A DNA stretch of 46,844 nucleotides from contig JAUYJO010000213.1 of assembly GCA_030700315.1 (NCBI GenBank), forward strand, positions 1-46,844. Direction: 5' to 3'. Position numbers and translations under genes: made by a program. Positions 1 through 46,844 of the stretch are shown in pieces. Source of the stretch: Gallionella sp. (GTDB lineage: Bacteria; Pseudomonadota; Gammaproteobacteria; Burkholderiales; Gallionellaceae). The notes beneath the pieces are model-generated. The model saw nothing but the letters and a program-made list of their open reading frames with translations, had not been told where the DNA came from and made no database searches. Numbering within the stretch: position 1 is the stretch's first letter; the number at the start of each line of letters is the position of its first letter.

Positions 1-225
1 TCGGTGGGCACGTTCAAGGTGGACAGTCGCCCGAGCGGCACCGCCGTGGCGCGCCGCGAGCAGGCCCCGGCAGCGCGCGCCCCGGCACACCCTGCCGCGC
101 ATCCAGCCACTGCGGCGCGCAAGGGCGCGGCGGTCGCCAAGGCAGCGCCGGGCAAGGCACAGGCCGCCAAACCCAAAGGCAAGCCGCAGGGCGGCGACGA
201 GGATGGCGAGTGGGAAGAGTTTTAA
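1..225 (+). CDS. Methyl-accepting chemotaxis protein, C-terminal end only
   Basis: The frame is open from the window edge, so only the last 74 codons are seen. The segment is rich in Ala, Pro, Lys and Gly (an unstructured tether) and ends in GEWEEF followed by the stop. A terminal xWxxF pentapeptide on a flexible tether is the known docking site for CheR (and often CheB) on high-abundance chemoreceptors such as Tar and Tsr (NWETF). The next genes are cheR, cheD and cheB, which supports this reading. The signalling and ligand domains lie upstream of the window, so the receptor type cannot be told. Confidence 0.8.
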   Translation, partial: SVGTFKVDSRPSGTAVARREQAPAARAPAHPAAHPATAARKGAAVAKAAPGKAQAAKPKGKPQGGDEDGEWEEF

Positions 226-361
226 CCCAGATAGTTCATTAGTTCTTGAGGCATTGCAAAATCAATGGGTTGTAGGTCGGGTTTTAACCCGACATGTCGG
301 GCTGAAGCCCGACCTACGCCCCAATGGATTATCTGGGGATTATCTGGGGATTATCTGGGTT
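226..361. repeat. Family A compound palindrome, copy 1
   Basis: Outer arms are CCCAGATA(A/G)TTCATTAG and AATGGATTATCTGGG. The core is GTAGGTCGGGTTTTAACCC joined to GTCGGGCTGAAGCCCGACC, two small hairpins back to back. The right arm motif ATTATCTGGG is repeated three times here. Near-identical copies lie at 19521, 23899 (inverted) and 38387, with a derived copy inside the hybrid kinase gene at 42180. It begins directly after the chemoreceptor stop and may work as a terminator. Confidence 0.85.
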
Positions 362-465
362 TAATGTTTCCGGCCTGCAATGCAGATAGGACCGTTGACA
401 TAAGTTGCAGGCAGCGTGCGATACTACAACAGCATTTGTTTCTCACATATTATGTTGCGCGTGCC

Positions 466-606
466 GTTAACGTGAAACTCGCGTAGCGATCGTTTGCCTG
501 GCTACGCCCCCCTCGCTTCGCTCTCCCCGCTTGCGGGAGAGGATTGAGGTGAGGGAAACGGGCAGGGCAGTTTCATTATCAGGGGTGGCTACTGCCATGC
601 CCGTTG
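466..606 (+). repeat. Family C repeat, copy 1
   Basis: It starts GTTAACGTGAAACTCGCG, contains a GC-rich hairpin around CCCCGCTTGCGGG, and ends with a hairpin whose arms read GGGCA..GGCAGTTT and TGCCATGCCCGTT. Other copies are at 1547 (inverted, interrupted by element X), 17482, 19312 (interrupted by X) and 30414. Together with family A it fills the 430 bp gap before cheR. A perfect TATAAT at 637-642, just downstream, could be the -10 box of cheR; no good -35 box was seen. Confidence 0.8.
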
Positions 607-655
607 GGTTTGCTCAACCTGCGAAGTTACTTTTTATATAATCACTCAAGATGCC

Positions 656-1534
656 ATGAACAATAGCCTTCTAACCAGCAGTGCTCATGATCGTGAATTC
701 GCATTCACGACCAAAGATTTCGAGCAGGTGCGACAGATGATTTATGAACATGCCGGGATTTCGCTTAATCCGTCCAAGCAGGACATGGTTTACAGCCGCC
801 TGGCGCGCCGCCTGCGGGCAACCGGCATCAATAATTTCAAGAGTTACCTGGCGTTGCTGGAGAGTAACGATGAGGCCGAGTGGCAGGCATTCGTCAATGC
901 GCTCACCACCAACCTGACTTCCTTTTTTCGCGAGCCGCACCATTTTCCGCTGTTGGCCGAACATGTACTCAAACAAAAGGGGAAGCACCCCATTTCGCTG
1001 TGGTGCTCGGCATCGTCAACTGGGGAAGAACCCTATTCGATGGCGATGACCGTGGTGGACGCCTTTGGCAGTTTTACGCCGCCGGTCACCATCGTTGCGA
1101 CCGATCTGGATACCAATGTGCTCGCCAAAGCGGAAGCGGGTGTTTATCCGCTGGAGCGCGTCGAGAAACTTTCCGGTGATCTGGTCAAACGTTTCTTTCT
1201 GAGGGGAGCGGGCGCGCAATCGGGTTTTGTGCGGGTGAGGCCGGAGCTGCGCGCGATGATTACTTTCCGGCAGGTGAATTTGCTCAGCGATGACTGGCAT
1301 ATCCGTGGCCCGCTGGACGCGATTTTTTGCCGCAACGTGATGATCTATTTCGACAAGGCGACGCAACTCAAGATACTGGAAAAGTTTGCGCCACTGCTGC
1401 AACCGGATGGTTTGCTGTTTGCCGGGCATTCGGAGAGTTTCCATAATGCCGGGCATGTGTTCAGTTTGCGCGGCAAGACGGTGTATGAACTGGCCAAATC
1501 CAAAGCGCATGCGCCTCATCGTGCGCCAAAATAG
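656..1534 (+). CDS. cheR: Chemotaxis protein methyltransferase CheR
   Basis: This 292-residue protein transfers methyl groups from S-adenosylmethionine to receptor glutamates, setting chemotactic adaptation. An N-terminal helical domain (about residues 15-85) precedes the Rossmann-type methyltransferase domain with the SAM-binding stretch WCSASSTGEEPYS (about 122-134) and the FCRNVMIYFD motif (about 225). The beta-subdomain carries RGAGAQSGFVRV, which matches the glycine-rich loop of pentapeptide-dependent CheR proteins such as E. coli RGTGPHEG. That fits the EWEEF tail of the receptor encoded just upstream. Length is normal. It is separated from cheD by 242 bp of repeats. Confidence 0.95.
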   Translation: MNNSLLTSSAHDREFAFTTKDFEQVRQMIYEHAGISLNPSKQDMVYSRLARRLRATGINNFKSYLALLESNDEAEWQAFVNALTTNLTSFFREPHHFPLLAEHVLKQKGKHPISLWCSASSTGEEPYSMAMTVVDAFGSFTPPVTIVATDLDTNVLAKAEAGVYPLERVEKLSGDLVKRFFLRGAGAQSGFVRVRPELRAMITFRQVNLLSDDWHIRGPLDAIFCRNVMIYFDKATQLKILEKFAPLLQPDGLLFAGHSESFHNAGHVFSLRGKTVYELAKSKAHAPHRAPK

Positions 1535-1546
1535 CCTGGCTGACTT

Positions 1547-1750
1547 GACGGGCATGGCTAAAATGTTGTCTTTGATTATTAAACCCGCCATGCCCGTCGC
1601 CCTCACCCCAACCCTCTGGGTGAAACAACTAGCCATTCGACTAGGCTGCCAGAAACTGCAGCCAAGTCGCTGGTTATCCCGCTGGCGGGGAGAGCGAAGC
1701 GAGGGGGGCGTAGCCGGGCGAACGAATCGCTGCGCGAGTTTTACGTTAAC
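1547..1750 (-). repeat. Family C repeat, inverted copy interrupted by element X
   Basis: Read on the minus strand this is the same repeat as at 466 and 30414. The hairpin stem that normally reads CTCTCCCGC is split after CTCT by element X (1621-1677), and family C sequence resumes with CCCGCTGGCGGGG. It fills the cheR-cheD gap. Confidence 0.8.
1621..1677 (+). repeat. Element X, copy 1 (57 nt structured palindrome)
   Basis: It runs from TGAAACAACTAGCC to GCTGGTTAT. Predicted pairing: AACTAGC with GCTGGTT, a CATT bulge, CGACTAGG with CCAAGTCG (one A-A mismatch), then an apical stem CTGC/GCAG closed by an eight-base loop. It is inserted in the stem of a family C repeat at the same position as copy 2 at 19383. 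Confidence 0.85.
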
Positions 1751-1776
1751 GGCGGGCAGGAAAGGGATGCTGCGGC

Positions 1777-2391
1777 ATGACTGATCACGGCTACGAAGAA
1801 GTCCTGGCGCCGAACCTGTATTATGACCAGCAGCATGATTCCGAGGCGGCCAAGATATTGCCCGGCGAATATTATGCGACGACGCGCGACATGCTGCTGG
1901 TGACCGTGCTCGGCTCCTGCGTCTGCGCGTGCATACGCGACAAGGTCAGCGGGATTGGCGGCATGAATCATTTCATGCTGCCGGATGCGGGGCAGGACCA
2001 GAACAATCCGCTCGGCGCTTCGGCGCGCTATGGAGCTTATGCGATGGAAATATTGATTAACCAGTTGCTCAAGATGGGCGCGAAGCGCGGCAATTTTGAG
2101 GCAAAAGTATTCGGTGGCGGGGCGGTGTTGCGCGGTTTCACCGTCGCCAACATCGGCGAGCGCAATGCCGATTTTGTGCTGAAATTTCTCGATATGGAAA
2201 AAATTCCGGTCGCCGCGCAGGATTTGCTCGATATTTACCCGCGCAAGGTATATTTCTTTCCCCGTACCGGCCTGGTCAGGGTGAAGAAGCTGAGAAGGGT
2301 GCATAACGATACAATTATCAGCCGCGAATCCGAATACGTGACGCGGCTGCATTTCGCCAAAGTGGAAGGCGATGTGGAGTTGTTTACATAG
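1777..2391 (+). CDS. cheD: Chemoreceptor glutamine deamidase CheD
   Basis: This 204-residue protein belongs to the CheD family, which deamidates receptor glutamines to glutamates so that CheR and CheB can act on them. The catalytic cysteine lies in VLGSCVCAC (about residue 48) and the catalytic histidine in GIGGMNHFMLP (about 66). NFEAKVFGGGAVL and the C-terminal GLVRVKKLRR are also typical of the family. The start has an AGGAAAGGG ribosome site about ten bases upstream. Its position between cheR and cheB is the usual one in proteobacterial adaptation operons. The N-terminal 25 residues before the core are longer than in short CheD proteins. Confidence 0.93.
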   Translation: MTDHGYEEVLAPNLYYDQQHDSEAAKILPGEYYATTRDMLLVTVLGSCVCACIRDKVSGIGGMNHFMLPDAGQDQNNPLGASARYGAYAMEILINQLLKMGAKRGNFEAKVFGGGAVLRGFTVANIGERNADFVLKFLDMEKIPVAAQDLLDIYPRKVYFFPRTGLVRVKKLRRVHNDTIISRESEYVTRLHFAKVEGDVELFT

Positions 2392-2393
2392 AA

Positions 2394-2495
2394 GTAACTA
2401 CTCAGGCGCAGCCGCTTTTCTCCTTCCCCCTTGCAGGGGGAAGGGACTGGCGTTGTGGCTATTTTCGAGCATACTGCTTCGACCTGAGTAGTTAC
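2394..2495. repeat. Family E inverted repeat with inner hairpin
   Basis: A perfect 13 bp inverted repeat, GTAACTACTCAGG at 2394-2406 and CCTGAGTAGTTAC at 2483-2495, encloses a second hairpin of the type CTTCCCCCTTGCAGGGGGAAG. The element lies between cheD and cheB. Half-copies of the arm occur at 3906-3918 and 15655-15665. It may attenuate read-through into cheB. Confidence 0.75.
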
Positions 2496-2524
2496 ACTTA
2501 GGGATTGGTTGAATAAAGGCGAGC

Positions 2525-3613
2525 ATGGTAAACCGTAAAATAAAAGTGCTGGTGATTGACGATTCCGCGCTGATCCGCAGCGTGATGAAGGAATTGATCG
2601 ACCGGGAAAAGGATATGGAATGCGTGGGCGCGGCGCCCGATCCGCTGGTGGCGCGCGAGATGATCAAGGAGCTTAACCCGGACGTGCTGACGCTGGACGT
2701 GGAAATGCCCAAGATGGACGGGATTGATTTTCTGGAGCGCTTGATGCGCTTGCGCCCGATGCCGGTGCTGATGGTTTCCACGCTGACGGAACGCGGTTCT
2801 GACATCACGTTTCGCGCGCTGGCGCTGGGGGCGGTGGATTTTGTCTCCAAGCCGAAGATGGACATCGCGCGCGGCATGGAGGAGTATGCCATCGAGATAA
2901 CCGACAAGATTCGCGCCGCCGCGCAGTCGCATGTGCGTAAAACGCCTACCGCAGCGGTAATCCAGGAGAAGTTTTCGGCGGATGCGATTCTGCCCAGCGT
3001 CGCGGGGCGTTTTTCCACCACGGAAAAGCTCCTTATCATCGGCGCCTCGACAGGCGGCACCGAGGCGATCAAGGAGGTGCTGATCCGTCTGCCCGCCGAC
3101 ATGCCGGGTATTCTGGTGACACAGCACATGCCGGAAAATTTCACCAAATCATTTGCCGAGCGGCTGGACAGCCTGTGCAAGATTTCGGTCAAGGAGGCGG
3201 CGCATAATGAGCGGATATTGCCGGGCCATGCCTACATCGCGCCGGGGCATTCGCACCTGCTGCTCAAGCGCAGCGGAGCGAACTACATGACCGAGCTGAA
3301 CCAGGGACCGCCGGTCAACCGCCATCGCCCGTCGGTGGACGTGCTGTTCCGTTCGGCAGCCAATGTCGCCGGGGCGAACGCGATGGGCATCATCCTCACC
3401 GGCATGGGCAAGGATGGCGCGCAAGGCTTGCTGGAAATGAAACAGGCCGGCGCGCATACCATCGCGCAGGACGAGGCGAGTTGTGTGGTGTTTGGCATGC
3501 CCAGGGAGGCCATTGCGGTGGGCGGCGCATGCGAAGTGTTGCCGTTGCAGAATATCGCGCGCCGCACGCTGGAATATCTGGCATTGCATAATGGCAAGAG
3601 CAATCGCGTTTAA
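2525..3613 (+). CDS. cheB: Chemotaxis response regulator protein-glutamate methylesterase CheB
   Basis: This 362-residue protein removes methyl groups from chemoreceptors and can deamidate them. The N-terminal receiver (about residues 5-125) has the acidic pair in VIDDSALIR, the phospho-acceptor Asp in [12 protein letters not shown] and the switch lysine in FVSKPK. The C-terminal esterase (about 165-355) shows the catalytic triad: Ser in [10 protein letters not shown], His in VTQHMPENF and Asp in [10 protein letters not shown] kinase such as CheA, not in the window, would phosphorylate it. Length and domain order are standard. The start follows AAAGGCGAGC. Confidence 0.95.
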
Positions 3614-3716
3614 CCCGGATTTTCCATCGAGATGAAACAACTGACGTGAAACAACATCAAATCCCCCCAACCCCCCTTTTTCAAAGGGGGGCATCTATCT
3701 CCGGGTGTGGTGGAAC

Positions 3717-3888
3717 AACCCCCTTTGAAAAAGGGGGTGGAGCGAAGCGGAGGGGGATTTACAGCAGGTGGCGAGAGAGTGGCGCACTTCAAATCCCCCT
3801 CGGTTCCCCTTTTGCAAAGCATGTCCTGAGCTTGCCGAAGTGGGGGGAAGCGAAGTGCTCGGCGCGCAGGGGCGGACGTTGGTATCTG
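3717..3888 (+). repeat. Family D repeat, copy 1
   Basis: The 3614-3948 gap is wholly repeat sequence: hairpins of the CCCCCTTTTTCAAAGGGGG type (3660-3740), then a unit of about 170 bp that recurs inverted at 9471-9626. Shared landmarks are AGGGGGATTTACAGCAGGTG, GAGAGAGTGGCGCACTTCAA and GACGTTGGTATCTG. A short family J unit (GTCCTGAGCTTGCCGAAG, 3824-3841) is inserted here but absent from the other copy. Confidence 0.8.
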
Positions 3889-3948
3889 GCGGGGGAGTTT
3901 TTTTCGACCTGAGTAGTTGCGTTTTATTTATTCACATAAGGAGTAGTC

Positions 3949-4266
3949 ATGACTATCAATGTACAAATTCAGGGCAACGTGGCGCGTATCGATATGTATG
4001 GGCGTTTCGATTTTCAGGTGCATCGCGAATTCAAGGATGCCTACACGCCGCTGCTCGACAATTCTGCGGTACGCGAGATCGAGATCGAAATGAGCCGGGT
4101 GGATTACCTGGACAGCTCCGCGCTGGGCATGTTGATGCTGCTCAACGAGCGCGCCAAGGCGGCCGGCAAACCGGTCACGCTGCTCAACACCTCCGGCGTG
4201 GTGTCGCAGGTGCTGGGTGTCGCCAATTTCAGCAAGATTTTTAACATCAAGCAGACAGGTTCCTAG
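3949..4266 (+). CDS. STAS-domain anti-sigma-factor antagonist-like protein
   Basis: This 105-residue protein is a single STAS domain, the fold of SpoIIAA-type antagonists that bind HATPase-type anti-sigma kinases when unphosphorylated. The phosphorylatable serine pair lies in VDYLDSSALGMLMLLNERA (about residues 58-60), followed by the usual GKPVTLLN strand. An AAGGAG ribosome site sits five bases before the ATG. The next gene encodes a protein with both PP2C phosphatase and HATPase domains, so the two probably form a partner-switch pair within the chemotaxis locus. Its final target cannot be told from the sequence. Confidence 0.85.
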   Translation: MTINVQIQGNVARIDMYGRFDFQVHREFKDAYTPLLDNSAVREIEIEMSRVDYLDSSALGMLMLLNERAKAAGKPVTLLNTSGVVSQVLGVANFSKIFNIKQTGS

Positions 4267-4269
4267 AGG

Positions 4270-4370
4270 GCGGATGACAGAAAACAGAGGGCAGAAGACA
4301 GTAGTGTTGCTGCGGCTGCGCCGCCTCTTTATAAAGAGCGCCCCGCAGCGCGGTACGCCGCTTTCCTTCC
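4270..4370 (+). repeat. Family F repeat (ACAGAGGACAGA type), copy 1
   Basis: It begins with a purine-rich run, GATGACAGAAAACAGAGGGC, followed by GCTGCGGCTGCGCCGC and a hairpin GCGCCCCGCAGCGCGGTACG. Related blocks lie between flhB and flhA (10950-11059) and between fliA and motC (16577-16744). All three are located between genes read in the same direction. Confidence 0.6.
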
Positions 4371-4389
4371 TTTGGTTCGAGTATCGATC

Positions 4390-6906
4390 ATGCGATTAAA
4401 CCTGCCGGTTTCCAATATTGAGGTCACGTTGCCGGATGGCGTGGTGATCGTTTCCAAGACCGACCTCAAAGGTGTTATCACTTATTGCAATAAGGCGTTC
4501 GTCGAAATAAGCGGGCGCAGCCGCGAGGAAATTATCGGTTCGCCGCACAATATTGTGCGCCACCCCGATATGCCGCCCGAGGTGTTTGCCGATCTGTGGA
4601 AAACCATCAAGGCCAACAAGCCCTGGCAGGGGTTGGTCAAGAACCGGCGCAAGGACGGCAGTTTCTACTGGGCGGTATCCAATATCACGCCATTGCTGGC
4701 GAACGGCAAAGCCATCGGCTATGTGGCATTCCGCTACAAGGCCACACCCGGGCAAATCGAGTCTGCCACGGAGGCCTACCGGCAAATCCGCGAGGGTTCT
4801 GCCAGGCTGCGTATCGAAGAAGGCAATATCGTCAAAATCAAGAGCCCGCTGCTGCACTGGTTGAGCGCCGCCAGCGTCAAGGCGCGGCTGTTTGCGCTCA
4901 TCTTCGTCCTGTTGGGCGCAATGGTCGTGACCGGTATTTTCAACCTGTATGAAGCCGAAAAAGCCCATCAGCGCACCGTGAATGGCATGGCGCTATCCAG
5001 CATCCAGGCCTATGCGCTGGACACTGCGCGCATGGCGGCAACCGCCTATCACGAGCAATTGCATACCTGGAAGGACGTGCTGATTTACGGTCGCGACGCG
5101 GCTTCCTTCAGGATGAATCTGGAAAAATTTGACCGGCAAGGTGAGGCAGTCGATCAACAACTGGCCGGCCACCTGAAGCCCATCATGCTGCAACTCGACA
5201 TGCCGGTCGATGGGGTGGATGCGTTGCTGAACGCGCATGTCCAACTGGTCCAGCGCCATCATCGGGCGCTGGAATCCTTCGATGCGCGCAAGCCGGAAAC
5301 CCGGCTGGTGGCGGATGATCTGGTCAGGGGCATCGACTTGTCGGTGGACGAACAGTTCCACGCCGTCATCGCGGATATCCGCGCGGCGCAGCTTCACGGG
5401 CTGGGAGAGATGAATGAAATGCTGGAGCTGTCCCACCACGAACAATTCAAGCGATCTTCCCGGATATTGGCGGCCTTCGCGCTGGGCGGGCTGGTGTTGT
5501 CGGTGTGGTTTATCGTCGGCATATTGAGGCCGATCCGCCGCGCCAGCAGCAGCCTGGACCGGGTGGTGCAACTGCAGCAGCAGTTCCTCGAAAAAATCCT
5601 GGCGCTCGAAGAGCATCATGACCGCCTCGACGAGGAGCAGCGTATCGGCAGCTACATCATGGCGCATATCACCAATGTTCACGGCGCATTGGATCCGCTG
5701 GTGCGGCATATCATCAGGCCGGCGGAGCACCTGAGCGGCGACATGCTGCTCGCGGCGCGCACCCCGGACGACGAGCTGCATATTCTGCTGGCCGACGCGG
5801 TGGGTCACGGGCTGGTCGCGGCGGTCAACGTCCTGCCGCTCAGCCAGGCGTTTTACGAGATGTCCGAAAAGGGCTTCCGTATCGCCGAAATCGCGCAAGA
5901 GTTGAACCTGAAAATCCATCAGCTCATGCCGGTGGATCGTTTTGTCGCGACCACCCTGATTTCAGTCAATATGCGCAACCGTGTCGTCGAGGTGTGGAAC
6001 GGCGGCAATCCGGCACCCTTGCTGGTGGGCAAAAATGGGGAGATTCTGCACGAATGGAAATCGGCCAACCTGCCGTTGGGCATCTTGCCGGGCGAGAGTT
6101 TTTCCGGCAAGACGGAAGCTTTTCAATATGACGAAAACTGCCAGTTGTGCCTGTTTTCGGACGGCTTGCCGGAGGCCGAATCGCCGCAGGGCGAGCAGTT
6201 TGGCAAGGAGCGAATTGGCAGAATGCTGCACGACAGCGAGCCGGATGACCGCTTCGAAAATATGATGAGCTTGTTGGATATGCATTTGGCCGGGAAACCG
6301 GCGCATGACGATATTTCGCTGGCGATAGTCGATGTCCAAATCTACCGCCTCACGGAGACGGTTGCGCCCGCAGTGGCACAAGCGCCGGTCCAGGCGGTGC
6401 AGGCGGGCGGCGGCAATTGGAAAATCGAGATCAGCCTGAGTGCGACCGAATTGAAATACCTCAACATCGTCCCGATGCTGACCGGCATCATCGAGAAAAT
6501 CCATGTCGCCAACGAATTCGCCGCGCCGCTATTCATGATCCTGTCCGAACTGTTCAACAACGCGCTCGATCACGGCATCCTGCGGCTCGATTCCGGCATC
6601 AAGCAGGGGGTTGACGGCTTCGATAAATTCCTGGAATTGCGCGAAGAACGCCTGCAGGCGCTCGACAACGGGAGGATCGACCTCGAGATCAAGAAGGTGG
6701 CGATCGAGGGGAAATATGGCGTAAGAATCCGTGTGGCCGATAGCGGCAAGGGGTTTAATTATGCGGCGCTTCTGGAAAATGCCGAAAGCCGCATCAAGCA
6801 GGGCGACCAGCATGGGCGCGGCATCAAACTGGTGGAGAGCATGGCTTACAAGCTCGAATACGCGGGGAATGGCAGCGACGTCACCGCCTATTATATTTGC
6901 GCCTGA
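4390..6906 (+). CDS. Membrane-bound Aer-type PAS / SpoIIE-like PP2C phosphatase / HATPase partner-switch protein
   Basis: This large signalling protein has 838 codons from the ATG at 4390; a TTG start six codons earlier is possible but has no better support. Domains in order: an Aer-like PAS (about residues 10-120, with FVEISGRSREEIIG and IVRHPDMPPEVFADLWK, typical of FAD-binding redox/energy sensors), a first membrane segment (about 165-190), a soluble helical sensor region, a second membrane segment (about 365-390), a SpoIIE/PP2C phosphatase (about 440-655, metal-ligand Asp in SGDMLL, LADAVGHG, FSDGLPE, AHDDISLAIV) and a C-terminal HATPase (about 690-838, ELFNNALDHG and GRGIKLVESM). The neighbouring STAS protein is the likely substrate of both phosphatase and kinase activities. 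Confidence 0.85.
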   Translation: MRLNLPVSNIEVTLPDGVVIVSKTDLKGVITYCNKAFVEISGRSREEIIGSPHNIVRHPDMPPEVFADLWKTIKANKPWQGLVKNRRKDGSFYWAVSNITPLLANGKAIGYVAFRYKATPGQIESATEAYRQIREGSARLRIEEGNIVKIKSPLLHWLSAASVKARLFALIFVLLGAMVVTGIFNLYEAEKAHQRTVNGMALSSIQAYALDTARMAATAYHEQLHTWKDVLIYGRDAASFRMNLEKFDRQGEAVDQQLAGHLKPIMLQLDMPVDGVDALLNAHVQLVQRHHRALESFDARKPETRLVADDLVRGIDLSVDEQFHAVIADIRAAQLHGLGEMNEMLELSHHEQFKRSSRILAAFALGGLVLSVWFIVGILRPIRRASSSLDRVVQLQQQFLEKILALEEHHDRLDEEQRIGSYIMAHITNVHGALDPLVRHIIRPAEHLSGDMLLAARTPDDELHILLADAVGHGLVAAVNVLPLSQAFYEMSEKGFRIAEIAQELNLKIHQLMPVDRFVATTLISVNMRNRVVEVWNGGNPAPLLVGKNGEILHEWKSANLPLGILPGESFSGKTEAFQYDENCQLCLFSDGLPEAESPQGEQFGKERIGRMLHDSEPDDRFENMMSLLDMHLAGKPAHDDISLAIVDVQIYRLTETVAPAVAQAPVQAVQAGGGNWKIEISLSATELKYLNIVPMLTGIIEKIHVANEFAAPLFMILSELFNNALDHGILRLDSGIKQGVDGFDKFLELREERLQALDNGRIDLEIKKVAIEGKYGVRIRVADSGKGFNYAALLENAESRIKQGDQHGRGIKLVESMAYKLEYAGNGSDVTAYYICA

Positions 6907-6955
6907 CCCTTATATCCTACCTGATTAGCCACGAAGTTCAGAGCCGTAGGGCGGA

Positions 6956-7066
6956 TGCAAAGTACGTGTGCCCCGGCACCGGTGAGGCCGCAGGCCGTTA
7001 TCCGCCGAATGGAGGTTGTGCGAGAAGCCGGCATACGGCAGATAACGCTGCGCTCATCCGCCCTAC
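6956..7066. repeat. Family G palindromic repeat
   Basis: The ends form a perfect 12 bp inverted repeat, GTAGGGCGGATG (6956) and CATCCGCCCTAC (7055-7066). Inner hairpins include GGCCGCAGGCCG and ACGCTGCGCTC. A related copy starts at 30285. It lies between two genes on the same strand. Confidence 0.75.
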
Positions 7067-7165
7067 ATGCTATCGTGTCGCAGATGTAATGCACTCCATC
7101 GCTACAGAGCCGTAATTCCTTAACCGAGTGCCATGAGCGCCCGCCCTACGGATCAAGAGACTAAA

Positions 7166-9337
7166 ATGGAACAGAATAAAAAATCCGGTCAGCCGTTGCA
7201 GGTGGTCGATGGCAGTGACAAATGGCAGAAAATCCTCGCCGACAACAACCGGAAATTAGCGGAAAGCGAGGCGCGCCTGCGATTGATCGTCGACTCGGCG
7301 CTGGATGCAATAATCAGCATCGACGCGGAGAGCCGGCTGGTCGGCTTCAACCCCGCTGCGGAGTTTATTTTCGGTTGGAAAAAAGAAGAGATCGCCGGGC
7401 AGTCGATGACCGGGCTGCTGATCCCGGAACGCTACCGGAACCGCCATCAAAGCTGTCTCGCCCGCTATATCCAGACCGGTGAAACCCATATCCTGAACCG
7501 CCGCATCGAAATCAGCGCGCTGCGGCGCGACGGCACGGAATTTCCGATCGAGTTGACCATCACGCCGATCTGCGAGGGCGACCAGATTACCTTCACGGCT
7601 CACATCCGCGACATTACCGAACGCAGGCGAACCGAAGAGGCGTTGCAGAAGAGTGAAGCGGAGCTGCATGCCGTCCTCGATAATGCACCGGTCGGAATCT
7701 GGCTGCTCGGGATGGACAAACGCTACCGTTTCGTCAACAAGACCTTCTGTGAGGCAGTCGGCATAGCCGAAAGCTGGTTCCTCGCGACCGCGCACCTGCC
7801 CGATCTTTTGGACGCGGAGGTTGCCGCCAATTGCATGCAGTCAGACCGGGAATGTCTCGCGCGGGAAACACCGTATATTTCGTATGAGTCGATCCACTTT
7901 GCAGATGGCAAGCAGCACCTGATGGAAATCACCAAGGCCAAATTGCGCGACAGTGCAGGCGCGGCTACGGGGATTATCGGAATTGCCGTGGATATCACCG
8001 GGCGCCGGGAAGCGGAAGAGCAGATACGCAGCCTGTCTTTCTACGATCCGCTCACCCGATTGCCCAACCGGAGGCTGTTGATCGACCGGCTGCAGCAGGC
8101 CCTGGTGACCAATGTCCGCAACAAGCGGCAGGGCGCGCTGCTGTTAATTGATCTCGACAACTTCAAGAGTATCAACGATGCCCACGGGCACGGCACCGGC
8201 GACCTGTTGCTGATCGAAGTGGCTGCACGGCTGCGGGCCTGCGTCCGGGAAGGCGATACCATCGCCCGGCTGGGCGGGGACGAATTCTTTGTCATGCTCG
8301 AGGATTTGGATCAGGACGAGCCGACTGCCGCAGAGCAGGCCGAGGCGGTGGGGCAGAAAATATGCTCGGTTCTGGAGCAATCCTATTTCCTCAACGGTCA
8401 CGAATACCACAGCACCGCCAGTATCGGCGCCACGCTGCTGCGCGGGCAGGTGAGGACGGCGGACGAAATGCTCAGGCGGTCGGATGTCGCCCTGCATCAG
8501 GCCAAGGCGTGCGGGCGCAACACCCTGCATTTCTTCGATCCAGACTTGCAGGCCTTGGTCATGGCCCGCGTCGCACTGGAATCCGATTTGCGCCGCGCCG
8601 TCTCCGAGCAGAAGCAATTCCTGCTTTACTATCAGGCGCAAGTCGATTCATCGGGCCAGATGATCGGCGCCGAGGCGCTGGTGCGCTGGCAACACCCCGA
8701 GCGCGGCCTGGTATCCCCTGCCGAATTCATCCCGCTCGCCGAAGAATCCGGGCTGATCCTGCCGCTGGGTCACTGGGTGATGGCCACCGCCTGCCAGCAA
8801 CTGGCGGACTGGGCGGTGCGGCCGGAAACGGCGCACCTCACCGTGGCGGTGAATGTCAGCGCCAAGCAGTTCCACCTGCCGACTTTCGTCGAGGAGGTGT
8901 TGTCACTGGTCGCTTATTTTCAGGTGAATCCCGCAAAACTCAAGCTGGAAATCACCGAAAGCCTGATGGTGGAAAATGTGGATGACATCATCTTGAAAAT
9001 GACCGCGTTGAAAAACCGTGGCATCAACTTCTCCCTGGATGACTTCGGCACCGGCTATTCCTCGCTCTCCTACCTGAAACGTCTGCCCTTGTACCAGTTG
9101 AAGATCGACCAGTCGTTCGTGCGCGATGTGCTCATCAACCCCAACGGTTCGGCCATCACCAAAATGATTATTGCCCTGGCTCAGGGCATGGATCTGGCGG
9201 TGATCGCCGAGGGCGTGGAAACCGAAGCGCAACGCGCGTTTCTCGAGTTGAATGGCTGCCATGCCTTTCAGGGCTATCTGTTCAGCAGGCCGGTGCCGGT
9301 CAAGGAATTCGAGCAACTGGTCGCGCAATACACCTGA
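7166..9337 (+). CDS. PAS-PAS-GGDEF-EAL cyclic di-GMP signalling protein
   Basis: This protein has two PAS sensor domains (about residues 30-160 and 165-280) followed by a GGDEF domain (about 290-450, with an intact active site in RLGGDEFFVML) and an EAL domain (about 465-715, with AEALVRWQHP, NVSAKQFH, EITESLM, LDDFGTGYSSL, KIDQSFV and AEGVE). Both diguanylate cyclase and phosphodiesterase signature residues are present, so either activity is possible. No membrane segment is evident. An ATG at 7133 would add 11 residues; I prefer 7166 because AAGAGA precedes it. Close to chemotaxis and flagellar genes, it may tie c-di-GMP to motility. Confidence 0.9.
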   Translation: MEQNKKSGQPLQVVDGSDKWQKILADNNRKLAESEARLRLIVDSALDAIISIDAESRLVGFNPAAEFIFGWKKEEIAGQSMTGLLIPERYRNRHQSCLARYIQTGETHILNRRIEISALRRDGTEFPIELTITPICEGDQITFTAHIRDITERRRTEEALQKSEAELHAVLDNAPVGIWLLGMDKRYRFVNKTFCEAVGIAESWFLATAHLPDLLDAEVAANCMQSDRECLARETPYISYESIHFADGKQHLMEITKAKLRDSAGAATGIIGIAVDITGRREAEEQIRSLSFYDPLTRLPNRRLLIDRLQQALVTNVRNKRQGALLLIDLDNFKSINDAHGHGTGDLLLIEVAARLRACVREGDTIARLGGDEFFVMLEDLDQDEPTAAEQAEAVGQKICSVLEQSYFLNGHEYHSTASIGATLLRGQVRTADEMLRRSDVALHQAKACGRNTLHFFDPDLQALVMARVALESDLRRAVSEQKQFLLYYQAQVDSSGQMIGAEALVRWQHPERGLVSPAEFIPLAEESGLILPLGHWVMATACQQLADWAVRPETAHLTVAVNVSAKQFHLPTFVEEVLSLVAYFQVNPAKLKLEITESLMVENVDDIILKMTALKNRGINFSLDDFGTGYSSLSYLKRLPLYQLKIDQSFVRDVLINPNGSAITKMIIALAQGMDLAVIAEGVETEAQRAFLELNGCHAFQGYLFSRPVPVKEFEQLVAQYT

Positions 9338-9408
9338 TGCAATACGCCTGATGCTTGGGCGGTTCGGCATCCGCGTGGGCAAGCGTGCCCACCCCGGCTG
9401 CAAATCAG

Positions 9409-9463
9409 GTAGCCCGGATGCCTGTCCTGAGCGAGGTCGAAGGGAAGCGCAGCGCAATCCGGG
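9409..9463. repeat. GTAGCCCGGATG / AATCCGGG palindromic repeat with nested family J unit
   Basis: Ends are GTAGCCCGGATG and GCAATCCGGG. The same type of unit occurs at 18326-18421. Here a family J unit (CTGTCCTGAGCGAGGTCGAA, about 9422-9441) is inserted inside it. Confidence 0.65.
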
Positions 9464-9470
9464 CCCCCCG

Positions 9471-9626
9471 CAGATACCAACGTCCAACCACCCCTGCGCG
9501 CCGAGTGCTTCGCTTCCCCCTTTGCAAAATGGGGAGAGCTTGCGAGGTGGCCGAGGGGGATTTGAAGTGCGCCACTCTCTCGACACCTGCTGTAAATCCC
9601 CCCTACCCCCTTTTTCAAAGGGGGTA
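9471..9626 (-). repeat. Family D repeat, copy 2 (inverted relative to 3717)
   Basis: On the minus strand it repeats the 3717-3888 unit, including GATTTACAGCAGGTG and GAGAGAGTGGCGCACTTCAA. The two copies face each other across about 5.6 kb carrying the STAS, phosphatase and GGDEF-EAL genes. The rest of the 9338-9816 gap holds the preceding repeat and a CTTCCTCATGCAAGGGGGAAG hairpin at 9641-9661. Confidence 0.75.
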
Positions 9627-9763
9627 TCACCCCTCCCAGCCTTCCTCATGCAAGGGGGAAGGAGAAACAGCCACATCTGAATAGTCGCGCCGGAAGCTGC
9701 TAAACAAGTGGAAGAATGACGCAAAGGTTCCTGAATAGATAGGGAATCACCCCGCTATTTGTC

Positions 9764-9792
9764 TAATTGGATGTTGTGCAAGCCGCCGATAA
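9764..9792 (+). promoter_or_regulatory. Possible sigma-28 (FliA) promoter of flhB
   Basis: GCCGATAA at 9785-9792 equals the -10 consensus of flagellar sigma-28 promoters. The upstream TAATTGGA at 9764 is only a partial match to TAAAGTTT, and the 13 bp spacing is two longer than usual. It lies 24 bases before the flhB start. Single-site evidence only. Confidence 0.3.
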
Positions 9793-9816
9793 TTGCCATA
9801 ACCGGCGGAATCCATC

Positions 9817-10953
9817 ATGGCAGAAGACAGCGACCTAGAAAAAACCGAACAGCCCTCACAGAGGAAGCTAGACCAGGCAAGGGAAAAAGGCCAGGTCGCG
9901 CGTTCCCGCGAGCTGTCCACGTTTGCGGTTTTGCTGGCGGGCGGCGGGGCGCTGTGGTTCATGGGCGCATCGTTCACCCAGCACATGGTGAAAATGCTGC
10001 ACGATGGCCTGACGCTGGACCGCGACATGGCTTTCAATGTCTACCTGCTGATTCCGCGTTTGCATGACCTGTCGCTGGATATGCTCTTCACTTTTGCGCC
10101 TTTCCTGCTCGCCGTCCTGCTGGCCGCGGCGTTTTCCCCGCTGCTGCTGAACGGCTGGCTGTTCAGCATGGAAGCCTTGCAGCCGAAATTTTCCAAGATG
10201 AACCCGGTTTCCGGGTTGGCGCGCATGTTTTCCAGGACGGCGATCGTGGAGCTGGTCAAGGCGATCAGCAAGGCGGCGCTGGTCGGCGGCATCGCGGCCT
10301 GGGTGATTTGGCATAACAAGGAAGCGGTGATGGCGCTGGGCACACAGGCTGCCGTCGCCTCGATCCCGCAAATGGGGCATCTGGTCGGGGCGAGTTTCAT
10401 GATGATCGTCGGCGCGATGCTGCTGATCGTGATGATCGACGTGCCGTTCCAGTTATGGGACAACAACAAGAAGCTGATGATGACCAAGGAGGAGGTGCGC
10501 CAGGAATCCAAGGAAACCGAGGGTGACCCGATGGTCAAGGGGCGCATCCGCAGCCTGCAGCGCGAGGCGGCGCGCAAACGCATGATGGCGGCGGTGCCGA
10601 CCGCCGACGTGGTGGTGACCAACCCGACGCACTATGCGGTGGCGCTGAAATATGGCGAAAAAGGCATGCGCGCGCCGGTGGTGGTGGCCAAGGGCTCGCA
10701 TCTGCTGGCGCAGCGCATCCGCGAAATCGCCGAGGCAAATCACGTGCCGATTCTGGAAGCGCCGCCGCTGGCGCGCGCGCTGCACAAGCATACCGAGCTG
10801 GGCGAGTCCATTCCGGAAGCGCTGTACACCGCCGTCGCCGAAGTGCTGGCCTACGTTTACCAGTTGCATCGCTACGAAAAACAGGGCGGTGTGCGCCCGC
10901 AGGAACCCAAGCGTTTGCCGGTGCCGGTTGAACTCGATCCGGAGGCCAGATGA
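9817..10953 (+). CDS. flhB: Flagellar type III export protein FlhB
   Basis: This 378-residue inner-membrane protein is the substrate-specificity switch of the flagellar export gate. The N-terminal signature EDSDLEKTEQPSQRKLDQAR is followed by four membrane segments (between residues 30 and 210). The cytoplasmic domain carries the self-cleavage site NPTH in VVVTNPTHYAVALKY (about residue 269). After the core, KRLPVPVELDP forms a short tail. Length is typical. It heads a run flhB-flhA-flhF-flhG-fliA-motC in one direction, and a possible sigma-28 promoter precedes it. Confidence 0.96.
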   Translation: MAEDSDLEKTEQPSQRKLDQAREKGQVARSRELSTFAVLLAGGGALWFMGASFTQHMVKMLHDGLTLDRDMAFNVYLLIPRLHDLSLDMLFTFAPFLLAVLLAAAFSPLLLNGWLFSMEALQPKFSKMNPVSGLARMFSRTAIVELVKAISKAALVGGIAAWVIWHNKEAVMALGTQAAVASIPQMGHLVGASFMMIVGAMLLIVMIDVPFQLWDNNKKLMMTKEEVRQESKETEGDPMVKGRIRSLQREAARKRMMAAVPTADVVVTNPTHYAVALKYGEKGMRAPVVVAKGSHLLAQRIREIAEANHVPILEAPPLARALHKHTELGESIPEALYTAVAEVLAYVYQLHRYEKQGGVRPQEPKRLPVPVELDPEAR

Positions 10954-11059
10954 CAGAAGACAGAGGACAGAGGACGGAGGTTTTGTCGCGGCTGCGCTGC
11001 GTTCTTGATATGACGTGCCGCTGCGCGGCACACAACAATCTGTCTTCTGCCTTCTGAAA
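10950..11059 (+). repeat. Family F repeat, copy 2
   Basis: It overlaps the flhB stop with GATGACAGAAGACAGAGGAC, continues through GTCGCGGCTGCGCTGCGTTC and the hairpin GTGCCGCTGCGCGGCAC, and ends with the mirror-like TCTGTCTTCTGCCTTCTG just before the flhA ATG. It may shape flhA translation, because no clear ribosome site other than CTTCTGAAA is left. Confidence 0.6.
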
Positions 11060-13144
11060 ATGAACCTATTGCTCATCCAAGACTTCATCAAGCGTGCCGG
11101 GCTGGTCGGCATGGCCGGGCCGGTGCTGATCGTGATGATCCTGGCGATGATGGTGCTGCCCTTGCCGCCGCTGCTGCTGGATATCCTGTTCACGTTCAAC
11201 ATCGCGATTTCCATCATGGTGCTGCTGGTCAGCATGAACACCAACAAGCCGCTGGATTTTTCGATATTTCCCACCGTGCTGCTGGTGACCACGCTGCTGC
11301 GCCTGTCGCTGAACGTCGCTTCCACGCGGATCGTGCTGCTGGAAGGGCATACCGGGCCGGATGCGGCGGGCAAGGTGATCGAGTCGTTCGGACATTTTCT
11401 GGTGGGCGGCAACTATGCCGTCGGCATCGTGGTGTTCGCGATCCTGGTGATTATCAACTTCGTGGTGATTACCAAAGGCGCCGGACGCATCGCCGAAGTG
11501 GGCGCGCGCTTTACCCTGGATGCGATGCCCGGCAAGCAGATGGCGATCGATGCCGACCTGAACGCGGGGCTGATCGGCGAGGATGTGGCGCGCCAGCGGC
11601 GCGCCGAGATCGCGCAGGAGGCCGACTTTTACGGCGCGATGGACGGCGCCAGCAAATTCGTGCGCGGCGATGCGGTCGCGGGCATCATCATTTTGTTCAT
11701 CAACGTCATCGGCGGCCTGGTCGTCGGCGTGTTGCAGCACAACCTCGACTTCGACGTCGCGGCGAAGACCTACACTTTGCTGACCATCGGCGACGGGCTG
11801 GTGGCGCAGATTCCGGCGCTGGTCATTTCCACCGCCGCCGGCCTGGTGGTGAGCCGCGTCGCCAGCGACGAAAATATCGGCCAGCAACTCGTCGCGCAAT
11901 TGTTCAGGCAGCCGCAGGTCATCATGCTGACCGCCATCATCATCGGCGCGATGGGGCTGATTCCCGGTATGCCGCATTTCGCTTTTTTGGCGTTGGCCGG
12001 CGCGATGGGATGGCTGGCTTATTACCTGGCGCAAAAGGTCACGCAAACGGTCGAGCAGGAACAGGCTGCCATCCCGGAGACACCGGTTATCACTGAATCC
12101 AGCGAGGCGCGCTGGGAAGATGTCGAGCAGGTCGATGTGCTCGGGCTGGAGGTGGGCTACCGCTTGATCTCCCTGGTGGACAAGACGCAGGACGGCGACT
12201 TGCTGCGCCGCATCAAGGGCATCCGCAAAAAATTCACCCAGGACATCGGCTTTCTGCCCCCGCCGGTGCATATCCGCGACAATCTCGACTTGCGCCCGAA
12301 CGGTTACCGAATCGCCCTCAAGGGAGTGGAAATCGGCAGCGGCGAGGCCTACCCGAACCTGCTGCTGGCGATCAATCCGGGCAGCGTAACCGGCGAGTTG
12401 CCCGGTACGCCGACGCGCGACCCGGCCTTTGGTTTGCCCGCAGTATGGATCGACAGCGCGTTGCGCGACCAGGCGCAGGTGATGGGCTACACGGTGGTCG
12501 ATCCGGGCACGGTGGTGGCGACCCATCTGAGCCACCTGCTCAGCTCGCGCGCCGCAGAGTTGCTCGGGCGGCAGGAGGTGCAGCAATTGCTCGACCATAT
12601 CGGCAAGATTGCACCCAAGCTGGTCGAAGATATGGTGCCCAAGACTCTGCCGCTGGGCACGGTGCAGAAGGTGCTGCAAAACCTGCTGGACGAAGGCATG
12701 CACATCCGCGACATGCGCACCATCCTGGAAACGCTGGCGGAAAATGCGTCGCGCACCCAGGACCCGCACCAGCTCACCGCGCTGGTGCGGGTCGCGCTCG
12801 GACCGGCCATCGTGCAGCAGTTCTATCCGGCAGCGCAGGAATTGCAGGTGATCGGCATGGACAAGGAACTGGAATACCTGCTGATCCAGGCGATGCAATC
12901 CAGCCAGAACGGCATGGGCATCGAGCCGGGGCTGGCCGACACGGTGCTGCGCGGAACCCGCGCCGCAGCCGAGACGCAGGAGCAGATGGGCCTGCCGGCG
13001 GTGATGCTGGTGCCGTCGCAATTGCGCGATTTGCTGGCGCGCTTTTTGAAGCGCGCCGTGCCGAATATCAGGGTGATTTCGCATGATGAAGTACCGGACT
13101 TCAAGACAATCCGGGTGACCGCTATGGTGGGAGGTAGAGCATGA
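11060..13144 (+). CDS. flhA: Flagellar type III export gate protein FlhA
   Basis: This protein of 694 residues forms the nonameric export gate ring. The N-terminal half has about eight membrane segments, and the highly conserved cytoplasmic FHIPEP-type loop is visible around FVVITKGAGRIAEVGARFTL. The C-terminal half (about 330-694) is the cytoplasmic ring domain. A GTG 45 bases upstream is open, but it lies in the family F repeat; the ATG at 11060 starts MNLLLIQDF, which is a normal FlhA start. The stop overlaps flhF by four bases (ATGA), so the two are translationally coupled. Confidence 0.96.
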   Translation: MNLLLIQDFIKRAGLVGMAGPVLIVMILAMMVLPLPPLLLDILFTFNIAISIMVLLVSMNTNKPLDFSIFPTVLLVTTLLRLSLNVASTRIVLLEGHTGPDAAGKVIESFGHFLVGGNYAVGIVVFAILVIINFVVITKGAGRIAEVGARFTLDAMPGKQMAIDADLNAGLIGEDVARQRRAEIAQEADFYGAMDGASKFVRGDAVAGIIILFINVIGGLVVGVLQHNLDFDVAAKTYTLLTIGDGLVAQIPALVISTAAGLVVSRVASDENIGQQLVAQLFRQPQVIMLTAIIIGAMGLIPGMPHFAFLALAGAMGWLAYYLAQKVTQTVEQEQAAIPETPVITESSEARWEDVEQVDVLGLEVGYRLISLVDKTQDGDLLRRIKGIRKKFTQDIGFLPPPVHIRDNLDLRPNGYRIALKGVEIGSGEAYPNLLLAINPGSVTGELPGTPTRDPAFGLPAVWIDSALRDQAQVMGYTVVDPGTVVATHLSHLLSSRAAELLGRQEVQQLLDHIGKIAPKLVEDMVPKTLPLGTVQKVLQNLLDEGMHIRDMRTILETLAENASRTQDPHQLTALVRVALGPAIVQQFYPAAQELQVIGMDKELEYLLIQAMQSSQNGMGIEPGLADTVLRGTRAAAETQEQMGLPAVMLVPSQLRDLLARFLKRAVPNIRVISHDEVPDFKTIRVTAMVGGRA

Positions 13145-14721
13145 GCATCAGAAAATTCATCGCACCGACAACACGTCAGGCAATGAAGGAAATTCGCGAC
13201 GAGCTGGGCCCGGATGCGATGATTCTGTCGAACCGGCAGACGGAGCAGGGCGTGGAGATCGTTGCCATCGCGCATGACGACATCGGCCCGTTGACCCACA
13301 ATGCCAGCACGCATAAAACCGAGTGGCCGGGGATCACCGCGGACGAATGGACGCAGTCGGTCGCGGCGGCGCATCCCGCGCCACCGGCCAGGCCGCTGGT
13401 TCAGCCCAAGCCGACAGCCCAGGCCAACCCGTCTATGCAGTCCAGGCCGTCAGCCCAATCTGCGCCCTTGGCCCAACCCAATCCGTCAGTTAAACCCCGG
13501 CAGCCGTTGCAGTTTCCGCCACAGCCAGGCGAGACAGCCGCTTCATTGTCGCGGCCCGACGCCTTGCGCCATCCCGGCAAGGTGCAGCAGCGACCTGATC
13601 CCGTCACGCGGACCAGCGCTGTGCCACAGAAAAGCGCTGTGCCACAGAAAAGCGCCGCGCCGCAGGAAAGCGCCGCCAGACCGGACGTGGCGCGGCCTGT
13701 GCCGACCCAGCCGGGGCGGGAAAATTTGGCGCAAGAGAGCATACTCAGCGAGATCAAATCCATGGGCGCCATGCTCCAGCAGCAGTTTGCGGCGCTGTAC
13801 TGGAACGATGTGCAACTGCGCGACCCGCAGCGCGCCGGCATGTTGCGCAAGATGCTCAATGCCGGATTCAGTACCTTGCTCGCGCACCAGTTGCTGGACA
13901 AGATGCCTGTCGGAAAAGAGCAAGGCGAGGCGTGGATCAAGCAGGTGTTCAAGCGTAATTTGCAGGTGGCGGGCAAGGCGGACGATATTATCGCCAAGGG
14001 TGGCGTGTATGCGCTGATCGGGCCGACCGGCGTGGGCAAGACCACCACCACCGCCAAGCTGGCGGCGCGTGCCGTGGTGCGCTACGGCGCGGACCGGGTG
14101 GCGCTGCTGACCACTGACAGTTACCGGATTGCCGCTTACGAGCAGCTCAAGATTTACGGCAAAATACTCGGCGTGGCGGTGCATGCGGTGAAGGATACCG
14201 ACGACTTGCGCCTGACGCTTTCCGCGTTGCGCCACAAGCATCTTGTGCTGATCGACACGGTGGGCATGGGGCAGCGCGACGAGCGCGTCGGCGACCAGAA
14301 CGAGATGTTCGACGCGACCGGCGTACAGTGCCTGCTGTTGCTGAACGCCACCAGCGGCGGCGATACGCTGGAAGACGTGGTGCGCATGTACCGCAGCAAC
14401 AAGGTGGTCGGCTGCATCCCCACCAAGCTGGACGAAGCGGTCAATCTGGGCACGGTGCTGGACGTGGCGGTGCGCCACCGCCTGATGATGCACTACATGG
14501 CAAACGGACAGCGCGTGCCGGAAGATTTGCACCCGGTTAATCTCGATTACCTGTTGCACCGCGCGCTCAAACCGGTGGAGGAAAAAACCCCGTTTACCCT
14601 GCGCGACCTGGATTTCCCGGTCATGATGGCGGCGGAAGGGTCGTCGCAGCGCGGCGGAGCACCCACCGGCGCGCTCTTTGCGGGCGCGGCATCAGGCAAG
14701 GAGACCTCTTGTGCGCTCTAA
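13141..14721 (+). CDS. flhF: Flagellar biosynthesis SRP-type GTPase FlhF
   Basis: This 526-residue SRP-family GTPase sets polar flagellum position and number. The B domain begins MSIRKFIAPTTRQAMKEIRD. A long Pro/Gln/Ala/Ser-rich linker (about residues 75-200) contains an 18 bp tandem repeat. The N-domain helices follow, then the G domain with P-loop IGPTGVGKTTTTAKL (about 296-310), LIDTVGMGQRD (G3) and PTKLDEA (G4 region). The start overlaps the flhA stop and the end overlaps flhG by 11 bases. Longer than many FlhF proteins because of the linker. Confidence 0.95.
   Translation: MSIRKFIAPTTRQAMKEIRDELGPDAMILSNRQTEQGVEIVAIAHDDIGPLTHNASTHKTEWPGITADEWTQSVAAAHPAPPARPLVQPKPTAQANPSMQSRPSAQSAPLAQPNPSVKPRQPLQFPPQPGETAASLSRPDALRHPGKVQQRPDPVTRTSAVPQKSAVPQKSAAPQESAARPDVARPVPTQPGRENLAQESILSEIKSMGAMLQQQFAALYWNDVQLRDPQRAGMLRKMLNAGFSTLLAHQLLDKMPVGKEQGEAWIKQVFKRNLQVAGKADDIIAKGGVYALIGPTGVGKTTTTAKLAARAVVRYGADRVALLTTDSYRIAAYEQLKIYGKILGVAVHAVKDTDDLRLTLSALRHKHLVLIDTVGMGQRDERVGDQNEMFDATGVQCLLLLNATSGGDTLEDVVRMYRSNKVVGCIPTKLDEAVNLGTVLDVAVRHRLMMHYMANGQRVPEDLHPVNLDYLLHRALKPVEEKTPFTLRDLDFPVMMAAEGSSQRGGAPTGALFAGAASGKETSCAL
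13615..13668 (+). repeat. Three 18 bp tandem units in flhF
   Basis: Units AGCGCTGTGCCACAGAAA (13615-13632 and 13633-13650, identical) and the degenerate AGCGCCGCGCCGCAGGAA (13651-13668) encode SAVPQK, SAVPQK and SAAPQE in the FlhF linker. The repeat length keeps the frame, so copy number could vary without harm. Confidence 0.9.
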
Positions 14722-15622
14722 TGGGAACGATCAAGCCGAGGGCCTGCGGCGCTTGTTGGTGCTCAACCAGAAGCAGGTCATCACCGTGGTGGCCGGCAAA
14801 GCCGGGGTGGGGCGCACCAGCGCGACCATCAATCTGGCGGCGGCTCTGGCAGCCTCCGGCAAAAACGTGCTGGTGCTGGACGAAAATCAAGGGCCGAATA
14901 ATTTGCTGGGGCGCATGGGAATGTCGGCCAGGCATGATTTGCTGGATGTCGCGCAGGGAAAATGCGGGCTTTGCGAGGCGGTGCTGGCCGCCCGGGGATT
15001 TGGCATATTGCCCACGGCGCGCGCCATGCGGGCCTTGGATAGCTTGGATCAGGACGGGCAACAGCGGCTGGAGGAGGCGCTGACCGATGCCAGCTATGGC
15101 ACGGATGTCGTGCTGGTGGATGCCGCGATGCTGGTCATGAGCCTGGCAGAGGGGCTGGCCGGAAAGGCTGCGGCGGTGTCGCCGAGCTTGGCCAGCGGAG
15201 CCGCTTTGCTGGTCGTGGTCGAATCCACGCCCAGTGGCATTACCGAGAGCTATGCCTTGATCAAGCGGCTGGCGCTGAAGAATGCGAGCCAGCAGTTCGG
15301 GATTGCGGTAAACAAGGCGGGCAACGAGCAGGCGGCGCTGACGGTTTTCGAAAATATGGCCAAAGTGGCGCGGCGCAACCTGTCGGTGCGGCTGGAATAT
15401 CTGGGGCATATTCCCTCCGATGAAAGGCTCAAATCCGCGATGCAATTGGGCAAGCCGGTGGTTGAGGCCTTCCCGGCCGCAGCTTCGGCGAAGTCCTATC
15501 TGGATCTGTCGCAAAAATTATTGCGCCTGCCGATGCAGCGCGACGAAGCGGAAGGCGATGTCTCCGTCATCATCCAAAACCTGATTCGCCAGGTGTCGCA
15601 GCCGGTTGCCCTGGCACGCTAA
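14711..15622 (+). CDS. flhG: MinD-like flagellar number regulator FlhG with an atypical P-loop
   Basis: This is a ParA/MinD-family protein (303 residues) that normally counters FlhF to limit flagellar number. I chose the GTG at 14711 because AAGGAG lies seven bases upstream and it overlaps flhF by 11 bases. The deviant Walker A reads GKAGVGRTSATIN: the signature lysine is kept but the second, phosphate-binding lysine (usually GKT) is Arg. The Walker A' region is VLDENQGPN and Walker B is VLVDAAMLV rather than the usual D-x-P-x-G form. ATPase cycling may therefore be weak or absent. Gene order makes the FlhG assignment firm. Confidence 0.88.
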   Translation: MRSNGNDQAEGLRRLLVLNQKQVITVVAGKAGVGRTSATINLAAALAASGKNVLVLDENQGPNNLLGRMGMSARHDLLDVAQGKCGLCEAVLAARGFGILPTARAMRALDSLDQDGQQRLEEALTDASYGTDVVLVDAAMLVMSLAEGLAGKAAAVSPSLASGAALLVVVESTPSGITESYALIKRLALKNASQQFGIAVNKAGNEQAALTVFENMAKVARRNLSVRLEYLGHIPSDERLKSAMQLGKPVVEAFPAAASAKSYLDLSQKLLRLPMQRDEAEGDVSVIIQNLIRQVSQPVALAR

Positions 15623-15740
15623 GGAATGCAGGAATTGTAAAAGTACCTTTTATGCAACTACTCAGGGAGACAGAAATCACAAACGTACCGTTTGGCCATG
15701 AACCTCACGATGATGTAGGTCGGGATTCATCCCGACAAAT
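15623..15740. repeat. Rearranged family B repeat
   Basis: The left part, from GGAATGCAGGAATTGTAAAA to CTTTTATG, matches the left end of the family B copies at 45209 and 46740. After a family E half-arm (CAACTACTCAGG) the right part is the reverse complement of the right end of the 45209 copy (GGGAGACAGAAATCACAAAC onward, ending in TCGGGATTCATCCCGAC). It lies between flhG and fliA. The rest of the gap to 15865 shows nothing else. Confidence 0.7.
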
Positions 15741-15865
15741 CGTTGGAGAGGCTACCGGTAACGTGCGCCAACCCGACACAGATCAGCCCTTGACGAACGC
15801 TTTCAAATGCCTCCGTATTCACATCGATACAGCAAGGAAATCACGCACGTTGTAAACTAGCGGTC

Positions 15866-16576
15866 ATGTACAAGGCCACTGGATTAAACGACAAGGAACA
15901 ATGCCTGCGGGAATACTCCCCTCTGGTGAAACGGCTTGCGCACCTGATGATGGCCAAACTGCCCTCCAGCGTGCAGATTGAAGACATCATTCAGGCCGGC
16001 ATGATGGGTTTGCTGGATGCGGCAAGTCGCTATGACGAATTTCACGGGGCGCAGTTCGAGACGTTTGCGACGCAGCGTATCCGCGGTGCCATGCTGGATG
16101 AGTTGCGTGCAGCGGATTGGTTGCCGCGCGCCTTGCGCCGCGACATGCGGCAAATCGAAACCTCCATCAATCGCTTGCAGCAGAAACTGGGCAGGCCGCC
16201 GAACGAAACCGAAATCGCCGCAGACCTGGAAGTGTCCCTGGCCGAATACCAGCAGATGCTGCAGGTGTCGAGCGGCGCGCAGTTGGTGTATTACGAAGAT
16301 TTGCATGGCGAGGGCGAGGAGGATTTCTTCGAGCGCTTCGAAATCGGCGACGATGCCAGCCCGCTGGCTTTGCTGGAGGACGTGCGTTTCAAGGCCGAGC
16401 TGGCGCGGGCGATCGGGAATTTGCCGGAGCGCGAGCGCATGGTGATGGGCATGATTTACGAGCAGGAGATGAATCTGCGCGAAATCGGCGAGGTGCTGAG
16501 CGTCGGCGAGCCACGCGTTTCGCAGTTGCACAGCCAGGCGGTGGCGCGGCTGCGCGGCACGATGAAAGGCTGCTGA
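15866..16576 (+). CDS. fliA: RNA polymerase sigma factor for flagellar genes, FliA (sigma-28)
   Basis: This 236-residue protein directs transcription of late flagellar and chemotaxis genes. Region 2 is visible as VKRLAHLMMAKLPSSVQIED and FATQRIRGAMLDELRAADW. Region 3 follows with LPRALRRDMRQIE and LGRPPNETEIAADL, and region 4 shows LPERERMVMGMIYEQEMNL and the helix-turn-helix IGEVLSVGEPRVSQLHSQAV. Length and region spacing are those of FliA. The preceding 243 bp gap holds a repeat, so its own promoter cannot be placed. FlgM, its inhibitor, is not in the window. Confidence 0.95.
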   Translation: MYKATGLNDKEQCLREYSPLVKRLAHLMMAKLPSSVQIEDIIQAGMMGLLDAASRYDEFHGAQFETFATQRIRGAMLDELRAADWLPRALRRDMRQIETSINRLQQKLGRPPNETEIAADLEVSLAEYQQMLQVSSGAQLVYYEDLHGEGEEDFFERFEIGDDASPLALLEDVRFKAELARAIGNLPERERMVMGMIYEQEMNLREIGEVLSVGEPRVSQLHSQAVARLRGTMKGC

Positions 16577-16744
16577 TGAATCAGAGGACAGAAGTTTTGT
16601 CTGCTGCGCAGTGCTTTTTAATCAAGGCGCGGCAAAGCCGCGACAACGCCTCTGTCCTCTGTCCTCTGATGAAACTACTAGCCATTCCACTAGGTTGCCA
16701 AAAGACGGCAACCAAGTGGCTGGTTATGTCTTCTGTCCCCTGTT
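16577..16744 (+). repeat. Family F repeat, copy 3, carrying element X
   Basis: It starts GAATCAGAGGACAGAAGTTT, contains GGCGCGGCAAAGCCGCGAC and TCTGTCCTCTGTCCTCTG, is split by element X (16670-16727), and resumes TCTTCTGTCCCCTG before the motC start. It separates fliA from motC. Confidence 0.65.
16670..16727 (+). repeat. Element X, copy 4 (58 nt)
   Basis: It runs TGAAACTACTAGCC to GGCTGGTTAT. Compared with copies 1-3 the middle stem has changed from CGACT/AGTCG to CCACT/AGTGG and the apical stem to TTGCC/GGCAA. Both are compensatory changes that keep the hairpin. Confidence 0.85.
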
Positions 16745-17485
16745 ATGGATAAGCTCACAATATTGGGTTTGGTTCTCGGTGTGTCCGGCATCATGGCCGG
16801 GCAGTTGCTGGAGGGCGGCGGCTTGTCCATCATGTTCCAGGGTGCGGCTTTCCTGATTGTGTTTGGCGGCACGCTTGGCGCAGTGCTGGTGCAATGCCCC
16901 ACCAAGGTATTTGTCACGGCGATCAAAATGGGGCGCTGGGTGTTTGTAACGCCGACCATGCATAGCCGGGAGTTTGCCAGGCAATTGGCGGAATGGAGCG
17001 TGTTGGCGCGCAAGGAAGGCATTTTGGCGCTGGATGCGCGCATTCCCACCATAAGCGATCCTTTCCTGGCGAGGGGGATGCGCCTGCTGGTGGATGGCAA
17101 CAGTGCCGAAAAAATCCGCGAGGTGCTGGATGTGGATATCCATGCCTGGGAACAGTCGCGCTGGCAGGCGGCGCGCGTGTGGGAAGCGGCTGCCGGATAT
17201 TCTCCCACCATCGGCATTATCGGTGCGATATTGGGCTTGATGCAGGTCATGCAGAATCTCGGCGAGCCGAGCAGATTGGGCGCTGGCATCGCCGTGGCGT
17301 TTGTCGCGACGATTTACGGTGTGGCCTTTGCCAACCTGGTGTTTCTGCCGATTGCGAACAAACTGAAATCCATCATCACGCAGCAGGTGGAAGTGCGTGA
17401 AATGATCGTGGACGGGTTGGTGGGAATCGCCAGCGGAGATAACCCGAGGCTGATCGAAATCAAGCTGCAAGGCTACTTCGATTAA
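16745..17485 (+). CDS. motC: Flagellar motor stator protein MotC (MotA family)
   Basis: This 246-residue membrane protein of the MotA/ExbB family forms the five-fold outer ring of a stator unit. Segments near the N-terminus (ILGLVLGVSGIMAGQLL and GAAFLIVFGGTLGAVLV) and the two later ones (GYSPTIGIIGAILGLMQVM and AVAFVATIYGVAFANLVFL, with the conserved Pro in YSPT) match the four-helix MotA plan. Gene position after fliA is typical for motC. A MotB-type partner (motD) normally follows at once, but here family C repeat and a convergent mtgA follow instead. Confidence 0.9.
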   Translation: MDKLTILGLVLGVSGIMAGQLLEGGGLSIMFQGAAFLIVFGGTLGAVLVQCPTKVFVTAIKMGRWVFVTPTMHSREFARQLAEWSVLARKEGILALDARIPTISDPFLARGMRLLVDGNSAEKIREVLDVDIHAWEQSRWQAARVWEAAAGYSPTIGIIGAILGLMQVMQNLGEPSRLGAGIAVAFVATIYGVAFANLVFLPIANKLKSIITQQVEVREMIVDGLVGIASGDNPRLIEIKLQGYFD

Positions 17486-17622
17486 CGTGAAACTCGCGCA
17501 GCGATTCGTTCGCCTCCTCTCCCGCTAGCGGGAGAGGATTGAGGAGAGGGAGAGCGTAGCGAGGGTTCCGGGCATGACAAGTTTCATAATCAGGTGTGGC
17601 ACACTTGCCATGCCCGTTAGGG
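17482..17622 (+). repeat. Family C repeat, copy 3
   Basis: From TTAACGTGAAACTCGCGC to TTGCCATGCCCGTTAGGG, with the GC hairpin CTCTCCCGCTAGCGGGAGAG. It starts on the motC stop codon and reaches into the last codons of mtgA on the other strand, so it may serve as a shared terminator for the two convergent genes. Confidence 0.8.
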
Positions 17623-18312
17623 AATTTCAGCGCTGTTCATGCGCACCAGAATGATGCCGGTTTTACGTAGCAGGCCGCGCGCTTCGCGGTGCGCATCATA
17701 ATAGCGCGGATTGGGCACCATCGCGGCGAGTTTGGCGGCCTGCTCCGCACCCAAGCGGGTAGCGCTGGTGCGGTAATAATGGCGCGCGGCGGCTTCCGCG
17801 CCAAACACGCCGTCGCCCCACTCGATCACGTTGAGATAAATCTCGAAAATGCGGCGCTTGTCCATCACCGCTTCGAGCATCACGGTGATGATGACTTCTT
17901 CACCCTTGCGCCATGGCGTGCGTTTGGTGGAGAGAAATAAATTCTTGGCGAGTTGCTGGCTGATGGTCGAGCCGCCCGCGACGATCTTGCCCTTCTTCAT
18001 GTTTTTCTCGTAAGCCTTCTGGATGCCTTCCCAGTCGAAGCCCTCGTGGTCGACAAACTTCGCGTCTTCGGCGGCGATCAGTGCGCGTTTGAGGTGGTTG
18101 GAGATTTTTTCGTAAGGCACCCACTTGTGCCGCAGCTCGGCATCCGGATTTTTGTCCTGCATGATGGACAGGCGGCTTTCCATGAACGCGCTGGTGGACG
18201 GGTTGAATTTGATCCACCAGCAGATATGCGCGAAAATCCACAACTGATAAAGCAGCAGCAGGGCGAAACAAATCGCCATGCCACGCCAAGTCCAGCCCCA
18301 GAGTTTTTTCAT
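17617..18312 (-). CDS. mtgA: Monofunctional biosynthetic peptidoglycan transglycosylase
   Basis: This 231-residue GT51 protein polymerises lipid II glycan strands at the inner membrane. One N-terminal membrane anchor (WRGMAICFALLLLYQLWIF) is followed by the GT51 domain: HLKRALIAAEDAKFVDHEGF with the catalytic Glu in the AAEDAKF motif, GGSTISQQLAKNLFLS, and RRIFEIYLNVIEWGDGVFGA. I placed the start at the ATG at 18312 (MKKLWGW); the open frame continues 39 codons upstream, but that part lies in a repeat. It is followed downstream by motC in convergent orientation. Confidence 0.94.
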   Translation of the reverse strand: MKKLWGWTWRGMAICFALLLLYQLWIFAHICWWIKFNPSTSAFMESRLSIMQDKNPDAELRHKWVPYEKISNHLKRALIAAEDAKFVDHEGFDWEGIQKAYEKNMKKGKIVAGGSTISQQLAKNLFLSTKRTPWRKGEEVIITVMLEAVMDKRRIFEIYLNVIEWGDGVFGAEAAARHYYRTSATRLGAEQAAKLAAMVPNPRYYDAHREARGLLRKTGIILVRMNSAEIP

Positions 18313-18325
18313 GACGGAAAAAACC

Positions 18326-18421
18326 GTAGCCCGGATGTAGTGCAGCGTAATCCGGGGATTGGCCGACGCGCGCAATGTTTTCCCGGATTGCATTGCATTC
18401 CATCCGGGCTGCGTCCCGGAT
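18326..18421. repeat. GTAGCCCGGATG-type palindromic repeat
   Basis: GTAGCCCGGATGTAGTGCAG to AATCCGGGG, then a second arm CCCGGATTGCATTGC and CATCCGGGCTGCGTCCCGGA. It lies between aroE and mtgA. A related copy is at 9409. Confidence 0.65.
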
Positions 18422-18450
18422 TCCGACATGCGCCGGAATGGCGATGTGGC

Positions 18451-19305
18451 TTATGCCACTTCACGTAGCCTCGCCATCACCGGCGCGGTATCCGGGCGCA
18501 CGCCGCGCCACAGGTAGAACGCTTCGGCGGCCTGCTCGACCAGCATCCCCAAGCCGTCGGCAACCCCGATGCCGTCCGTAACCCCGATGCCGTCGGCAGC
18601 CATGGCGGCACCCTGTTCGCGCGCAAACTTCATGAACGGCGTTTCGCGCCCGTACATCATGTCGTAAGCCAGCGCGCCGGGCGCGAAAACTGTCGCGGGC
18701 AGCGGCGGCATCTCATCGGACAAGCCGCTGGAAGTGGCGTTGATAATTAAATCAAATTGCTTTCTGCCGGGTTCATTTAGAAAATCGTAAACAGCAACTA
18801 TATGCCCGAGCTTTCCTAAATAAATTGCAAACTGATCCGCTTTTTCCCGCGTACGATTCATCAGAGCGAGTTGTGCGCCTGCCTGTAGTATGGGGAGAGC
18901 TACGCCATATGCAGCACCGCCTGCGCCAATAAGTAATACTTGCCTGCCGCGCAACGGGAAACGAAAATTATGCTCGATATCGCGCACCATGCCCGCGCCG
19001 TCGGTGTTGCCGCCCAGGATAATATTCCCATCGAATTTGAGCGTATTCACGGCCTGCGCCGCCTGTGCGCGTTCGGTCAGTTGCGTCGCGATTTTGAAGG
19101 CATCGAACTTGAATGGGACGGTGACATTGCAGCCCTTGTAGCCATCCTTGCGCAGCCGTTCAACAGTCGCTGAAAAGCCATCCAGCGGCGCGAGCAGCGC
19201 TTCGTAGCCGATGTCCTGCCCGGTCTGTTCGGCGAACATCCGGTGGATCAGCGGCGATTTGCTGTGGGCGATGGGGTTGCCGATGACGGCGTATTTGTCG
19301 GTCAT
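18451..19305 (-). CDS. aroE: Shikimate 5-dehydrogenase AroE
   Basis: This protein of 284 residues catalyses NADPH-dependent reduction of 3-dehydroshikimate in aromatic amino-acid synthesis. Shikimate-binding NPIAHSKSPLIH lies at the N-terminus. The catalytic Lys is in TVPFK, followed by GNTDGAGMVRD and the nucleotide-binding LLIGAGGAAYGVALP. The C-terminal GMLVEQAAEAFYLWRG is well conserved. The start is the ATG at 19305; an in-frame TTG three codons earlier is less likely. Just before GMLVEQ the protein has three successive DG(I/L)G units from an 18 bp tandem expansion, where most homologues have one. Confidence 0.95.
   Translation of the reverse strand: MTDKYAVIGNPIAHSKSPLIHRMFAEQTGQDIGYEALLAPLDGFSATVERLRKDGYKGCNVTVPFKFDAFKIATQLTERAQAAQAVNTLKFDGNIILGGNTDGAGMVRDIEHNFRFPLRGRQVLLIGAGGAAYGVALPILQAGAQLALMNRTREKADQFAIYLGKLGHIVAVYDFLNEPGRKQFDLIINATSSGLSDEMPPLPATVFAPGALAYDMMYGRETPFMKFAREQGAAMAADGIGVTDGIGVADGLGMLVEQAAEAFYLWRGVRPDTAPVMARLREVA
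18554..18600 (-). repeat. 18 bp tandem repeat inside aroE
   Basis: Plus-strand units are CCGTCGGCAACCCCGATG (18554-18571), CCGTCCGTAACCCCGATG (18572-18589) and a partial third from 18590. They encode DGIGV, DGIGV and DGLGM, lengthening a loop by about 12 residues without a frameshift. Confidence 0.9.
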
Positions 19306-19311
19306 GATGGT

Positions 19312-19517
19312 CAATGTGAAACTTGCGCAGCGATTCGTTTGTCTGGCTACGCCCCCCTCGCTTCGCTCTCCCCGCTTGCGGGATAACCAGCGACTTGGCT
19401 GCGGTTGTTTGCAGCCTAGTCGAATGGCTAGTTGTTTTATCCAGAGGATTGAGGTGAGGGAACGGGCATGATAAATTTCATTGTAAAGGATAGCTGCTTG
19501 TCATGCCCGTTCTCGGT
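19312..19517 (+). repeat. Family C repeat, copy 4, carrying element X
   Basis: From GTGAAACTTGCGCAGCGATT, through CCCCGCTTGCGGG, which is interrupted by element X, and then AGAGGATTGAGGTGAGGG to TCATGCCCGTTCTCGG. The insertion point in the family C hairpin is the same as in the 1547 copy. Confidence 0.8.
19383..19439 (-). repeat. Element X, copy 2 (57 nt)
   Basis: On the minus strand it runs TAAAACAACTAGCC to GCTGGTTAT with apical stem GCTGC/GCAGC and loop AAACAACC. Outside it, GGATAA and TTATCC extend the pairing. Copy 1 has the same stems but a different loop. Confidence 0.85.
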
Positions 19518-19520
19518 TAA

Positions 19521-19632
19521 TCCCGGATTTTCCATTAGCCCTTGGGCTTTCAAAAATCAAGGGGTTGTAGGTCGGGTTTTAACCCGACATGTCGGGCTGA
19601 AGCCCGACCTACGCTCTAATGGGAAATCCGGG
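19521..19632 (+). repeat. Family A compound palindrome, copy 2
   Basis: Outer arms TCCCGGATTTTCCATTAG and ATGGGAAATCCGGG enclose the GTAGGTCGGGTTTTAACCC and GTCGGGCTGAAGCCCGACC core. It ends on the base before the tonB-like stop codon. With the family C copy it fills the whole 19306-19632 gap. Confidence 0.85.
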
Positions 19633-20484
19633 TTAATCGCTTTCCAGCCGATCCGCAGAAGTAAATGTCCAGGTGCGGGTGATTACCAGAATATCGGTGT
19701 CCTTGCGGATATCCGGCGGCAGTGGCGCGTAGGGTGAGGCGAGTTTGACGATGCGCATCGCCGCCGCATCCAGAACCCGGTTGCCCGACGACTTGCTTAC
19801 TTCCATGCTTTCTACGCTGCCATCGGCTTTGATCGACACGCTGAGCCGCAGGCTGCCGAAAATCTTTTGCTGGCGCGCCTGCTCCGGGTAATTCAGATTG
19901 CCGATGCGTTCCACCTTGATGCGCCAGTCTTCGATGTATTGTGCGAAACGATATTCCTGGGTGCGCGAGCCGATAAATTTGCGCCGTGGCATTTTCTGGT
20001 AGGCTTCCCAACTCTTGTCGATCTGCGCTTCGAGGCGGGCGATTTCCAGGCTTCTTTGCACCAGCTCTTCGCCGCTGCGGGTGTCGCTGCTTTGCTGTTT
20101 TTGGGGATCCGGTAGCGCCACCTTATGTTCGCTCTTCAGCCGGGTCAGCATCCGTTTTGATTGCTCTTCAAGCTGTGCCACGCGCCTGGCGGCCTGCTCC
20201 GGGGTGAACTGCTTGTCGTCGCGTATCGCGGGCAACGGTGTTTTTGCGCGCCGATCCTCGGCGGTGTTGCCGCCGCCATCCAGGTTGGCTTGCGCCAGCG
20301 CATCGGCTTTTGAAGGTTTGGATTTCGACTTGGTGTTGACCAGCACCACTTGCAGCGGCTGCGCCAGGCTGGGTGCGCTGCGCGGGTCGGGCAGCATCAG
20401 TTCGATGCCGAACAGCATGAAGGCATGCAGCGCGATGGATAAGGTCATGGCGCCTGTTAGGGGCATTTTCAGCCATGTCAGCAC
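19633..20484 (-). CDS. TonB-family energy transducer
   Basis: This 283-residue protein has an N-terminal membrane anchor (TLSIALHAFMLFGIELML), a charged Lys/Ser/Gln-rich periplasmic linker with a coiled-coil-like stretch (about residues 90-140), and a C-terminal TonB fold (about 185-275: YPEQARQQKIFGSLRLSVS, DGSVESMEVSKSSGNRVLDA, ITRTWTF). Such proteins pass proton-motive force to outer-membrane transporters. The GTG start overlaps the stop of the upstream RNB gene by seven bases, suggesting coupling; an ATG six codons in is the alternative. ExbB/ExbD partners are not in the window. Confidence 0.85.
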   Translation of the reverse strand: MLTWLKMPLTGAMTLSIALHAFMLFGIELMLPDPRSAPSLAQPLQVVLVNTKSKSKPSKADALAQANLDGGGNTAEDRRAKTPLPAIRDDKQFTPEQAARRVAQLEEQSKRMLTRLKSEHKVALPDPQKQQSSDTRSGEELVQRSLEIARLEAQIDKSWEAYQKMPRRKFIGSRTQEYRFAQYIEDWRIKVERIGNLNYPEQARQQKIFGSLRLSVSIKADGSVESMEVSKSSGNRVLDAAAMRIVKLASPYAPLPPDIRKDTDILVITRTWTFTSADRLESD

Positions 20485-22364
20485 GCAACCGTCTCCTCCA
20501 CCGTCGCGACAAAGCGCGCCTGTACGTTCAGATCGAGCAAGTCAATCTCTCCGAGCGCCAGTTGCACGCGGGTGTTGACGGGTAATTCCGGCAGCGACGG
20601 CACACGGAAAATCAGCGGGATATCGGTGAGCTTGACCAGGTTTTCACGCAGCACCAGAACTTCCACCTGTTCGACTTTTTCCTGAAGCAGCCAGCGCAAA
20701 CACCAGTAGCGTTCCATGTTGCGCTGGAAGTCGTTGTAGATGGTGTACATGGTGTCGAAGTCGCGCATCGCCGCGTACAGCGCGGTGTCATTCTTCGGAT
20801 AGGCCGGCTCCCCGCCGCGCAGCATGGCGATGATCTGGCGCTGGTTCACCAGATCCACGTAGCGGCGCAGCGGCGAACTCGACCACATGTATTGCGCCAC
20901 GCCCAAGCCCTGGTGCGGCGCGGCCACGGTGCTCATTTTTACCTTGCCGCTCTGCTGGGTGCGGTAGATGCCGACGAAGCCGTGCTCGGCGAGATGCCTG
21001 CCCCATTCGCTGTTCACCAGGATCATCAACTCGGAAACCACCTTGTCGATCGGCGAACCGCGCCGCCGCTGCGTGATGCTGATGCGGCCATCCTTGCCGT
21101 CTGGATCAGCCTCGACGTGGAAGTTGTAATCCACTTGTTGCGTGCTGTTATCGGACGGCTTGCCGCGCGCCGTTTCCAGTTTCTGCGCCAGCTTCCACAG
21201 CAGCGTCAATTCCGGGGCATAGGGGTAATCCATCTTGCCCGCCGCCAACGTCTCCTCGTTGAACAGCGGTTCCAGCGTGTCGTGGCGCAGATTCGCGGCG
21301 ATATGCACGCGCTCGATGCGGCTCTCGTGGCCGAGCATTTCCAGCGTTTCGCCATCTTCGCACAAGCCAAATTCGTTATACATCGACAGCGCCGGGCAGA
21401 CGCGGTCGGCGCATAGCGTGAAGGTCTGCACCACGCTGTCCGGCAGCATGGTGATTTTCTGGCCGGGCATATACACGGTGGACAGCCGCTGTGCGGCGAC
21501 CTTGTCGCCATCTGAATCGCGTGGCATGCCCAGCGCGGGCGCGGCGATATGCACGCCGATGCGCCAGTTGCCGTTGGCCAGTTTTTCCACCGAGAGCGCG
21601 TCATCGATTTCCGTGGTAGTTGCGTCGTCGATGCTGAAAGCGTTGACCTCCGCCAGCGGCAATTCGTCCCATGCGCTTAACTCGACGGGTGGAAAATCCG
21701 TGCCGTCCGGGAAATGCTCGAACAGGAAACGTCGCAAATGGAAATCGTGCGTGGAAGGCAATGCGCCACAGCGATGCAGCAGATGCGCGGCGGACAGGTG
21801 GGTTGCCGCGCAGGCCGCTTCCAGCGCCTTGACTTCGAGGGTGTTGCGGTCAGGTTTGAAGAGCAATTGCGGCAGCTTGCCGGAAAACTCTTCCGGTAAC
21901 TCGAAGCGGCAAAGCTGCTCGGTGTAGCGCGCCTGCAAGGCCAGTTGCTGGCGTTTTTTCTCCGCGCCGGCCAGCGCGGCCTTGAGCACATCGGGCGGCG
22001 CGGCGCGGTAGCGGCCCTTGCCTTTTTTGTGGAAATAGATCGGCGCGCTGTGCAGGCGGATCAGCGCGGCGGCGGCTTCCAGCGGGCTTGGCGCATGGCC
22101 GAAATATTCGGCGGCGATCTGCTCGGAGCCAAACTCGTCCGGCGGGCAACATTCCCAGAGGAAATCCACCTCGATGGTTTCGGCGAGAGCTTCGGCCTGG
22201 GGAAGGAAATCGGACAGGGTGGGCTGGGTGAAGTGCAGCATCACATTGGCTGCCTTGACTTTGCTGCGTTTCCCGGAAAGGCCTTCGACCTGGAGCGAGG
22301 TGGTGTTGTCGGCCATGATGCTGCCGACCTTGAAGCTGCCGTCTTCTTCGTAAAGGATGTTCAT
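20478..22364 (-). CDS. RNase II / RNB-domain 3'-5' exoribonuclease family protein
   Basis: This is a protein of 628 residues from the ATG at 22364 (MNILYEEDGSF); earlier open codons are probably untranslated. The RNB catalytic domain (about residues 215-510) contains AFSIDDATTTEIDDALSVEK with the metal-binding Asp cluster, then YMPGQKITMLPD and SPLRRYVDLVNQRQ, as in RNase II and RNase R. Unlike RNase R, no long C-terminal basic tail is seen. It likely degrades RNA in the cytoplasm. It is followed by the tonB-like gene with overlap and lies in the aroE, mtgA neighbourhood. Confidence 0.85.
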   Translation of the reverse strand: MNILYEEDGSFKVGSIMADNTTSLQVEGLSGKRSKVKAANVMLHFTQPTLSDFLPQAEALAETIEVDFLWECCPPDEFGSEQIAAEYFGHAPSPLEAAAALIRLHSAPIYFHKKGKGRYRAAPPDVLKAALAGAEKKRQQLALQARYTEQLCRFELPEEFSGKLPQLLFKPDRNTLEVKALEAACAATHLSAAHLLHRCGALPSTHDFHLRRFLFEHFPDGTDFPPVELSAWDELPLAEVNAFSIDDATTTEIDDALSVEKLANGNWRIGVHIAAPALGMPRDSDGDKVAAQRLSTVYMPGQKITMLPDSVVQTFTLCADRVCPALSMYNEFGLCEDGETLEMLGHESRIERVHIAANLRHDTLEPLFNEETLAAGKMDYPYAPELTLLWKLAQKLETARGKPSDNSTQQVDYNFHVEADPDGKDGRISITQRRRGSPIDKVVSELMILVNSEWGRHLAEHGFVGIYRTQQSGKVKMSTVAAPHQGLGVAQYMWSSSPLRRYVDLVNQRQIIAMLRGGEPAYPKNDTALYAAMRDFDTMYTIYNDFQRNMERYWCLRWLLQEKVEQVEVLVLRENLVKLTDIPLIFRVPSLPELPVNTRVQLALGEIDLLDLNVQARFVATVEETVAC

Positions 22365-22434
22365 TGGGAGGTACGTAAAAAATTGCCGCAGATTATAGCA
22401 GCACAGGTTGGTGGCGCCCGGTGCATCAGGCAAT

Positions 22435-22462
22435 AAAAAACCGGCTTGTGCCGGTTTTTTTT
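22435..22462. terminator. Bidirectional rho-independent terminator
   Basis: AAAAAACCGGC, loop TTGT, GCCGGTTTTTTTT. On the minus strand it ends the cytochrome c gene (stop at 22479), whose transcript would otherwise run into the RNB gene. Confidence 0.85.
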
Positions 22463-22478
22463 GACGAGTGGTGCAGCT

Positions 22479-22796
22479 TTATTTTTGGCTCAGAACCCAC
22501 GTTACCATGGTTTTGATGTCGCCATCGCTGACCGACTTTGCGGTGGGCGGCATGGGCATGGTGCCAAAAGACCCCGCGCCACCGCTGCGCGTTTTGGCCT
22601 CCAGCTTGGCCTGCGCGTCTTTGTTGTCCTTGTATTTTGCGGCTATATCCGCCAAAGAGGGGCCTACCGATTTGCTGGCGGGGGCATGGCAGGCGCTGCA
22701 GTTATTTTTTTTGAACAGAGCCGCGCCATCGCCGGTGGCGAATGCGGCGGCGGGAACGAACAATGCGGCAGCCGCGAAGAGATGATGAATTTTCAT
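22479..22796 (-). CDS. Small periplasmic class I cytochrome c
   Basis: This 105-residue protein has a signal peptide (LFAAAALFVPAAAFA) and one haem-binding motif, CSACH, in NNCSACHAPASKSVGPSL. The distal Met ligand is likely in GTMPMPPTA. It resembles c-551/c8-type single-haem electron carriers. The AAGGAAAATATT ribosome site precedes the ATG and a terminator follows. A paralogue is encoded at 24179-24493 on the other side of lipA, sharing the KKNNC(S/T)ACHA, KYK and PMPMP patterns. Confidence 0.92.
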   Translation of the reverse strand: MKIHHLFAAAALFVPAAAFATGDGAALFKKNNCSACHAPASKSVGPSLADIAAKYKDNKDAQAKLEAKTRSGGAGSFGTMPMPPTAKSVSDGDIKTMVTWVLSQK

Positions 22797-22943
22797 AATA
22801 TTTTCCTTTGCTTAATCAATTGACGGTGGGAGAAAATTTTGCGGGTATGCTAACCCTGTTAAATCGGGCAGGTTGAATATATCAGTAGGGTAGACTGATG
22901 GGAAGCTTGTTGGTTCATTCCTGGTGGTTCATTCGGCAGGGTT

Positions 22944-23882
22944 CTAAACCACACCCGCCCGCTGCGCCTGTTCATCGGCAAAATAGCTCGATCTGACCAT
23001 CGGCCCGCAGGCAGCATGACTGAACCCCATTTCCTTCGCAGCTTGCTCGAAGCTTGCAAAAGTTTGCGGTGGCGCGTAGCGCAGCACCGGCAAGTGGTCG
23101 TTGGAAGGTTGCAGATACTGGCCGATAGTGAGCATGTTGACCTGATGCGCGCGCAGGTCGCGCATCACTTGCAGCACTTCCTCATCGGTCTCGCCCAGGC
23201 CCAGCATCAGGCCGGATTTGGTGAGCACCTGCGGGAAGCGCGCCTTGAACGCCTTGAGCAACTTCAGCGAGTGAGCGTATTCCGCGCCGGGGCGCGCCAG
23301 CGGATAGAGGCGCGGCACGGTTTCCAGATTGTGATTGAACACATCGGGCAGGCTGCGGGAAAGCGCATCCAGCGCGATTTCCAGCCGCCCGCGAAAATCC
23401 GGCACGAGAATTTCCACGCGTGTCGCGGGTGCGCTGGCGCGGATCGCGGTCAGGCAATCGGCAAAATGCTGCGCGCCGCCATCGCGCAGATCGTCCCGAT
23501 CCACGCTGGTGATGACCGCGTATTTGAGTTTGAGCAGGCCGATGGAGTGCGCGAGGTTCTCCGGCTCGCCCGCGTCGGGCGGCTGCGGCTTGCCGTGCGC
23601 CACGTCGCAGAACGGGCAGCGGCGCGTGCACACATCGCCGAGGATCATGAAGGTCGCCGTGCCCTTGCTGAAACATTCGCCGATATTCGGGCAGGACGCC
23701 TCCTCGCATACCGTGTGCAGCCGGTTTTCGCGCAGGATGCGCTTCACGTCATGGTATCCCGAGCCGCTGCCGGGCTTCACGCGTATCCATTCCGGTTTGC
23801 GCAGCCGCTGCTGCAACGGCACGATCTTGATCGGGTTGCGCGCGGTCTTTTCTTTCCCGGTTTGTTTGTCGGTGTTGCCCAT
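22944..23882 (-). CDS. lipA: Lipoyl synthase LipA
   Basis: This radical-SAM enzyme (312 residues) inserts two sulfur atoms into octanoyl chains on lipoyl-dependent enzymes. The auxiliary cluster motif is [12 protein letters not shown], the radical-SAM cluster motif is CTRRCPFC, and the C-terminal part carries RSSYFADEQ with the Arg-Ser-Ser ligand. Start chosen at ATG 23882; a GTG one codon earlier is possible. LipB, often adjacent, is not in the window. It lies between two small cytochrome c genes. Confidence 0.96.
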
Positions 23883-23898
23883 CACGCTTTCTCTTTAT

Positions 23899-24010
23899 CC
23901 CGGATTTTCCATTAGAGCGTAGGTCGGGCTTCAGCCCGACATGTCGGGTTAAAACCCGACCTACAACCCATTGATTTTGTAATGCCTCAAGAGCTAATGG
24001 ATTATCTGGG
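23899..24010 (-). repeat. Family A compound palindrome, copy 3 (inverted)
   Basis: Arms CCCGGATTTTCCATTAG and CTAATGGATTATCTGGG enclose the two TCGGG hairpins in inverse order relative to copies 1, 2 and 4. It lies upstream of lipA. Confidence 0.85.
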
Positions 24011-24109
24011 TTTATATCAGCCCGTTTTGTTGTATGAGCGCCCTGCGCGCGGCTTTCTTGTGGATGAAGCCACGGACGAACCGCTTCCAGGAACCGCGCC
24101 TGCGCGAAC

Positions 24110-24137
24110 AAAAAAGCCGGCTTGCGCCGGCTTTTTT
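24110..24137. terminator. Rho-independent terminator
   Basis: AAAAAAGCCGGC, loop TTGC, GCCGGCTTTTTT: a perfect symmetrical hairpin with T runs on both strands. It ends the cytochrome c gene at 24179 on the minus strand. Confidence 0.88.
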
Positions 24138-24178
24138 GAGAGCAGATACCTTAATTGTTACAGGCTCAGCGCAAATTA

Positions 24179-24493
24179 TTACAGGCCTAAAACAAAATCC
24201 ACCAGTGCCTCAGCATCGGCCTGGCTGATCTTCGGGCTTGCCGGCATAGGCATCGGCCCCCATACACCGCCGCCGCCCTTGATTACTTTGGTAGCCAGCT
24301 TGGCCTTGGCAGTAGCGTCACCTTTGTACTTCTTGGAGATGTCGCCAAACGCTGGGCCAACCACTTTCTTGTCAAGTGCATGGCAGGCGGTGCAGTTGTT
24401 CTTCTTTGCCAAGTCTGGCATCTCGGCTGCCAGTGCGCTACCTGCAACCATCAAGCCTGCTGCTGCAACCATGCTTACGATAATAGATTTCAT
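24179..24493 (-). CDS. Small periplasmic class I cytochrome c (paralogue of 22479)
   Basis: This 104-residue protein has a signal peptide (MVAAAGLMVAGSALAAE) and one CTACH haem site in KKNNCTACHALDKKVVGPAF. The Met ligand is probably in WGPMPMPASP. GGAGAG precedes the start codon and a strong terminator follows. It is similar in length and pattern to the cytochrome at 22479, so the pair probably arose by duplication and may serve the same or successive steps of electron transfer in the periplasm. Confidence 0.92.
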   Translation of the reverse strand: MKSIIVSMVAAAGLMVAGSALAAEMPDLAKKNNCTACHALDKKVVGPAFGDISKKYKGDATAKAKLATKVIKGGGGVWGPMPMPASPKISQADAEALVDFVLGL

Positions 24494-24811
24494 GTTCTCT
24501 CCGTTTTTTGTGATTTAAGATAATCTTAAGATATGTGAAGGTATTGCCTTCGCTATCGATTCTAAACAACTCCGCCCACTTTGCCAATAAACTTTTGGAT
24601 GGCAAGGGAATAACGCGGCTCTATCGCGCGGCGTTGACAGCTTATTTCAGGGGCAGCGCATATTTTGCCAGAATCTTGCGATTCGCCTCGCTAATCTGTG
24701 GGCCGGCTGTATTTTGTCGGCTGCATGGCAGGCAAGGCGATTGCTCTTCCAGGCTGTGCGAGGAATCGCGCTGGGTGAGCGCATCGTGAACCGCCCTGTG
24801 CCAGCTAAAAA
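24494..24811 (-). other. Intergenic region with a possible decayed reading frame
   Basis: No intact gene or known repeat is seen. On the minus strand about 55 codons stay open up to a stop at 24642-24644 and end in AGPQISEANRKILAKYALPLK less its last residue, a protein-like sequence with a nearby CLPCS. It has no start codon. It could be the tail of a lost cytochrome-like gene, or chance. Confidence 0.3.
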
Positions 24812-25621
24812 CTACGGCAACGACTTCGCGAGACGGAAACCGATGGTGCTGAAACGGTAAATAGATTCGCTTCCGCCGCGTTTGGTCGCACGCTGAAGAA
24901 AGCTCCAGGAGCCGCCACGGGGCACATGGAGTGAGCCCTCATCTTGCCACGCACTGCCATCGGTTGGCGCGCCAGTGTAATTTTCGTGATAACTGTCTTC
25001 CACCCACTCCCACACATTGCCGCTCATGTCGTGCAGGCCGAAGGCATTGGCCTGCTTGGTTGCGACCGGGTTGGTCATCTTGCCGCTGTTGCCCGCCGGG
25101 GTCGCCAGCCCGCCATACCAGCTAACGCTATCCGGGTTGTCGCCGCCGCAGTAGCGGTGTGAGCCGCCCGCGCGGCAGGAGTATTCCCATTCCGCTTCGC
25201 TCGGCAGCCGGTATTGTTTGCCGGTCTTGTCGTTGAGCTTCTGGATGAAGGCCTGCGCATCTTTCCAGCTCACCATCTCCACCGGGCAATTATCGCCGCA
25301 ACTGGCAAACTTGCTGGGGTTGTCGCCCATGATGGCTTTCCACTGTCCTTGCGTGACTTCGGTCTTGCCCAATGCAAAGCTCTTGGCGAGGGTGACGCGA
25401 TGTACCGGCTTCTCGTTGGCATCGCCATCGTTCGAGCCCATGTCGAAACTGCCTGCCGGAATCACCACCATTTCCGGGCACTCGGCGCATTCCTTGAGGC
25501 TGTTACCGGCGACCACACTGGCGCCGCTGATTTCTTTCTCGACCGGCTTGCTGTCATTTTTGGCGTAGGCCTGAAACGGGCACAATGCCAGCACCACCAG
25601 AAAAATTCTTAACTTGCTCAC
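24812..25621 (-). CDS. Secreted formylglycine-generating-enzyme-like (SUMF1 fold) protein
   Basis: This 269-residue protein has an N-terminal signal peptide (LRIFLVVLALCPFQAYA) and the SUMF1/FGE-sulfatase fold: VIPAGSFDMGSNDGDANEKP, TEVTQGQWKAIMG, YRLPSEAEWEYSCRAG, GLHDMSGNVWEWVEDSY and VPRGGSWSF, ending GFRLAKSLP. In genuine formylglycine-generating enzymes the RGGSW strand is followed by the catalytic cysteines; here it continues SFLQRATKRGG with none. It is thus unlikely to modify sulfatases and is more probably a binding or structural family member. Role unknown. Confidence 0.85.
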   Translation of the reverse strand: MSKLRIFLVVLALCPFQAYAKNDSKPVEKEISGASVVAGNSLKECAECPEMVVIPAGSFDMGSNDGDANEKPVHRVTLAKSFALGKTEVTQGQWKAIMGDNPSKFASCGDNCPVEMVSWKDAQAFIQKLNDKTGKQYRLPSEAEWEYSCRAGGSHRYCGGDNPDSVSWYGGLATPAGNSGKMTNPVATKQANAFGLHDMSGNVWEWVEDSYHENYTGAPTDGSAWQDEGSLHVPRGGSWSFLQRATKRGGSESIYRFSTIGFRLAKSLP

Positions 25622-25836
25622 TTTGCGCTCCTGTGTATCAATGTTGCAGCATTTAATCCTTATGGATTATCTGGGTTCATGGTTGCATGGTCATGGTGTT
25701 AGCTGCATCCGGTTATTTTACCCCAGTTTGAATCGCATCCTTATGGACAGAACAAAAGTGAGTAACACATGCCAAGGTGGTAGAATCGAAAAATATATTG
25801 CACCGATAAGTGGCGCTCAATTTCCGGACTTGCCGA

Positions 25837-26937
25837 ATGACTGATATAGCATCAATACAAAGCATCGTTGCCGAAATCCGTGCCGGGCGCATGGTTGTGC
25901 TGGTGGACGAGGAAGACCGCGAAAATGAAGGCGACCTGGTATTTGCCGCCGAATTCGTCACCCCGGAAATGATCAATTTCATGGCCAAACATGGCCGCGG
26001 TTTGATCTGCCTGACGTTGACGCAGGCGCATTGCCAGCAGTTGAATTTGCCGTTGATGGTGCGCGACAACGGCTCGCCGCTCGGCACCAACTTCACCTTG
26101 TCCATCGAGGCGGCATCGGGCGTGACCACCGGTATTTCGGCGGCCGACCGCGCGCGCACTATCCAGGCGGCGGCCAACCGTAACGCGCGGCCTTCCGACC
26201 TCGTGCAACCCGGTCATATCTTCCCGCTGATGGCGCAAAACGGCGGGGTGCTGGTGCGCGCCGGTCATACCGAGGCGGGCTGCGATCTGGCGCAACTGGC
26301 CGGGCTGATGCCGGCGGCGGTGATTTGCGAAATCCTCAAGGATGACGGCGAGATGGCGCGCCTGCCGGATTTGATCGAATTCGCCAAGCAGCACGGGCTC
26401 AAGATCGGCACGATCGCCAGCCTGATCGAATACCGCAACCATAACGAAAAACTGGTCGAACGCGTGGCGCAACGCAGTGTGCAGACGGCTTACGGCCTGC
26501 TCGACTTGTTCACCTATCTGGACAAGACCACGCAGCGCGTCCACCTGGCGTTGTGCAAGGGCGAGATTCGCCCAGATGTCGAAACCCTGGTGCGCGTGCA
26601 CGAGCCGCTGTCGGTGATGGATTTTCTCGAACAGGTCGATTATTCGCATTCCACCAGCGTGCATGATGTGCTGAAAAAAATCAGCCAGTCCCCGTGCGGC
26701 GTGCTGGTGCTGATGCACCACGGGGAAACTTCGCAGGACTTGCTGACGCGCGCTGCGGCAACCCGGGAGGCGCATCCGGTGTTGCGCTGGGATCCGCGCA
26801 GCTACGGCATCGGCGCGCAAATCCTGCGCGACCTCGGTGTGGGCAAGATGTGCCTGCTGGGCACGCCGCGCAAGCTGCCGAGCATGACCGGCTTTGGCCT
26901 GGAAGTTGTAGGTTATTGCCAATCCAAGGAGAAATAG
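25837..26937 (+). CDS. ribB: 3,4-dihydroxy-2-butanone-4-phosphate synthase with degenerate GTP-cyclohydrolase-II-like domain (RibBX)
   Basis: This 366-residue protein is in the riboflavin pathway. The N-terminal RibB domain (about residues 1-200) is intact, with VLVDEEDRENEGDLVFAAE and GHIFPLMAQNGGVLVRAGHT, and makes the four-carbon precursor from ribulose-5-phosphate. The C-terminal part aligns in position with GTP cyclohydrolase II but lacks the zinc-binding cysteine cluster (the usual ECLTGD...RCDCG region), although DPRSYGIGAQILRDLGV near the end is still recognisable. This matches the RibBX type known from several proteobacteria. A separate functional ribA should exist elsewhere. It is followed at once by ribH. 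Start chosen at ATG 25837, not the upstream GTG. Confidence 0.9.
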   Translation: MTDIASIQSIVAEIRAGRMVVLVDEEDRENEGDLVFAAEFVTPEMINFMAKHGRGLICLTLTQAHCQQLNLPLMVRDNGSPLGTNFTLSIEAASGVTTGISAADRARTIQAAANRNARPSDLVQPGHIFPLMAQNGGVLVRAGHTEAGCDLAQLAGLMPAAVICEILKDDGEMARLPDLIEFAKQHGLKIGTIASLIEYRNHNEKLVERVAQRSVQTAYGLLDLFTYLDKTTQRVHLALCKGEIRPDVETLVRVHEPLSVMDFLEQVDYSHSTSVHDVLKKISQSPCGVLVLMHHGETSQDLLTRAAATREAHPVLRWDPRSYGIGAQILRDLGVGKMCLLGTPRKLPSMTGFGLEVVGYCQSKEK

Positions 26938-27390
26938 ATGAAAGAAATCGAAAAGGATCACAACGGCAGCGGATTGCGCATCGGCATCGTGCAAAGCCGT
27001 TTCAACCCGGAAGTGTGCGAAGGCCTGCTCGGCGCGTGCCGCGCGCAACTGGCGCAGCAGGGGGTCGCGGAAGACGACATTACGCTGGCCACGGTGCCGG
27101 GCGCATTGGAAATTCCGCTGGCGCTGTTGAGCATGGCGGAAAGTGAAAAATTTGACGCGCTGATCGCGCTGGGCGCGGTGATACGCGGCGATACCTATCA
27201 TTTCGAGGTGGTGTCGAACGAATCGGCGCGCTGTGTGAATGAGGTCCAATTGTCCTGCGGCGTGCCGGTGGCCAATGCGATTTTGACTACCGATACCGAC
27301 GAGCAGGCCATCGCGCGCATGCATGTCAAGGGTGGCGAAGCCGCGCTGGTGGCCATCGAGATGGCCAATCTGCTGCGTGATCTGGTGTGA
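26938..27390 (+). CDS. ribH: 6,7-dimethyl-8-ribityllumazine synthase
   Basis: This 150-residue enzyme condenses the RibB product with the pyrimidine intermediate to form lumazine. Conserved features are the [14 protein letters not shown] substrate loop, the [11 protein letters not shown] turn, [19 protein letters not shown] with the catalytic His, and [11 protein letters not shown]. The ATG directly follows the ribBX stop (which ends AGAAATAG), with AAGGAG upstream. The stop overlaps the nusB GTG start. Length is standard. Confidence 0.96.
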
Positions 27391-27914
27391 GTAACTTGGG
27401 CATGAGCAACTTGGGCGCGAGCGACTCGGGTACAAGCGACTCGGGCGCAACCAGCACGGTCGGCGGCCATGAAGTGAAAAAAGCCCCGGGCAGAAGCCCG
27501 CGCCACCGTGCGCGCGAATTGGCTTTGCAGGGCATTTATCAATGGCGCGTCACTGCGGGCGATAGGGCGCAGATCGAAAAACAGATTTTCGCCGAAAAAA
27601 ATCTCGGCCGCTTCGACAAGGAATTATTTTCCAAATTGCTGTGCGGTACACTGGATCAGCACGCAACCATCGAGGCGCTGCTCGCCCCGCATCTCGACCG
27701 GCCATTGACAGAGCTCAGCCCGGTGGAATTTTCCGTGCTGCTGCTGGGGGCGTTCGAGTTATCGCAACACCTCGAAGTGCCCTACAAAGTCGTCATCAAC
27801 GAAGCGGTGGAACTGGCCAAAACCTTTGGTGGCACCGACGGCCACAAATATGTCAACGGTGTGCTCGACAAGCTGGCGCCGCAGGTGCGACAGGTGGAGT
27901 TTTCGGCGCGCTGA
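27387..27914 (+). CDS. nusB: Transcription antitermination factor NusB with repeat-bearing N-terminal extension
   Basis: This 175-residue protein joins NusE and boxA RNA in rRNA antitermination. The core starts at about residue 37 with [17 protein letters not shown] and includes [32 protein letters not shown], quoted here only as landmarks ([11 protein letters not shown] and [11 protein letters not shown]). The first 21 residues are four units of the form S(N/D)(L/S)GX from a 15 bp tandem repeat and are absent from normal NusB. The GTG start overlaps the ribH stop; a start at the ATG at 27402 is possible and would drop one unit. Confidence 0.93.
27390..27449 (+). repeat. Four 15 bp tandem units at the start of nusB
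   Basis: Units: AGTAACTTGGGCATG, AGCAACTTGGGCGCG, AGCGACTCGGGTACA, AGCGACTCGGGCGCA. Each encodes S-(N/D)-(L/S)-G-X. They lie directly behind the GTG start codon. Confidence 0.92.
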
Positions 27915-27921
27915 ACAGTGA

Positions 27922-27967
27922 ATGTCGGGTTACGCGCAAAAACTGCGCCTAACCCGACCTGCAGGCT
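27922..27967. repeat. Short GTCGGGTTACGC / CCTAACCCGAC palindromic repeat
   Basis: ATGTCGGGTTACGCGCAAAA and TGCGCCTAACCCGACCTGCA form a hairpin between nusB and thiL. Sequence of the same type is embedded in the hybrid kinase gene at 41228-41304. Confidence 0.6.
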
Positions 27968-28000
27968 AACGGCTGGTGGCTACCTATCCATACTGATCCC

Positions 28001-29050
28001 ATGTCCGAATTCGACCTGATCCGCCGCTATTTCACTCGTGCCACGCCCGGTGCATTGCTCGGTGTGGGCGACGATGCCGCGCTGCTGCAAGCGAGTGAAG
28101 GCAATGTGCTGGCGGTGTCCACGGACATGCTGGTTTGCGGCACGCACTTTTTGTCCGATGCCGACCCGTTTTTGCTGGGGCACAAGGCTCTCGCGGTGAA
28201 TCTGTCCGATCTGGCGGCGATGGGCGCCGCGCCGCGCTGGGCGACGCTGGCCATCGCCTTGCCCGCTGCGGACGAGATGTGGCTGGCGCAATTCAGCGCG
28301 GGTTTTTTTGCGCTGGCCGACCAGCACGGCGTGGAGCTGGTCGGCGGCGACACCACGCGCGGCCCGCTCAATCTATGCGTGAGCATTTTCGGCGAAGTGC
28401 CCGCACAACAGGCGTTGCGCCGCAGCGGCGCGCAAATCGGCGATGACATCTGGGTGTCGGGATGCCTCGGCGGCGCGGCACTGGCACTGGCGCATCTGCA
28501 AGGCCGCATCGCCTTGTCCGAAGCCGAACTTGCCGCCTGTCTGCCTGCCCTGCATCAACCACAACCGCGCGTGGCGCTGGGGCTGGTGTTGCGCGGCATC
28601 GCCAGCAGCGCAATCGACATTTCCGACGGCTTGCTCGCCGATCTCGGGCATATCCTCGAAGCCTCGCAGGCAGGCGCGGAAATCGAGTTCGCCGCGCTGC
28701 CGGTTTCTGCGGTGTTGCAGGCGTGCCAGACTCCTCCCCTGATAAAACAACTAGCCATTCGACTAGGTCATCAAGAAACGATGACCAAGTCGCTGGTTAT
28801 GATAAGGGGAGGCCGGGAGGGGTTTGGTGTTGAATTTTTTCACCAGCTTATCTTATCCGGCGGCGACGATTACGAATTGTGCTTTACCGCACCTGCCGCG
28901 CAGCACGCAGAATTATCAAATATTTCCGCGCGGCTCGATCTGCCGCTGACCCGCATCGGAAAAATTGTCGCCGGGCGTGGCTGTATCGTGCGCGATGCGT
29001 CAGGCAATCCGCTCGACATCGAGACTGGCGGCTATGACCACTTCCGCTGA
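28001..29050 (+). CDS. thiL: Thiamine-monophosphate kinase with an in-frame repeat insertion
   Basis: This 349-residue enzyme phosphorylates thiamine monophosphate to the diphosphate. The N-terminal [11 protein letters not shown] and [12 protein letters not shown], then [35 protein letters not shown] and [14 protein letters not shown], are all family landmarks. Between the [10 protein letters not shown] strand and SGGDDYEL a stretch of about 33 residues is encoded by dispersed repeats (family H split by element X, 28731-28823). Homologues have only a short loop there, so the insert probably forms a surface extension. All key motifs are intact, and the gene overlaps pgpA by 17 bases. Confidence 0.93.
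28731..28823 (+). repeat. Family H repeat split by element X inside thiL
   Basis: CTCCTCCCCTGA (28731-28742) and GATAAGGGGAGGCCGGGAGG (from 28801) are the halves of a unit that is continuous at 31198-31232 (CTCCTCCCCTGACAAGGGGA onward). Element X lies exactly between them. Confidence 0.85.
28743..28800 (+). repeat. Element X, copy 3, translated within thiL
   Basis: It runs TAAAACAACTAGCC to GCTGGTTAT with apical stem TCATC/GATGA, a compensated variant of GCTGC/GCAGC. It is read in the frame AAA-CAA-CTA-GCC and gives [19 protein letters not shown] in ThiL. Confidence 0.9.
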
Positions 29051-29537
29051 ACTGCTCGTCAAACCCGGCTGGCGGTTTTTGCTGAGCCATCCGGCGCACC
29101 TGCTGTCGCTCGGCTTCGGCAGCGGCCTGGCGCGCAAGGCGCCCGGCACGTTCGGCACGCTGGCCGCTTTTCCGATTTACTGGGTTCTCGCACCGCGCCT
29201 GACGGACTGGCAGTTCCTCATCGTGTTGGCAGGCGCATTCGCCGTCGGCGTGTGGGTGTGCGGCATCACCGGCAAAGCTCTGGGAGTCGCCGATTACGGC
29301 GGCATCGTATGGGACGAGATCGTGGCCTTTCTGCTGGTGCTGCTCTTCACCCCGCCCGGCTGGGACTGGGCGCTGCTGGCCTTCGCGCTGTTCCGTTTTT
29401 TCGACATCGTCAAGCCGCCACCGATCCGTTATTTCGACAGCAACTGGCACGGCGGGCTGGGCGTGATGTTCGATGATCTGCTCGCCGCCGGTTATGCCCT
29501 GCTGTGTTTGGCTGTCATCAAGAGCGTTCTGCAGTGA
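29034..29537 (+). CDS. pgpA: Phosphatidylglycerophosphatase A
   Basis: This 167-residue membrane protein removes the phosphate from phosphatidylglycerophosphate in phospholipid synthesis. It shows [33 protein letters not shown] with the catalytic acidic residues, and [17 protein letters not shown] with [16 protein letters not shown] near the C-terminus, plus several hydrophobic segments. I chose the ATG at 29034; it overlaps the thiL end by 17 bases, as is common for thiL-pgpA. Its stop overlaps the start of the nuclease gene (TGATGA). Confidence 0.94.
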
Positions 29538-30199
29538 TGAGCCGCTTGCGCTGCCTGGCCTATGTTCTGCTGCTTGTCGGCGGCCCGGCAGAAGCGGCGG
29601 AATTCTCCGGCAAGGTGATCGCCGTGCTGGATGGCGATACGCTGCTGGTGCAGCGCAGCGGGAAGCCCGTGAAAGTGCGCCTCGCCGAGATGGATGCGCC
29701 GGAAAAAGCGCAGCCTTATGGGGCCGCGTCGCAGAAATCGCTGGCCGAACTGGTGATGGGCCAACAGATAAGAGTGGCCGTTCGCGCGGTAGATAATTAC
29801 GGGCGGCTGATCGCCACCGTGCGTGCGAACGGGATCAACGCCAATCACGAGCAAGTGCGGCGCGGCATGGCATGGGAATATTCGCGCTTCCACAGCAACC
29901 GCGAATTGATGGCGTTACAGCGCGAAGCCCAGCAGGCCAGGCGCGGGTTATGGGCAGGAGAAAATGCCGTTGAGCCGTCGCAATGGCGCAAGCAGCACCC
30001 GACCACCGCGCAACCGCTGCCGGTGGTTGCGTCAACCGCTGCCACTGCGGCAGGCGCCGCTTGCGGCGGCAAGAAATATTGCGCGCAAATGTCTTCATGC
30101 GCGGAAGCCCGGCATTATCTGCTGCGCTGCGGTCTCAAGACACTGGACGGCAACAGCGACGGCGTGCCCTGCGAGAATTTGTGCAACAGCGTGAAGTGA
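29537..30199 (+). CDS. Secreted thermonuclease-like protein with C-terminal Excalibur-type domain
   Basis: This 220-residue protein has a signal peptide (RCLAYVLLLVGGPAEAAEF) followed by a staphylococcal-nuclease fold (about residues 22-150): VIAVLDGDTLLVQRSGKPVK, VRLAEMDAPEKAQPYG, and VRRGMAWEYSRFH, with Asp, Arg and Glu residues at the usual catalytic positions. The last 45 residues (CGGKKYCAQMSSCAEA and LDGNSDGVPCENLC) match the small calcium-binding Excalibur type, with a DxNxDGxxCE loop. The start overlaps the pgpA stop. It probably cuts nucleic acid outside the cytoplasm. Confidence 0.88.
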   Translation: MSRLRCLAYVLLLVGGPAEAAEFSGKVIAVLDGDTLLVQRSGKPVKVRLAEMDAPEKAQPYGAASQKSLAELVMGQQIRVAVRAVDNYGRLIATVRANGINANHEQVRRGMAWEYSRFHSNRELMALQREAQQARRGLWAGENAVEPSQWRKQHPTTAQPLPVVASTAATAAGAACGGKKYCAQMSSCAEARHYLLRCGLKTLDGNSDGVPCENLCNSVK

Positions 30200-30284
30200 C
30201 CGTGTGTGGGCAGCGGTGTGCCAAGTTTGAGCGCGCCCACTTACAAGTTAAATCATGCCAAAACATGACAAGAATTGTGCCGTT

Positions 30285-30575
30285 GTAGGCCGGAAAAGCG
30301 CAGCGCCTTCCGACACCTTCATGTCGGATAACGCTGCGCTCATCGCCGTGTGGTTAGCAGCAGTTTATGCGGCAAGATGCTTTGGAGTATACTTTTCCCG
30401 GTGTCGTTATTCGTTAACGTGAAATTCGCGTAGCGGTTCGTTCGCCTGGCTCCGCCCCCCTCGCTTCGCTCTCCCCGCTTGCGGGAGAGGATTGAGGAGA
30501 GGGAGAGCGTAGCGAGGGTTCCGGGCATGGCGAGTTTAATTATCAGGGGGGTGGCTTCTCGCCATGCCCGTTAGG
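30285..30575. repeat. Intergenic repeats: family G-like unit and family C copy 5
   Basis: In the 30200-30628 gap, GTAGGCCGGAAAAGCGCAGC to GATAACGCTGCGCTCATCG (30285-30341) is a family G-like palindrome. From 30414 a complete family C copy runs GTTAACGTGAAATTCGCG to CTCGCCATGCCCGTTAGG without element X, giving the uninterrupted reference for the 1547 and 19312 copies. A GCAAACCGTGGTCTCC fragment follows at 30583. Confidence 0.75.
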
Positions 30576-30628
30576 CCAGCAAACCGTGGTCTCCTGATTG
30601 TAATGCGCAGCAGACTGGGGCATGTGCA

Positions 30629-30904
30629 ATGATGAAGTTCGAGTGGGATACCGCAAAGGCTGAGGCGAACGTGCGCAAGCATGGCGTATCGTTCGACGAA
30701 GCGGGATCGGCGTTCCTCGACCAACTCGCGCTCTCCGGCACGGATCCCGATCACTCGATGGGCGAGCCGCGCTACATTACCTTCGGAATGTCCGGCTTGG
30801 GACGATTGCTCGCGGTCTTCCACACTCATCGCCCCGGAATCATCCGCATCATCAGCGCACGCCGTGTCACCCGTGCAGAAAGGAAACTTTATGAAGAAAA
30901 TTAA
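30629..30904 (+). CDS. brnT: BrnT-type ribonuclease toxin
   Basis: This 91-residue protein matches the BrnT toxin family (RelE-like fold). The N-terminal KFEWDTAKAEANVRKHGVSF is the family signature, and RIISARRVTRAERKLYEEN closes the protein with the conserved basic residues. A second ATG one codon on is equally possible. It overlaps the following gene by 14 bases, as expected for a toxin-antitoxin pair with the toxin gene first. BrnT blocks translation by RNA cleavage and is neutralised by BrnA. Confidence 0.88.
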   Translation: MMKFEWDTAKAEANVRKHGVSFDEAGSAFLDQLALSGTDPDHSMGEPRYITFGMSGLGRLLAVFHTHRPGIIRIISARRVTRAERKLYEEN

Positions 30905-31136
30905 AGACGAAATGCGCGCAGAGTACAAGCGCACCGATTTCACCAAACTCGAACGCGGCAAGTTCTACAAAGAGGTTGCAAAGGGAACATCCGTGGTCCT
31001 GCTAAATCCGGCAATCGCAAAAGCATTCCCGACTTCGGAAGCCGTAAATGCAGCCTTGCTCGGGTTGCTTACGCTCACTGAACAGACTGCCCGCATAACA
31101 GGCGGCGCAAAGCGAACAACGCGCAAACAGGCGTAG
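30891..31136 (+). CDS. BrnA-type antitoxin (putative)
   Basis: This 81-residue protein is encoded directly behind and overlapping brnT, with AAAGGAAACTTT as ribosome site. Its sequence (KGTSVVLLNPAIAKAFPTSE, then AVNAALLGLLTLTEQTARI) suggests a small DNA-binding protein of ribbon-helix-helix type, which would also repress the operon. The assignment rests mainly on position, size and the presence of brnT. Confidence 0.7.
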   Translation: MKKIKDEMRAEYKRTDFTKLERGKFYKEVAKGTSVVLLNPAIAKAFPTSEAVNAALLGLLTLTEQTARITGGAKRTTRKQA

Positions 31137-31197
31137 ATACTGCGCTGGCTGCGGGGTGCGATTTAATGCGAACCTGGCCCATTTCGGCCACTGCTTT

Positions 31198-31467
31198 TCT
31201 CCTCCCCTGACAAGGGGAGGCCGGGAGGGGTTAAGGCTGCAAGCCAAGCGTGGCGTGGCCTTCAGCCAGAAGCAAACCTCCTCCAACTCCCCCTTGTCAG
31301 GGGGAGAGCGAAGCACCGACTACGCGATCGATTTAATCTGCGTTTCCTTAGCACGTCATGCCGGCGCAGGCCGGTATCCAGCGTTTTTATCAAATATGCC
31401 GTTGTTTTTGTCCGTGCAATGCACGGGCCATTCAACTGACTGGATACCGGCCTGCACCAGCATGACG
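31198..31467. repeat. Intergenic repeats: family H copy and family I element
   Basis: Family H occurs uninterrupted at 31198-31232, with an inverted partner CTCCCCCTTGTCAGGGGGAG at 31287-31306. The family I element at 31354-31467 has imperfect 28 bp terminal inverted repeats, starting CGTCATGCCGGCGCAGGCCG and ending GGCCTGCACCAGCATGACG. It has the form of a small non-autonomous element (114 bp). Nothing else is seen in the 31137-31490 gap. Confidence 0.75.
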
Positions 31468-31490
31468 AAACCTGAATGATTGATCTCTAA

Positions 31491-33134
31491 ATGACCACCC
31501 AATTCTCCGACTTCTACAACAGTCTCGACCCCGACCCGCTCAAGCGCGGCAAGCAGTTCGAGCACTTCGTCAAATGGTTCCTGAAGAACGATCCCGAATG
31601 GGCGACCCAAGTTGACCAGGTGTGGCTATGGGATGAATGGCCGGGGCGCTGGGGTGCGGACTGCGGCATTGATCTGGTGTTCCAGCACAAGAACGGCGGA
31701 AATTGGGCGGTGCAGTCCAAGTGCTATTCGCCCGACTACGACATCACCAAACACGATGTCGATAAATTCCTCAGCGAATCGAACCGGCCAAGCATCCAGC
31801 ACCGCCTGCTGATCGCCACCACCGACGGCATCGGCGCGAATGCCAGGCAAGTCTGCGATGCGCAGGAAAAACCCGTCATCCGTTTTCTGCTGTCCGACTT
31901 CGATAAATCCGCGCTGGACTATCCCGCCAACTTTGAGTCACTCCCGCAAGCCAAACGTAAACCCCGCCCCGAACCCCGCGACCACCAGATCGAAGCCAGA
32001 ACCGCCGTGGTACAAGGGCTGCAAACCGCCGACCGTGGCCAGCTCATCATGGCCTGCGGCACGGGAAAAACTTACGTCACGCTATGGATCAAGGAAGCCC
32101 TCAACGCGCAGCGCACCTTGGTGCTGGTTCCGTCTCTGGGGCTGTTGTCCCAGCTTCTGCGCGAATGGACATTCGCCGCCGTTGCGCCGTTTGAAGTGCT
32201 GTGCGTCTGCTCCGATCAAACCGTCGGCAGCAAGGGCAACGACGAAGCCATCCACAGCGTGGCCGATCTCGCCTTTCCCGTCACCTCGGATGCCGACGAA
32301 GTAAAACGCTTTCTCGGCGGCGCAGGCAACCGCGTGGTGTTTTCCACTTACCAATCCTCCTCTGTCATCGACGCCGCCCAAGCCGACCCGGCCATCCCCG
32401 CGTTCGATCTGGCCGTGGCGGACGAAGCGCACCGTTGCGCGGGCAAGGTCGGCAGCGACTTCACCGCCATCCTCGACAACGTGCAGATACGCAGCAAAAA
32501 GCGGCTATTCGCCACCGCCACCCCGCGCACATACTCCAGCACCGTCCATAAAGCCGCCGAAGATCGCGGTGTCGAAGTGGTCGGCATGGATAACGCCGCC
32601 CTGTTTGGCGAAGTGCTGTATGCCCTGCCGTTCGGCAAAGCCATCGAACGCAAACTGCTCTCCGATTACCGCGTCGTCATCATCGGCGTGGACGACCCCA
32701 CCATCGCGCAGTGGATCGCCAAGCGCGAACTGGTCAGCACCGGCACGGGTATTGAAATGGACAGCGAATCGCTCGCCGCCCAGATCGGCCTGATCAAAGC
32801 CATCAAGGACTACGACCTCAAGCGCATCATCAGCTTCCACAGCCGCGTCAATCGCGCCGAAGCCTTCACCACCGACATGCAAAACACCTTGCAGTGGATC
32901 AGCGACGAACATCGCCCCAGCGGAACCCTGCGCACCGACTTCGTCTCCGGCAACATGCCCGCCAACAAACGCAAGATCAAACTCGATCAACTCAAAGGTC
33001 TGACTGCAGACGAAAGAGGAGTGCTGAGCAATGCGCGCTGCCCTCACTTACGGGCGCAAATTAGGTTGCCAAACAGGCAGGCGGCGAGGGAGAATTCGGG
33101 AGTTTCAAAGACAGCAATAAACCGTGGTCCCTGA
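31491..33134 (+). pseudogene. Truncated restriction nuclease-helicase (type ISP-like), C-terminal half missing
   Basis: The first 515 or so residues match the start of large single-chain restriction enzymes. An Mrr-like nuclease part carries GADCGIDLVFQHKNG and AVQSKCYSPDYD (the D...QxK catalytic pattern). An SF2 helicase follows, with MACGTGKTYVTLW (Walker A), AVADEAHRC (DEAH-type) and FATATPRTYSS (motif III). The frame reaches RGVLSNARC, which in homologues leads into helicase motifs V-VI and then methyltransferase and target-recognition domains. Here it runs instead into unrelated sequence and a GCAATAAACCGTGGTCCCTG repeat fragment, and stops at 547 residues. Probably inactive. Confidence 0.8.
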
Positions 33135-33141
33135 GGCTTCA

Positions 33142-34002
33142 ATGACTGTTATGTATGACGACCATAATCCGTATTCCATTGTTGGTGAGCAGCCTAAACT
33201 CAGGGCATCTGTAGTCGCGTTCGTTGATATTCTCGGGTACAAAGCACTTATCAGTGAGTCGCACCAAAACGGTTCTGCTCCGTCCTTGTTGATACGACTT
33301 CACGAAGCTCTTTCTGCTGCGTCTCGTCGCTTAAATAATCTTGACGAAGATGGAAACTCGTTTCTACCACCGAATCTTTGGTACAAGAAAGACCTCTATA
33401 AAATACGCACCTTCACGGACAACATTGTCATTGGCTATCCAATTTTGGATGACGCGGAGATAGAAATGGGCGCAGTCTTTTCGCATCTTTCTTTATTTCA
33501 ACTCGAAATGGTGAATCGGGGCTTTTTCGTTCGGGGGGCTATCGCCATCGGCAATGTCTACATTGATGACATGATTGTATTCGGCCAAGGTTTTTTAGAT
33601 GCCTACGATGGCGAATCGAAACACGCAAGAGACCCGAGAATCATTCTTGCCAAATCGGCACAAGAAGCCGTGAAGCAGCATGTGAACTGCTACAGCAACC
33701 CATCGCATTCACCACAAACGCGAGACTTGTACAAAGACTCCGATGGCCAGTTTTTTCTCAACTACCTCGAATCAATTTTAATTGCCGAAGAAGAATACGG
33801 CCCATATTTCGACATTCTCGCTAAGCACAAGTCTGTCGTAGAAGCAAAACTCATTGAGTATCGAGACAAACCCGCATACTGGGCCAAGTATGCTTGGTCA
33901 GCCAGCTATCACAACTTCTTCTGCGATCAATACCGCTACTTCTCTGTCGAACACAAAATCGATGTCAGCCAGTTCAAAATGCAACCCACGCGTATTGTAT
34001 AA
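33142..34002 (+). CDS. Class III nucleotidyl-cyclase-like protein, function unknown
   Basis: This 286-residue soluble protein has clearly lower GC content than its neighbours. Three segments match the class III cyclase core in order: VAFVDILGYKALIS (first metal Asp, as FxDxxGF), IRTFTDNIVIGYP (second metal Asp), and NRGFFVRGAIAIGN with IVFGQGFLDAYDGES (the dimer-facing strand and G..N.A segment). Similar short proteins often lie in defence islands, but no cyclic-nucleotide effector is visible next door. Starts at 33142 or 33151 are both possible. The cyclase relationship is my reading of the motifs, not a confirmed family hit. Confidence 0.55.
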   Translation: MTVMYDDHNPYSIVGEQPKLRASVVAFVDILGYKALISESHQNGSAPSLLIRLHEALSAASRRLNNLDEDGNSFLPPNLWYKKDLYKIRTFTDNIVIGYPILDDAEIEMGAVFSHLSLFQLEMVNRGFFVRGAIAIGNVYIDDMIVFGQGFLDAYDGESKHARDPRIILAKSAQEAVKQHVNCYSNPSHSPQTRDLYKDSDGQFFLNYLESILIAEEEYGPYFDILAKHKSVVEAKLIEYRDKPAYWAKYAWSASYHNFFCDQYRYFSVEHKIDVSQFKMQPTRIV

Positions 34003-34137
34003 ATACAGGACTGCCGCACCACTACTCACAACAGCCAACAGCATCGTCAAAACAATTCGGTTAGGTACCTGACCCTGCCAATGGTGCTATTGTATTTTGT
34101 CTTGCACTGCTCGACTATTGGCATGGCTTACTATCAG

Positions 34138-35943
34138 CTACTTCCAACACTCCACCAACACCGTCCACTTGCGCGCTTCTTCGGCGATGTCGGCATTGCT
34201 CTTTTCGCGCGAGAACAAACTGCCGCCGGTTTTGTACGGCACCTGGTTGGCATCGAGGAAGGCTCTGACAGTCTGGCCGTTGACCGCGAAATTGACGTTT
34301 TGCCCGATTGAGCCGGTCGCCTTCGCCATCTTGGAATCGTCCAGCTTCATCGACACCACGCCCACCACGTTGCCTTTCTGGTCCATCACCGGGCTGCCGC
34401 TCGAACCGGGCTGAATCGGCGCGGTGATCTGTATCTGGTTGGTGTTGTTGCCCAGTCCGGTGAGCGCGCTGAGCGTGCCGGGGGTGAGGTTGCCGCCGGA
34501 GGAAAGCACCGAATTAAGAGGATAGCCGAACACGATGATGTCATCGCCCTGGCGCAGCTTACCGGGTTCGGGATTGAAGCTGGCGATGTCTTTGCTCTTG
34601 CCCGGCAGTTGCAGCAGCGCGAGGTCGTTCACGCTGTCGGAAGTGATGACTTTGGCGATGCCTTCACGTCCGGCAACTTTCACTTCGGTGCAGCCCTCAA
34701 TGATGTGGTTGTTGGTCAGTGCGTGACCCGCGCTGCTTACCGCAAAGGCGGTGCCGGTACCTTTTTTGCTCGGCTTGCCGTCGGGCGAAATCGAGCCAGA
34801 TGCATCGCCGCTGGACGCTTGCAGAATGTCGCCTTTTTTCCAGTTGGAGGCAAGGCGTTGACCTTCGGCACGTTGGGCGGGGGTAAGTACGCCTTCAAAT
34901 ACATCACGTTGAAAAGCCCTGTCTTTTTCCTGCTTGTCCCCAAATGATGCTAAATGTTCATTCAATTTTTTATTTGCACCATTAGCAATTTGATAATTCG
35001 ATTTTTGCGCAGCTGCTAAGTTTGACCACGCATACGCAAGCACATCGTTTTTGCTGATGCCCTTTCCAAAATGAAATCTGTTACCAAGTTCGCTTTGGGC
35101 ATCCGCATCCCCTTGTGCTGCGGCCTTTTGCCACCACTCAAAAGCTTTAGCATTGTCTTTTGGTACGCCTTCGCCCTTGTCATACATCATGCCGACTGTT
35201 CCGTAAGAGAGTACATGTCCCCCTTCAGCAGCTTTTAGATACCATTCAAACGCTTTAACAGGATTTTTAGGCTGACTGATACCATATTGATAGCCAGCCC
35301 CCAATTGGAATTTAAACGTCGCATCTCCAGTTGTACCGGTTTTATCAAACCACTCTGTAGCTTTGGCAATATCCTTGGTTACCCCTTCCCCTTTAAAATA
35401 CAAACTGCCGATACTTTCTTGGGCATTTGCATTTCCTTGGTCAGCAGCTTTTACATACCACTCCATCGCCTTAACTGCATTCTTGGGTACACCATCACCA
35501 AACCGGTACATATTACCAAGCCACATTTGCGCGTTGCCTTCACCCTGTTCTGCTGCTTTTTGTAACAAATCAAAAGCTAAAGGAATATCCTTGGATATGC
35601 CCCAGCCTACGGAATACAACTTGCCAAGATAAGCTTGAGCATGAACATTGCCTTGTAACGAGGATTTCTGAAACCACTCAAATGCCTTGACACCATCCTT
35701 GGGTACGCCTTCACCGTTGGTGTACATCACGCCGAGGTTGAACTGCGCTTTAGCATCTCCCGCTTCTGCATCCTTCTGTAATTTCGTAAGCTTTTCTTCT
35801 GGCGTTAATTCTTTCGCTGTTACAGCTGTTACAGCTGGTACAGCAGATACCGTAGCTTCGGTTTTGTTGCCAGCAGGTTTGTCACCGCAACTGGCAAGCG
35901 ACAGCAGCAAAACGGCAAGCAAAGAAATAGAAAGAGCTTTCAT
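34138..35943 (-). CDS. Sel1-repeat lipoprotein with C-terminal trypsin-like serine protease domain
   Basis: This 601-residue protein starts with a lipoprotein signal (LLAVLLLSLASCGDKP, lipobox LASC), so it is anchored on the periplasmic side. About seven Sel1 repeats (residues 65-330) follow, of the form AFEWWQKAAAQGDADAQ and MYDKGEGVPKD. The C-terminal domain (about 395-585) is an S1C-type protease with His in ALTNNHIIEGC, Asp in NDLALLQLPG and Ser in QPGSSGSPVMD. No PDZ domain is visible. It may sense or cut envelope proteins. It has no operon partner; the 34003-34137 gap before it shows nothing. Confidence 0.88.
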   Translation of the reverse strand: MKALSISLLAVLLLSLASCGDKPAGNKTEATVSAVPAVTAVTAKELTPEEKLTKLQKDAEAGDAKAQFNLGVMYTNGEGVPKDGVKAFEWFQKSSLQGNVHAQAYLGKLYSVGWGISKDIPLAFDLLQKAAEQGEGNAQMWLGNMYRFGDGVPKNAVKAMEWYVKAADQGNANAQESIGSLYFKGEGVTKDIAKATEWFDKTGTTGDATFKFQLGAGYQYGISQPKNPVKAFEWYLKAAEGGHVLSYGTVGMMYDKGEGVPKDNAKAFEWWQKAAAQGDADAQSELGNRFHFGKGISKNDVLAYAWSNLAAAQKSNYQIANGANKKLNEHLASFGDKQEKDRAFQRDVFEGVLTPAQRAEGQRLASNWKKGDILQASSGDASGSISPDGKPSKKGTGTAFAVSSAGHALTNNHIIEGCTEVKVAGREGIAKVITSDSVNDLALLQLPGKSKDIASFNPEPGKLRQGDDIIVFGYPLNSVLSSGGNLTPGTLSALTGLGNNTNQIQITAPIQPGSSGSPVMDQKGNVVGVVSMKLDDSKMAKATGSIGQNVNFAVNGQTVRAFLDANQVPYKTGGSLFSREKSNADIAEEARKWTVLVECWK

Positions 35944-36483
35944 GTGTGTCCAACCTTTACCGAATCAGCGTAGCGCGATTATTGCATCATTTATCACGAT
36001 GATGGACTTTTACGAGAGAAGAGTACAATTTAAGGGGCCAGGCTCGGATTAAATTCGCCCAACAAGCCGCGTGGAATGACTCATCACTTGGATAATTTTT
36101 TTCTTATCCGGCTTGGATTTCGGCGGCAGCTTCGAAGTGGTGGAGAACAGGCCTGCCGCTTCCTAAATAATAGGGGACAGACCACGGTTTTCTGATTTGT
36201 CCGGTCAAGCCCCCTATGCCCCCAGCCCACCGGGGGTAGCAACAAACTCCAAACCCCGCTTCTCGCAAGGAGGCGGGGTTTTTCTTTTACATAACTCGAC
36301 CTTGGAAGAAGGTCATTGCACCATTGCACCATTGCAGATGCCGGTGGCAAATTTATTGAAGCGATAAGGGGCCAGGTTCGGATTAAATTCAGAAATCAAA
36401 CGAGGGCAACATCGCAATTGCGCATCATGCCGGATAGGAACGCGGGGGCTTGCATTAACGCATTCCACTCGAAACTACGCCGT
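35944..36483. repeat. Gene-free region with GGGGCCAGG and GGGGACAGACCACGG repeats
   Basis: No gene is seen. AAGGGGCCAGGCTCGGATTA (36032) and AAGGGGCCAGGTTCGGATTA (36366) are near-identical. AATAGGGGACAGACCACGG lies at 36167, and its reverse fragments, AAACCGTGGTC, lie at 30586 and 33119. Such sequences often flank REP-type Y1 transposase genes in proteobacteria, but no such gene is present here. A short GCACCATTGCACCATTGCA tandem lies at 36318. Confidence 0.6.
36251..36284. terminator. Terminator-like hairpin
   Basis: AAACCCCGC, loop of 13 bases, then GCGGGGTTTTTC. It works best on the plus strand, where a T run follows. No plus-strand gene directly precedes it. Confidence 0.55.
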
Positions 36484-36804
36484 TCAACCTTTGTTGAATC
36501 CATTGCCAGAAAGAAGTTGCTGCCGCGTTTTAGGTTCTCGGTGCTGGTGGAAGCATGACAGCACATTTACGGTGTCGCCATCTATTACGTAAAACAGCGA
36601 GTAGGGAAAGCGGTTCAAGTTTGCCCGTCTCATTTCGGCCTCTACGCACGAGTAAAGTTGCGGGTTGCTGGCAATGAAGCCGTTGGTGCGTTCGAGTTCG
36701 TCAAGGAAGGCATTGCCCATGCCGATGTGCGGCTGCTCATACCATTGATAGGCTTCGGAAGCTTCAATCTGAGCCAGTGGCTTGTAGACGACTTGGAACA
36801 ACAT
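36484..36804 (-). CDS. ParE/RelE-family toxin
   Basis: This 106-residue protein has the RelE/ParE superfamily plan: VVYKPLAQIEASEAYQWYEQ at the N-terminus, GNAFLDELERTNGFIASNPQ in the middle, and RRANLNRFPYSLFYVIDGDTV, followed by a CFHQHREPKTRQ end. The antitoxin gene ends three bases upstream. By sequence it is nearer to ParE (gyrase-directed) than to ribosome-dependent RelE, but the target cannot be fixed. Confidence 0.87.
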   Translation of the reverse strand: MLFQVVYKPLAQIEASEAYQWYEQPHIGMGNAFLDELERTNGFIASNPQLYSCVEAEMRRANLNRFPYSLFYVIDGDTVNVLSCFHQHREPKTRQQLLSGNGFNKG

Positions 36805-36806
36805 GC

Positions 36807-37034
36807 CTAGCGCGGCGTGGACAGGAGTTTCGCTTTGAGTTGCGAGAAGCTAACGCCCGGCTCGTCGGGATTGGCGCGGTGATGGGCAAGACGGGAACGA
36901 AGCTCGGTGCGTTGGGCTTCGGTGATGAGGGATGCCGAGGCTTCACTTTCGGCGCTGACAATCAACGCCTCGCCGAGTGACCGCCTTTCAGCGACGCTCA
37001 GGTGTTCAAGCTCTTCGAATAGGTGCGTATTCAT
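36807..37034 (-). CDS. Antitoxin of the ParE-type module (addiction-module component family)
   Basis: This 75-residue protein from the ATG at 37034 (MNTHLFEELEHLSVAERRSL) has the pattern of the short addiction-module component antitoxins that pair with RelE/ParE toxins: an N-terminal LSVAERRSLGEAL segment and a C-terminal toxin-binding part (HHRANPDEPGVSFSQLKAKL). It is transcribed ahead of the toxin with a three-base gap. The open frame extends 13 codons upstream without a better start. Confidence 0.83.
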   Translation of the reverse strand: MNTHLFEELEHLSVAERRSLGEALIVSAESEASASLITEAQRTELRSRLAHHRANPDEPGVSFSQLKAKLLSTPR

Positions 37035-37283
37035 GTTTGTTAGCGTAGCACGAAAAATAAGCGTGTGGTGCAAAAACGATGTGGCGATTTACGATGTATT
37101 CGCGCAAATTTGGCAAGGCCGCTTGCCCTTTGTTTGTTTCCTTTGTTTGTGCCTTTGTTTGCGGTTGTCATATTGCCCGCGTGGGGCGCAATCGTTATTG
37201 CCTCCCAACGCTGACCGTAAATACGCAAACCCGTTTGAGCCAGATGGGCTAGAATGAAAACTCATTTGAGCAGGAGAGAGATC

Positions 37284-37901
37284 ATGGATAAGCAATCAGC
37301 GGTAACGGTGAAGCCAAAAAAAGTTTCGCTTCGTTCCGGCACAAGCACCAAGCCGACAAAGGCATCTGCTGGTATTGCTGTGACGATGGCAAAAAAAAGC
37401 GTTGCGTGTAGAGAACGGGCAAAGGCCGCACGACAATCCGGAGTTGGCAAGACACCATGCACACGGTCTAACGCATTGACTGCGTCGGGTTTGTATTACG
37501 CTACCGAGCTTGAGCGCGTGATGATCATTCGCCAAGGCGTACCGGCGAGTATCTTGGTGCAGATCGGTCGCGCAATGGGTATTTCTAACGAGTTGTTGTT
37601 TTCCACGCTGGCGCTTCCCAGGTCGACGATGGTGCGCAAGATTCAAAACCATGAGGCGTTATCCGCCGAGCAATCTGAGCGGGTGGTGGGGCTGGAGCGT
37701 CTTGTGGGGCAGGTTGAGGCGATGGTGAAACAGTCCGGCAACGCGGAAGGTTTCGATGCCGGGCGCTGGGTGGGTGACTGGCTGCAACGGCCATTGCCTG
37801 CGCTGGGCGGTAAAAAGCCCGCCGAATTTATGGATACGATGGAAGGCCAAAATCTGGTTGCCCGCTTCCTGGCGCAATCCCAGTCCGGGGCGTATGCCTG
37901 A
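37284..37901 (+). CDS. Xre/MbcA-ParS-type antitoxin (DUF2384)
   Basis: This 205-residue protein starts at the ATG at 37284 behind an AGGAGAG ribosome site. A basic N-terminal tail is followed by an Xre-like helix-turn-helix (about residues 75-125, LVQIGRAMGISNELLFSTLA) and the toxin-binding domain typical of this family (SEQSERVVGLERLVGQVEAM, then RWVGDWLQRPLPALGGKKPAEFMDT). Its stop overlaps the ATG of the RES-domain gene. This is the standard layout of a Xre-RES toxin-antitoxin pair. Confidence 0.9.
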   Translation: MDKQSAVTVKPKKVSLRSGTSTKPTKASAGIAVTMAKKSVACRERAKAARQSGVGKTPCTRSNALTASGLYYATELERVMIIRQGVPASILVQIGRAMGISNELLFSTLALPRSTMVRKIQNHEALSAEQSERVVGLERLVGQVEAMVKQSGNAEGFDAGRWVGDWLQRPLPALGGKKPAEFMDTMEGQNLVARFLAQSQSGAYA

Positions 37902-38386
37902 TGCGGGTCTGGCGTATCGCCACGCAAGCACCGGATTACGCTGCTGACGATCTTTCGGGTGCGGGCGCGAAAATCACGGGTGGCCGGTGGAACCAACGGG
38001 GCGTGCCGGTACTTTATTGTTCCGATACGCCTTCGCTTGCTTGCCTTGAGACTTTGGTTCATCTCGATGTTGGCGGCCTGCCGCTATATCGTTTCCTGGT
38101 CGCAATCGACATTCCTGAAAAGGTGTGGAAAGTACGAACGATTGCGACGGTGCAATCGCTTGAATCCGGGTGGGATGCTTTCCTAGCCGAAAATGCCAGC
38201 GTTGATTTTGGCAGCCAATGGGCGATGTCCAATAAGTCGGCAGTGTTGGTTGTGCCATCCGCCATCGTGCCGGAAGATTCGGTCATTCTGCTTAACCCCA
38301 AGCATTCTGATATTTCTCGCATCACTGCCACAAAGGTGCGCCGGTGGACATACGACGCGAGACTGGTCAAACCTGTAGCAAGTTAA
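37901..38386 (+). CDS. RES-domain toxin (NAD+-degrading family)
   Basis: This 161-residue protein carries the RES domain: MRVWRIATQAPDYAADDLSG, then GGRWNQRGVPVLYCSDTPSL and ACLETLVHL, with the conserved Arg, Tyr and Glu of the active site in place. Members of this family deplete NAD+ by phosphorolysis or hydrolysis. The antitoxin precedes it with a one-base overlap. A family A repeat begins right after the stop and may terminate the operon. Confidence 0.9.
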   Translation: MRVWRIATQAPDYAADDLSGAGAKITGGRWNQRGVPVLYCSDTPSLACLETLVHLDVGGLPLYRFLVAIDIPEKVWKVRTIATVQSLESGWDAFLAENASVDFGSQWAMSNKSAVLVVPSAIVPEDSVILLNPKHSDISRITATKVRRWTYDARLVKPVAS

Positions 38387-38500
38387 ACCCAGATAATCCA
38401 TTAGCTCTTGAGGCATTGCAAAATCAATGGGTTGCAGGTCGGGTTTTAACCCGACATGTCGTGCTGAAGCCCGACCTACGCCCAAATGGATTATCTGGGA
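38387..38500 (+). repeat. Family A compound palindrome, copy 4
   Basis: Arms CCCAGATAATCCATTAGC and AATGGATTATCTGGG enclose the GGTCGGGTTTTAACCCGACA core (one G to T change in the second hairpin). It fits exactly between the RES stop and the stop codon of the convergent response-regulator gene, so it probably terminates both. Confidence 0.88.
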
Positions 38501-39634
38501 TTAATGTAGCGTTTGAACCACCTTGCTGAGCAAGGTGTCACGGTCGAAAGGTTTTACCACGAAACCGACTGCACCGGCATTCAAGCTTTCTATGACGATG
38601 TTCTTGTCGCTCTTGCCAGTCATCATGATAATGGGAATGTCGGCCAATTGGGGCGCACTCTTTATGTACCGCACCACTTCCAAGCCATCCATATCGGGCA
38701 TCATGACATCCATCAGGATGAGGCTCGGGTGAGTCTTGCGCATGATTTTCAAAGCCTCGATACCGCTGCCAGCGAACGTCAAATGATAGCCCTTGTGCTC
38801 CAGTATTTGGCCCACGATTCTATGCTGGAACTCGTCATCGTCCACCACCAGCACAATAGGCTGGACGCGCCCCGCCATCGCCCCAAGGGCACGCGCCGAT
38901 TCCAGGTGCGGCGTACATTCCCGCCTTAGCTCCTGCGCCCACTGTTTAAGGGGTTTGACGGATTCGGATGCAGCATGAAACTGCCGCTGCACCTCATCGC
39001 GCTTTATGCGGTTGATTTCTGTTCTCAGATCGCCTTGGACCAACTGCCGTGAAAAACCGTCGAGTGCCGCACCGATTTTTTGTTCTGCCTGCGTCACGGC
39101 TTGGCTGGTCGCTTCGATCTGTTGGCTGCCGCGTACCATCTGCCGCTCCAGCATTGTTTCCAGTTCAGCCAGACGCCGTGCTTGCGCGGCAAATTCCGCT
39201 GCAGTCGGTTCGCCAGTCTTGGTGACCGCCAATTCGCGCAGCGCATGGTATACAGACATCGGCAAGCGCGTTGTATCGTAAGTCATCGGCCAGAACAGTA
39301 TGTAATCGTCGAAGAGTTCTTTCTTGCACAGATTGTAAACATGCTTCACCTCATCCTTGTTGCACAAAATCACGGTACGGTGTGGCTGCGTATGTATTTT
39401 GCGGCTGCAACGGTAAAGCTCGAGATAATAGCGTTCCGATTTCCCCAAGCTGTTGAATGCCAGCATCAGCACCTCCGGCATGTGGAGTTCGAAATCTGCC
39501 ACCGCCTTGTCAGGATCGGTGGAAGTAACGACATGGCAGAATTCGGTATCCAGATGTTTTTTGATGAGATCGGCATCGGTCACATTGTCCGTGACGATCA
39601 TGATATGTGCGGCGGCAAGATCACGAGATGTCAT
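38501..39634 (-). CDS. Double-receiver response regulator with degenerate N-terminal receiver
   Basis: This 377-residue protein has two receiver-like domains joined by a helical, probably coiled-coil linker (about residues 140-250). The N-terminal one (about 8-125) lacks the phospho-acceptor: where LxLD is expected it reads VLMLAFNSLG. The C-terminal receiver (about 258-375) is intact, with LVVDDDEFQHRIV, LILMDVMMPDMDG, MMTGKSDK and FVVKPFD. There is no output domain. AGGAGG lies nine bases before the start. It is the third gene behind the hybrid kinase and the REC-EAL protein and may act as a phosphate sink or scaffold in that relay. Confidence 0.85.
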   Translation of the reverse strand: MTSRDLAAAHIMIVTDNVTDADLIKKHLDTEFCHVVTSTDPDKAVADFELHMPEVLMLAFNSLGKSERYYLELYRCSRKIHTQPHRTVILCNKDEVKHVYNLCKKELFDDYILFWPMTYDTTRLPMSVYHALRELAVTKTGEPTAAEFAAQARRLAELETMLERQMVRGSQQIEATSQAVTQAEQKIGAALDGFSRQLVQGDLRTEINRIKRDEVQRQFHAASESVKPLKQWAQELRRECTPHLESARALGAMAGRVQPIVLVVDDDEFQHRIVGQILEHKGYHLTFAGSGIEALKIMRKTHPSLILMDVMMPDMDGLEVVRYIKSAPQLADIPIIMMTGKSDKNIVIESLNAGAVGFVVKPFDRDTLLSKVVQTLH

Positions 39635-39667
39635 GGCGGAAAGCCTCCTGCGATAGCGATATTATTT

Positions 39668-40870
39668 TCATCTCCGGGCATGGCCGACCTGTATCCAGCC
39701 AGCCAAGTCGGTGGCAGGCATCGGCTCGGCAATGAGATAACCCTGGGCAAGATCGCACCCGCTCCGGCATAGGAAGTCCCAGTCGTCGCGATCCTCCACG
39801 CCTTCCGCGACGGTCTCCATGTTCAACTGCCTCGCGAGGGACAGACTGGCATCGAATTTTGCCTGTTTCGCCCCATCGGACGAAACGTGATGCACGAAAC
39901 TCCGGTCGATCTTGACCTCGTCGAAAGGAATATTGCGCAACTGTTCCGGCAAGATATGTCCGTAACCGAAATCGTCAATAGACAGGCGGAACCGTTTCAG
40001 GCGCAGGCGGGTCAAGGTTTCCAGCAAGGCGCGCAAGTCGCACGACATGATGCGGCTCTCCGCAACCTCTAGCACGACTTGTTGCGGAGCCACTCCTGCC
40101 GTCGCGGCAAGGTCGGAAATGAAATCCGCAAACTCCAACGAAACCAGATTGTTTATCGATACATTGACGGCCAACTGCAGCGCCAGCCCGGTTTCCTGCC
40201 AAAGCCTCGCCTGGGCGAATGCGCTGCTCAATACCACGCGGGCCAGATCGTCGATCAGGCCATATTCTTCCGCCGCACCGACAAAATCGCCAGGCAACAG
40301 CAGCCCATCGCTGGGGTGTTGCCAGCGCACCAGCGCTTCCGCACCCATCACACGACCGGTGGCAATCACCACCTTGGGCTGATAATAATTGACCAGCTCG
40401 CCTTTTTTGATGGCGGCGCGCAATTCGGTCGCGCCGTAAACTTTTGTTGCAGCCCGCAATGGATTACCCTGCGATGGTGGCGGCCATTTCCCGATCAACG
40501 CAACCAGCCTATCTGGAGCAACTGGCTTGCGTAAGCTCCCAAGCAGCGTAAGCCGGTGCGCATGCACCAGATTCTCGGCAACCTGCAAAACCCGCTCATC
40601 TTCTCCGCTGACCAGTATCAGGCCGCCTTTATAGCTTCGCTCGACCAAGTGGCGCACAAACTCGCCACCGTCCATTCCCGGCATGTTCAGATCCAGCAGA
40701 ATCAGATCCGGATGCCTGCCGGAATTGTCGATACGCTCCAGCGCGGCATGGCCGTCATCGCAGGTGGCGACATGCGTGAAACCCGAATTGGCCAGCATCC
40801 GTATGAGCAGCTTGAGCGAGAAAAAGTCGTCGTCAACTATCAGTATCCGGATTGCCGATTTTTCTGCCAT
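39668..40870 (-). CDS. REC-EAL response regulator, c-di-GMP phosphodiesterase type
   Basis: This 400-residue protein starts at the ATG at 40870 behind AAGGGGGAAATC. The receiver (about residues 5-125) shows LIVDDDFFSLKLL, LILLDLNMPGMDG, LVSGEDER and the lysine in LRKPVAPD. The EAL domain (about 150-395) keeps AEALVRWQHP, NVSINNL, LEVAESRIM, SIDDFGYGH, VKIDRSFVHH and AEGVED, so it should hydrolyse c-di-GMP, although the DDFG loop departs from the usual DDFGTGYSSL. It begins 12 bases after the hybrid kinase stop, so the kinase is its likely phosphodonor. A paralogue is encoded at 45463-46695. Confidence 0.9.
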   Translation of the reverse strand: MAEKSAIRILIVDDDFFSLKLLIRMLANSGFTHVATCDDGHAALERIDNSGRHPDLILLDLNMPGMDGGEFVRHLVERSYKGGLILVSGEDERVLQVAENLVHAHRLTLLGSLRKPVAPDRLVALIGKWPPPSQGNPLRAATKVYGATELRAAIKKGELVNYYQPKVVIATGRVMGAEALVRWQHPSDGLLLPGDFVGAAEEYGLIDDLARVVLSSAFAQARLWQETGLALQLAVNVSINNLVSLEFADFISDLAATAGVAPQQVVLEVAESRIMSCDLRALLETLTRLRLKRFRLSIDDFGYGHILPEQLRNIPFDEVKIDRSFVHHVSSDGAKQAKFDASLSLARQLNMETVAEGVEDRDDWDFLCRSGCDLAQGYLIAEPMPATDLAGWIQVGHARR

Positions 40871-40881
40871 GATTTCCCCCT

Positions 40882-43800
40882 TTACCGGAATGCACCAAGA
40901 TAGCGGTCCACGGCAGCCAGTTCTGCCTCGAACCCGAACAGCAGCGCCGCCAGCGCCTCCATGTCGCCCGCCTCGCCCGCCCGCTCCATTGCGGCGCACA
41001 GCTCGCCCAGCGCCAGCGCGCCCACCGAGCGGGATGACGACTTGAGCTTGTGCGCCAGCGCACCGGCAACAGCAGTATCTCCTGCCGCGCAGGCGGTGCG
41101 CAGCTCCGCCGCAATCTTCGCCGCGCTGATGCGGAAGTCATGCAGGAACTCGCGGATCAACGCCCCGTCGTCGCCGATCAACGCCTTGAGCACGTTCACG
41201 TCCACCGCAGCGGGTGCCGGAGCGCCGCAGGTCGGGTTAGCGGAGCGTAACCCGACATCCGCCGCCTCTTGTCGGGTTACGCCCTGCGGGCTAACCCTAC
41301 CTACGCCTTCCCCATGGGATTGAGGGAGGGAGGTGGACGCAACCGGCATCCATTTGTCCAGCATCGCTTTCAGGTTGGCGAGTTGCACCGGCTTGCTCAG
41401 GTAATCGTCCATGCCGATCGCACGGCAGTGATCGGCTTCGCCTTTGAGGGCGTTGGCGGTAATGGCGATGATCGGGATACGCGTTTTGGCGTCGCCTGTT
41501 TTTTCGGCGGCGCGGATCGCTGCGGTCAGTTCGTAGCCGTCCATCCTCGGCATATGCAGGTCGGTGAACAGGAGGCCGTAATCGCCGCTCCGCCAAAGCT
41601 CCAACGCCTCGCGACCGTCGCTGGCGATGTCGGCAATTCGCCCGAGCAATTTGAGTTGTTGCAGGATGACTTTCTGGTTGATCTCGTTGTCTTCGGCGAC
41701 CAGGATCAGGCTGCCTTGTTGGCGCGCATCCTCGCGGGACAACGGCACGAGCGTCGCTTTGATATCGCTGTGCAGGCTTGCCCGGCCAGGCTGTTTGGCC
41801 CGCCCGGCGGCAATCGCCACCGCTTCCAGAAACGCGAGGCGATGCATCGCCTCGGCATCCAGCGCAACCAGGTCGGTTGCAATAATCCGGGGGCGCTGGC
41901 GTCCGCCACGCTCGATGGCGGTGAAGCGCACATCAAGGCCGGGCCGGGCATGGGCGGCGGCGCGTAACTCGCCCAGCGGCGGATTGACGCCCGCAGTGTC
42001 GATGACCACGATACACAGGCCGGGCGGGCGGCCGGCGATCCATTGCCGTGCGGCAGCGATATCCGGCGCTCGCTCGACCGTTGCTCCATCATGCGCGAGA
42101 TAAGCGGCAAGATCGTCGGCCAGGCTTTCCGCGCCGCCCACAACCAAACAATGCAGCCCTGCGATCAGGTTAAGGTTTTGTAGGTCGGGTTTCAACCCGA
42201 CACCATCATCATGCCTGTCCTGAGCTTGTCGAAGCGGTCGGGTTGAAATCCGACCTACATCAATCTGTTCCGGCGGCAAATCGAACGGCAACCGCACGCC
42301 GAACATCGCGCCTTTGCCCGGTTCGCTCCGCACCGTGATTTCGCCGCCCATGATGTTTGCCAACTGGCGGCAGATGGCCAGCCCCAGCCCGGTTCCGCCA
42401 AAATTCCGCGTGGTGGATGAATCGGCTTGGGTAAAGGGGGAAAACAGCCGCGCCTGGGTTTCCTTGTCGATGCCGATGCCGTTGTCGGTCACGCGGAATT
42501 CCAGTGTTACCTGCCCTGTATCCCCCAAACCCGTTCGCCCTGACCCTTCGGCTGCGCTCAGGACTAAAGGCTTTGTCGAAGGGCTGTGTGGTTCGACATA
42601 ACCACCGACTTGGCTGGCGTCTTCTGACAGCCTAGTCGGATGGCTAGTAGTTGCATCAGGCTCGCCACGAACGGGTTTGAGATGTGAGCTATCTTCGACC
42701 AGCACGGCGCGCACCGATACCTTGCCCGGACGGTCCAGCCCGCTGGAAAACTTGATGGCATTGTTCGCCAGGTTGACCAGTATCTGGCGCAACCGCAACG
42801 CATCGCCCATGACTGCCGGGGGGATGACAGGATCGGTGAACAGCGTCAGCTCCACCCCTTTTTTCAGGGCCAGGGGAATCAGGGTTTCGCATGTCCCTTC
42901 CACCACACTGGCTATGGACATGAGCACACTGTCGATCTGGAGTTTGCCGGCCTCGATCTTGGAGAAGTCGAGAATATCGTCGATGATGGCAAGCAGGGAA
43001 AACGCCGAGTCGTGGATGATATTGACCATCTCTGTTTGCTGGCCATTGAGGCTGGTCTGTTGCAGCACATCGACCATGCCGACCACGCCGTTCATCGGGG
43101 TGCGGATCTCGTGGCTCATCGCGGCGAGAAAGGCTGATTTGGCGCGGTTGGCATGGTTGGCATCAAGCCGTGCTTGATCCAATGCAGCGGTGCGCGCCGC
43201 CACTTTTTCTTCCAGCTCATCGTTGAGCTGGAGCAGCTCTGCCTCCATCCGCTTGCGTTCGGTGATGTCCTCCTGGATAGCCAGATAGTTAACCACACGC
43301 CCATCGGCCATGCGCACCGGCGAGACCCACACCGATTCGATGTATTCCCTGCCGTTTTTGCACCGGTTGATGAATTCGCCCTTCCACACTTCGCCTCGGG
43401 TCAGGTGCGCCCACAAGTCGTCGTAGCTTGCCTTCGGGGTTCTGCCGGAATGCAGCAGGCGCGGATTCTGTCCGATAATCTCGGCCAGACTGTAGCCGGA
43501 TGCCTTGACGAAGGCCTCGTTGGCATATTCGATATTTGCACCGAGGTCGGTGATGATGATCGAATTGGGGCTCTGCTCCACCGCCAGCGAGAGCTTGCGC
43601 AAGGAATCTTCGGCCCCCCTGCGCTCGTTGATGTCGTAGCAGGAACCGAGATAGCCTGCAAACTCGCCGTCCAGATCGGTGTATGGCGCGCCGTGATCCA
43701 GTATCCAGTGGTAGCTGCCGTCACGGTGGCGCATGCGGTATTCCATGACAAACGGCTCGCGCCGGTTGAAGGCGGAAAGGAAGGCGCTGAAACTGTGCTC

Positions 43801-45147
43801 GCGATCTTCAGGGTGTATACCATCGGCCCAGCCGTCGCCCAGCTCCTGCTCCAGAGTGCGACCGGTAAATTCCAGCCAGGCGCGGTTGACATAATCGCAC
43901 TTGCCGTTCCTGTCGATGCGCCAGATCGGGTTGGGAAACTCCTGCATCAGTTTGAGGTGGAAATCGAGCGAGGATTGCAGGCGCTGCTCCAGCGTCTTGA
44001 AATGCGTCATGTCGCGCATGATGGTGGAATAATAAGCCACCGCGCCATCCTCTTTCTTGTGGGCGATAATCACCTGCGACACCGGAATATCGACTCCGGT
44101 GCGCGAACGCAGCATGCTTTCCCCCGACCACAACCCTTCCCGCACCACGGCGGGCAAAATGGCATGGAGGGTATGATCGGCCACGTCGGGCGGATGAAAA
44201 TCGGCGATGGAGTAACGGCCAAGGTCTTCATCCCCGGCAAGCCCCAGCATCCGGTATCCGGCACGGTTGAGATAAAGGATACGCCCTTCCGCCGAAGCGG
44301 TGCCGGCGAAGTCGGTAGTGGCTTCGAGAATGGCGGCCAGTGTGGCGTTTTCCCGCGCGCGCCTGTCCAATTCACCGATCAGCTCGTCGGTCTGCGCCGC
44401 GGTGGCATTGAAGGTCAGCACCAGTTCGCCGATCTCGTCGCGCGAGTGAAAATCCATGCGCACGCCCCGCTCGCCGGCGGCGAAACGCCGGGTGAATTCG
44501 GTCAGGTTGATGATCGGCGCGGTAACCCGCGAGCGCACATAAAAAAAGACCCAAAGCATCAGCAGGATTTCCAGCACCTGCACCAGATAAATGATGGAGT
44601 CCACCCGCTGGTTGGCGGTTTGCGCGGCTTTTTCGAGAGCGCCCACCAGATGGTCGGCCTCGCTCAGCATCGCCGCCGCGCCAGCCGCCACCTCGCGCTG
44701 CACCGCCTGCCGTGCCGCCAGATCCGGCTCCGCCAGTACCCGCTCCAGCGCGATATGCAGGTCCTGCCAAGCTTTGTCTATATGCCCCAGATGCTCTTCC
44801 AGATCGTCCCCGGCGCTGCGCATCAGCGAATGAAGATTCCCGATTTCCTTTGCCACACCGGCATAACGCACCTTGAATTCGTTTTCCGCTTCCACTTCCG
44901 ACTGTCTGGCGGCCTCGCCCGGCTCCAGCACGAAGCTGGCCGACTGGAAGGCTATCTGCTGGGACAGATAACGCAGCCGCCCGCTCTGGTTGATGATGTT
45001 GGCGATATTCGCGATGCTGTCGTGCAGCGTATTGGATAAATATAGGTTGCCGGTGGCGGTTATCGCCAGCAGCAGGAATATCCCGCCCAGCTTGGCGCTT
45101 ACCGACAAACGGCGGGGTTGTGCAACTGATTCGGGTGAAATGACCAT
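40882..45147 (-). CDS. Giant hybrid sensor histidine kinase (HAMP-PAS3-HisKA-HATPase-REC-HPt) with repeat-derived inserts
   Basis: This protein of 1421 residues starts at the ATG at 45147 behind AAGGAAATC. Order: membrane segment (about 20-40), periplasmic region with a NarX/PilJ-like [18 protein letters not shown] stretch, second membrane segment (about 186-206), HAMP, three PAS domains (about 270-640), HisKA with the phospho-His in [11 protein letters not shown] (about 678), HATPase (N box near 786, DNGIGI near 886, [10 protein letters not shown]), a degenerate receiver (about 995-1110), a true receiver with [11 protein letters not shown] and [11 protein letters not shown] (about 1146-1260), and an HPt domain with His in [13 protein letters not shown] (about 1364). 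Four segments between these domains, including one between the N and G1 boxes, are encoded by dispersed repeats. Confidence 0.9.
41228..41304. repeat. GTCGGGTTAGCG-type repeat inside the hybrid kinase gene
   Basis: GCAGGTCGGGTTAGCGGAGC, TAACCCGACA, TTGTCGGGTTACGCCCTGCG and CTAACCCTACCTACG form a chain of inverted repeats translated as the linker between the last receiver and the HPt domain. Related sequence lies intergenically at 27922. Confidence 0.7.
42180..42258. repeat. Family A-derived repeat with nested family J unit, inside the hybrid kinase gene
   Basis: GTAGGTCGGGTTTCAACCCG and GTCGGGTTGAAATCCGACC are family A-type arms. Between them sits a family J unit, CCTGTCCTGAGCTTGTCGAA (42214-42233). 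The stretch is translated in frame as the linker between the HATPase domain and the degenerate receiver. Confidence 0.8.
42541..42586. repeat. Family J double unit inside the hybrid kinase gene
   Basis: CCCTTCGGCTGCGCTCAGGA and CTTTGTCGAAGGGCTG form an imperfect inverted pair of the widespread CCTTCGACAAGCTCAGG type. Single units occur at 3824, 9422 and 42214. Translated in frame in the HATPase domain, immediately next to element X. Confidence 0.75.
42598..42655 (-). repeat. Element X, copy 5, translated within the hybrid kinase
   Basis: On the minus strand it runs TGCAACTACTAGCC to GGTGGTTAT. The apical stem CTGTC/GCCAG has one mismatch. The frame used here is GCA-ACT-ACT-AGC, giving [20 protein letters not shown] at about residues 831-850, between the N and G1 boxes of the ATPase domain. 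Copy 3 in thiL is read in another frame. Confidence 0.88.
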
Positions 45148-45208
45148 GATTTCCTTGCACATCGGCTTGTCGATGTTTGCACGAATAATGCGGCTACTGC
45201 GCCTCTAA

Positions 45209-45376
45209 GGGATGCAGAAATTGTAAAAGTACCTTTTATGAACCGTGGGCGGGTTTCGTAGGTCGGGATTCATCCCGACAGAGCGCCGCATAACCCAACC
45301 CCGTCGGGATGAATCCCGACCTACCTCATCGTGAGGTTCATGACCAAACGGTACGTTTGTGATTTCTGTCTCCCTA
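45209..45376. repeat. Family B compound repeat, complete copy
   Basis: It begins GGGATGCAGAAATTGTAAAA, contains a long inverted pair (GTAGGTCGGGATTCATCCCG with CGGGATGAATCCCGACCTAC), and ends GTACGTTTGTGATTTCTGTC. It occupies most of the 315 bp gap upstream of the hybrid kinase. The first 105 bases recur at 46740 with two differences. A TATCCCAGATAATCCATTTG family A fragment lies at 45433. Confidence 0.85.
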
Positions 45377-45462
45377 AACGTGTGCGCTTTTCTCCATTGG
45401 TGCGCTTTCTTACAACTTGCCATCCTGTTTTATTATCCCAGATAATCCATTTGGGTTCATTG

Positions 45463-46695
45463 TTATGTCGGCTCGTTAGTTCCTGCCGGAAGCTCTTTCC
45501 GCACCCGCTCTTCCCAGTTTTTTATCCACCCCTGCAAGTCAGCGGCAGGCATCGGTTTTGCGATGAAGTAGCCTTGGGCGATATCGCATCCCGTGCTGCG
45601 CAAGAATTCCCAGTCGTCGCGGTCTTCTACGCCTTCTGCAACGATTTCCATATCCAGTTGTTTCGCCAGCCCGAGGCTGGCGTCGAACATTGCGCGCGTT
45701 GTGCCGTTGTTCCACGCGCCATGCACGAAGCTCTGGTCGATCTTCAGCTCATCGAAGGGAATATCGCGCAACTGCGCCAGCGAGGAATGTCCGGTGCCGA
45801 AATCGTCGATGGATAGCCGGAAGCGTTTCAGGTGCAGCCGGGTGAGGATTTCCAGCGGTGCGCGCAGGTCGCGCATCAACTGGCTTTCTGTTACTTCCAG
45901 CACTATCTGCTGCGGCGGAACGCCAGCGTCGGCAGTCTGTTTGGTGACATAATCCGCGAAATCCAGCGACGCCAGGTTATCCATCGACACGTTCACCGCC
46001 ACTCGCAAGGACAACCCAATTGCCTGCCAGATGCTGGCCTGCGCGAGCGCACTGCCCAGCACCGCGCGGGTCAGATCGTCGATCAGGCCGTGTGCTTCCG
46101 CCACACTGATGAACTGGTCGGGAAACACCAGCCCATCGACGAGATGCCGCCAGCGCACCAGCACTTCTACGCCCACCACCTGGCCGGTGGCGACTGCCAC
46201 CTTGGGCTGGTAGTAATTGATTAGTTCGCCATTCGCGATGGCGGTACGCACCTCGTCTGCGCTGTAAGTTTTCTTTGCTGCACGCAGTTTGTTTGGCAGC
46301 GGCGGCGACCATTTCACAAGCAATGTATTCAGCCCTTCCGGCGTCGCCGGTTTGTGCAGGTGGCCGAGCACCGGAATTTTGTGCGCATGCACCAGCTTGA
46401 CGGTGGATTGCAACATGCGTTCGTTCTCGCCGCTGACCAGGATGAGGCTGCCCGCATATTGCCGTTCGACCAGATGGCGCACGAATTCTACCCCGTCCAT
46501 CTCCGGCATATTCAGATCCAGCAGGATCAAGTCCGGCGCACCATCCGCATGGCCGATTTTCTCAAGCGCGGCGTATCCGTTGTCACAGGTGGCGACCGAG
46601 GTAAAGCCGAGATTCGCCAGCATCCGGCTGAGCAGCTTGAGCATGAGCGGCTCGTCATCCAGCGCCAGAATTCGGATTGCGGAATTTTCTTTCAT
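45463..46695 (-). CDS. REC-EAL response regulator, paralogue of 39668-40870
   Basis: This 410-residue protein starts at the ATG at 46695 behind AAGGAAAAAACC. The receiver (about residues 5-125) has LALDDEPLMLKLL, LILLDLNMPEMDG, LVSGENER and LHKPATPE. The EAL domain (about 150-400) reads GVEVLVRWRH (EVL instead of EAL, catalytic Glu kept), NVSMDNLA, LEVTESQLM, SIDDFGTGHSSL, LKIDQSFVHG and AEGVED. It should be an active phosphodiesterase. It matches its paralogue along the full length, so the two arose by duplication. A family B repeat lies upstream of it, and another lies between it and the kinase gene. Confidence 0.9.
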   Translation of the reverse strand: MKENSAIRILALDDEPLMLKLLSRMLANLGFTSVATCDNGYAALEKIGHADGAPDLILLDLNMPEMDGVEFVRHLVERQYAGSLILVSGENERMLQSTVKLVHAHKIPVLGHLHKPATPEGLNTLLVKWSPPLPNKLRAAKKTYSADEVRTAIANGELINYYQPKVAVATGQVVGVEVLVRWRHLVDGLVFPDQFISVAEAHGLIDDLTRAVLGSALAQASIWQAIGLSLRVAVNVSMDNLASLDFADYVTKQTADAGVPPQQIVLEVTESQLMRDLRAPLEILTRLHLKRFRLSIDDFGTGHSSLAQLRDIPFDELKIDQSFVHGAWNNGTTRAMFDASLGLAKQLDMEIVAEGVEDRDDWEFLRSTGCDIAQGYFIAKPMPAADLQGWIKNWEERVRKELPAGTNEPT

Positions 46696-46739
46696 GGTTT
46701 TTTCCTTATTGTTTTGTGTGATGCCGCAGGGTGACATTA

Positions 46740-46844
46740 GGGATGCAGAAATTGTAAAAGTACCTTTGATGAACCGGGGGCGGGTTTCGTAGGTCGGGAT
46801 TCATCCCGACAGAGCGCCGCATAACCCAACCCCGTCGGGATGAA
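46740..46844. repeat. Family B compound repeat, copy cut by the window end
   Basis: It matches 45209-45313 except for two bases (TTTGATG for TTTTATG, CCGGGGG for CCGTGGG). It lies upstream of the REC-EAL gene, just as the other copy lies upstream of the kinase gene. The remainder is outside the window. Confidence 0.85.

Follow-up and report, generated by a model that had tools for sequence, protein, structure and literature searches.

A 60-nt palindromic element inserted at CT sites in genomes of Gallionella and its relatives

The window analysed here, the 46,844 nt of Gallionella sp. contig JAUYJO010000213.1 (GCA_030700315.1), carries five copies of a short palindromic element, X, which inserts after CT without target duplication, has a near-fixed length and a covarying stem, nests within its own kind and resides in frame in genes. 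The unit comprises a leader of 11–12 nt (of the GRTGRAACNAC type), a long bulged hairpin and a TTAT tail. The leader ends in, or abuts, CTAG; the hairpin, with 18 pairs and a loop of 7, stands on a CCA/TGG foot, and the consensus 3' end, read by eye, is GGTTAT. The five copies listed in the original prediction are real and were correctly placed. Their length, given there as 57–58 nt, is indeed constant, but that figure was slightly short, as the boundary derived from empty sites makes all five exactly 60 nt, with CT immediately 5' (Table 1).

Table 1. Copies of X, sites without X and host genes in the window
Feature	Position	Strand	Description
X copy 1	1618..1677	+	60 nt, after CCTCT, inside longer repeat CAACCCTCT^CCCGC..GCGGG; apical stem GCTGC/GCAGC
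X copy 2	16668..16727	+	60 nt, between CCTCT and GTCTTCTG repeats; middle stem CCACT/AGTGG, apical stem GGTTGCC/GGCAACC
X copy 3	19383..19442	-	60 nt; same composite repeat as that of copy 1
X copy 4	28741..28800	+	60 nt (20 codons), in frame in thiL, in the loop of palindrome CCTCCCCT-GATA-AGGGGAGG
X copy 5	42598..42657	-	60 nt, in frame in hybrid histidine kinase gene
Empty target CAATCCTCTCCCGC	533..546	-	class iii repeat without X
Empty target CAATCCTCTCCCGC	17528..17541	-	class iii repeat without X
Empty target CAATCCTCTCCCGC	30481..30494	-	class iii repeat without X
thiL with X in inter-domain linker	28001..29050	+	AIR synthase-related N-terminal domain
Host palindrome CCTCCCCT..GATAAGGGGAGG in thiL, entered by X	28733..28812 (span includes X)	+	
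Hybrid sensor histidine kinase gene	40882..45162	-	domains PAS, HisKA, HATPase_c, receiver, Hpt

The 16-nt core of X, TAGCCATTCGACTAGG, searched with at most one mismatch, gives 103 matches in the genome from which the window comes, against a single match for the reversed control, and a model search gives at least 137. X was matched in at least 112 of the 199 genomes searched (this one included), of which 109 belong to one Gallionellaceae-like family; copy numbers and genome counts are lower bounds, the matches scored or listed being part of the candidates. One scan returned at least 110 stretches, and all 110 were used in the analyses. The length is 60 nt in 319 of 402 matches, and of the 51 matches that were assigned 59 nt, 41 carry an additional G behind CT, which makes them 60 nt by the empty-site boundary. 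CTAG is found in 70 of 77 non-redundant copies and in 410 of 419 copies of a set chosen with at most four mismatches over 16 positions that include CTAG itself. The sets used for length, CTAG, CT flanks, near-identical pairs and covariation are enriched for high-scoring copies and come from search expressions that require the arms to be conserved. Spread of X by plasmids or phages is unsupported: the two collections searched for plasmid or phage copies gave no match, and the IMG/VR search a single phage-like contig. No Rfam family matches X, either over the whole window at gathering scores or over 16600–16800 at E up to 1, and X carries the tag of neither comparable REP superfamily (GTAG or CGTC), in keeping with the first reading of it as a family that could not be recognised. 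Literature searches, among them a keyword search of a pangenome paper (PMC10734462), brought up no report of such an element in Gallionellaceae in the text they covered.

On the forward strand, all five window copies fold better than their dinucleotide shuffles, with z of -3.06 to -5.17 as DNA and -3.22 to -5.63 as RNA. The paired changes described in the original prediction are present, both in the middle stem, where CGACT/AGTCG becomes CCACT/AGTGG in the copy at 16670, and in the apical stem, which is CTGC/GCAG, TCATC/GATGA or TTGCC/GGCAA in different copies. Among 16 copies from the same genome 97.9% of cells pair and the covariation score was reached by none of 500 shuffles; the number of further pair types in these 16 was reached by 63 of 500. 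In the 77 non-redundant copies the top seven covarying column pairs are all stem pairs (z up to 33), and two irregularities are each kept in 71 of the 77, a pyrimidine mismatch at columns 19/53 (T.C or C.T) and an A.A mismatch at columns 25/47. An alignment of 133 distinct rows, fitted to the model and built from 92 of more than 300 loci, has 96.8% of cells paired and double-sided changes in 16 of 18 pairs. The covariation, whose absence genome-wide had been named as grounds for abandoning the prediction, is very strong and concentrated in the stem in this and related genomes, and supports the reading that the folded form of X is selected or needed. Need for movement is preferred here to a function as RNA, since the behaviour of X is that of a mobile insertion, with clean empty sites, a CT target and near-identical copies in unrelated flanks.

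Copies 1 and 3 sit in a common longer repeat, a fact that the original prediction had missed. X is a unit of its own, since the window also holds three copies of the site of this longer repeat that are devoid of X. In about 344 kb of loci from the same genome (overlapping loci included) there are five such sites of class iii, three of them in the window, and six of class i, and these X-less host repeats show clean insertion at CT. Over 84 flank clusters (256 copies) position -2 is C in 77% and T in 23% and position -1 is T in 87%, and the insertion brings no target duplication beyond one ambiguous T. Pairs of near-identical copies (at least 95%) in unrelated flanks occur in genomes with RAYT (28/1402 in G000, 10/623 in G054, 4/683 in G068, and 2/73 in G057); in those where no RAYT was found, the values are 3/463 in G022, 0/470 in G045, and 0/60 in G047. 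The share in G022 equals that in G068, so the contrast in recency is weak. A strong bias towards one replication strand is unsupported: X lies on the leading strand in 29 of 42 cases (p 0.02) in the two complete genomes counted, G040 (16/20) and G118 (13/22, not significant alone), with six hairpin-only matches (five in G040 and one in G118) and genome G027 left out of the counts, and a test by local skew gave 77/136, which is not significant.

X sites fall in palindromes some five times as often as control CT sites do, a perfect stem of at least 7 bp spanning 17 of 115 X sites and 67 of 2299 control sites (p 1.8e-7; for short loci, the control sites were drawn from other loci). A general preference for thermodynamically predicted loops is unsupported, as X was not enriched in them over random positions in three sets; the excess appears in the later and stricter test, which uses perfect inverted repeats and CT controls. 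X also inserts into X, again after CT, and tandem or nested arrays occur. That the long nested arrays in G068 (L366 and L360) form part of an open gene is likewise unsupported, there being no frame with one stop or fewer.

X sometimes lies inside working genes without breaking them. One series concerns the gene at 28001..29050, which we take to be thiL from its N-terminal domain. Its orthologue in L291 has the empty site CCTCACCT^GATAAGGGGAGG at the position of X, and the orthologues together comprise empty sites, sites with the first palindrome only, with the palindrome and X, and with X bearing a further insert. In the kinase gene X separates HisKA from the part of HATPase_c that was matched; elsewhere it is found in frame in PriA, MutL, Mfd, GlnE, and others. 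A Pfam scan, which took in 18 of the 34 candidate frames carrying X, found domains on both sides of it in nine. An insertion in a protein linker is tolerable because 60 nt make 20 codons and two of the three sense frames of X are open, as judged by eye. Two reading frames are used within genes, with one antisense case, while many copies lie outside long open frames, in both orientations relative to the neighbouring ones.

The residence outside open frames, together with the strong covariation and the stable RNA folds, could be expected of a functional RNA or a regulatory hairpin (a terminator, an mRNA stabiliser or a small RNA) in which covariation reflects function. Such a role is very improbable, as X takes either orientation to its neighbours, is read in genes in two frames and once antisense, enters other repeats and forms tandem or nested arrays, occupies scattered, non-orthologous positions and has no match in Rfam. 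Still less probable is that X has no mobility of its own and is carried along passively in longer composite repeats. Many copies of this genome do have flanks in common (classes i and iii; 483 related-flank pairs in G000), but this reading is contradicted by the empty copies of the host repeats, and the 115 flank clusters, the near-identical copies in unrelated flanks, the empty site in orthologous thiL and the presence of X in X all speak against it.

Four kinds of known elements resemble X. GTAG REPs (RAYT/TnpA-REP, REPtrons), in the descriptions consulted in part, are likewise short bulged hairpins of high copy number with no autonomous copy seen, have a tetranucleotide ending in TAG 5' of the hairpin and a C|T site, and sometimes lie in genes and palindromes. 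The genomic target CT of X, as deduced from the 84 flank clusters, is consistent with C|T insertion, and the covarying stem with its kept mismatches corresponds to the conserved irregularity of REP hairpins such as those of E. coli. X differs in the near-invariant CTAG (410/419) replacing GTAG, with a TAG that can pair with the TTA tail, in its 60 nt with an 11–12-nt leader, and in occurring as single nested units rather than BIMEs. CGTC REPs, including dRS3 of Neisseria and RPE-4 and RPE-6 of Rickettsia, are palindromic, found in genes and, for some families, in palindromes, and according to the passages of PMC3733652 devoted to them have no known dedicated transposase. They are defined there by a stem of 8–9 bp and a loop of 4–5 nt, whereas the stem of X is longer (18 pairs, with a loop of 7), its leader profile has no CGTC and its hosts belong to another lineage. 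Rickettsia palindromic elements (RPE) lie in frame in unrelated housekeeping genes and encode a recurrent peptide, according to the part of PMC10969869 that deals with them; X has a similar in-frame residence (nine of the 18 scanned frames with flanking Pfam domains, and thiL by its orthologues), but is 60 nt long and not ca. 150 bp (PMC10969869; RPEs are compared here by description), has a defined CT insertion site and a leader, and belongs to a betaproteobacterial host family.

IS200/IS605 elements insert without target duplication, and X shares with them this property and a fixed target 5' of the element. Their miniature derivatives have a hairpin with a guide tetranucleotide on its 5' side (sections of PMC8266576), as X does; unlike them, X has one hairpin and not two different ends, and in the loci that were read we noticed no IS200/605 element sharing its ends. 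X was also considered as an integron attC site and rejected. Such sites have terminal RYYYAAC and GTTRRRY core sites, and the end of X is GGTTAT and not GTTRRRY (the consensus having been read by eye).

We give slightly better than even odds to a reading in which X, a REP-like and non-autonomous hairpin, is mobilised in single-stranded form by a Y1 enzyme (TnpA-REP-like) that acts in trans and makes its cut at C|T. C|T is where TnpA-REP cleaves, and the GTAG found 5' of the hairpin has been proposed as its guide (relevant sections of PMC8266576). X would accordingly travel as folded single-stranded DNA, and an HUH tyrosine (Y1) enzyme of the TnpA-REP or IS200/IS605 type, presumably supplied in trans, would cut the target at C|T and join X to it with no target duplication, favouring hairpin-forming DNA beyond chance expectation. 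CTAG may serve as the guide reading CT (A3 with T and G4 with C, on the pattern proposed for GTAG), and possibly recognises the TTA end of X as well. The 3' end, TTAT and not CT, counts against this model.

Alternatively, the mover may be a non-Y1 enzyme (DDE, serine, Y2 or host), as with CGTC REPs, which passages of PMC3733652 describe as being without a dedicated transposase; we regard this as possible, though on the whole doubtful. It would suit those X-carrying genomes in which no Y1 gene was detected, and the surroundings of the Y1 genes inspected. GTAG REPs flank RAYT genes; in contrast, none of the five Y1 genes inspected in the genome of the window has an X within 260 nt, the nearest being 780 nt off inside the neighbouring priA, and GTAG hairpins, identified by eye, stand beside four of the five. 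This is a partial test, the five (four of them above the NF047646 cut-off) having been inspected apart from two further NF047646 matches of this genome and the RAYTs of relatives, and it gives no support to X being the REP that is cognate to the genome's own RAYTs. The check for Y1/RAYT genes in X-carrying genomes urged by the original prediction has a divided outcome: Y1 genes are present in the genome of the window, but of 120 family genomes searched with NF047646, no match was found in 16, of which 13 carry the X core. Of eight such genomes rechecked with PF01797 (E up to 1), six lacked it, two of them 99% complete. In genus g9, seven genomes in which RAYT was matched 8–18 times match the core once or not at all. 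The numbers of X and RAYT, taken over the 120 genomes from partial match lists, correlate with rho 0.36 within the main genus (n 76; raw counts, uncorrected for genome completeness) and -0.16 outside it (n 44). RAYT presence as a simple requirement for X is therefore unsupported, with evidence both ways: two of the three Y1-less genomes have no near-identical copies, and G022 resembles the RAYT-bearing G068. Set against a non-Y1 mover, the C|T target, the tetranucleotide ending in TAG before the hairpin, the lack of target duplication and the conserved mismatches all fit TnpA-REP, and in Y1-less G045 and G047, which have no near-identical pairs in unrelated flanks, X may be a relic, but G022 has 3/463.

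A broader proposal, which we consider unlikely as a whole, would place X, as the first member to be described, in a third superfamily of palindromic elements, tagged with CTAG and specialised for hairpin targets, X itself among them. The C|T target and the TTA end would be read by one and the same CTAG guide, a single hairpin doing the work of the two ends of IS200/IS605, and the frame-neutral length of 60 nt (also 54) would have made X a recurrent source of linkers of 18–20 residues in essential Gallionellaceae proteins.

The mechanism of REP dissemination has been called poorly understood (a statement in PMC8266576), and the spread of REP-like and RPE-like palindromes is an open question, CGTC repeats being without a known transposase in the account given in parts of PMC3733652. 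X occurs in species that have candidate enzymes and in others that lack them, and it provides hundreds of precisely bounded copies, empty sites to match them and an orthologous thiL series; with it one can test directly whether a Y1 enzyme reads the tetranucleotide before the hairpin in choosing C|T. It documents repeated in-frame insertion in DNA-repair and other housekeeping genes beyond Rickettsia, and is a clear new case of tiny parasitic DNA, often lodged inside other repeats, that spreads and reshapes proteins.

The limits of X, a leader followed by CTAG, a bulged hairpin and a TTAT tail, are given by empty sites, i.e., copies of its insertion sites that lack it. Two classes of longer host repeats carrying X have such copies, reading CAATCCTCT^CCCGC or CAACCCTCT^CCCGC in class iii (n = 5, three of them within the window) and AAACCCCT^CCCGG or similar in class i (n = 6), so X is not merely part of a longer repeat. 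In the window thiL reads CCTCCCCT-[X]-GATAAGGGGAGGCCGGGAGGGGTT, and an orthologue without X (L291) reads CCTCACCT-GATAAGGGGAGGCCGGGAGGGGTT; the insertion is 60 nt long, duplication is absent, and a single T can be assigned to either side, an equivalent description being TGRTG..GGTTA set between C and T. The two bases 5' of X are C/T (77/23%) and then T (87%) in 84 flank clusters representing 256 copies. The five copies of the original prediction exist and align easily, but their length of 57-58 nt did not stand, each being 60 nt once the ends are set by the empty sites. Among 402 matches, 319 are 60 nt long, 27 are 54 nt long with a shorter apical hairpin, and 51 were scored as 59 nt, of which 41 have an extra G after CT and are therefore 60 nt by the empty-site boundary.

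Features of the window (X copies all have ends set by empty sites and lie directly 3' of CT)
Feature	Position	Strand	Length
X copy 1	1618-1677	+	60 nt
X copy 2	16668-16727	+	60 nt
X copy 3	19383-19442	minus	60 nt
X copy 4	28741-28800	+	60 nt
X copy 5	42598-42657	minus	60 nt
GTAG-type REP hairpins	272-326		
GTAG-type REP hairpins	19567-19621		
GTAG-type REP hairpins	23919-23973		
GTAG-type REP hairpins	38434-38488		
thiL gene	28001-29050		
Response-regulator-like gene	39692-40422		
Response-regulator-like gene	45523-46250		
Repeat	45208-45313		106 nt
Repeat	46739-46844		106 nt

The hairpin comprises TAGCCA/TGGTTA, a two-against-one bulge, CGACT/AGTCG, an A/A mismatch, a 7-pair apical stem and a 7-base loop. 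Compared with its own dinucleotide shuffles, each of the five copies folds better, both as DNA (z -3.06 to -5.17) and, on the forward strand, as RNA (z -3.22 to -5.63). The compensatory changes of the original prediction are present, and larger samples show covariation as well. In a 16-row own-genome alignment 97.9% of stem cells pair, double-sided changes occur in 5 pairs vs 1.4 expected in shuffles, and slid versions of the pairing come nowhere near the real one; the one measure that shuffles reach is the number of further pair types (63/500). When all column pairs of 77 non-redundant 60-mers are ranked by corrected mutual information, the top seven are stem pairs (z up to 33), and three of the first twelve pairs join the bulge columns 19, 20, 52, and 53, where a pyrimidine mismatch is conserved (T.C in 60/77 copies, C.T in 11/77). 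In 133 distinct rows, fitted to the covariance model, 16 of the 18 pairs show double-sided changes and 96.8% of cells pair. Unlike the covarying stem, CTAG, CCA, and TGGTTAT are nearly invariant, and the G of TAGCCA stands opposite T in 75/77 copies, though G-C or A-T would make a better pair, which means that constraint at these positions acts on the sequence as well as on pairing.

The search of the host and related genomes proposed in the original prediction was run with a covariance model built from 16 copies. In the own genome (3.5 Mb) it gave at least 137 matches with an E value no higher than 0.01, partial and variant forms included (150 of 1436 candidates scored), and matches in at least 112 of 199 genomes, own genome counted, 109 belonging to the same family and three to other families of the order. 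If a single mismatch is allowed, the 16-nt core occurs at 103 or more places in the own genome vs one for the reversed control, and at least 102 of 198 genomes have it once or more. In a scan of named genomes, the matches listed (80 of at least 110 stretches) are titled Gallionella, Gallionellales, Gallionellaceae, Nitrosomonadales, Sideroxydans, and Ferrigenium, with a few titled Sulfuricella, Thiobacillus, Sulfuricaulis, Accumulibacter, Betaproteobacteria, Proteobacteria, and Gammaproteobacteria; stray labels may be binning errors, since every listed title is a metagenome bin. Judged by these relatives, the own genome probably belongs to Gallionellaceae. X had no match in a plasmid and a phage collection. 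A single copy (L138:5606-5655) was seen on a phage-like contig, which also carries a tape-measure gene of lambda type.

By eye, X is found in GTAG REPs, TCAGGACAGG-type repeats, GGATTCCCGC..GCGGGAATGAC-type repeats, and C-rich palindromes. When each flank cluster contributes one site (115 sites from 405 copies), 17/115 insertion points are spanned by a perfect inverted repeat of at least 7 bp vs 67/2299 CT controls (p 1.8e-7); an earlier, cruder folding test of insertion sites had found no excess. Some X copies have gone into other X copies, with the leader (ACTACT^AGCC) or the stem (CATCTGACT^AACCC) as the site, and head-to-tail copies occur. A sister form, X', with the leader GCTTTGCA, occupies REP loops and X loops and seems to target TA instead of CT; one genome, G068, has nested X and X' arrays ca. 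600 nt long (L360:1395-1995 and L366:985-1572). X' lies within GTAG REP loops in L108, L111, L121, L129, L132, L133, and L134, possibly owing to one event amplified along with the REP. The paired GTAG-type hairpins of the window (GTAGGTCGGGTTTTAACCCGAC..) are a separate repeat family. The window's two response-regulator-like genes (72-74% alike over matched blocks) and its 106-nt repeat (98% identical) suggest a local duplication.

For 98 own-genome copies, 34 frames running from stop to stop contain 180 codons or more besides X, with 35 or more on each side of it. Pfam domains flank X on both sides in nine of the 18 frames scanned: Mfd, a Mur ligase, GlnE, an HsdR-like protein, MutL, a histidine kinase, PriA, the window's histidine kinase, and a CbiA/GATase_3 protein with X antisense. 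The AcrB frame has a Pfam match in two stretches, one of them listed, ThiL is shown by orthologues, and the other seven have a domain on one side only or none. The usual frame through X encodes TTSHSTRL..SQVAGY, a second encodes another peptide, and the third hits the stop TAG of CTAG. The ThiL linker, inspected by eye in 30 loci of Gallionellaceae-like genomes, is a hot spot where repeats of different kinds have been inserted in frame: it contains a C-rich palindrome and no X in G017, G018, and G011, an X whose loop holds a further insert in G016, other repeat-like inserts in three or four genomes (G035, G013, G005, and perhaps G023), and no insert in 21 loci. G016, G008, and G030 hint at another insertion place around residue 90.

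According to PMC8266576, TnpA-REP cleaves at C|T, and its proposed guide is a GTAG 5' of the hairpin, whose A3 and G4 select T and C. As X holds CTAG at the guide position in 410/419 copies and has a C|T target, movement by a Y1 enzyme is favoured by analogy: X would move as a single strand, the enzyme acting in trans. Weak support comes from two complete genomes, where 29/42 full-length copies (16/20 and 13/22; six partial matches left out) have the leading-strand orientation (p 0.02); no significant strand bias was seen when other loci were judged by local skew (77/136). The numbers of X and of RAYT genes, which code for TnpA-REP-like transposases, correlate within the genus (rho 0.36, n 76) but neither in the family's other genera (rho -0.16, n 44) nor over all 120 genomes (rho 0.14, p 0.13). 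The share of pairs that are near-identical X copies with unrelated flanks is 2.0, 1.6, 0.6, and 2.7% in four RAYT-bearing genomes vs 0, 0.65, and 0% in three without RAYTs, percentages that make the contrast suggestive only. On the other side, RAYTs, which the original prediction considered worth seeking, were not detected in 16/120 genomes of the family, 13 of which have the X core; a looser Y1 search of eight of the latter still found none in six. Seven genomes of genus g9 have 8-18 RAYT matches each and at most one X core. Draft genomes may miss genes, and old copies may persist after their enzyme is lost, so neither the evidence for nor that against is decisive. In the own genome, which has two further RAYT matches, none of five inspected Y1 genes has an X within 260 nt; the nearest is a short-hairpin copy in frame in priA (L015:536-577), 780 nt from the RAYT gene (L015:1357-1992) just upstream of priA. 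By eye, GTAG hairpins flank four of the five.

REPs fall into two superfamilies, GTAG and CGTC, of which the latter includes dRS3 and RPE-4/RPE-6 and is described as having no dedicated transposase; both kinds are found within genes, many for replication and repair, and some enter palindromes (PMC3733652). RPEs are described in PMC10969869 as in-frame insertions in Rickettsia genes, and X likewise sits in frame in genes. With the REPs so described X shares residence in genes and palindromes, but it carries neither GTAG nor CGTC, and a search of Rfam gave no matching family, in agreement with the original failure to recognise one. X is classed with the REP/RPE kind, as a new variant that belongs to neither REP superfamily.
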